Shown in pieces: positions 1 through 32,845 of a stretch of 32,845 nt of DNA. The first letter of the stretch is position 1; the number at the start of each line of letters is the position of its first letter. Source of the DNA: an uncultured SAR86 cluster bacterium (lineage in GTDB: Bacteria; Pseudomonadota; Gammaproteobacteria; Magnimaribacterales; D2472); assembly GCA_902602595.1 (NCBI GenBank), contig CACKRJ010000011.1:1-32845 (forward strand), given 5' to 3'. Under the pieces are notes generated by a model. It made no database searches, was not told the DNA's origin, and saw nothing but the letters and a program-made list of their open reading frames with translations. A program made the position numbers and the translations under genes.

Positions 1-480
1 TTGCCCTTGGCACAAAGCTTCAGAGGCCCGTTTACCTGTTTAAATCTAGCCAGGTATGGAATTGCTTGGGGTGTCATAGGTGCAGCTGAGTTTTGTTGGC
101 ATGCAGCCAGACAGTACACATTAGACAGGGTTCAATTTGGTAATCCTTTGGCTAGCAAGCAATTAATTCAAAAGAAATTAGCCGATATGCAAACAGAAAT
201 TACTATAGGTCTTCAAGCCGCCCTCCGTGTTGGAAGGCTGATCGACGAGGATAAAATGGTTCCTGAAATGATCTCACTTATCAAGCGAAATAACTGTGGT
301 AAAGCTTTAGACATAGCTAGGATGGCAAGAGACATGCATGGAGGAAATGGAGTCATTGATGAATACCATGTTGTCAGACATTCTATGAATCTAGAGGCTG
401 TAAACACCTATGAAGGCACTCATGATTTACATGCATTGATTCTTGGTAATTTTCAAACTGGAATAGCTTCATTTAAATAA
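1..480 (+). CDS. gcdH: glutaryl-CoA dehydrogenase, C-terminal part (partial)
   Basis: Oxidative decarboxylation of glutaryl-CoA to crotonyl-CoA, an FAD enzyme of lysine/tryptophan and aromatic-acid breakdown. The 159 residues visible are the C-terminal helical domain of an acyl-CoA dehydrogenase and closely match the GcdH branch: [15 protein letters not shown] near the start, [10 protein letters not shown] in the middle, [18 protein letters not shown], and [15 protein letters not shown] at the end. The Glu of YEGTHD (residue 138 as numbered here) is the family's catalytic base. The first codon, TTG, is at the window edge and is almost surely an internal Leu: the family is about 390-400 aa, so the acyl-CoA-binding N-terminal and beta domains lie outside. 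The next gene begins 111 bp downstream, so this is likely its own transcription unit. Family assignment is strong; the true start is not visible. Confidence 0.93.
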
Positions 481-560
481 AGCATAAGAAATATGCATTA
501 TTCCTTCTAGTTAGTAACAATTATTAAAAACCCTACGAGCTTTTTATTGTGATGTTTTTA

Positions 561-580
561 ATGTAAAGTAAACTTTACAT
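561..580. promoter_or_regulatory. 20-bp perfect dyad, candidate operator
   Basis: Arms ATGTAAAGT and ACTTTACAT are exact reverse complements separated by two bases (aa). The dyad ends 10 bp before the ATG at 591 and is the strongest palindrome I found in the window. Its position in the only gap before the FDOR-exporter operon suggests a repressor or activator site. The two-base centre makes an RNA hairpin less natural than a dimer-binding DNA site. The cognate regulator is unknown and no regulator gene is adjacent. Confidence 0.6.
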
Positions 581-590
581 CTTTATAACC

Positions 591-1046
591 ATGTCTGAAA
601 AATATACTATTAAGCAAGCTAAAACCGCGAAGCGAATAATTAAATATTTTGCTAAATTCCAAGCCTCTATATTTTTGCTTAGTAAAGGCAAATTATGGAA
701 TAAGTGGCCGGGCGGCTTTCCAATCATGGTTGTCGAGACTAAAGGCGCTAAATCTAATAAAATAAGAAACATTCCCTTAATTTATGTTCATCAAAATAAC
801 ATGCCAATTTTGGTTGCGTCCCTCGGAGGCATGCCAAAGAATCCTAGTTGGTATTACAATGTTAAAGCTCACCCAGCAGTTAATATCACAACCATTGATG
901 GGTATGGGAACTATATAGCAGAAGAGGTGTCCAAAGAAAAAAAGGATGAGTTGTGGCCATTAATTTGTTCATTTTATCCTGACTATGAAACCTATCAGAG
1001 TAATACCTCTAGAGAAATACCTGTATTTTTATGCAAGCCAGCATGA
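591..1046 (+). CDS. DDN/FDOR-type deazaflavin-dependent nitroreductase family protein
   Basis: A 151-aa protein of the split-barrel family typified by mycobacterial Ddn (DUF385; flavin/deazaflavin oxidoreductase group A). What shows it: the [18 protein letters not shown] segment (family pattern TxGxKSG-x-R-x-PL), then [25 protein letters not shown], the usual 'VAS-GG-P-P-WY-N-A-P' block, and a final VFLCKPA. Family members use F420H2 (some use FMN) to reduce ketones, enones or quinones; which cofactor applies here cannot be read from sequence. There is no signal peptide; the N-terminus has a hydrophobic patch (FQASIFLL). It is first in an operon and its stop overlaps the ATPase start as ATGA (1043-1046). 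The 20-bp dyad directly upstream is the likely control site. Membership is clear, substrate unknown. Confidence 0.82.
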
Positions 1047-1726
1047 ATGTTATTGACGTAAAAAATATCACCAAACATTATTTACTTGGCAAACAAACAG
1101 TAGAAGCCTTAAGAGGCGTAAGTTTTAGTATTAAGCAAGGTGAATTTATAGCAATTATGGGCCCATCAGGATCTGGTAAATCAACGTTAATGAATATTAT
1201 TGGATGTCTTGATAGCCCCACAGATGGGACATATCATCTTAATAACCAAGAAGTTAGTACTCTTGAAGGGGATGAGCTTGCAAGCATAAGAAATAAAGAA
1301 ATCGGTTTTGTTTTTCAAAATTTCCATTTGCTGGCGCGAAACAGTGCTCTTGATAATGTTATGTTGCCTTTAAAATATGCTGGAGTTGACAAGGAAAAAC
1401 AACTAAAAAGAGGCAAAGATGCTCTCTTTCAAGTTGGGCTTGAATCCAGAATGGATCATCAACCATCTGAACTATCTGGAGGGCAACAGCAAAGAGTTGC
1501 CATAGCTAGAGCTTTGGTGAATAACCCGTCTATTCTATTTGCAGACGAGCCCACTGGAAACTTAGATAGTCAAACAGGATATGATGTCATGCAGCTTTTT
1601 CATAATTTACATCAACAAGGCCAAACTATTATTCTTATTACTCATGAGAATGGAATTGCTGCTGAGGCTCAAAGAACAATATTTATCAAAGATGGTTTGA
1701 TAGAATCAGATTCTAGAAAGGAATAA
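1043..1726 (+). CDS. ABC transporter ATP-binding protein, MacB/LolD type
   Basis: Energises the exporter formed with the next two genes. The sequence has a complete ABC ATPase: Walker [10 protein letters not shown] at residues 40-48, a Q-loop region FVFQNFHLL, signature LSGGQQQR, Walker [14 protein letters not shown] and the H-loop ITHE. The start at 1043 is chosen because its ATG overlaps the upstream stop (ATGA) and the product then begins [13 protein letters not shown], like relatives; an in-frame ATG at 1031 would add four residues. About 227 aa is normal for the LolD/MacB-N/YknY class. It is followed within 2 bp by the membrane fusion protein, and AAGGA at 1716-1720, inside its 3' end, is the ribosome site for that gene. 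Substrate is unknown; MacAB-type systems export peptides, lipids or macrolides. Confidence 0.93.
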
Positions 1727-1728
1727 TT

Positions 1729-2925
1729 ATGAAGAATGCAAAAATTAGAATATTCAGTGTAGCTTTATCTCTTATAGTTGTTGCTAATTGTGGTGGAGGC
1801 AAAGAGGCAGAAGAATTTAAATTTTATGCTTTAAAAGAAGCAGCATCTCAACAACTGGAGCTTACAGTTGAAGCTTCTGGTACCGTTGAAGCCATTTCTT
1901 CAATTGAGATTAAATCAAAAGCGTCTGGGCAAATTCTTTTTTTAGGTGCCGAGATTGGTGATTATGTAGATGAGGGTGTGGTCCTAGCAAGAATAGATCA
2001 AAGAACACCAACAAATACTCTTGCTCAAGCAAATGCAGATCTTGAAGTGGCTAAAGTTAGATTAAGCAATGCTAAAAATCAATTTGAACGCTCAAAAAGA
2101 TTGCATAATGAGGGGAATATTTCAGATAAATCATTTGAGGATGCTCAAGAATCATTTTCTTCTGCAAGAGCACAACTTGTTCGAGCTGAGGTATTTTTAG
2201 AAAATGCTCGAATAGCCTTAGATGACACTAGTGTGAGATCACCTATTGCCGGAACTGTTATCAGTAGACCAGCTGAAGTAGGTCAAGTTATAACTTCTCC
2301 AACATCAGCTGTGGGTGGTGGTACCTTGCTTATGGAAATGGCAGATCTCAATAAGGTAAGGGTGCGAGCTTTAATTGACGAAATAGACATTGGTAAAATT
2401 ACTATTGGTCAAGAGGTAACATTAAAAGTCTCAGCCTATAGGGACAAAAAATTTGTAGGAGTTGTGTCTAAGATCGAACCCATGTCAAAAATTGATCAAA
2501 ATGTAACAACCTTTCCTGTATTGATAGATATTGAAAATAAAGATAATTTATTATTAATTGGCATGAATACAGATGTAGAAATTGAAATTTTAAATGAAGA
2601 AGTTGCTCTTGCATTACCAGCAGGTTCTTTGAGAACGCGGAAGGATATTAGATCAGTTGCTCCATTGCTCGGAATCAAAGAAGATGAGTTAAATAATTTT
2701 TTGATAAAAAAAGTTGATGGTGAAAATTTTGATACTTATATAGTTCTTAAAAAAACAAAGAAAGGTGCTGTGCCTATATGGGTAAAGGTTGGAAAAACAG
2801 ATCTTAATTATGTTGAAGTTATCCAAGGCATAAAATATGACGAGGTTGTTTATGTTCTTCCAAGTGAGGGTTTAATTAAATATCAGCAAAAATTTTCAGA
2901 AAGAGTAAAAGGTAGGTTTGGCTAA
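1729..2925 (+). CDS. MacA-like periplasmic membrane fusion protein (HlyD/RND adaptor family)
   Basis: A 398-aa adaptor linking the inner-membrane ABC unit to an outer-membrane channel. Domains in order: an N-terminal hydrophobic signal (residues 7-20) ending VVANC, which reads as a lipoprotein box with Cys21, although Asn at -1 is not the usual Gly/Ala/Ser; a first half of the lipoyl/barrel-sandwich domain (EASGTVEAISSIEIKSKASGQI, 'GDYVDEGVVLARID'); a helical hairpin of about residues 95-160 rich in A/N/E/R; the second lipoyl half (DDTSVRSPIAGTVISR); then beta-barrel and membrane-proximal domains. These are the hallmarks of MacA/AcrA adaptors. It sits 2 bp after the ATPase and 3 bp before the permease. 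No TolC-like partner is in the window, so the outer-membrane channel is supplied from elsewhere. Confidence 0.9.
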   Translation: MKNAKIRIFSVALSLIVVANCGGGKEAEEFKFYALKEAASQQLELTVEASGTVEAISSIEIKSKASGQILFLGAEIGDYVDEGVVLARIDQRTPTNTLAQANADLEVAKVRLSNAKNQFERSKRLHNEGNISDKSFEDAQESFSSARAQLVRAEVFLENARIALDDTSVRSPIAGTVISRPAEVGQVITSPTSAVGGGTLLMEMADLNKVRVRALIDEIDIGKITIGQEVTLKVSAYRDKKFVGVVSKIEPMSKIDQNVTTFPVLIDIENKDNLLLIGMNTDVEIEILNEEVALALPAGSLRTRKDIRSVAPLLGIKEDELNNFLIKKVDGENFDTYIVLKKTKKGAVPIWVKVGKTDLNYVEVIQGIKYDEVVYVLPSEGLIKYQQKFSERVKGRFG

Positions 2926-2928
2926 CTA

Positions 2929-4134
2929 ATGGTTTTGCAGGAATCAATTGCTACAGCTATAGACTCTATTAGAGCTAATTTATTAAGATCTCTTTTAACA
3001 ACTATTGCTATTGTGATTGGTACAGCATCAGTTATTGCCATGGTAGGAATCGGATCAAGTGCACAAAGAGCAATTGATGATTCAATCACTAACTTATCTG
3101 CGCGCACTTTGTCTGTATATCCTTCTCGTGGAAGGGGGAGTCAAAAAATTAGTGCGGCACCTCTTTCAATTTCTGATGCTGATGCATTAATTAAAGATCA
3201 AGAGATAAACTGGAGGGTATCTCCAGAGATTCGAGGCAGTAAATCACTGAAGTATAAAAATGAGAGCATTAGTATTTCAGTTATTGGAGCAAGAGAAACC
3301 TATTTAAGCATTCAAGGTTATGAAATTGATCAAGGAGCTTTTTTTACAGAAAGAGACGATTTGGCCAGAAAAAGAGTTGCAATTATTGGTTCAAGTGTTG
3401 GAACTGAGCTTAAAACATCTTCAAAGGCTTTGATTGGAGAAGAGATTGATTTAGGTGGAGTGACTTTTAAGATTATAGGAGTGACTAAGTCTGAAGGATC
3501 TACAGGTTGGTCTAATCCTGATGAGCAAATTTACATACCCTTATTAACTGCATCCGACAGGGTATTTGGAAGAGATAGAGTTGATTCAATTCGAGTAGAA
3601 GTTCCAAATACTTATACTCCTGAAGAGGCAATGATATCTATCGAAAGAGTTCTTAGAAGAGAACACGACATAGGGCCAGGTGAGGAAAACAATTTCAGAA
3701 TTAATGATTGGTCTCAATTTACTGACCTACAAAAACAAGCCACTGCAATCTTTTCGGCGTTATTGATTGGTATTGCTGGTATTAGTCTTATGGTTGGAGG
3801 AATTGGTGTAATGAATATTATGCTAGTGTCTGTAACTGAAAGAACAAGAGAGATAGGCCTGCGAAAAGCCTTAGGCGCAACCCAACAAGCAATACTGCTG
3901 CAATTCATTATTGAGGCTGTAACTCTATGCATTATCGGTGGCATTATCGGCGTCATTTTTGGCTCTAGCTTATATTTTTTAGTAACAGTTTTTCAGGATT
4001 GGGTCTTCACCATACCATTTTCAGCGATATTTGGTTCAGTCATATTTTCAGCATGTGTTGGATTATTTTTTGGTATTTGGCCTGCAAGGAAAGCAGCACA
4101 ATTAGAGCCAGCAGTAGCCCTGCGATTCGAATAA
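2929..4134 (+). CDS. ABC transporter permease, MacB/FtsX type
   Basis: The membrane subunit of the exporter. The 401-aa protein has one N-terminal membrane helix (about residues 18-40, with RANLLRSLLTTIAIVIGTASVIAM), a periplasmic MacB core domain of roughly 230 residues, and three C-terminal helices (roughly 273-297, 320-350, 367-392). The block GGIGVMNIMLVSVTERTREIGLRKALGAT is the diagnostic coupling region of FtsX/MacB permeases. In E. coli MacB the ATPase and permease are fused; here they are separate, as in LolCDE, YknXYZ or the split MacB type. The ATG at 2929 lies 3 bp after the adaptor stop. The glycosyltransferase that follows begins 3 bp after this gene's stop, so transcription may continue into it. 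Confidence 0.92.
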   Translation: MVLQESIATAIDSIRANLLRSLLTTIAIVIGTASVIAMVGIGSSAQRAIDDSITNLSARTLSVYPSRGRGSQKISAAPLSISDADALIKDQEINWRVSPEIRGSKSLKYKNESISISVIGARETYLSIQGYEIDQGAFFTERDDLARKRVAIIGSSVGTELKTSSKALIGEEIDLGGVTFKIIGVTKSEGSTGWSNPDEQIYIPLLTASDRVFGRDRVDSIRVEVPNTYTPEEAMISIERVLRREHDIGPGEENNFRINDWSQFTDLQKQATAIFSALLIGIAGISLMVGGIGVMNIMLVSVTERTREIGLRKALGATQQAILLQFIIEAVTLCIIGGIIGVIFGSSLYFLVTVFQDWVFTIPFSAIFGSVIFSACVGLFFGIWPARKAAQLEPAVALRFE

Positions 4135-4137
4135 TCT

Positions 4138-5232
4138 ATGAGAATCATACAACTGCTACCCGAACTGAAAGTCGGTGGTGTTGAGCGCGGCACAGTAGAT
4201 CTTTCTGATCATCTTATAAAACTCGGTCATGACTCTGCAGTGATCTCTGCCGGTGGACAACTAGTAGATTTATTGAATGAGCATGGTGCTAAGCATTACG
4301 AACTTCCTATAGCCAAGAAAAATATAAGAGCTTTATTTCAAATCACTAATTTAAAAAAAATTTATTCAGAGTTTCAACCCGATATAGTTCACGTCCGATC
4401 AAGATTTCCTGCATGGATAAATTATTTTGCACTAAAAAATTTTCAGGGTAAAAAACCTATTATCATCTCTACATTTCATGGCTTATATAGCAAACCCTTT
4501 TATAGTAAATCTATGTCTTATGCAGATGAAATTATTGCTATTTCTCAAACTGTAAAAAAATATATCCAGAAAAACTATTTCGTAGATGAATCCAATTTGC
4601 ATTTAATATATCGAGGATGTGATCTTCAGGAATTCAATAGATCACCTTTAACTCAAGAATGGAAAGAAACTTGGTTTAATGATTTTCCTCAAACAAAAAA
4701 TAAAATTATTCTCAATCTGCCTGGCAGAATAACTAGTTGGAAAGGTATAGAGAGTTTTATCGATCTTTTTTCTTATATAGATACCTCACGGTTTCATGGC
4801 ATTATTCCAGGTCCAGTTGCAGCCAATAAAAGAAGCTACTTCAATTCTTTAAATAAACTTATTAAACAAAAAAATCTTACTGAGCATCTTACTTTTTGTG
4901 GCGCTCGATCAGATATTGCCGATGTTTACAAAATTTCAAATATCGTTATGAATTTATCATCTAAGCCTGAACCATTTGGTAGAACAATTATTGAAGCAGC
5001 TGCTTGCGGGAGTCATGTCATGGGTTGGGATAGAGGCGGCGTCAAAGAATCAATTAACTCTATTAATCCAATTGGCTTGGTTGATTATGGAAATGTGGAG
5101 ATGCTTGCAAAACAAATTGATCAAGTTTTAATAACTCCACCGCCTGAATCTATACCCGAACAATTTACAAAAGAGTCTTTGGTCAATGCAACGATGAAGG
5201 TTTATGAGCTGGCTTTAATCAAAGCATCATAA
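4138..5232 (+). CDS. glycosyltransferase family 4 protein
   Basis: A retaining GT-B glycosyltransferase of 364 aa. The N-terminal acceptor half starts MRIIQLLPELKVGGVERGTVDL, the Gly-rich 'GGVER' loop typical of GT4; the C-terminal nucleotide-sugar half carries LNLPGRITSWKGIE and the E-x7-E pair in PEPFGRTIIEAAACG, the donor-binding motif. There is no signal or membrane segment, so it is cytosolic or peripheral. With its neighbours it points to lipopolysaccharide or other surface glycan synthesis. It follows the MacB-like permease by 3 bp on the same strand and overlaps the opposite-strand glycosyltransferase by 31 bp at its 3' end (5202-5232). Donor and acceptor sugars cannot be assigned. 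Confidence 0.9.
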   Translation: MRIIQLLPELKVGGVERGTVDLSDHLIKLGHDSAVISAGGQLVDLLNEHGAKHYELPIAKKNIRALFQITNLKKIYSEFQPDIVHVRSRFPAWINYFALKNFQGKKPIIISTFHGLYSKPFYSKSMSYADEIIAISQTVKKYIQKNYFVDESNLHLIYRGCDLQEFNRSPLTQEWKETWFNDFPQTKNKIILNLPGRITSWKGIESFIDLFSYIDTSRFHGIIPGPVAANKRSYFNSLNKLIKQKNLTEHLTFCGARSDIADVYKISNIVMNLSSKPEPFGRTIIEAAACGSHVMGWDRGGVKESINSINPIGLVDYGNVEMLAKQIDQVLITPPPESIPEQFTKESLVNATMKVYELALIKAS

Positions 5233-6179
5233 ATTTCTTTTGTTTTCTTGGCAGCACTTTTAACTGAATAATTTTCAATCATAGCTGCCTTGATACCTTG
5301 CATATTTAATTGAGGCAAAATAGGTATCATTTCTTCTAACAGAATTTGTAAACTTTTTTGATTGCCGGGCTCTGACAAGCATTCTTTAGAAATCAAATCA
5401 GGAATTATTCCAACCCTTGATCCAAGAACTGGTATTTCATGATTAATGGCCTCTAGCACAACCCTGGGACCTCCTTCTCTATGGCTGGATACAATAAGTC
5501 CGCTGGCTGTTTTATATTTATTTTCAATAGTGTTGTAATCACAATTTTTAACAATTTGAATGCGATCCTCAAGATTTAAATCTTGGATGAGCTGATTAAG
5601 CTTTGCTTCTTCTGGCCCAGACCCGATAATTTCTAGATATTCTTTAATATTAATCCAACTTTTAACAAGTTGATCAAAGCCTTTAACTTTTTCAAGTCTG
5701 CCAATTGCAATTATGGGTCCTGTGCGAGAAGATCGATGTCCCAAATGCGATGGATTGAACCAATTAGGGATATAAGTACTATTAGGTATATTTTCAGTAA
5801 GCAGCTTATTGACGCCTATGACAGCATCAACATTTGTAAACGCACTATTATTTTTTTTATGGCCATGGATTGTTGAAACAACCCTAATATTGCTAAAAAT
5901 TTTTACTCCTCTACCAATGGTGCTGGCTTTGGCGCCATGACAATGCAAAATGGGAACTTTATTTTTTTTAAGAAACTTAATTAATTTGTATGTATTTAGA
6001 GGAGAGTATCTTGATCCGATGTTCAAATTGCTGGTTTTAATTCCATTCATATGATGATTTATTTCATCATCACAAATAATAACTTGATTAGATACCTCAG
6101 ACATGAATGATGACAGCTCATAAACATGCTGTTCAATCCCTGCAAAGATTTTGCTTGATACCAGATGAGCAATTTTCAT
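5202..6179 (-). CDS. glycosyltransferase family 4 protein
   Basis: A second GT4 enzyme, 325 aa, beginning MKIAHLVSSKIFAGIEQHVYEL; the 'GIE-H-EL' loop matches the acceptor-side motif of the family. The middle has PIIAIGRLEKVKGFDQLVKSW, the usual start of the donor domain, and SSHREGGPRVVLEAINHEIPVLGSRVG carries the E-x7-E motif. It is shorter than its convergent neighbour. It lies downstream of the ELM1 family gene with an ATGA overlap (6176-6179), so the two are co-transcribed and probably act on the same surface glycan. Its last 31 bp are antisense to the 3' end of the forward glycosyltransferase. Donor sugar unknown. Confidence 0.88.
   Translation of the reverse strand: MKIAHLVSSKIFAGIEQHVYELSSFMSEVSNQVIICDDEINHHMNGIKTSNLNIGSRYSPLNTYKLIKFLKKNKVPILHCHGAKASTIGRGVKIFSNIRVVSTIHGHKKNNSAFTNVDAVIGVNKLLTENIPNSTYIPNWFNPSHLGHRSSRTGPIIAIGRLEKVKGFDQLVKSWINIKEYLEIIGSGPEEAKLNQLIQDLNLEDRIQIVKNCDYNTIENKYKTASGLIVSSHREGGPRVVLEAINHEIPVLGSRVGIIPDLISKECLSEPGNQKSLQILLEEMIPILPQLNMQGIKAAMIENYSVKSAAKKTKEIYDALIKASS
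5209..5228. repeat. imperfect palindrome inside a convergent gene overlap
   Basis: Centred between 5218 and 5219: gctttNatNaaagc, 12 of 14 positions symmetrical. Read on the + strand it encodes ALIKAS before the stop at 5230-5232; read on the - strand it encodes ALIKASS before the stop at 5202-5204. Both glycosyltransferases therefore end with the same residues, written by one symmetrical stretch. It could also act as a weak two-way terminator hairpin, but it is AT-rich and short. Confidence 0.6.
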
Positions 6180-7135
6180 TTTTGACTATTGATAAATTTC
6201 ATTATAGAAAATGATACCTTCTCTACTTCTGCTAGAGGTTCAAAATGTGGAGACGGGGCTTCAATTTTAGAAACATCTATCCCTCCTTTTTTATTTAATA
6301 TGCTAACCACACCAACTCGCTTTGAATGAACTAACTCATGCATTGACTCTCTTATTTTCTTAGTACCAAAAATCCGTCTGTATCTGGAGTTCTCTATTTG
6401 TATTAAATAGGTTTGCCCCTTAGTAGATAGAGCCTCAAATACAAGATTTGAACTATCAGGGGTTACAAACTTCAGAGCCGATTCATTAAGGGTTTTTTGA
6501 AATACATCAGACTCTGGCGAATTCAAGTGAATAAATTTTGAGTTAGGGTAATTTTTAAGCTCATTTTTTAACTCTACATTTAGGGTATCAGGCGTTCTAC
6601 GAGAATTAAAAATTTTAAATTTATGTTTTGGATGCAGGCTTAAAATATAGTGAAGCTGCTTCATTAAAATTTCTTGATCAAATTTATAATGCTTGCTTGG
6701 ACCTCCAATAGCTATTATTGCCTTGCTTTCATCAATTGGAACTTGAGATGTCGCTGCTAGAGAGCCCTGAAATGAAATAACATTTTTAGGAAGATTTCCT
6801 TTACGAAAATCATGCTCTGGAGCAACAATTAAATCGAAGGAATTTAGTTTATAGCTTGGGCGAAGTACAGCAATTGAAAATATATCCTGATCAGTAAGTT
6901 TTTCTATGTATTTTTTGCTACGAAGAATTTTTGAATAAACATCATGACCCGCACCTATGAGTATGGTTGGACCATCTAATTTATTCTTATTTGAAAGCAT
7001 TGCTGGCAAACTTTCGTGATTGGAAAAATTAATAGGAGTTATCGAGAGTTCTGTTTCTTTTTTAAGCTGACCTAAAAGAGCCTGTACTTGTTTGAGATGT
7101 CCAGTTTTTGAATCTTGAAACCAGTAAACGTTCAT
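6176..7135 (-). CDS. ELM1/DUF1022 (mitochondrial fission ELM1-like) family protein
   Basis: A 319-aa protein of the ELM1/GtrOC1-like family, a GT-B-like fold widespread in Proteobacteria and found beside LPS and lipid A genes. Recognised from the N-terminal WFQDSKTGHLKQVQALLGQL (family 'D-K-GH--Q---L'), ILIGAGHDVY, the VAPEHDF block, IIAIGGPSKHYKF and the late 'VTPDSSNLVFEALSTKG' with 'TPDS-S---EA', all in family order. Biochemical role is not established for most members; a sugar-transfer or glycan role is inferred from fold and context. It is the first gene of a reverse pair with the GT4 gene. The 86 bp between its start and the forward small gene at 7222 must hold both promoters. Confidence 0.85.
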   Translation of the reverse strand: MNVYWFQDSKTGHLKQVQALLGQLKKETELSITPINFSNHESLPAMLSNKNKLDGPTILIGAGHDVYSKILRSKKYIEKLTDQDIFSIAVLRPSYKLNSFDLIVAPEHDFRKGNLPKNVISFQGSLAATSQVPIDESKAIIAIGGPSKHYKFDQEILMKQLHYILSLHPKHKFKIFNSRRTPDTLNVELKNELKNYPNSKFIHLNSPESDVFQKTLNESALKFVTPDSSNLVFEALSTKGQTYLIQIENSRYRRIFGTKKIRESMHELVHSKRVGVVSILNKKGGIDVSKIEAPSPHFEPLAEVEKVSFSIMKFINSQK

Positions 7136-7221
7136 AAAATTTTTACTTATAATTTGATAGGTTTAAAATACCCTGTCTATGAAGCCTTGTGAAGGAAATA
7201 CACTCATAAAATACTATTGAA

Positions 7222-7410
7222 ATGAACTCTCAAAACTCTAATTATCAAATTGCTATGGATCTTATTTCTCAATATGGCGAAGATGCTGAATCTATCGCTA
7301 TGTTAAGAGCTGCAGAATATGCAGCTAATTTAAATACTGAAGAGTGGCTAATTTGGGAGGGAGTAATTAAAGAAATTCAGAATATAAATACAAGTCCAAG
7401 CCTTCAGTAG
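7222..7410 (+). CDS. small acidic protein of unknown function (62 aa)
   Basis: A 62-residue, soluble, helix-prone protein. The central part (YGEDAESIAMLRAAEYAANL, then EEWLIWEGVIKEIQ) resembles the layout of small proteobacterial proteins grouped as DUF6961, which show 'GD-A---A---A------D---W--V--AI'; this likeness is from memory and tentative. Function is unknown. There is no clear Shine-Dalgarno within 15 bp of the ATG; a TACTAT -10-like hexamer lies at 7212-7217, so a very short leader is possible. It stands alone between a reverse envelope gene and the catabolic operon and is followed by a two-tier hairpin. Codon use is like the neighbours, supporting a real gene. Confidence 0.6.
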   Translation: MNSQNSNYQIAMDLISQYGEDAESIAMLRAAEYAANLNTEEWLIWEGVIKEIQNINTSPSLQ

Positions 7411-7423
7411 AGATTGATCTAAA

Positions 7424-7462
7424 AAAGCAAGCGGGCATGGCTAACCCGCTCTGATTGGCTTT
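7424..7462 (+). terminator. two-tier hairpin after the 62-aa gene, possible terminator
   Basis: Inner stem AGCGGG (7430-7435) pairs with CCCGCT (7445-7450) around a 9-nt loop; an outer stem aaagc (7424-7428) can pair with gcttt (7458-7462). It begins 14 bp after the stop codon and is unusually GC-rich for this region. It lacks a clean T run (only 'ttt' at the end), so intrinsic termination is uncertain; it may also stabilise a 3' end. Confidence 0.4.
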
Positions 7463-7464
7463 AG

Positions 7465-7488
7465 GGAAAATTTTAGAGGAAAATTTTA
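7465..7488. repeat. short direct repeat GGAAAATTTTA x2
   Basis: Two identical 11-bp copies at 7465-7475 and 7478-7488, each centred on the palindrome AAAATTTT. The rest of the 232-bp gap (7411-7642) is very AT-rich and shows only this repeat, the hairpin before it and a promoter-like pair. The repeat may be a protein site or simple AT drift. Confidence 0.4.
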
Positions 7489-7567
7489 ACCAACTTAATT
7501 ATATGACAGCCCATTTTACAAAAAGTTCAAAATTATCTCCTAAAATTTATTTGCGATATTTATTATT

Positions 7568-7595
7568 TTGAAAAAATTAACTATATGTATATTAT
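7568..7595 (+). promoter_or_regulatory. candidate sigma70 promoter of the steroid-type operon
   Basis: TTGAAA at 7568-7573 and TATTAT at 7590-7595 with a 16-bp spacer, in the only gap before the 7643-13221 operon. The region is so AT-rich that alternative -10 hexamers overlap (TATATT at 7588). It would give a leader of about 40 nt. Confidence 0.35.
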
Positions 7596-7642
7596 TAATA
7601 TAAATATGTTTTTTTATTATTAATTATTGAGGATTTAATAGG

Positions 7643-8818
7643 ATGACAGAAAATACAATTCCATCAGCTGAAGATTTATATAAAAGGGCTGAAGATATAA
7701 AAACCGTCCTTAAAAGTAGAGCAGAAGAAACTGCAAAATTACGAAGACTTACAGATGAAACTATCCAAGATTTTAAAGATCTTGGTTTTTTTAAAATTGT
7801 TCAACCCAAAAGATGGGGTGGATATGAAATGGATCCAATTGTCTTCTACAAAGTTACATCTATTATTGGAGAGGCTTGTATGCCATCTGCATGGGTATAT
7901 GCGACAGTAGGAGTGCATAACTGGCAAATTTCTGTTTTTGATGAAAAAGCTCAAGATGAAGTATGGGGTGAAGATAATTCAGTCCTTATTTCTTCCTCTT
8001 ATGCTCCAAAAGCATTAGCTAAACCTGAAGAAGATGGTTTTGTTGTTTCTGGTGAGTGGGATTGGTCATCGGGGAGTGATCACTGCGATTGGTTTTTTGG
8101 CGGAGCAATTCTTGACCCTTCAAAAGGTCTTGATAGCTTTGTAACATTACTCATACCAAGAGCAGACTATGAAATCATAGATAATTGGCATACGTATGGT
8201 TTAAAAGGCACTGGAAGCAAAAGAATTAAAGTAGATAATATCTTCGTCCCTGCTCACAGGATTCATTATTTAAAAGATGCTTTCACAAACAATAATCCTG
8301 ACAAAACTAATAAAGGTCCTTTATATAAAGTTCCATTTGGACAGATTTTTACTCATGCGGTAGCTATTCCTGCTTTAGGCGCTTATAGAGGAGCACTTAA
8401 TGCATTTATTGAAGGAGCAAAAGAGAGAGTCTCTAGTTTTGGAGTTGAGGCCAAAACAAATCCCATAACATTAACCTTAGCATCAGAAATTTCCACTGAA
8501 ATAGATCAGCTATGGCATAACATTGAGGCTAATGTTAAATCTATGATGGATGCAGCCAATCAATCTAAAGATATTGATATAAATGATCGGATTAGGTATC
8601 GCTATCAAGTCAGCACTGTAAATGATAGATGTGTCGCTGGCGCTTTAAAACTAGTTAAAGCAAGCGGTGGATCAACGGTTTATTTGGGCAATGAGATAAC
8701 GAATAAATTTTTAGATATTATGATGACCCAAGTTCATGTTGCAAATATTTCTGATCCTTTTGCCATGGATTATGGTTCAAGTTTTTTGGGCATTGAGACG
8801 GAAAATTTAATGTTATAA
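7643..8818 (+). CDS. HsaA-like flavin-dependent monooxygenase (acyl-CoA dehydrogenase fold)
   Basis: A 391-aa protein with acyl-CoA dehydrogenase fold of the C-terminal-domain-2 type (PF08028), the group D monooxygenases that include HsaA, HpaB-like and DszC-like enzymes. Visible: GFFKIVQPKRWGGYEMDP near residue 50, the 'MPSAWVYATVGVHNWQI' helix, FVVSGEWDWSSGSDHCDWFFGGA (family 'SG-W-F-SG--H--W---G'), WHTYGLKGTGSKRIKVDNIFVP (family 'GL-GTGS----V---FVP'), and a C-terminal GGSTVYLG-EITNKFLDI-MTQVHVAN. The YEG-type catalytic Glu of true acyl-CoA dehydrogenases is absent. In cholesterol degradation HsaA hydroxylates the phenolic A ring with reduced flavin from HsaB; no HsaB-like reductase is in the window. 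It starts the operon with Rieske oxygenase and two KstD-like genes. Exact substrate is inference. Confidence 0.82.
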   Translation: MTENTIPSAEDLYKRAEDIKTVLKSRAEETAKLRRLTDETIQDFKDLGFFKIVQPKRWGGYEMDPIVFYKVTSIIGEACMPSAWVYATVGVHNWQISVFDEKAQDEVWGEDNSVLISSSYAPKALAKPEEDGFVVSGEWDWSSGSDHCDWFFGGAILDPSKGLDSFVTLLIPRADYEIIDNWHTYGLKGTGSKRIKVDNIFVPAHRIHYLKDAFTNNNPDKTNKGPLYKVPFGQIFTHAVAIPALGAYRGALNAFIEGAKERVSSFGVEAKTNPITLTLASEISTEIDQLWHNIEANVKSMMDAANQSKDIDINDRIRYRYQVSTVNDRCVAGALKLVKASGGSTVYLGNEITNKFLDIMMTQVHVANISDPFAMDYGSSFLGIETENLML

Positions 8819-8833
8819 ATTACATAAAAAAAT

Positions 8834-8847
8834 GGGGGAGCATTTTG
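8834..8847 (+). promoter_or_regulatory. strong Shine-Dalgarno deciding a TTG start (Rieske gene)
   Basis: GGGGGAG at 8834-8840 sits 4 nt before TTG at 8845-8847. The leader GAGCATTTTG is nearly identical to the leader of the other TTG-start gene at 14563 (GAGCATCTTG). Confidence 0.6.
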
Positions 8848-9891
8848 AGTAATAAAAAAATAAGAATAATAGATCAAACACCGCCGCCAGATAGGTATGG
8901 TCGAGGTTGGCATACCTTAGGGCTTTCCGAATCATTTACGTCAAAACCAGTCGGCGTTAATGCTTTTGGTACTAAATTAGTCATTTTTCGGAACTCAAAA
9001 GGCGAAGCTTTAGCTCTGCAGGCAGCTTGCCCTCATATGGGAGGAGATCTAAGTATGGGCAAGGTTGATGGCGATATGGTTCGGTGTCCCTACCATGAAT
9101 GGGGTTGGGGAAAGGATGGAGAGTGTTTAGATATTCCTTATGCTAAAAAAATTCCCAAAGCTGCTTGTATTCAAAGCTGGAAGGTGCATGAAGAAAATAA
9201 ATTATTGTTTGTATGGAACGACCCAGAAGGTGCGGAGCCATTAGACCATGAAATCATCCCTAGAGAAGAAGCATGCTTTTCTGACAAATGGTCAAATTGG
9301 GTGCTAGAGGAAAATGTTATAAATATTAACTGTAGAGAGTTAATAGATAATATGGCTGATATGGCGCATTTTAAAACTGTTCACGGGGTAACAGCAACTC
9401 GGTTTAAGAATATCTTCGAAGGTCACGTATTAACACAATTAAATGAAGGAAAAAATCTAGAAGGGTCGGAGTATGATGAAGGCGGGATAATGAAATCAAA
9501 AGCTACATATTTTGGTCCAGCATATATGATGTGTTGGATGACAAATGAAGGTCAAGGATTGAAGCAAAAATCAGTTCAATTGGTAAGTCATGTACCGATC
9601 GATAAAGATAGTTTTCTTTTAAGGCATGGAGTTATTGTTGAGAAGAATGAAAGTTTTACTGATGAGCAGAATCAAGAAATGGTAGATATGTATACAGAAA
9701 TGACTCAAATGTCATTTAAGCAAGATGTAGAGATATGGCATAACAAAATTAGGGTTGATAACCCTCTTTTATGTGATGGCGATGGCCCAGTTCATAAATT
9801 GCGTGAATGGTATAACCAATTTTATTTAGATAGATCTAAAGTTCCTAGCTCTTTATCCAAAACCTTGGAGTGGGAATCTAAACTCTTATAG
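8845..9891 (+). CDS. KshA-like Rieske non-heme iron oxygenase (steroid 9-alpha-hydroxylase type)
   Basis: The oxygenase component of a Rieske monooxygenase, 348 aa. The Rieske [2Fe-2S] ligands are C62-x-H64 and C81-x2-H84 (CPHMGGDLS...VRCPYHEW); the mononuclear iron site is H175 and H180 (DNMADMAHFKTVHG) and probably D294 (QDVEIWHNK). The N-terminal RYGRGWHTLGLSESF and single-subunit length match the KshA/cholesterol 7-desaturase-like branch rather than alpha-beta ring-hydroxylating dioxygenases. KshA opens steroid ring B by 9-alpha hydroxylation, together with KstD. The start is TTG at 8845, backed by GGGGGAG; no in-frame ATG precedes the Rieske domain. The electron-transfer partner (KshB-like) is not in the window. 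Exact substrate is inferred from the KstD-like genes that follow 9 bp later. Confidence 0.87.
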   Translation: MSNKKIRIIDQTPPPDRYGRGWHTLGLSESFTSKPVGVNAFGTKLVIFRNSKGEALALQAACPHMGGDLSMGKVDGDMVRCPYHEWGWGKDGECLDIPYAKKIPKAACIQSWKVHEENKLLFVWNDPEGAEPLDHEIIPREEACFSDKWSNWVLEENVININCRELIDNMADMAHFKTVHGVTATRFKNIFEGHVLTQLNEGKNLEGSEYDEGGIMKSKATYFGPAYMMCWMTNEGQGLKQKSVQLVSHVPIDKDSFLLRHGVIVEKNESFTDEQNQEMVDMYTEMTQMSFKQDVEIWHNKIRVDNPLLCDGDGPVHKLREWYNQFYLDRSKVPSSLSKTLEWESKLL

Positions 9892-9900
9892 GATAGAAAA

Positions 9901-11613
9901 TTGCAAAATTTTGATGAAACTTATGATGTTCTTGTTGTCGGAAGTGGCTGCGGGGGAATTACTGCGGCATTGACAGCAAATATTTCAAATTCTTTAAAAG
10001 TTTTGATTATTGAAAAAAGCAAGCTAATTGGTGGTACAAGTGCGACTTCTGGAGGCGTTATTTGGATTCCAAACAATCATCATGCTTTGAAAGTTGGCGC
10101 TGATGATTCAATATCAGAGGCAAAACAATATTTAAAATCCACTATACCGCCAGATGAATTCAATGAGCCTATGATTGATGCGTATCTTGAACATGGTCCT
10201 AAAATGGTAAAGTTTATGGAAGATAACACTGATGTGAGTTATACCAGTCTTGAACACTATCCTGATTATTTTCAAGATGCTCCTGGAGTAAAATTAGGCA
10301 ATAGAGCTTTAGAACCATCTCCAGTATCTGCAGATACATTGGGAGAGGATGTTGATAATCTTCATCCCTCTGGCCCACAAACAATTCTTTTTGGTCGTTA
10401 TGGGGTTAATTTTGAAGAGTCACATGCATTTACCACTCAATCACCTGGATGGCTTAAATTATTTTTAAAAATTTTTTTCAAGTATTGGTTTGATATCCCA
10501 TGGAGACTTAAACGAAAACGATCTAGAAGATTGGCTTTTGGCGCTGCCTCAGTTGCTAGATTAATTTCTTCAGCAAAAAAGAGAAATATTCCAATATGGA
10601 GATCAACAGAATTAAAAGAATATATAGTTGAAAATAATAGAGTTGTCGGCGCATTAGTAAACAAAGATGGTCAAATCTTGAGAATTAAAGCTACTAGGGG
10701 TGTCATCGTTGCCTCGGGAGGATTTGGGCAGAATCAAGCAATGAGAGAGGAGTATTTACCCAAACCAACAAACACTGATTGGGGTTGCGAACCAAAGACG
10801 AATACAGGTGATCCAATTAAAGCAGCAGAGGCAATTGGAGCACAATTAAAATTTATGAATAAAGCTTGGTGGGTAACAACACTAAAAGCGCCTGATGAAG
10901 ATTTTCCGAGACTCAGCGAAGTAGAAAAATCAATGCCAGGTAATTATACAGTTAATAAGTCTGGAAAACGCTTTGCTAATGAATCTCAGAACTACCTTAC
11001 TTTTATGTTGGAAGTATTGCGAAAACAGGAACAAGGAGAGTCCTTTACACCAATGTATATGATATTTGATTCTAATCATCGAAAAAATTATCCTGTAGGA
11101 CCACTTATGCCAGGTAAGTTTTTTCCAGACCCTTTAGTAAAATTTGTTCATAGAAATTGGTTTAATGACGATTTTATTACCCGTGCAAACTCTATTCAGG
11201 AGCTCGCACAAAAAACAGGGATAAATCCTGATGGTCTTGAAGATACAATTCAAAAAGTTAATAAGTTTTCTGAAACCGGAAAGGACTTAGATTTTCAAAG
11301 GGGGGATAATGAAAGAGATAGATTCTCTGGCGATCAAAGCCTTATCAATCCATGTTTGGGTCCAGTCAATCAAGCTCCATATTATGCAATGAGAATTGAC
11401 CCAGGTGAATTTGCAACGTGTGGAGGAATGGCAATTAACGAATATGGGCAAGTTCTTGATAATGACAATCAAGCTATTGGAGGTTTATATGCAACTGGAA
11501 ATTGCACCCCAGCCCTATTAACTACATATCCAGGGCCTGGAGCTACAATTGGTCCTGCAATGACATATGGATTCATTGCTGGTAAACATATAAGCGGGTC
11601 AAATACTTTATAA
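9901..11613 (+). CDS. kstD: 3-ketosteroid delta1-dehydrogenase-like flavoprotein (cytosolic)
   Basis: A 570-aa FAD enzyme of the fumarate reductase/KstD superfamily. The N-terminus has the dinucleotide fold (DVLVVGSGCGGITAALTA), then IEKSKLIGGTSATSGGVIWIPNN; the C-terminus has LYATGNCTPALLTTYPGPGATIGPAMTYGFIAGKH. In the Rhodococcus SQ1 enzyme the last block carries catalytic Tyr487 and Gly491; their equivalents here, Y543 and G547 of YPGPG, are kept. It has no export signal. The TTG start at 9901 is backed by AGGA at 9890-9893, which overlaps the Rieske stop; no ATG lies in frame before the FAD motif. The enzyme would put a delta1 double bond into ring A of a 3-keto steroid, the partner step to the Rieske 9-alpha-hydroxylation. 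The length is somewhat above the usual 510-565 aa. The next gene, 6 bp on, is a paralogue. Confidence 0.85.
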   Translation: MQNFDETYDVLVVGSGCGGITAALTANISNSLKVLIIEKSKLIGGTSATSGGVIWIPNNHHALKVGADDSISEAKQYLKSTIPPDEFNEPMIDAYLEHGPKMVKFMEDNTDVSYTSLEHYPDYFQDAPGVKLGNRALEPSPVSADTLGEDVDNLHPSGPQTILFGRYGVNFEESHAFTTQSPGWLKLFLKIFFKYWFDIPWRLKRKRSRRLAFGAASVARLISSAKKRNIPIWRSTELKEYIVENNRVVGALVNKDGQILRIKATRGVIVASGGFGQNQAMREEYLPKPTNTDWGCEPKTNTGDPIKAAEAIGAQLKFMNKAWWVTTLKAPDEDFPRLSEVEKSMPGNYTVNKSGKRFANESQNYLTFMLEVLRKQEQGESFTPMYMIFDSNHRKNYPVGPLMPGKFFPDPLVKFVHRNWFNDDFITRANSIQELAQKTGINPDGLEDTIQKVNKFSETGKDLDFQRGDNERDRFSGDQSLINPCLGPVNQAPYYAMRIDPGEFATCGGMAINEYGQVLDNDNQAIGGLYATGNCTPALLTTYPGPGATIGPAMTYGFIAGKHISGSNTL

Positions 11614-11619
11614 CTAACA

Positions 11620-13221
11620 ATGGGCCTATTTAAAAGAAGAGATTTTTTTTTCAAAAGCTTCATTGGTCTTATAAGTACAGGTTTTCTCCTTAGCTTAAAA
11701 AAACCTCTAAAAGACAATAATTTTATCTGGCATGGCGAAACTGATATTGTAGTTATAGGATCAGGAACAGGATTAGCTGGTGCTATTACAGCGCTAAAAA
11801 AAGGACTTAGAGTTGTTGTTTTAGAAAAAGCTCGCACAGCTGGGGGCACAACTGCAATTTCAGGAGGCGTTGCTTGGGTTCCAAACAATCATGTTATGAA
11901 GAGGGAAGGATTTACCGATTCAAAAAACAATTCATTAAAATATTTAAATCAACTTTCACAAGGACAGGCAGATCAAGAATTGATTGAGGCATTTGCTACA
12001 GAAGGTCCAAGAATGGTCAAATTTCTTGAGGATAACACCTCATTAAAATGGAGGGTCTCAAAAATTATGGGAGAGGCTTCAGAGTATCATACTGATTGGG
12101 AGGGGAGTGTTCTTAAGGGCCGAAGTATTGAGCCCGATACTGGAGGGCCAGATGGAGCTCATATTGGAGGAATTTTGATCTCTCATTTACTAAATACTTT
12201 TAAGAGTCTAGGTGGTGAAATACTTATAGATACTCCAGCTACAGAGTTAATTAGCAGAGAAAATGAAGACGGCTCTTCTGAAGTTCTTGGGGTAGCATAT
12301 AGCTCAAAAGGAAAGTTATATAATTTAAAAGCAAAAAAAGGAGTTCTCATAGCAAGTGGTGGCTTTGATCACGACGAACAAATGAAAAAAAATTTTTTAA
12401 CAATTCCTTCTTATGGGGTTGGAGTCAAATCGAATACCGGAGATGGTATAAAGATGGCGATGAAACTTGGTGCAGATTTAAGAAATATGAATGAGGTATG
12501 GGGAAGTGTGGTCTACAAAGGGGAGGCTGGAGCTTTAGGATCTTTGAATGCTGTGACTGAAAAAAAATATTATCCTAGCTGCATTTTAGTAAATCGTTAT
12601 GGAAATAGATTTTCAAATGAGAAAGCAGATTATGACTCTTCATGGCGTTCATTTCATGCTAAAGAAAATTGGGGAGCATTAAAATATAAAAATATCCCAG
12701 CTTTTCAAATATTTGATCATAAAGTAAGACTTAATGGCACATTGGGTGGCAAAACGTTTGATCAGTCATTGCCTAGTTGGTTTGTTAAATCTAACACTAT
12801 AGAGGGACTAGCAAAAAAGTTAGGTATTAATCAAAATAATTTAGAATTAACCATTTCTAATTTCAATAAAAATGCCTTGTTAGGCATTGATCCAGATTTT
12901 CACAGAGGTGAAACTCATTACGATAGGATGGGTCTTAAGGACACTAGTTTAGCTCTTCAGCCACTTGACCAACCACCTTTTTATGGAGCAGAAATTGCAC
13001 CTGCTCATTTAGGAACATGTGGAGGTCCTAGAGTAAATAAATTTTCACAGGTGTTAGATGTAAATAAAATTCCCATCAAAAGACTTTGTGCTTCTGGGAA
13101 TTCTTCTGGAGTAGGCTCTCCAGGACCAAGTTATGGAGGAGGTGGAGGCACAATTGGTCCAGCACTTACCTTCGCATATATTGCAGGGAAAACCCTATCT
13201 TCCTTTGAGAATTGGGTATAA
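11620..13221 (+). CDS. 3-ketosteroid dehydrogenase-like flavoprotein with a Tat-type signal
   Basis: A 533-aa paralogue of the preceding gene (shared SGGV-WVPNNH, EGPRMVKFLEDNT, IGPA-T---IAGK blocks). Unlike it, the N-terminus is MGLFKRRDFFFKSFIGLISTGFLL: a twin-arginine RRDFFFK motif followed by a hydrophobic stretch and charged residues, which reads as a Tat signal or Tat-dependent anchor. FAD motif: DIVVIGSGTGLAGAITAL, then LEKARTAGGTTAISGGVAWVP. At the C-terminus the Y-P-G-x-G active-site block is replaced by Y505-G-G-G-G509, keeping the key Tyr and Gly but dropping Pro. It starts 6 bp after the first paralogue and is the last gene of the operon. A folded flavoprotein exported with cofactor fits the Tat system. 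Likely periplasmic steroid (or related enone) dehydrogenation; a soluble acceptor for its electrons is not visible. Confidence 0.8.
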   Translation: MGLFKRRDFFFKSFIGLISTGFLLSLKKPLKDNNFIWHGETDIVVIGSGTGLAGAITALKKGLRVVVLEKARTAGGTTAISGGVAWVPNNHVMKREGFTDSKNNSLKYLNQLSQGQADQELIEAFATEGPRMVKFLEDNTSLKWRVSKIMGEASEYHTDWEGSVLKGRSIEPDTGGPDGAHIGGILISHLLNTFKSLGGEILIDTPATELISRENEDGSSEVLGVAYSSKGKLYNLKAKKGVLIASGGFDHDEQMKKNFLTIPSYGVGVKSNTGDGIKMAMKLGADLRNMNEVWGSVVYKGEAGALGSLNAVTEKKYYPSCILVNRYGNRFSNEKADYDSSWRSFHAKENWGALKYKNIPAFQIFDHKVRLNGTLGGKTFDQSLPSWFVKSNTIEGLAKKLGINQNNLELTISNFNKNALLGIDPDFHRGETHYDRMGLKDTSLALQPLDQPPFYGAEIAPAHLGTCGGPRVNKFSQVLDVNKIPIKRLCASGNSSGVGSPGPSYGGGGGTIGPALTFAYIAGKTLSSFENWV

Positions 13222-13230
13222 CTAAATTAT

Positions 13231-13248
13231 TACGTAAAAATTTATGTA
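13231..13248. terminator. weak AT-rich dyad between converging genes
   Basis: TACGTAAA (13231-13238) and TTTATGTA (13241-13248) can pair with one G-U around a 2-nt centre. It lies in the 39-bp gap between the end of the KstD-like operon and the end of the reverse SnoaL-like gene, where a two-way terminator would be expected. It is low in GC, so only suggestive. Confidence 0.25.
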
Positions 13249-13260
13249 CCAAGATAAGCT

Positions 13261-13665
13261 TTAAATATCTTTTTTAGAAAAAAATGGATCAAGGGTTCTT
13301 CCTTCAGGAGGGCCAAAGTATGTTTGGACTTTGTAAACTTTCCCATTGTCATTTATCCAATATATCTCAATGCTATCAAGTTCTATTGGCTCATTTTCAA
13401 CAGTCCCATAATTTTTTACATGAAGTGCTGCTTGATTTTCGCATATTTGCATAAAAACTGGTTCTATTTTCCAATGATGCCCATCTTTAAAACTATTTCG
13501 CCAAGTTTCTTCAAGGGCTATTTTTCCATTTTTATCAGGACCTCCTACAGGATCAAACATCACCACATCATCAGTCCAATTATCCATCCACTTTTCCTTC
13601 TCTTCATTATTCCAAGAATTAAAATGAATTTTCATTGTTGTTTCAATTTGTTCTTTTGTAGGCAT
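13261..13665 (-). CDS. SnoaL-like (NTF2 superfamily) protein
   Basis: A 134-aa cone-shaped NTF2-fold protein, single domain, no signal. The pattern HFNSWNNEEKEKWMDNWTDDVVMFDPVGGPDKNGKIALEETW is the standard SnoaL start (helix, 'W----DD--F-DPVG----G---I---W'), and the end has IEIYWINDNGKVYKVQTYFGPPE ('---F-F--DGKI---R-Y-'). Members include delta5-3-ketosteroid isomerases, dehydratases and polyketide cyclases; next to steroid-type genes an isomerase or dehydratase role is a reasonable inference, but the catalytic residues cannot be pinned from this alone. It has a consensus AGGAGG ribosome site (complement of 13670-13675) and lies 20 bp after the degenerate SDR, so the two are co-transcribed. 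Confidence 0.78.
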   Translation of the reverse strand: MPTKEQIETTMKIHFNSWNNEEKEKWMDNWTDDVVMFDPVGGPDKNGKIALEETWRNSFKDGHHWKIEPVFMQICENQAALHVKNYGTVENEPIELDSIEIYWINDNGKVYKVQTYFGPPEGRTLDPFFSKKDI

Positions 13666-13685
13666 AAATCCTCCTTACTTTTATA

Positions 13686-14462
13686 TTAAATTCTGTAACC
13701 ACCATCCAGATATAACGTCTGACCAGTTATATATTTAGCTCTATCTGATGCAAGGAAGATGACGGCATCTGCAACATCTTGAGCTTCACCTAATTTTTTA
13801 AGAGCGGTATTGTTTTTTGCAGCTTCTATGTATCTGTCATCATAATCCTTGCCTTTAATTCTTAAGAAAATTCCTGCCTCTATAATTCCAAGTTGAATAG
13901 AATTAGCTCTAATATTATTTCGACCCTCTTCTTTTGCAATCCCATTGATTAAGGCGTCAATTGCTGCTTTTGGGGCAACGGATAGGACATCTTTAGCAGG
14001 CCATCTGGATAAACCAATGGAGCTAAGAGTTGTATATGAACCTCCAAATTTTCTAAGAATAGGCAGACTATTTTTAATTATATTAAAAAACCCATCTGCA
14101 TCTGTTCGCATGACATCATCCCATTCGTCATATGACAATTCATTGATCCATTTCATTCTTATATCTGATCCGGTTGCATTTACTATGCTATGAATTCGTT
14201 CATTTTGTAATTCTTGAAAGAAACCCTCTACTTGAGTTTTGTCATTAATAGACAATTTTTTTGATGAAACAACTCCGCCATGATCTAAAATTTCTTTTTT
14301 TAAATCATTGGCCGCAGTTTCATTGCCATGATAAGAAAATACTACTGGAACACCATGCGAGGCAAATGTTTTGCAAATTGCTGAGCCAATACCTCCACTC
14401 CCACCAATAACTATTGCAGAGCCTTCAGGAAAATTTTTTCTTTTAGATATATGATCAATCAT
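13686..14462 (-). CDS. short-chain dehydrogenase/reductase-fold protein with altered catalytic residues
   Basis: A 258-aa classical-SDR-fold protein. The cofactor motif GGSGGIG (about residues 19-25) is intact, as are the late ITGQTLYLDGG block and the NNIRANSI segment. The active site is not: Ser148 and Lys165 align with the usual Ser and Lys, but the Tyr of YxxxK is Ser161 (S-V-A-P-K), and the usual 'vN' Asn motif before 'G-F' reads TDADGFF with Asp. The NAG motif reads NATG. It may bind NAD(P) without oxidoreductase activity, or use a different acid such as a hydroxyl of the substrate. It leads a two-gene reverse operon with the SnoaL-like gene and is divergent from a normal SDR across 100 bp. 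Reading frame is clean, so this is not a frameshift artefact. Confidence 0.82.
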   Translation of the reverse strand: MIDHISKRKNFPEGSAIVIGGSGGIGSAICKTFASHGVPVVFSYHGNETAANDLKKEILDHGGVVSSKKLSINDKTQVEGFFQELQNERIHSIVNATGSDIRMKWINELSYDEWDDVMRTDADGFFNIIKNSLPILRKFGGSYTTLSSIGLSRWPAKDVLSVAPKAAIDALINGIAKEEGRNNIRANSIQLGIIEAGIFLRIKGKDYDDRYIEAAKNNTALKKLGEAQDVADAVIFLASDRAKYITGQTLYLDGGYRI

Positions 14463-14505
14463 TTATTTCTCTATATTTACTATTATGAATTACAAGTCTA
14501 TTTAT

Positions 14506-14534
14506 TTTGCATTTGTTATGTTAAAAAATATAGT
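14506..14534 (+). promoter_or_regulatory. candidate sigma70 promoter for the 14563 SDR
   Basis: TTTGCA at 14506-14511 and TATAGT at 14529-14534 with a 17-bp spacer, in the 100-bp gap between two divergent SDR genes. It would give a leader of about 20 nt holding the AGGAG site. Fit to consensus is fair (TTTGCA against TTGACA). Confidence 0.35.
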
Positions 14535-14551
14535 CATTATTAATTTTTAGT

Positions 14552-14565
14552 AGGAGAGCATCTTG
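14552..14565 (+). promoter_or_regulatory. strong Shine-Dalgarno deciding a TTG start (SDR gene)
   Basis: AGGAG at 14552-14556 sits 6 nt before TTG at 14563-14565. The bases GAGCATCTTG match the leader of the Rieske gene (GAGCATTTTG at 8838-8847) except for one pyrimidine. Confidence 0.55.
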
Positions 14566-15468
14566 AAGGAACTGCTTAAACATAAAATCGCAATTGTTAC
14601 AGGAGGAGGAAGAGGCATCGGTAAGGGGCACAGTCTTCACTTAGCTAAATCTGGAGCTAGTGTTTTGGTTAATGATATAGATTCTGAAGAAGCTGAAAAA
14701 GTTGTTAATGAAATATTAGATGAAGGAGGGGTTGCTAAGACTAGCAGTCAGGATATTTCATCTAGAGAAGGCTGCAGCCTTTTAATTGATGAGTGCATTT
14801 CAGAATTTGGCAATATTGATATTCTCGTTAATAATGCGGGAGTCCTTAGAGATAAATCTTTATTAAAAATGACTGATGAGGACTTTGATTGTGTTTGGAA
14901 TATTCATGTAAAAGGTACCTTTTGGTCTTCTCAGTTAGCAGCTCTGAAAATGAAACAATCTGGCAAAGGTGGATCAATTATTAATACTACTTCAGGAGCT
15001 CATTTTGGCAATTTCGGACAAACAAATTATTCTGCTGCAAAAGGTGCGATTGCATCAATGACATATACTTGGGCAATTGAGCTAGCAAAGTATGGGATTA
15101 GGGTAAATGCAATTGGTCCTACGGGCTCAACAAGAATGTCTGCAGCTTTTGCTTCAAGTAAAAATACAAATCATGACAATCTACCATTCATTGACCCAAC
15201 ATCAAATGGTCCCTTAATTGCATACCTATCCAGTGACTTGGCAAAAAAAATTAGTGGTCAAATATTTGGATGTGGGGGAGAAAGACTGGCTTTGATGGTT
15301 CAGCCACATTATGGCAAGACCTTGAAAAAAGATGAGGGTTGGTCATTACAGGATATTGATGGGGTTATGGAAAAAGAGTTTATTCATGAATTTAAAAATT
15401 TGGGCATGTTAGGAATGCCATATCCGTTTCATGAAGGAGTTTTTCCTCCTGGTGCCACAGAAGATTAA
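14563..15468 (+). CDS. SDR family oxidoreductase, 17-beta-HSD4/MFE-2-like
   Basis: A 301-aa SDR with TGGGRGIG at residues 13-20 and an intact tetrad: Ser143, Tyr156 and Lys160 (NYSAAK). The sequence around ILVNNAGVLRDKSLLKMTDEDFD, IHVKGTFWSSQLA and ELAKYGIRVNAIGPTGSTRMS closely follows the (3R)-hydroxyacyl-CoA dehydrogenase domain of peroxisomal multifunctional enzyme type 2 and 17-beta-hydroxysteroid dehydrogenase 4. Such enzymes oxidise 3-hydroxyacyl-CoA in side-chain beta-oxidation, or 17-hydroxysteroids. The extra C-terminal 50 residues beyond a 250-aa SDR core are typical of that group. TTG start backed by AGGAG. It ends in a 4-bp TTAA overlap with the prepilin peptidase gene on the other strand. 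Confidence 0.87.
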   Translation: MKELLKHKIAIVTGGGRGIGKGHSLHLAKSGASVLVNDIDSEEAEKVVNEILDEGGVAKTSSQDISSREGCSLLIDECISEFGNIDILVNNAGVLRDKSLLKMTDEDFDCVWNIHVKGTFWSSQLAALKMKQSGKGGSIINTTSGAHFGNFGQTNYSAAKGAIASMTYTWAIELAKYGIRVNAIGPTGSTRMSAAFASSKNTNHDNLPFIDPTSNGPLIAYLSSDLAKKISGQIFGCGGERLALMVQPHYGKTLKKDEGWSLQDIDGVMEKEFIHEFKNLGMLGMPYPFHEGVFPPGATED

Positions 15469-16211
15469 ATAGAAATAAATATTAAGCAATAAAATATTCC
15501 AGCTAAGCCCAATCCAAATCCTAACGGAAGTTCTTTGTCTTTATTTTTATTAAAAACGTAAAGGCATAAAGTAATACTTGATCCAATTAATAGAATTGGT
15601 CCGATAGCTGAAGCGCCAAAAACAGCTCCAATTCCTCCAAGTAACAAGAAATCACCAGATCCAATTCCATCTATTGACCTCATCATTTTATGTACATGAT
15701 TGATGCAAAATAATATTCCATATCCAAAAATTAATCCAAGCAATGCATCCAAAGGAATTGTAAAAAATCCAGTTGATATATTAAGTAATAATCCGGCTAT
15801 CATTAAAATGATGCTAAGAGGTTGAAATAGATGTAGAGTCTGTATGTCAATGATTGATTGAATATACAAACTAATTACAATTAAGACGATTACCCATGCT
15901 GAAAGATTGGTAAATTCCATTATATTAAATATAAATAAAATAAAAGCAGCAATTAATGCCTCGTGGATTAAATAGCTGTAGCTTATTTTGGCATTGCATG
16001 TTCGACAAGTTCCTCTGCTTAAAAGATATCCTACGAATGGAATAAGCTGCACAATTGTCAGTTGATTTTTGCAAAGAGGACAAAATGATCTAGGGTAAAA
16101 AATAGTAATTTCACTATTTTCTATTGGCAGCCTGTAAATTAACATTGAAGCAAGACTTCCAAGAGATCCACCAAGTGCAATCAATAATAAATTAGTCAAC
16201 ACTAACTCCAT
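15465..16211 (-). CDS. pilD: prepilin peptidase (type IV leader peptidase, A24 family)
   Basis: An inner-membrane aspartic protease of 248 aa that cleaves, and in many cases N-methylates, type IV prepilins and type II secretion pseudopilins. The N-terminal part has the cytoplasmic zinc motif CPLC (SFCPLCKNQL) and CRTC (GTCRTCNAKISY) and IHEALIAAF (family 'Y---E'). Catalytic Asp residues are expected in IIDIQTLHLF and in the GxGD block GIGSGDFLLLGGIGA, both present. Several hydrophobic helices span the rest. Length is a little below the usual 260-290 aa. No pilin or secretion gene is adjacent; instead it follows gamma-glutamyltransferase and a 29-aa membrane miniprotein, 10 bp after the latter. 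Its 3' end overlaps the forward SDR by 4 bp. Confidence 0.9.
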   Translation of the reverse strand: MELVLTNLLLIALGGSLGSLASMLIYRLPIENSEITIFYPRSFCPLCKNQLTIVQLIPFVGYLLSRGTCRTCNAKISYSYLIHEALIAAFILFIFNIMEFTNLSAWVIVLIVISLYIQSIIDIQTLHLFQPLSIILMIAGLLLNISTGFFTIPLDALLGLIFGYGILFCINHVHKMMRSIDGIGSGDFLLLGGIGAVFGASAIGPILLIGSSITLCLYVFNKNKDKELPLGFGLGLAGIFYCLIFISI

Positions 16212-16221
16212 AATTGATTTT

Positions 16222-16311
16222 TTATTTTTTTCGTGAAATCAAGAAGCATACGATCAATAGACCGATCGTTGGGATTGCGTAGAGAGTAATTATTAGAAGT
16301 TTATCAAGCAT
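16222..16311 (-). CDS. 29-aa single-helix membrane miniprotein
   Basis: A short reading frame between gamma-glutamyltransferase and prepilin peptidase: ATG at 16311-16309, stop at 16224-16222. The product begins MLDKLLIITLYAIPTIGLLI, continues with a short hydrophobic run and ends SRKK: one membrane helix with a positively charged tail, the look of small subunits such as those attached to membrane enzymes. AAAGGA lies 9 nt before the ATG, and the frame is 3 bp after one gene and 10 bp before the next, with no other use for that gap. No homologue is recognised. It could assist the peptidase or another membrane complex; this is inference. Confidence 0.5.
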   Translation of the reverse strand: MLDKLLIITLYAIPTIGLLIVCFLISRKK

Positions 16312-16314
16312 ATA

Positions 16315-18006
16315 TTATAGTCCTTTTGCTTTTGAATCTGGGCGTCTTGTATCTCCAAAACCATAAAATAAACCATTTTTAATTTCTATACTTTCTAATG
16401 CAGTTCCAGGCCCAGAAAAATATATCTTTTGGCCTAATGATTCAATTTCATTAGCATGTTGAATATCAAAACCTGTTTCTAACATTACAACATCTGGTTT
16501 CCATTGATGATGTATTCTAGGAACAACAGTTGCATCAGAGATTTCCATATTAAAAACTAGAGTATTTAGCAGAAATTGAAGAACTGTTGAAATAATCCTA
16601 GAGCCACCAGGAGAACCAGTTGCATAAATAGGCTTACCTTTTTTTAATACAATGGTTGGTGTCATAGAGCTTAAAGGTCTTTTAAATGGCTCAATTTTAT
16701 TTGCTTCTCCACCAAGCAATCCAAATTGATTAGGTACTCCAGGTGCAGAGACAAAATCATCCATTTCGTTGTTCATTAAAATTCCAGTTCCATCAATCAC
16801 TACACCAGACCCAAAGCCTGAATTCAAAGTGTAGGTATTTGAAACAATGTTTCCATTTTTATCAGCAACTGAAAAATGAGTTGTATCTATACTTTCGTAC
16901 TCTAACTCAGATCCAGGAAAAATCTTTTCAGAGGGTGTGATCAAATTAAGCTTGATCTTCTTATATATTTTTTTTGCATATTCTTTGCTGATAAGTGATT
17001 GAACTGGAACGTCAAAAAACTCGGGATCACCTAAGTATTTAGATCTATCTGCGTATGCATACTTCATTGATTCTATGAGTAATGCTGTGTAAGTTGGAGA
17101 ATTATGACCCATCTTAATTAAGTCAAAATTTTCTAGAATATTTAGCATTTGAATAATATGAACGCCACCAGATGAAGGAGGGCCCATGGTCACTATCTCA
17201 TACTCATTAAAATTACCAAGAAGCGTTTCTCGCCAAATTGGACGGTAATTTTTTAGATCTTTTTTAGTTATTAATCCACCATTTTCTTTCATATAAGCAT
17301 CAATCTTGGTTGATACTTCGCCTTCATAGAAACCTTTTACGCCATTCATGGAGATAGTTTTCAAGGTATTGGCTAGATCGGGTTGTTTAAGCCTCTGGTG
17401 CATTTGCACAGGATAATTTGAGTAAAAAATACTTTTAAAATTCTTAAATTTTGCAAGTTTTTCATATCGCTTATTAAGTGCATCAGCCATAAAAGGAGAA
17501 ATTAGAAATCCATCTTCTGCTAATCCAATTGCAGGAGCTAATAATGTAGACCAAGGCAAGCTCCCAAATTTCTTATGGACTTCCCACATCCCATAAACAG
17601 TTCCAGGAACTCCAATCGATAATATTCCTTGAGTAGCTCTTTTCTTATCTACAGTTCCATCCGAAGAAAGAAACATATTCTTAGTTGCAGCCTCAGGTGC
17701 CATTTCTCTGTAGTCAATGCTAAAGCTTGCTTGAGAATCTTCATCAAACATCACCATAAATCCACCGCCGCCAATATTACCAGCTCTCGGCAAGACCACA
17801 GCTAACGCAAATGCAACTGCTATAGATGCATCATAGGCATTACCACCTTCTGCAAGGATGGAATGACCAACATTTGTAGCAAGGTAGTGCTGCGAAACAA
17901 CCATGCCATTTTTACCAACTTCAGGATGAACAATTGCCTTTGAATTAAAAATAGTAGCTTCTATATTTGATACGCAAATTAAAAGTAGTAACAATAAGAA
18001 TTTCAT
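16315..18006 (-). CDS. ggt: gamma-glutamyltransferase (glutathione hydrolase) precursor
   Basis: A 563-aa Ntn-hydrolase that splits or transfers the gamma-glutamyl group of glutathione and other gamma-glutamyl compounds in the periplasm. A signal peptide is clear (MKFLLLLLLICVSNIEA). The large-subunit part has MVVSQHYLATNVGHSILAEGGNAYDA and NIGGGGFMV; self-cleavage would occur before Thr375 in SIDTTHFSVAD, which becomes the nucleophile of the small subunit (E. coli Thr391). The small subunit has TYTLNSGFGSG, MNNEMDDF and KRPLSSMTPTIV, the substrate and oxyanion motifs. Length matches the family (about 580). It lies 2 bp after an SDR and is followed by the miniprotein and prepilin peptidase in one operon. 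It offers cysteine or glutamate scavenging, or processing of conjugates. Confidence 0.94.
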   Translation of the reverse strand: MKFLLLLLLICVSNIEATIFNSKAIVHPEVGKNGMVVSQHYLATNVGHSILAEGGNAYDASIAVAFALAVVLPRAGNIGGGGFMVMFDEDSQASFSIDYREMAPEAATKNMFLSSDGTVDKKRATQGILSIGVPGTVYGMWEVHKKFGSLPWSTLLAPAIGLAEDGFLISPFMADALNKRYEKLAKFKNFKSIFYSNYPVQMHQRLKQPDLANTLKTISMNGVKGFYEGEVSTKIDAYMKENGGLITKKDLKNYRPIWRETLLGNFNEYEIVTMGPPSSGGVHIIQMLNILENFDLIKMGHNSPTYTALLIESMKYAYADRSKYLGDPEFFDVPVQSLISKEYAKKIYKKIKLNLITPSEKIFPGSELEYESIDTTHFSVADKNGNIVSNTYTLNSGFGSGVVIDGTGILMNNEMDDFVSAPGVPNQFGLLGGEANKIEPFKRPLSSMTPTIVLKKGKPIYATGSPGGSRIISTVLQFLLNTLVFNMEISDATVVPRIHHQWKPDVVMLETGFDIQHANEIESLGQKIYFSGPGTALESIEIKNGLFYGFGDTRRPDSKAKGL

Positions 18007-18008
18007 TT

Positions 18009-18743
18009 TTATGTTAGTAGGCCTCCATCTACCCTCAAATCAATTCCATTAATATGTATTGCATCTTCAGAAGCTAAAAATGCTATGGTGCTGGCAATTT
18101 CATCGGGAGACCTGTTGACCCCATCAATTGGCATAATCTTTTTTAGGAGCCTAGTATCAATATCTTTTGGCATATCTGGATTTGTTGACATTGGAGTTTT
18201 AATTGAAGCAGGACAAACACAATTAACATTCAAGCCCTTCATTCCGTATTCAACTGCTAGAGTTTTAGAAAAGGCACTGATTCCTCCTTTTGATGCACTG
18301 TAAGCCGCAGTCCAAGCATGAGAGCCAAGAGCAGCGCTTGATGAAACATTGACTATCGCTCCTTTGCTTTTAAGCAGCAATGGAAGAGCATGGCTGCACA
18401 TAAAAAATGTTCCAGTAAGATTTACATTAAGAATTTTATTCCAATCATCTATTTCAACTTCATGAGAATTATCAAACCTTAAAATCCCAGCAACATTTAT
18501 TAGAGCATCTAATCTATCTAGGTCTTTAAAAAAATTTTCAACATCGGATAAGTTCGAAATATCCAAAACCTTAGAGGCCGCTTCTTTATTTTTTAACATA
18601 GATTTAGTTTTAATGAGTTCATCTTCATTAAGATCTACAATTATTAGAATTGCACCTTCGGCATCCATTCTTAGGGCTGAAGATCTTCCAATACCAGACC
18701 CAGCTCCTGTAACTAAAACAACTTTATTTTTAAATCTTTTCAT
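18009..18743 (-). CDS. SDR family oxidoreductase (NAD(P)-dependent dehydrogenase)
   Basis: A 244-aa classical SDR: TGAGSGIG cofactor motif (residues 13-20), D in IIVDLNEDE for NAD preference, INVAG in place of NNAG, catalytic Ser of NVSSSAALGSHAWTA and Tyr148-x3-Lys152 (YSASK), and a VDGG tail block. Complete and typical in length. It is likely a hydroxysteroid or hydroxyacyl dehydrogenase given its place between a FadD19-like ligase (26 bp upstream) and gamma-glutamyltransferase (2 bp downstream). SDR substrate cannot be deduced from sequence. Confidence 0.87.
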   Translation of the reverse strand: MKRFKNKVVLVTGAGSGIGRSSALRMDAEGAILIIVDLNEDELIKTKSMLKNKEAASKVLDISNLSDVENFFKDLDRLDALINVAGILRFDNSHEVEIDDWNKILNVNLTGTFFMCSHALPLLLKSKGAIVNVSSSAALGSHAWTAAYSASKGGISAFSKTLAVEYGMKGLNVNCVCPASIKTPMSTNPDMPKDIDTRLLKKIMPIDGVNRSPDEIASTIAFLASEDAIHINGIDLRVDGGLLT

Positions 18744-18769
18744 TGTTTTGCTTGGCTATGAATTAATTT

Positions 18770-20389
18770 TTATGTTAATTGCTCTTCAGCAAAAGTTTTA
18801 GCCCATTTGTAATTTGCTTTTCCATTTGGAGCTCTTTGAACTTCATCAGTAAATAGAATAATTTTAGGCAACTTATATCCAGCAATGCTTTTTCTAGTAT
18901 TTTCAATTAACTCAGCCTCATTAATCTGCTGATTATCTACAGTTGAGACCACTGCTACAATTTTTTGACCAAATTTTTCATCCGGCATTCCAACCACTAA
19001 ACAATCAAAAACCGAAGCATCTTTTTTTAATGCTTCTTCAACTTCTTCAGGATATATTTTTTCACCTGCGGAATTTATACAATTACTGCCTCTACCCAAT
19101 AGAGTAATTGTTCCATCTGCCTCAAGTTTTGCATAGTCACCTGGAAAACTATATCTAACACCATCAACTTCTCTAAATGTTTCAGCGGATTTTTTCTCAT
19201 CTTTATAATAACCAACTGGAACTAGACCAGATGTTCCAATAAGACCTATCTTTTCAGATCCTGGAGAAAGAATCTCCCCATCATCCGCTAAAACAATTAC
19301 ACCTGGATTGAGAGCAAATTTAGCTGTAGCAGGGGGGTTGTCTCTTGTTGTTACTGAGGCACCCATTCCGCCTTCTGTGGATCCCATAGTATCCATTAAC
19401 TTCATATCATGATGCTCTAACAGCCCCTGTTTCACTTCGGCACTCCACATGACACCACTTGAAATAATTACCTGTACAGAACTTATGTCATAAGCACTAC
19501 CATCTGATACGCCTCTATTTAAGGCATCAAGCATCGGCTTTGCAAATGCATCACCAACTATCACAATGTTCGTTGCTTTTTTGTTTTGAACTTGAGCCCA
19601 TAACTGATCTGGATCAAAACCAAGATTGCTTGTAGTTATTGCAGTACCACCGAGAAGCAGGGGTAAGAATGCACCTAGCCACATACCCGTTCCATGCATA
19701 AGAGGACAGCCAACTACACTTCTAATGAATGCATTACCTGATTTTGATGCTTCTATTCTTGATTCTAGGTCACTTAAATCTTCGGGAACATCGTAGCCCA
19801 TTGCCTTAAGTGTTCTAAAAAGATAAACAAGGAACTCTCCTTGTTTGTACATTACACCCTTAGGCATTCCAGTTGTACCCCCGGTATAAAGCATATAAAT
19901 GGTTTCAGGATCTCGATGAACCCTTTTCATGGGTGAATGCTGGTTCAAGAGATCTTCATACTTTAAAGATTGATCAAATTTTGACTCTGTGCCATCTGAA
20001 ACTTCTATCCAAGCCTTTATATTAGGAAGAGATCCAGCAATTTCCTTTATTCTTGAGCTATAGCATGCATGATAAAAAACTGCTTCAGCATCAGAGTTTT
20101 CTAGCAGGTAGATTAGTTCTTCCTCAACATAACGGTAATTAACATTGATTGGGATTCCACCAACTTTAAAAATTGCATATTGAGCAATTAGGTATTCATT
20201 GGAGTTGTTTAAATACAGCCCAGCTTTTGAATTAGCCCCAAGCCCAGCCTCACTTAATGCAGATGCGATTTTACTTGCTCTGTCATCATATTCTTTCCAT
20301 GTAACAATATCTTCACCACATATCAAAGCATCATTTTCAGGCACTAAATCTGAAACCATTTCCCAAACCGACGCAAAATCTAAATTCAT
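18770..20389 (-). CDS. acyl-CoA synthetase, FadD19-like (steroid side-chain type)
   Basis: A 539-aa ANL-superfamily ligase that forms acyl-AMP and then acyl-CoA. The P-loop-like motif TGGTTGMPKG is at residues 169-178; STEGGMG, FPGDYAKLEADGTITLLGR, the hinge and KIYPEEVEE follow, and PNGKANYKWAK near the end carries the adenylation Lys. The N-terminal half (NEYLIAQYAIFKVGGIPINVNYRYVEEEL) is strikingly like actinobacterial FadD17/FadD19, which activate sterol side chains in cholesterol catabolism; this is recognition from memory. Length also fits (about 545). It is the gene after a KstD-like flavoprotein (12 bp) and before an SDR, supporting a role in a steroid or isoprenoid acid pathway. Confidence 0.87.
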   Translation of the reverse strand: MNLDFASVWEMVSDLVPENDALICGEDIVTWKEYDDRASKIASALSEAGLGANSKAGLYLNNSNEYLIAQYAIFKVGGIPINVNYRYVEEELIYLLENSDAEAVFYHACYSSRIKEIAGSLPNIKAWIEVSDGTESKFDQSLKYEDLLNQHSPMKRVHRDPETIYMLYTGGTTGMPKGVMYKQGEFLVYLFRTLKAMGYDVPEDLSDLESRIEASKSGNAFIRSVVGCPLMHGTGMWLGAFLPLLLGGTAITTSNLGFDPDQLWAQVQNKKATNIVIVGDAFAKPMLDALNRGVSDGSAYDISSVQVIISSGVMWSAEVKQGLLEHHDMKLMDTMGSTEGGMGASVTTRDNPPATAKFALNPGVIVLADDGEILSPGSEKIGLIGTSGLVPVGYYKDEKKSAETFREVDGVRYSFPGDYAKLEADGTITLLGRGSNCINSAGEKIYPEEVEEALKKDASVFDCLVVGMPDEKFGQKIVAVVSTVDNQQINEAELIENTRKSIAGYKLPKIILFTDEVQRAPNGKANYKWAKTFAEEQLT

Positions 20390-20401
20390 TTTTTCTCTCC
20401 T

Positions 20402-22096
20402 TTAATTAAGGTTTTGACCTATTCTTCTTCCTGAAAAGATACAATCGGCAACTGATAAACCCGAAACATATATATTTGAACAGATACCCACAGCAGTTCT
20501 TCCTGCAGCATACAAACCTGGGATCTCAACATTTGACTGATTTAATACCCCACCTGTTTCCTCATTAACTCTCAAACCCCCTAAAGTTAAACAAGGTAAG
20601 GGCGCCATAGCTGAATCTATTGAAATATCCATGATATAGAAGGGGCCTTTAAGCTCCTTCATATCTTTAGAATTTTTTTGAAATTCACAGCTGGTTTCAT
20701 TTCTAGCTGCAGCATTATATTTTTTTACAGCATCAGCCAGGTTCTTTTCAGGTATGTGATAAATCTTAGATAATTCTTGAAGGGTCTTTCTTTTTTTGGC
20801 ATTAAAGTACATCAGTACTCTTGCTGAGTCCCTTTGAAATGGAAGAGACGCAGCTGCTTCTTCCTTTGCTTGAGCAAAAAGCTCTTGATCTAAAATTAAA
20901 TAAGCTTTGCCATCATGATCCTCGCACATCGCATCTCCAAGAGTAGCACCATAAACCATTTCATTTCCAAATCTTTCTCCATGCTTGTTTACCACAAGGC
21001 CTTGTGCAAAAGCCATTGGCGGGTTAATCATTCTCCATGCAGTTACTCTATCCATATGATCAGTTTTTCCACCCACACTTTGACCAAGTCTTATTCCAGA
21101 GCCAGTATCATGAGAAGTCCCTAAAGGCATTCCATCTTTATATTTAGGCGCATTATCTTCAACCATCTCTCGATTAAAGATAAATCCACCTGCAGATAAG
21201 CAAACTCCTTTGTTGGCTTTTATGTGAACAACTTCTCGGTAATTCTTTTCGATTTTTTGAGCACGATTAACATAAATTTTGCCTATAAATTGGGGAATAA
21301 AAGCTCCTGGCATATTTTGCGGAATCAGCATTTGAAACGTTTCGGCTTTAGACATGAGTTTTTTATGTTTTTCTGCAATTTTTCCAGAAGGAAGCATTAA
21401 AGCTTTTATTCCGAGCACTCTTCCTTCTGTTGATATCACTAAAGAGCGTGCTTCAGTCTGAGGAAATATTTTCAAGCCTTTTGATATTGCTGATTTCTTT
21501 AGAGGGTAAAATATCGTACCTCCTACGCCTATGGGTTTAAATGGACCTTCTTCATATCCTCTATGCCCCCTTGGAGCTGGAGTGGCTTTTTCCATATAAC
21601 TTGGCACAAGGGAATTGTCTGAATGATAAAGAAAATAACCTGCACCTGGATAACTGGTTTTAGTTTGATAATACTGAGAGTTAAATTGAACACCATTATC
21701 CATTAGCCATTGCGTGTTTTCTGCAGAGGTCTCACAGAATCTTTTCAAGGTACTTTCCTTAACTATATCTCCTGTTTCTTGAATTAAATAATTGAACATA
21801 TTCTCAACTGAATCTTCTATCCCAGCTTCTTTTTGTATAGGAGTACCTCCACCGGCATAAAAAATACCTCCACTGCGAGCTGTTGCGCCACCTCCTGAGG
21901 TCTTGTCAATTCCGATTACTGAATGTCCCAGATCTAAAGCTTCATTTGCAGCTGCAATGCCAGCTCCACCAAGACCAACAATAACCAGATCAGCTTCGTC
22001 ATTCCAATTTATAACATTAGGGTTAGAAACTATTTGAGCAGCTTCTATCTCAGAATGCCATTTTAAATCATTAGGGTTTATTTCAGTTTCCAGCAT
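20402..22096 (-). CDS. FAD-binding steroid dehydrogenase-like protein, delta4-(5-alpha)-KstD type
   Basis: A 564-aa flavoprotein of the KstD/fumarate reductase superfamily. The FAD fold is at DLVIVGLGGAGIAAANEAL (residues about 36-54), followed by DKTSGGGATARSGGIFYAGGG. Its C-terminus, LYAAGRTAVGICSNIYVSGLSVADCIFSGRRIGQ, differs from the YPGxG type of the two genes at 9901 and 11620 and matches the delta4-(5-alpha)-3-ketosteroid dehydrogenase branch, in which a Tyr-x-Ser pair (Y466/S468 in the Rhodococcus RHA1 enzyme, as I recall) works in catalysis; here Y543 and S545. It would introduce a double bond at C4-C5. It has no export signal. Its 5' end overlaps the SDR upstream by 14 bp. Assignment to the superfamily is strong, to the branch moderate. 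Confidence 0.82.
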   Translation of the reverse strand: MLETEINPNDLKWHSEIEAAQIVSNPNVINWNDEADLVIVGLGGAGIAAANEALDLGHSVIGIDKTSGGGATARSGGIFYAGGGTPIQKEAGIEDSVENMFNYLIQETGDIVKESTLKRFCETSAENTQWLMDNGVQFNSQYYQTKTSYPGAGYFLYHSDNSLVPSYMEKATPAPRGHRGYEEGPFKPIGVGGTIFYPLKKSAISKGLKIFPQTEARSLVISTEGRVLGIKALMLPSGKIAEKHKKLMSKAETFQMLIPQNMPGAFIPQFIGKIYVNRAQKIEKNYREVVHIKANKGVCLSAGGFIFNREMVEDNAPKYKDGMPLGTSHDTGSGIRLGQSVGGKTDHMDRVTAWRMINPPMAFAQGLVVNKHGERFGNEMVYGATLGDAMCEDHDGKAYLILDQELFAQAKEEAAASLPFQRDSARVLMYFNAKKRKTLQELSKIYHIPEKNLADAVKKYNAAARNETSCEFQKNSKDMKELKGPFYIMDISIDSAMAPLPCLTLGGLRVNEETGGVLNQSNVEIPGLYAAGRTAVGICSNIYVSGLSVADCIFSGRRIGQNLN

Positions 22097-22850
22097 TTAA
22101 ATCTCCTGTTTTTCCACCATCAACTACCAAGCTAGCACCTGTAATAAAAGATGCCTCAGGGCCAAGCAAGAAAATGATAGGATGAGCAATTTCAATGGGT
22201 TTAGCAATTCTTTTCATAGGAATTGTTTTAATTGTCTCATCCATCATTTCTTTAACCGGAATCGCTCTTTCTGTTGCAGGCGTAAGTACAGCGCCTGGAA
22301 TAACGCAATTAACCCTAACATTAGGTGCAGCTTCAACAGCACTGGCTCTAGAAAAATTAATTAATCCTGCCTTTGCAGCACCATAGGCTGACATGTAGGC
22401 AACTCCTTTTAATCCAACTACAGAAGCTACGTTTACAATAGCTCCTTTCTTCGCTTCGATCATCCATGGTAAGACTGTCTTTGTTGTTAAAAACACCGCA
22501 TCAAGATTTGCTTTGAAGTTTGTTTTCCAAGCAGATAGATCTAGATCAATAATTTTTCCTGTATGAATTGATGGGGCATTATTGACCAATCCATCAATTG
22601 TTCCACAAGATTTATATACATCTTCCAATGAATGTATAATTTGGGATTCATTACTTACATCAACGTTATGCGCAATAACATTTGATGATATTTTTAATAA
22701 CTGTTTTTCAGCATTTTTTAGGTTTTCCTTATCACGACCAGTAATAATTACTGTTGCACCTTTTTTTAAACATAGTTCAGCGGTTGCATACCCAATGCCC
22801 GCACTTGCGCCCGTAATATAAATGATCTTTTTATCAAATGTTTTTTCCAT
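22083..22850 (-). CDS. SDR family oxidoreductase
   Basis: A 255-aa classical SDR: TGASAGIG (residues 13-20), VNNAP in the NNAG position, IVNVASVVGLKGVAYMSAYGAAK with catalytic Ser, Tyr156 and Lys160, NCVIPGAVLTP after it, and a FITGASLVVDGG end. A purine-rich ribosome site (aggggggat) precedes the ATG. It overlaps the following flavoprotein by 14 bp (22083-22096) and lies 21 bp after the subtilisin-like autotransporter gene. The overlap argues for coupled translation and a shared pathway. Substrate unknown; a hydroxysteroid or hydroxyacyl-CoA substrate is inferred. Confidence 0.87.
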   Translation of the reverse strand: MEKTFDKKIIYITGASAGIGYATAELCLKKGATVIITGRDKENLKNAEKQLLKISSNVIAHNVDVSNESQIIHSLEDVYKSCGTIDGLVNNAPSIHTGKIIDLDLSAWKTNFKANLDAVFLTTKTVLPWMIEAKKGAIVNVASVVGLKGVAYMSAYGAAKAGLINFSRASAVEAAPNVRVNCVIPGAVLTPATERAIPVKEMMDETIKTIPMKRIAKPIEIAHPIIFLLGPEASFITGASLVVDGGKTGDLNAGN

Positions 22851-22871
22851 ATCCCCCCCTATGAAAAAAAG

Positions 22872-25361
22872 TTAGATTTTTATATTAAAACCTAATGAGG
22901 CATACCAATAGTCATCCATAAATTTTATGTGATAAGGGTCTGATTTGTAACCTAGAGTTAAACCAAAACCAATATTTTTATATGCAGTTAAATAGTCCAC
23001 TTTTGAATGAATTTCTCTTCCACTAGGATCAAGATTAAAACTTATTGAATTAAACAGAATATTCTTTTCTTTGGTTCTATAGGTAGGAACATTTAGTCTC
23101 AGTTTTCCAGATTCTAGTCGGATAGGTTGATCTATAGTTACTATCAACGAGTCATTGTTATTAAGAATAGATGATTTTAAGAACCCAATTCCAAAAGAAG
23201 ATGAGTATAGGCTTGATATAGATTTAATCATCCCGAGTTCATTAGCAATGCCGTTAGATTGACCCCAATAAAATGATCCAAATAGTTTGCCCCCCATCAA
23301 ATTTATTGAATTGGAAATACCAATAAATGAAGTCAGTTGATTTTTGCTTCCATTAAATGCTCCTGACCCACTTAAACCTAAGCTTGCATCATTTTCTTTC
23401 ATTAAGCCTAATTGCACCGAAGGCAAATAGAATTTTGGTTGAATTTCCAAAAGAGCAGTGGTGCTTGAGTTTCTTTTGCCAAAAATTTCGTTTGTTTTAA
23501 ATTTGTTTCTGCCTGCTGAAATTGCAACAGCAACATCAAAGCTATCATTATTTTTTAATATTGAACCAAAAGTAGTTCCTGCAGCGCTAAAATTTAACCA
23601 TGGGTTGCTAAATTGAGACCTTAAATTGCTTTTGACCCTTAATTCTGGGTCCTGAAATATTCCTAACGGCCAGCTTCCATTTAATCCATGACTGAAGAAT
23701 AAATCGTCAGCATAATCATAGTAAGAAATATATTGATTTATTTCTTCTCTTGCCTTCAAAAAGTAATAGGGAGTAACGAGTTCTTGAGAAAGGCTTTGAG
23801 TTTTCATTCTGCCAATTCCAAATTCAGCGTCTCCTGAGGATACAGTATGCGAAATAGGGGTTTGTATGTTATTAAACCCATCTATATTTACTATTTGATT
23901 TCTATAATCAGAGGCTAAACTGCTTAAGGATCTTCTAAAAGGCGCATCTAATTCATCAAAAAATATAACTGAATGATTACTTAAGCCATTGGTGATTGAG
24001 TCACCAAATGAAGGGCTTGTTAATTGTATATTAGAAAATATTGCTGGCGTCATTGGACCGGATAAACTCAGTGACATCATTGCACTAACTTGCCCAACAG
24101 GTTCTGTTGCGGCATTGAGGTCCATCAGACCTTGCCCATATATCTCTCCATCTTCATAGATTCCATTTTTATTAGCAGTGCTAAATAATCGATAAACAAT
24201 CTCATCGTTACCAAGCTGTCCTTCAAAATGGTCTGCAATAAGTGCAAGACCTCCAGATACAAATGGAGCAGCAAACGATGTTCCGCTTGCTACGGCGTAA
24301 CAAGAGTTATTTGTTATACAATTGTTGTAGTTATCATCGTTGGTGTTCCCAATATAAATTCCTGTATCAGAAGCTGAAGTTGGGTAAGCAAGAGTAATTT
24401 CTCCGCCAGGCGCAGCAATACAATAATTTTGAGCAACACCACATCTGTTGGAAAAATCACTAATTACTCCATTCTCATCAACTGACACAACTGCAATAGA
24501 ATGCCCTTGGATTTCAGGAATGTAATGAGCCATTCCTGGAAAAATTTCAGGACTTGAATAATCTGCACCTTGTGATGCATAACCACCTGCATTTCCAGCA
24601 GCCCAAACATAAATTGTTTTTTCTGAATTAGGTGTGCCAACTTGTGACATTTCTGCAATAGTGTTTGGAAAAGCGTACCTTACTTGAGCTTCAGTATAAT
24701 CATTGATATTGCCTGAATAACCATAACTATTATTAACTATATCAACGTCATACTGATTATATATCTCAAATAATTGACTGAAAAAATTATCTATCCCCGT
24801 AAAATCTGGAGCACCTGTAACGTTTCCTGCTCCATCATCATCTCCAATATCAACTGGATCATAGGTTGGATCTGGTTCAGCAAGCTGAATGGCTACGAAT
24901 AATACATCTGCTTCAAAAGCCACCCCGTGCATTGGCGTGATGTCTGTTTTATCTTGTTTTCCAGCTGCAACTGAAGCTACCATGGTTCCATGTCTTTTTT
25001 GTCTTGTGTTGGGAGTGTAATTTGAGTAGCTAAGTGCGCTATCGTTCGATAGCCTTGTAGTGCTAATCTCAATATGGGAATTATCCAATCCAGAGTCAGT
25101 AATTCCAATAGTAATACCTGCTCCAGTTGCACCTCTAGCATAAGCATATGATGCATTTATCATATTTAAACCCCATTGGCTTTGATACTCATAATAACCC
25201 TCGAATTGATCCTTCAGTTCATCAAAAGAAAGAGTTGGAGGAGTTGCGGGTGGGGTAGGAGTCTGCGCAACTACAGGGGAATTATTGGAGCCACCACCGC
25301 CACCTCCACCACAAGAAATTAGAGTAAATAAAACTAATACCAGAGTTCTGTTTTGCTTCAT
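22872..25361 (-). CDS. subtilisin-like (S8) serine protease, autotransporter lipoprotein
   Basis: An 829-aa surface protease. The N-terminus is a lipoprotein signal ending LISC with Cys17, followed by seven Gly and a Pro/Thr-rich linker. The subtilase domain (about 65-415) has the triad Asp89 (GITDSGLD), His124 (RHGTMVAS) and Ser362 (SGTSFAAPFVSGG), with WAAGNAGG holding the oxyanion Asn. The remaining 400 residues end in alternating hydrophobic strands (about 560-829), the pattern of an autotransporter beta-barrel. This is the NalP/S8-autotransporter layout: lipid-anchored passenger delivered by its own barrel. It is the first gene of a reverse run of eight genes and diverges from a second acyl-CoA ligase across only 39 bp. 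Substrate proteins are unknown. No Shine-Dalgarno is obvious. Confidence 0.86.
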   Translation of the reverse strand: MKQNRTLVLVLFTLISCGGGGGGGSNNSPVVAQTPTPPATPPTLSFDELKDQFEGYYEYQSQWGLNMINASYAYARGATGAGITIGITDSGLDNSHIEISTTRLSNDSALSYSNYTPNTRQKRHGTMVASVAAGKQDKTDITPMHGVAFEADVLFVAIQLAEPDPTYDPVDIGDDDGAGNVTGAPDFTGIDNFFSQLFEIYNQYDVDIVNNSYGYSGNINDYTEAQVRYAFPNTIAEMSQVGTPNSEKTIYVWAAGNAGGYASQGADYSSPEIFPGMAHYIPEIQGHSIAVVSVDENGVISDFSNRCGVAQNYCIAAPGGEITLAYPTSASDTGIYIGNTNDDNYNNCITNNSCYAVASGTSFAAPFVSGGLALIADHFEGQLGNDEIVYRLFSTANKNGIYEDGEIYGQGLMDLNAATEPVGQVSAMMSLSLSGPMTPAIFSNIQLTSPSFGDSITNGLSNHSVIFFDELDAPFRRSLSSLASDYRNQIVNIDGFNNIQTPISHTVSSGDAEFGIGRMKTQSLSQELVTPYYFLKAREEINQYISYYDYADDLFFSHGLNGSWPLGIFQDPELRVKSNLRSQFSNPWLNFSAAGTTFGSILKNNDSFDVAVAISAGRNKFKTNEIFGKRNSSTTALLEIQPKFYLPSVQLGLMKENDASLGLSGSGAFNGSKNQLTSFIGISNSINLMGGKLFGSFYWGQSNGIANELGMIKSISSLYSSSFGIGFLKSSILNNNDSLIVTIDQPIRLESGKLRLNVPTYRTKEKNILFNSISFNLDPSGREIHSKVDYLTAYKNIGFGLTLGYKSDPYHIKFMDDYWYASLGFNIKI

Positions 25362-25400
25362 AATAGTTTAGGATTTTGAGATCTTATTTAAATTAAAAAT

Positions 25401-27110
25401 ATGTCTGATAAATATAACGAAGTTTTAGCTAATCTAACAGCAGAAGATCAAATTTATGCATTTGAAGAAGTTACTCATTCTTCAGGAATTACTTACCGTG
25501 AATTTAAAAATACTCCTAAAACATTAGCAAGTTTTTTTGAATTTGGATTGTTATTTCCAGAATGGGAATTTATTGTTTTCAATGACGAGAGATACAGTTA
25601 TCAAGATATTCATAATAAGGCAGCTCAAACAGCCAACGCTCTAAAAAATGCTGGCGTTAAAAAAGGCGACAGAGTGGCCATTTGTATGGCTAATAATCCT
25701 GAGTACATTATTTCATTTATGGCGGTGACTTCGATGGGTGCTGTTTGTGTTTTGCTGAATTCATGGTGGGTTCCTGATGAGATTACTTATGGGCTAGAAA
25801 ACTCTGGAGCCACCGTATTAATTGGTGATGAGAAAAGATTGAAGGGTTTGGAAAAATTTACAGAACTCAAGAAGATTGTTGTTAGGCCACTCAATGACTC
25901 AAATGACTATGAGGATTTTAATGATTTTATAGGCAGCCAATCAGAAAACTTCAGTGAGCCCAGTTTAGATACCCATGACAATGCGACCATCTTTTATACA
26001 TCTGGTTCAACTGGCTTTCCTAAAGGAGTGCTATCAACTCACAGAAACATACTTTCAACATTGTTTAGTTGGGCTTTGGTCACAACCCTAAAAAGAGAGG
26101 TTGAAGATACAGATAATAATTCAGAATCTCAGTCTTTAGATGAGGCTCCTAAACAACAGGCAGCAATTTTGCATTGTGTGCCATTATTTCACGTAACCGG
26201 AAGTCACTCAGGTTTTTTGATGAGCATCATTGCAGGAAGAAAGATGGTCATGATGTCTAAGTGGGATCCAGGTGCAGCACTGCAGTTAATTCAAGATGAA
26301 AAGATAGGGGCAATAACAGGCGTCCCAACTCAAACTTGGGATCTTTTAACGCATCCTGACAGAGATAGGTATGATTTATCTTCATTTAAAGAATTAAGTG
26401 GTGGCGGTGCGCCAAGACCACCTGAACATGTCAAAAAATTGAAAGATGGGTTTAATGATGCAGAGCCTTCAATAGGATATGGGCTAACTGAAACTAATGC
26501 GGCAGGGACTCTAAACTTGGGCAAAGATTATTTGTCTCATCCAGGAAGTTGTGGCAAAGCCATTCCTCCTGTTACCGACGTAGCAATCATTGATGAGGAT
26601 TGGAATTTTATTGAAGAGCCAAAAGCTGTGGGAGAGATTGTTATCAAAAGCCCAGCCAACATGGTCGGTTACTGGATGAATCAAGAAGCCACTGATGAAG
26701 TCTTTAACGATGATGGCTGGTTTAAATCTGGAGATCTAGGGTACATAGATGATGGCTTTGTGTATATCGTAGACAGAGTTAAAGATATGGTAATCAGAGG
26801 CGGAGAAAATATTTCCTGCATTGAGGTTGAGACTGCAATATATGCGCATCCATCAGTTCAAGAAGCAGCCGTGTTCGGTATCCCAGAAGAGCGCCTCGGT
26901 GAAACATTGTGTGTTGCAATATGCCTAAAACCTTCAATGAAATTATCAGAACAAGATTTAAGAGATTTTTTGCAAGATAAATTAGCTGCATTTAAAATTC
27001 CATCATTCATGCAAATAAGCCATGAAGAACTACCAAGAGTTGCTTCAGGTAAATTCTCTAAAACACTATTGCGCGATATTTTTGTTTCTATTGAGCAAAA
27101 TCAACCTTAA
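25401..27110 (+). CDS. acyl-CoA synthetase (class I adenylate-forming enzyme)
   Basis: A 569-aa ANL ligase. ATP-binding motif TSGSTGFPKG at residues 200-209, GYGLTETNAAG for the acyl pocket, GWFKSGDLGYIDDGFVYIVDRVKDMVIRGGENISCIEVE with the catalytic Asp and hinge, and PRVASGKFSKTLLR near the C-terminus with the adenylation Lys. It is distinct from the FadD19-like ligase in this window; the early segment TLASFFEFGLLFPEWEFIVFNDERYSYQ suits the medium/long-chain or aryl acid group common in marine Gammaproteobacteria. Substrate is not fixed by sequence. It starts 39 bp from the divergent protease gene. The gene after it (phoB) begins 58 bp downstream with its own likely promoter. Confidence 0.89.
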   Translation: MSDKYNEVLANLTAEDQIYAFEEVTHSSGITYREFKNTPKTLASFFEFGLLFPEWEFIVFNDERYSYQDIHNKAAQTANALKNAGVKKGDRVAICMANNPEYIISFMAVTSMGAVCVLLNSWWVPDEITYGLENSGATVLIGDEKRLKGLEKFTELKKIVVRPLNDSNDYEDFNDFIGSQSENFSEPSLDTHDNATIFYTSGSTGFPKGVLSTHRNILSTLFSWALVTTLKREVEDTDNNSESQSLDEAPKQQAAILHCVPLFHVTGSHSGFLMSIIAGRKMVMMSKWDPGAALQLIQDEKIGAITGVPTQTWDLLTHPDRDRYDLSSFKELSGGGAPRPPEHVKKLKDGFNDAEPSIGYGLTETNAAGTLNLGKDYLSHPGSCGKAIPPVTDVAIIDEDWNFIEEPKAVGEIVIKSPANMVGYWMNQEATDEVFNDDGWFKSGDLGYIDDGFVYIVDRVKDMVIRGGENISCIEVETAIYAHPSVQEAAVFGIPEERLGETLCVAICLKPSMKLSEQDLRDFLQDKLAAFKIPSFMQISHEELPRVASGKFSKTLLRDIFVSIEQNQP

Positions 27111-27137
27111 TTGAATTAAATCTCTCAGCAATATAAT
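27108..27137 (+). promoter_or_regulatory. possible promoter of phoBR
   Basis: TATAAT at 27132-27137 is a consensus -10; TTAATT at 27108-27113 (18-bp spacer) or TTGAAT at 27111-27116 (15-bp) could be the -35. No Pho box (CTGTCAT repeats) is visible in the 58-bp gap, so phosphate autoregulation is not supported by sequence. Confidence 0.35.
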
Positions 27138-27168
27138 GTATAAAGGGATATAAAATTTTTAGATATTT

Positions 27169-27864
27169 ATGCCATCAAACGTATTAGTTATTGAAGACGA
27201 GCCTGATATTCGCAAAACGATTGACTATAATCTTTCAAAAGAATCTTTTAAAGTTATTCAAGCTGCGTCCATAGAAGAAGGTGAAAAAGCCTTAGCTTCA
27301 AATAAAATTGATGTGATAATCTTAGATCTCATGTTACCAGATGGTTCTGGTTTGACTCTTTGTAGAGACATCAAGTCCGAACCTAAAACTAAAAATATCC
27401 CAGTCATTATCTTAACTGCTAAAACCGAAGAGGTTGATCGTGTGGTTGGTTTTGAATTGGGCGCAGATGATTACGTAACTAAACCATTTAGTGTCAGAGA
27501 GTTAATATTAAGGGTTAAAGCTATTTTGAAAAGAGGAGCCTCAACAGCAAATGATAAGGAGGATGCTGAGTGCTCATTTGGAGAGCTCACAATAAATTTT
27601 GAAGAACATCAAGCTTATATTCATGGTCAAGAAATTTCTCTTACTGCTCTAGAGTTTAAATTGCTTAAACACCTAATCAAAAGAAAGGGTAGAGTCCAAA
27701 CAAGAGATCAACTTCTGGAGGATGTTTGGGGATACAGTTCCAATGTCACTACAAGAACCGTTGATACTCACATCAAGCGCTTAAGAGAAAAACTTGGTTT
27801 AGTTGGCGATCATATTCAAACCATTCGCGGTGTGGGCTATCGATTTTCCAGAAGCTCAGATTAA
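27169..27864 (+). CDS. phoB: phosphate-type response regulator PhoB (OmpR family)
   Basis: A 231-aa transcription activator. The receiver domain (residues 1-120) has the acidic pair E9/D10, phospho-acceptor Asp53 (IILDLMLPDGSG), Thr83 (ILTAKT) and Lys105 (DYVTKPFS). The C-terminal winged helix (about 130-231) has LTALEFKLLKHLIKRKGRVQTRDQLLEDVWGY, TTRTVDTHIKRLREKLG and HIQTIRGVGYRF, typical of PhoB. It lies 5 bp before a PhoR-like kinase, the normal gene order. Its role is to switch on phosphate-scavenging genes when phosphorylated. No pstSCAB or phoU is in the window, but ppk2 and ppx genes lie just downstream on the other strand. Other OmpR-family identities are possible, though the PhoB match is close. 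Confidence 0.9.
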   Translation: MPSNVLVIEDEPDIRKTIDYNLSKESFKVIQAASIEEGEKALASNKIDVIILDLMLPDGSGLTLCRDIKSEPKTKNIPVIILTAKTEEVDRVVGFELGADDYVTKPFSVRELILRVKAILKRGASTANDKEDAECSFGELTINFEEHQAYIHGQEISLTALEFKLLKHLIKRKGRVQTRDQLLEDVWGYSSNVTTRTVDTHIKRLREKLGLVGDHIQTIRGVGYRFSRSSD

Positions 27865-27869
27865 TTAGT

Positions 27870-29627
27870 ATGGGTATTCGAACCCGAATTTTCTTTATTA
27901 CGCTCTCATGCCTATTTGTAGGTATTTTTCTCTCTTTTATTGTTGCTGAAAGAGATTTATCTATTAAGCTTCAAGCCCAAATCGAAACTGAGCTTTCAAG
28001 ACAAGCCAAAATTTTAAGAAAATCTATATCAGGCTTAATAGATGCTGGTGACTTGGTTGCATTAAAGTCTGAGGCCGATGAGTATGCTGCTGCTTCTGAT
28101 TCCAGGATAACCATTATTTTAAAAAATGGTGACGTGATTGTTGACTCAGATATTGAAGCTAGCAGAATTAATGATCTTGATAACCACAGCGATAGACCAG
28201 AAATCATTTCTGCCTTCAACAATGGCTATGGATCAAGCAAGAGATTTAGCTCAACAGTCAAAAAAGAAATGTTTTATTTTGCACTTTTAGATAAAACTAA
28301 TAACCAAGAAAGGGTAATTAGAATATCAATTCCTTATGAGAACTTAGATCAAGTTTTAGCATCTTTGGGCAATTCGATCACTCTTATAGTAGTTGTTGGT
28401 CTCATTGTTGCAATTTTAGCAAGCGTGCTTGCTGGAGATTATATTAGAGCTAGTTTTGTAGAGCTGGAAAAAGCTGCTGCTGAAATTTCTGCAGGTAGTT
28501 ATAAGAAAAAAAACTTAGAGTCTTTGCCTACTAAACGCTCAGATGAAATTGGTTCTATGGCTAGGAATATTTCAACCATATCTTTAAATTTAAAAGAGCA
28601 AATTTCCTTAATTGCGAAACAAAGAGACCAATTTGGTTTGGTCCTAGATGGTTTAGGGGAGGGGATTATGGTTCTTGATGAAGATGGGACTATTACTTTT
28701 CGGAACGATCAGATCATGCAAATTCTTGGGTTAGATGAAATCTTAAATAAGTCAATTATTGATTTGAATTTACCTCCCTTAAAACAACTTTATAAAAAGG
28801 CTTTAAAAAAAGGCCAGCATGATAGTGAATTTGAAATTGATACAGAGGGCGATGATACGAGATGGATCTTAGCGCACATGAACAAAGCTAAGGCAACAAA
28901 AGAATTAATCTTAGTAGTGCATGAAACAACTCAACTCAGGGAGATGGATTCAATGCGAAGGGATTTTGTTTCCAACTTATCACACGAACTTAGAACACCA
29001 GTAAGTGTGATTAAAGCAAATTCAGAAACATTACTGGACGGCGCCTTAGATAATTCAAAGGATGCTAAAACATTTTCTAAAGCTATTTTGCATAATGCAG
29101 ATCGCTTAAGTGAGATGGTAACCTCGCTGATAGATTTGTCACGCATTGAATATGGAGATTTAAAATTTGTAATAGAGCCAATAATCATAAATGAGGTGAT
29201 TGACACAGTTATTTCATCATTCAAAAGCAAAGCCAAAAGAAAAAATATTGATCTAGTATTTAATCGCCAAACTGATATTGAGGTTCGAAGTGATACTAAA
29301 GCCATAGAAAGAGTTTTAAATAACTTAATTGATAATGCATTTAAATACAGTCCTGAGAATTCTCTAATTGAAATTAAGGCAAGAAAGCAGTCTAATTTTT
29401 TAAGAATTTCAGTCTTAGATTCAGGTGAGGGTGTTCCAGAGGAGGAGCAAAAGTTTGTTTTCAAGAGATTCTATCGAACGGCTAAAGCAAGAGCTAATAC
29501 CAAGCAAGGCAGTGGGCTTGGCCTCGCCATAGTTAGAAATCTTGTAAATAATCTTCAAGGTGATGTGGGTGTTGAAACAAGAAAGGAGGGTGGGTCCGAG
29601 TTTTGGTTCACTCTTCCTTTATCATAG
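27870..29627 (+). CDS. phoR: phosphate-type sensor histidine kinase PhoR
   Basis: An inner-membrane kinase of 585 aa. Order of parts: TM1 (about residues 8-25), periplasmic sensor region (about 26-165), TM2 (about 169-190), a HAMP-type linker (190-245), a PAS domain (about 255-350, with GEGIMVLDEDGTITFRNDQ), HisKA with phospho-acceptor His372 (NLSHELRTPVSVIKAN), and the ATPase domain with N box LNNLIDNAFKYS, G1 DSGEGVP and G2 GSGLGLAIV. The extracytoplasmic domain and two helices resemble the long Bacillus-type PhoR more than the short E. coli form (431 aa), so direct periplasmic sensing is possible. It follows phoB by 5 bp and converges on the ppx gene with a 31-bp gap. Confidence 0.89.
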   Translation: MGIRTRIFFITLSCLFVGIFLSFIVAERDLSIKLQAQIETELSRQAKILRKSISGLIDAGDLVALKSEADEYAAASDSRITIILKNGDVIVDSDIEASRINDLDNHSDRPEIISAFNNGYGSSKRFSSTVKKEMFYFALLDKTNNQERVIRISIPYENLDQVLASLGNSITLIVVVGLIVAILASVLAGDYIRASFVELEKAAAEISAGSYKKKNLESLPTKRSDEIGSMARNISTISLNLKEQISLIAKQRDQFGLVLDGLGEGIMVLDEDGTITFRNDQIMQILGLDEILNKSIIDLNLPPLKQLYKKALKKGQHDSEFEIDTEGDDTRWILAHMNKAKATKELILVVHETTQLREMDSMRRDFVSNLSHELRTPVSVIKANSETLLDGALDNSKDAKTFSKAILHNADRLSEMVTSLIDLSRIEYGDLKFVIEPIIINEVIDTVISSFKSKAKRKNIDLVFNRQTDIEVRSDTKAIERVLNNLIDNAFKYSPENSLIEIKARKQSNFLRISVLDSGEGVPEEEQKFVFKRFYRTAKARANTKQGSGLGLAIVRNLVNNLQGDVGVETRKEGGSEFWFTLPLS

Positions 29628-29658
29628 CTATCCTAAAATAATTTCTGTTTATTAGAAT

Positions 29659-30513
29659 TTATGAAATAGTCACTTTACTTGAATAGAGTTCATGAAATAA
29701 TTTTATGGCAATGGAATCAGATATCCCCCATTTGGTTGATGCAATTTTTTGAACTCCTAAATGCTCTGATATAAATTGAAAAATATCTAGAGCATGGTCT
29801 ATGACATCAGCTCTATCAGGAGAAAATGAGTATTTTTTGATTTTTTCTTTGGTGCTGAGCTTGGATAGTTTTTTTACTTTGTTCTTGAATTCATTCAGTG
29901 ACATTTCTTTTGATTCATGCGCATTTAGAAAAGATCTAATGTTGCCTCCTATGCCGATCAATTTTTTCTTTGGTTTAATTGATTCGAGCCATTCTTCTAA
30001 ACGTTGCCATTCTTCTCTATTATCTTTCTGCAACATATTACGCACAGCTCCAAGTTGAAAGGATCGAATAATAGTTTCTTGCTCATTGCGAATAAAGAAT
30101 TCAGTGCTTCCACCTCCCAAATCGACAAAAATTTTGTTTTTACCAGTATTACTCTTTGGATGAAATCTAATTAATTTTGCTTCCTCCAATCCAGATATTA
30201 CCCTCAATGGATGATTAATCGCTGTTTCTATGTAACGTCTTGCATCTTCAGAGTTAGCGGTGTCTCTGAAAGCTGATGTTGCGACTATCTCATAATGACT
30301 AATGGAATTTTCTTTAAATACTTCTTCATACTCACGAATGGTTTCAATGACTTGATTTAACTTACCTTGACTGAGATTTCCATTTTTGAAAACATCACTT
30401 CCAAGTCTTATTGGAGATCTAATTCCTTTAATAAATTCAATTGATGCAGGAGTGGTTTTAAATATCTTAGATTTGATAGCATTGGTTCCAATGTCAATGG
30501 ATGCAATTTTCAT
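29659..30513 (-). CDS. Ppx/GppA family exopolyphosphatase/pppGpp phosphatase, minimal form
   Basis: A 284-aa member of the sugar kinase/Hsp70/actin fold. The first phosphate loop is SIDIGTNAIKSKIF, the second VDLGGGSTEFFI, and VISGLEEAKLI holds the Glu (first or second of EE) used as base in Ppx; IGIGGNIRSF and the final 'STKWGISDSIAIKL' complete domain II. Known Ppx and GppA are about 500 aa with an added C-terminal HD-type helical half; this protein keeps only the two actin-like domains, like the short Ppx of Mycobacterium or Aquifex. It hydrolyses the ends of polyphosphate or the 5'-phosphate of pppGpp. Its start abuts the ppk2 stop with no gap, so the two form an operon, with opposing synthesis and breakdown. 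Which substrate it prefers is not decided here. Confidence 0.85.
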   Translation of the reverse strand: MKIASIDIGTNAIKSKIFKTTPASIEFIKGIRSPIRLGSDVFKNGNLSQGKLNQVIETIREYEEVFKENSISHYEIVATSAFRDTANSEDARRYIETAINHPLRVISGLEEAKLIRFHPKSNTGKNKIFVDLGGGSTEFFIRNEQETIIRSFQLGAVRNMLQKDNREEWQRLEEWLESIKPKKKLIGIGGNIRSFLNAHESKEMSLNEFKNKVKKLSKLSTKEKIKKYSFSPDRADVIDHALDIFQFISEHLGVQKIASTKWGISDSIAIKLFHELYSSKVTIS

Positions 30514-31350
30514 TTACTCATCATCCATGTATTTACTCAAAACCTTGTATTGCTCATAGTCCAAATTGTTGAATTCAACGCCTTCTAACAAGACTTTATA
30601 GTTATTAATATTTCTGGACCAAGTCAGAGGTTTAAGAAGTTTTTTCTCTTCGTAATCTGTTTGGTTTAGCAAGAATCTTAATGCGGTTAAGCGCGCGATC
30701 ATTTTATTGTTTGCGTTGATTGCAATCCATGGAGAGAAATCAGGAGAAGTTTTCTCAAACATTTGCTCTTTATAAAGTGTAAAAGCATCCCATTTAGTCA
30801 CGATGCGTTCATCGTTGGGAGAAAGTTTCCAGTATTTCAGTTCAGAGTGCTTGCGAGCCTTCATTCGTCTTTTCTGTTGATCCTGTGATAGTGAAAAATA
30901 GAATTTAATAATCTCAACACCATCATCAATAAGATTTTGCTCCCAGGGGATTACTCGATTCATAAAATCTCTATATTGCTTCTCGCTACAATAGCCCATA
31001 ACTGGCTCTGTTAAAGCTCGGGTATACCAAGATCTATCCAAAAAGGCGATTTCGCCTTTTTTAGGAATTACTTTTTTCCAACGTTGAAACCAATGTGAGG
31101 ATTCCCATTTCGTTGGGATGCCAAGATTCACATACTTAAAGTTTTTTGGAATTAAGTATTGAGTAAAAAATTTATAGGCAGAGCTTTTGCCAGCAGTGTC
31201 TCTACCTTCTAAAACAATGCAAATTCTTCGTTTGTTTTTAATGACATCTTCTTGCAGTTTAAGCAGTTCAATTTGCAATCTTCTTTTTTCAAGTTGATAG
31301 GATTTATCGTTAAGTTTTTGATATTCCTTTTGATCAAATGAAATGAGCAT
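30514..31350 (-). CDS. ppk2: polyphosphate kinase 2 family protein
   Basis: A 278-aa P-loop kinase that moves phosphate between polyphosphate and nucleoside di- or monophosphates. Walker A is GRDTAGKS at residues 49-56 (family EGRDAAGK); Walker B/lid is FLDRSWYTRAL (family DRSWYNRA); then KFYFSLSQDQQKRR, HSELKYWKLSPND and KTSPDFSPWIAINANNKMIARL, all in PPK2 order. Single-domain length matches class I or II one-domain PPK2 (about 270-300 aa). Class, and so ADP or AMP preference, cannot be read reliably. It begins a two-gene operon with a Ppx-type gene and is convergent to phoBR. No Pho box was found upstream. Confidence 0.91.
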   Translation of the reverse strand: MLISFDQKEYQKLNDKSYQLEKRRLQIELLKLQEDVIKNKRRICIVLEGRDTAGKSSAYKFFTQYLIPKNFKYVNLGIPTKWESSHWFQRWKKVIPKKGEIAFLDRSWYTRALTEPVMGYCSEKQYRDFMNRVIPWEQNLIDDGVEIIKFYFSLSQDQQKRRMKARKHSELKYWKLSPNDERIVTKWDAFTLYKEQMFEKTSPDFSPWIAINANNKMIARLTALRFLLNQTDYEEKKLLKPLTWSRNINNYKVLLEGVEFNNLDYEQYKVLSKYMDDE

Positions 31351-31427
31351 AAAATTTGTTAGACCTTATTTATAAAGAGTTTATTCAAGGGTTATTGTAT
31401 CTTGAGATTGTATTGATGAACCCAAGA

Positions 31428-31446
31428 ATGATAAAAAATTTATCAT
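31428..31446. promoter_or_regulatory. perfect 8-bp dyad in the ppk2/SnoaL divergent gap
   Basis: Arms ATGATAAA (31428-31435) and TTTATCAT (31439-31446) are exact reverse complements around aaa. It lies 28 bp before the ATG at 31475 and 78 bp before the ppk2 start, in the 124-bp divergent intergenic region. Site for an unknown regulator, or an AT-rich hairpin. The rest of this gap shows no clear promoter. Confidence 0.4.
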
Positions 31447-31474
31447 GAGATCACAAAAGTATTAATATATCCTG

Positions 31475-31957
31475 ATGAGTAGTGATTTAGAAAAACGTGT
31501 TCAAGAGTTAGAGGATATTCTGGCTATTCAAAATTTAAAACATACATATCTTAATGCCTGTGATGCAAAAGATGTGCAAGCTATGATTGGAACCTTTGTT
31601 ATCTCTGATTGCAAAATTGATTATGGACCAGTGGGCTCTTTTACAAATAGAGATGATCTAGCAAAAGTTTTTCAAGAGGCCGCATGCCATGACTACATGC
31701 TTGAATCTCATCATGCACACAACCCAATTATTAAAATCATTGATGCCACCCATGCATCAGGCCATTGGTCGCTTACCTATAATTTAATAAATACAGAAAC
31801 CTCATCAATCACAACCTTGCAGGGTGAGTATCATGATGTGTATCAAAAAATTGATAATCAATGGTTAATTAAAGAAACAACCTTTTCAGGGCGCTCCTCC
31901 TTGAATCTACAAATAGATGAAGAATTGCTTAAGGTAATTTTTGCAGGCAGCCCTTAA
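31475..31957 (+). CDS. SnoaL-like/NTF2-fold protein (SnoaL_4 type)
   Basis: A 160-aa single-domain NTF2-fold protein starting with a helix LEKRVQELEDILAIQNLKHTYLNACDAKD, the 'I--LK--Y----D-KD' start usual in SnoaL_4/BaiE/scytalone dehydratase-like proteins. The middle has SHHAHNPIIKIIDATHASGHWSLTYNLIN, where H and N residues line the cavity, and the end has GEYHDVYQKIDNQWLIKETTFSGR. Such proteins include bile-acid 7-alpha dehydratase and many of unknown role. It is unlike the smaller SnoaL-like protein at 13261. It converges on the TetR gene with a 4-bp TTAA overlap (31954-31957). Substrate unknown. Confidence 0.78.
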   Translation: MSSDLEKRVQELEDILAIQNLKHTYLNACDAKDVQAMIGTFVISDCKIDYGPVGSFTNRDDLAKVFQEAACHDYMLESHHAHNPIIKIIDATHASGHWSLTYNLINTETSSITTLQGEYHDVYQKIDNQWLIKETTFSGRSSLNLQIDEELLKVIFAGSP

Positions 31958-32547
31958 GCGGGTGTTGCAATACAACTTAAAAGATAGGCATTAGCAGCAC
32001 GGACTGCTTCATTAAGTCCCACATCCGTAAGCCCTGAATTTTCTTTGGTGTTCAATGAGAGGATAGAGACAATAATTTGAGTCACGACCAAAAAGACTCC
32101 TGATTTATTAAACATATTTGGCAGTCCAACAGATTGTTCTATGTGTTGCAATATTGTTTCAGCTATCTCATGAAGATCTGAGCTCAAGATAGGAGGGGAG
32201 ACAGTGTTTTCAAGGATTAGCTTTTGTGCGCCAGAATGACTTTGAAAGAATTCAATGATCGAGACAACGCATTCCTTTAAACACGCTAAATAATCACCCT
32301 CTGAATTTTTGGTTAGATTTTTTTTAAGATGTGTATTGCAATTCTGAACATATCTCTTAATTAGGGCCTGCTTGATTTCATCTGGAGTTTCAAAGAATTT
32401 ATAAGTAGAGGTACGTTTTAAATCTGCAAATTCAGAAATTTTTGCAATCGTGAGAGACTCAACACCGCCTTCATTCAAGAGATCATTAGACGCGTCTAAG
32501 ATCTTCTTAATCCGCTCTATACTTCTTTTTTGCTTGGGTTTTTGCAT
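31954..32547 (-). CDS. TetR/AcrR family transcriptional regulator
   Basis: A 197-aa repressor-type regulator. The N-terminal helix-turn-helix is RSIERIKKILDASNDLLNEGG-----LTIAKISEFADLKRTSTYKFFETPDEIKQAL, with the recognition helix around KRTSTYKFF, at about residues 8-60. The rest is a helical ligand-binding and dimer domain with no recognisable signature, as is normal for the family. Its own upstream region, shared with the miniprotein gene at 32664, holds a three-fold array of TGTCA-type half-sites (32620-32646), the likely operator, implying autoregulation and control of the small gene. Ligand unknown. Confidence 0.88.
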   Translation of the reverse strand: MQKPKQKRSIERIKKILDASNDLLNEGGVESLTIAKISEFADLKRTSTYKFFETPDEIKQALIKRYVQNCNTHLKKNLTKNSEGDYLACLKECVVSIIEFFQSHSGAQKLILENTVSPPILSSDLHEIAETILQHIEQSVGLPNMFNKSGVFLVVTQIIVSILSLNTKENSGLTDVGLNEAVRAANAYLLSCIATPA

Positions 32548-32619
32548 GATTTCTTATTATCGACATTTGTTGTAAAAAAAACAAATAAATGTAGCAATTA
32601 TCAATAAGTTAGTGTATTG

Positions 32620-32646
32620 TGTCATTTGTGTGACATTAATGTGTCA
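32620..32646. promoter_or_regulatory. alternating TGTCA/TGACA half-sites at 11-bp steps, likely TetR operator
   Basis: TGTCA at 32620-32624, TGACA at 32631-32635 and TGTCA at 32642-32646; starts are exactly 11 bp apart, about one helical turn. Inverted arms TTTGTG (32625-32630, and flanking) and CACAAA (32645-32650) extend the symmetry. The array lies between the TetR start (32547) and the small gene start (32664). A further TTTGTGACA is at 32835-32843, the exact complement of TGTCACAAA at 32642-32650. Confidence 0.6.
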
Positions 32647-32663
32647 CAAAAGAAACTAGAATT

Positions 32664-32789
32664 ATGAATACAAAAAAAGTACTTAAGCAGCAGGGTTTGC
32701 TTCCAAAAACATCCAAATTTAATGAAATGCAAATGTTTGGATTTCTATCAATGTGGGTAGTTTTATCTGCAGTTATTTATTTCTCATAA
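32664..32789 (+). CDS. 41-aa single-helix membrane miniprotein
   Basis: A short reading frame divergent from TetR. The N-terminal half is basic and polar (MNTKKVLKQQGLLPKTSKF), the C-terminal half is one hydrophobic helix (from about residue 22, FGFLSMWVVLSAVIYFS). Single-helix, positive-inside: the N-terminus would face the cytoplasm. It lies 117 bp from the TetR start, just after the half-site array, and is therefore a likely target. The Shine-Dalgarno is weak (agaaact, 10 nt before the ATG). No family is recognised. The 56 bp after it (32790-32845) are AT-rich and hold only the fourth TGACA-type half-site, perhaps the operator of the next gene. Confidence 0.5.
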   Translation: MNTKKVLKQQGLLPKTSKFNEMQMFGFLSMWVVLSAVIYFS

Positions 32790-32845
32790 ATAATAAAATT
32801 CCATCATAATTAGCAGTTATACAAGCTGTGAACCTTTGTGACAAT

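Follow-up and report, generated by a model that had tools for sequence, protein, structure and literature searches.

Our analysis revealed that positions ~7534-15470 of a 32,845 nt stretch of SAR86 DNA (hereafter the window) are an accessory insert encoding HsaA2, KshA2, KstD1, KstD2, a SnoaL-like protein, an SDR and an HSD4-like SDR; this insert is what is new here. As judged from homology and gene content, it is probably a second, substrate-specific ring-opening module that would feed the core steroid pathway encoded elsewhere in the genome (1.35 Mb, 82.8% complete). Steroid ring degradation in SAR86 is already known as a prediction, published in 2016 (PMC4810484) and 2024 (PMC11582366), to which the present module adds detail. 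The available part of the 2024 paper places the genes in the SAR86 family 'Suzuki', with none outside some Suzuki genomes. The steroid-type genes of the window are real: the open reading frames named in a preliminary description were found at their positions, and matches to steroid enzymes with the expected motifs kept include HsaA, KshA, two KstD-like and one TesI-like flavoprotein, SDRs, SnoaL and acyl-CoA ligases. The role in sterol/steroid ring opening in a marine gammaproteobacterium that had been proposed for them is supported by homology.

Table 1. Features of the window and core steroid genes on other contigs (C1, C2) of the same genome (G000)
Feature	Position	Strand	Evidence or remark
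Accessory insert, probable second ring-opening module	7534..15470 (~7.9 kb)	.	flanks adjacent in insert-free relatives
HsaA2, 3-HSA hydroxylase oxygenase-like	7643..8818	+	2rfq E 3e-80; NCBIfam HsaA 345 bits
KshA2, one-piece 3-ketosteroid 9alpha-hydroxylase oxygenase	8845..9891	+	KshA_C (PF19298) E 3e-72; 4qdc E 5e-99
KstD1, 3-ketosteroid delta1-dehydrogenase-like	9901..11613	+	7p18 467 bits, 4c3x 231 bits; tyrosine motifs
KstD2, divergent KstD-like flavoprotein, twin-arginine-like N-terminus	11620..13221	+	7p18 205 bits
SnoaL-like small protein	13261..13665	-	PF12680 (SnoaL_2) E 8e-9
SDR1	13686..14462	-	PF13561/PF00106
MFE2/HSD17B4-type SDR	14563..15468	+	2et6 282 bits; 1zbq 123 bits
SDR2, stable genome context	18009..18743	-	PF13561; in all four insert-free genomes read
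FadD19-like acyl-CoA ligase, stable genome context	18770..20389	-	PRK07798 622 bits; in four insert-free genomes read
TesI-like 3-ketosteroid delta4-(5alpha)-dehydrogenase, stable genome context	20402..22096	-	4at0 223 bits
SDR3, overlaps TesI-like gene, stable genome context	22083..22850	-	NCBIfam SDR models, below cut-off
Acyl-CoA ligase, steroid-24-oyl-CoA synthetase (CasG)-like, just beyond 7643-25361	25401..27110	+	PRK06187, CasG models
Core HsaA	C1:161621-162760
Core KshA	C1:16309-17536
Core KstD	C2:133051-134751
Core HsaC homologue	C1:33449-34345
Second HsaC homologue	G000:C2:83370-84137		with igr-like side-chain gene set

The flanks of the insert adjoin in all four insert-free genomes of the genus that were fetched (G095, G074, G038 and G127). 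Specifically, positions 3600-4163 of the G127 locus (L098) correspond to window positions 6974-7533 and positions 4181-5000 to 15471-16288, with 17 bp between them. The preliminary description had treated 7643-25361 as one unit, but a single island is ruled out by these adjacent flanks, and SDR2, the FadD19-like ligase, TesI and SDR3 (the last found in four insert-free genomes read) stay in relatives without the insert. GC content was no marker of the insert (0.364 vs 0.355 and 0.359). Among 26 genomes of the genus HsaA2 occurs in five and core HsaA in 19, three of them encoding both and five neither. HsaA2 was seen in the absence of a core HsaA in G144 (81% complete) and G164 (78% complete), where HsaA2 might be a replacement of core HsaA rather than an addition. 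All seven insert genes are under purifying selection, with dN/dS of 0.016-0.16 against L003, L006 and L005 (no estimate for KshA against L005). Spacing within HsaA2-KshA2-KstD1-KstD2 is close (gaps of 26, 9 and 6 nt), from which we infer joint transcription, probably as one operon. In the KshA tree the L005 protein groups with G001 and not with the close relatives of the window, so the insert genes may lack one common history. Contig C9 of G001 carries homologues of KshA2, KstD1, KstD2, SDR1, HSD4 and of the second HsaC. The SDR1 homologues are 73% identical in G001 (L069) and 59% identical in G113, where the gene adjoins HsaA-KshA-KstD1 (L102), and a 73% homologue of the MFE2/HSD17B4-type SDR lies near HsaC2 in G001 (L068).

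Most of the enzyme assignments made earlier held up. HsaA2, described as an HsaA-like monooxygenase, has 2rfq ('3-HSA hydroxylase, oxygenase') as its best solved match, followed by 3afe ('Hydroxylase, putative'), and HsaA as its top NCBIfam model at a score under the cut-off of 450 (core HsaA of the same genome: 393 bits); we therefore call it HsaA-like by best hit only. It is 43% identical to core HsaA. The KshA-like Rieske oxygenase was likewise recovered: KshA2 combines a KshA_C with a Rieske domain, keeps the motifs CPH..CPYH, NMADMAHFKTVH and QDVEIW (2Cys-2His and 2His-1Asp), and scores 335 bits against the solved KshA 4qdc vs 63 bits against the best non-KshA Rieske protein. Three KstD-superfamily flavoproteins of two types had been proposed and are present, two KstD-like and one TesI-like. 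For KstD1 and KstD2 the best solved match is the 3-oxosteroid 1-dehydrogenase 7p18, and KstD models are the top NCBIfam models (502 and 335 bits, both under the cut-off of 789); in the FAD_binding_2 fold of each, tyrosines align with those of 4c3x/7p18, which are presumably catalytic. The TesI-like protein matches delta4-(5alpha)-KSTD best (next match 89 bits), keeps the YxSG motif as IYVSG and reaches 666 bits on PRK07121.1-4, above 466. The FadD19-like ligase exceeds the cut-off of 543 on PRK07798 ('acyl-CoA synthetase'), a model that we take to cover FadD19, and the CasG-like ligase scores 419 bits on PRK06187 (cut-off 476) and 399 on the CasG model (cut-off 750). The SnoaL-like protein is also confirmed by its domain match. 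For the SDR called 17-beta-HSD4-like the nearest protein is the (3R)-hydroxyacyl-CoA dehydrogenase 2et6 (two stretches), with HSD17B4 farther away.

The preliminary description had suggested a reduced or new route, and had noted that HsaC, HsaD, HsaB and KshB are missing. HsaC, HsaB and KshB are indeed missing from the window: the HsaC profile has no match on its contig, and the Flavin_Reduct and FAD_binding_6 matches of the genome are on other contigs. The genome as a whole does not support a reduced or new route. Homologues of HsaC, HsaD, HsaE, HsaF and FadD3 lie on contig C1, along with a thiolase, acyl-CoA dehydrogenases, hydratases and CoA transferases, which rules out an absence of HsaC and HsaD. 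The genome encodes two HsaC homologues, both on contigs other than that of the window, as well as a flavin-reductase candidate for HsaB (C4:35532-35960) and, on C2, an igr-like side-chain set. The genome-wide check that had been proposed for hsaC, hsaD, kshB and mce was thus positive for the first two; neither a KshB-type reductase nor an MlaD match, indicative of Mce-type uptake, was found in this 82.8% complete genome. For the two HsaC homologues a biphenyl-2,3-diol dioxygenase model gives slightly higher scores than the HsaC model does, all of them under the respective cut-offs. The available text of PMC4810484 requires six or more of eight key enzymes, KshA and HsaC among them, to assign the aerobic 9,10-seco pathway to a genome. 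With HMMs other than those of that study, and several scores below NCBIfam cut-offs, we found homologues of KshA, HsaA, HsaC, HsaD, KstD, TesI, HsaE, HsaF and FadD3.

The insert is probably an extra module of an aerobic 9,10-seco type pathway whose other genes lie elsewhere on the chromosome, and its four oxidative genes are predicted to cover consecutive steps. KstD1 and KstD2 would yield the 1,4-dien-3-one, KshA2 would hydroxylate C9, upon which ring B would open spontaneously, and HsaA2 would hydroxylate the resulting phenol to a catechol. An extradiol dioxygenase from another locus, with the second HsaC homologue as the likeliest candidate, would then take up the catechol, and the SDRs may oxidise hydroxyl groups of the ring or side chain. 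The co-occurrence of KshA2 and the second HsaC is loose and involves few independent lineages: the former type is found in G000, G104, G144, G113 and G001, the latter in G000, G144, G100 and G001.

The insert could simply duplicate what the core set already does, providing dosage or spare parts with no difference in substrate. Its enzyme families are those of the core set, and both sets occur in G000 and G104, but the insert genes are merely 39-47% identical to the core copies of their own genome, KshA and HsaA of the two types form separate clades, and purifying selection acts on them in small genomes. Taken together, identity, clades and selection suggest different jobs for insert and core, and we consider redundancy unlikely. 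We infer instead that the HsaA2-KshA2-KstD1-KstD2 module handles a steroid poorly taken by core HsaA, KshA and KstD. Still less probable is the ring opening of a non-steroid polycyclic terpenoid (a hopanoid or other triterpenoid) by recruited enzymes, half suggested in the preliminary description. The substrate of the module is a predicted candidate only, KstD2 is a divergent clade and scores fall under several curated cut-offs, all in favour of this idea; KshA2, KstD1 and TesI, however, match steroid enzymes far better than other solved proteins, and the genome holds homologues for the 9,10-seco and later steps. That the insert merely modifies or detoxifies steroids without feeding the core pathway would fit the lack of an HsaC match on its contig but is very improbable, given four genes that reach exactly the catechol and two HsaC homologues in the genome.

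The cluster had been called Actinobacteria-like. The actinobacterial rows lie apart from KshA and HsaA in unrooted trees, and a transfer of the cluster from Actinobacteria is rejected by these trees, although the AU test, available for KshA, rejects a grouping of window-type with actinobacterial KshA weakly (p-AU 0.033). A union of window-type and core SAR86 KshA was rejected at 0.045 and one with Burkholderiales at 0.031. A single long-branched Sphingobium KshA falls among the actinobacterial rows. The KshA tree included eight of the 17 split core KshA and left out L013 (no different from L012 in identity to the query) and four outgroup rows; the HsaA tree included five core HsaA. Plasmid records with a KshA match numbered 35, from which eight stretches were fetched. 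In the KstD tree KstD2 forms a clade of its own (support 100/100); we drew no conclusions on origin from this tree, with its long branches.

Core KshA is encoded in two pieces, a Rieske-only and a Rieske-less open reading frame, in all 17 genomes read, and G113, outside these 17, was also matched in two segments. The Rieske-only frame stands alone, measures 132-154 aa and is most like the Rieske domain of KshA. The reported lack of KshB extends to the genome: no KshB-type reductase was found, the sole FAD_binding_6 (PF00970) match, tried as KshB, being NqrF (683 bits). Across the genus, with incomplete genomes, 21 of 26 have one PF00970 match and five have none; 18 of the 21 frames have 411-416 aa and the others 308, 388 and 448 aa, NqrF identity having been checked for our own match only. 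The only Fer2 match besides NqrF was rejected as a dedicated KSH ferredoxin, as its neighbours resemble what we take to be IscS, IscU and IscA. The N-terminus of KstD2 reads KRR[DE]FF[FL]K in the window, L006, L005 and G001, and R6 and R7 are invariant when L003 is included; of 316 literature matches, the eight listed contained nothing on a Tat-exported ketosteroid dehydrogenase. A tentative picture is that SAR86 has two parallel 9alpha-hydroxylases, the accessory one-piece KshA2 and a core KshA with its Rieske cluster on a separate small protein and a catalytic chain keeping a ligand-less Rieske remnant, both fed by an electron donor other than a KshB-type reductase, and that a KstD-like flavoprotein from the accessory operon is exported by Tat and begins the oxidation of steroids in the periplasm. 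With core KshA split and KshB missing, the route of electrons to the Rieske oxygenase becomes a concrete question.

The patchy occurrence of the module among close relatives whose genomes are very small points to a steroid supply that varies by niche, and steroid genes are apparently worth retaining in such genomes. Its enzymes also offer a defined starting point for finding out what marine sterols the mostly uncultured SAR86 cells consume.

The published SAR86 sets (PMC11582366, PMC4810484) come from the same clade and comprise largely the same list (tesI, hsaA, hsaC, hsaD, fadD3, kshA, kstD); neither the second, inserted HsaA-KshA-KstD module nor the split KshA is mentioned in the available portions of these papers. 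In contrast to the 2024 account, as far as its accessible text goes, G001 and G100, which bear another family code, carry steroid genes here; the codes are not matchable to its families. A Cupriavidus plasmid stretch (L015) of the proteobacterial testosterone (tes) type has a KstD-like frame followed by a TesI-like one, with KshA nearby; its KshA is 47% identical and the TesI-like protein of the window 41% identical to the frame after the KstD-like one. Unlike the tes-type cluster, the SAR86 genes occupy several loci, and some of them have a second copy in the insert. The reaction families of the Rhodococcus/Mycobacterium set are the same, and, according to the part of PMC4064121 available, Rhodococcus carries several KshA per genome, each perhaps for certain steroids. 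KshA here, however, forms a separate clade at 41-46% identity to the eight actinobacterial loci compared, and its own genome has no KshB-type or MlaD (Mce) match. Two-chain Rieske oxygenases with metal sites on two chains are described in the accessible sections on NdmC/NdmD (PMC10380055) and Micromonas CAO (PMC9615114). Core SAR86 KshA, and not that of the window, resembles these in having a catalytic chain without the Rieske cluster, but their substrates differ from those of KshA, and the Rieske domain of NdmD is fused to a reductase whereas that of the SAR86 core is a stand-alone frame.

SAR86 bacteria are listed among predicted steroid degraders in PMC4810484, and PMC11582366 places tesI, hsaA, hsaC, hsaD, fadD3, kshA and kstD in several SAR86 genomes of the Suzuki family and not in the order's other genomes. 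Since SAR86 steroid degradation is already covered in these sources, what we found is a case that bears out a prediction already in print. The new detail is an accessory module of seven genes (HsaA2, KshA2, KstD1, KstD2, SnoaL-like, SDR1 and HSD4-like SDR), hereafter the insert, which exists beside separate core copies of the pathway.

The window is the whole of contig C11 (32,845 bases), one of the 21 contigs that make up a 1.35 Mb genome (G000, 82.8% complete). Relatives of its KshA occur at 96% in SAR86 AG-447-P08 (L003) and AG-447-I15 (L006) and at 66% in AG-464-M18 (L005). All three share the window's gene order across the stretch that begins with the left neighbours and ends with the FadD19-like ligase, except that L005 is without the gene that we take to be prepilin-peptidase-like. 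The KstD1 and KstD2 adjoining the L005 KshA show 85-87% identity to those of the window, well above the 66% of the KshA itself, and the tree groups this KshA with G001, so that a gene replacement within the insert is possible for AG-464-M18.

For comparison, the fetched genus genomes without HsaA2 were G127, G038, G074 and G095. In G127, 17 bp separate the two flanks (ending at window position 7533 and resuming at 15471), and the left and right neighbours are also adjacent in the other three, G038 and G074 being likewise without the prepilin-peptidase-like gene. SDR2, the FadD19-like ligase, TesI, SDR3, a presumably subtilase-like protein and the CasG-like ligase are unmoved in all four. G030, of another genus, is uninformative on the insertion because its left and right neighbours lie apart. 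HsaA2 (75-100% identity) was found in 5 and core HsaA (42-45%) in 19 of 26 genus genomes, many of them incomplete; three encoded both and five neither. G095, a two-contig genome, encodes an HsaC homologue and a split KshA, and HsaA of either type was not found in it. KshA2-type genes (64-100%) occurred in five of 151 genomes of an order-wide sample, namely G000, G104, G144, G113 and G001, the last truncated by a contig end.

KshA2 keeps both its Rieske motif (2Cys-2His) and its iron motifs (His/Asp) in the window and five relatives. In KstD1 and KstD2 alike, tyrosines occupy the positions that correspond in alignment to the three tyrosines of solved KstD, which are taken to be catalytic. For the seven insert genes dN/dS (NG86) was 0.016-0.16 against L003, L006 and L005, except for KshA against L005, where dS was not estimable. 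HsaA2, KstD1 and KstD2 all score below their NCBIfam cut-offs, which counts against the steroid reading of these genes. The start of KstD2 carries a twin-arginine-like motif and a hydrophobic stretch, kept in L003, L006, L005 and G001, making it a possible candidate for an exported KstD-like enzyme.

The preliminary description had called the gene set Actinobacteria-like, which the trees did not bear out. In an unrooted KshA tree (catalytic part, 30 rows), the window type formed one clade with L003, L006, L005, G001, G113 and L014 (100/99), and eight actinobacterial rows formed another (99/94), joined by one long-branch Sphingobium row (94/95). AU tests, weak in each case, rejected grouping window-type KshA with actinobacterial rows (p-AU 0.033), core SAR86 KshA (0.045) or Burkholderiales (0.031). 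HsaA2, core SAR86 HsaA, a Sphingobium row and L014 were set apart from four actinobacterial HsaA rows (97/96). L014 (60% GC), labelled Spirochaeta sp. MED672, has a 65% KshA in a different gene context, which hints at transfer. Besides P450-like proteins it encodes an HsaA that scores 453 bits against a cut-off of 450, and its label may be wrong.

The same description had noted that HsaC, HsaD, KshB and HsaB are lacking in this set and had suggested that it could be a reduced or new route. A profile of two rows (from L017 and L016) identified two HsaC homologues in G000, both HsaC/BphC-type by homology, as judged from their scores to the NCBIfam HsaC model and the biphenyl-2,3-diol dioxygenase model, and an HsaD-like hydrolase is present (see table). 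The surroundings of the second HsaC amount to an igr-like side-chain set. One contig of G001, a genome with another family code, holds homologues of KshA2 (part), KstD1, KstD2, SDR1, TesI, HSD4 and the second HsaC together with igr-like genes and an HsaD-like hydrolase (25% to that of L017), and this shared contig is our reason for proposing a link between the insert and the second HsaC. HsaG might be encoded in G000 by an ORF that spans the junction of the two fetched pieces (L058/L059); in G001, PF09290 was found on an ORF adjoining the HsaF-type aldolase. A POR and DUF6537 protein (1169-1242 aa) and a small glyoxalase-fold protein adjoin the second HsaC in four genomes, the domains being scanned in L061 and L068 and assigned by homology in L065 and L070.

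Features with location and model score (bits); C, contigs of G000; L, fetched stretches
Feature	Location	Score	Cut-off
First HsaC homologue, HsaC model	C1:33449-34345	252	450
Same, biphenyl-2,3-diol dioxygenase model	C1:33449-34345	264	366
Second HsaC homologue, HsaC model	C2:83370-84137	211	450
Same, biphenyl-2,3-diol dioxygenase model	C2:83370-84137	253	366
Gene set around first HsaC, single strand (next ten rows)	C1 (L058/L059)
FadD3 ligase	C1	681	657
HsaF-type aldolase	C1	585	286
HsaE-type hydratase	C1	355	409
HsaD-like hydrolase (HsaD top model)	C1	183	400
Thiolase PRK07801, presumably FadA6-type	C1	656	591
Two acyl-CoA dehydrogenases, one IpdE2-like	C1
Hydratase PRK07938	C1	310	260
Hydratase PRK08290	C1	444	280
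FabK-like protein, presumably IpdC-type	C1
Two CoA-transferase-domain proteins	C1
Around second HsaC: acyl-CoA dehydrogenases, hydratases, P450, ChsH2-type OB-fold protein	C2 (L061)
Around second HsaC: thiolase-like PRK07855 protein, presumably Ltp2-type	C2 (L061)	478	469
Core HsaA	C1:161621-162760	393
Core KstD	C2:133051-134751
Core KshA	C1:16309-17536
Split core KshA loci	L058:16288-17593 (G000:C1), L066, L068, L074, L076, L023-L035
POR/DUF6537 protein	L061:5094-8822, L065:10775-14284, L068:11008-14547, L070:5747-9259
KshA of AG-464-M18	L005:10001-11041
KstD2 start	window 11620-11720
Acyl-CoA ligase just beyond the range first described, steroid-24-oyl-CoA synthetase CasG model	window 25401-27110	399	750
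Flavin reductase, PF01613	C4:35532-35960	112	exceeded
Same, RutF	C4:35532-35960	101	255

At genome level the lack of KshB held provisionally, but homologues of HsaC and HsaD are present. No KshB-type reductase was seen in G000 by FAD_binding_6 (PF00970) search, the one match being NqrF, and across the genus 21 of 26 genomes had one match each and five had zero, a provisional result as genomes are incomplete. Fer2 matches were NqrF and one 113-aa frame adjoining Isc-like ORFs. A search of G000 for MlaD, as a sign of mce-type uptake, gave no match, also provisional in this incomplete genome. The flavin reductase on C4 is a candidate HsaB.

The core KshA is encoded by two ORFs in all 17 genomes read (G000, G001, G030, G034, G038, G046, G074, G089, G095, G100, G104, G107, G127, G139, G144, G145 and G149; 18 loci, G030 having two). 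The first ORF (132-154 aa) contains a CxH...CxxH motif and the second (277-290 aa) the iron motifs; at the junction the two overlap by up to 17 nt or lie up to 22 nt apart. In G000 the alignment of the small ORF covers 21-137 of KshA 4qdf; the large one aligns with KshA 4qdc at 19-63 (weak, 16 bits) and 117-351, with no match to the intervening stretch, the site of the cluster ligands. Third codon positions account for 51% and 60% of the differences, as expected for coding genes. Among 369 genomes of a class-wide sample, G324 was the only one besides G000 to give a match at E 1e-30, and both of its copies are in one piece. Steroid genes with split KshA also occur in G001 (L068, L069, L103) and G100 (L070, L072) of family code f2, whereas PMC11582366 restricts the pathway to certain genomes of the Suzuki family, the f2 code being unmatched to named families. 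Neither a split KshA nor a Rieske enzyme of SAR86 was reported in the open-access literature that we searched, in part among the top-ranked papers only, with most subscription papers outside it. Elsewhere, NdmC/NdmD and the Micromonas CAO are Rieske oxygenases built of two chains.
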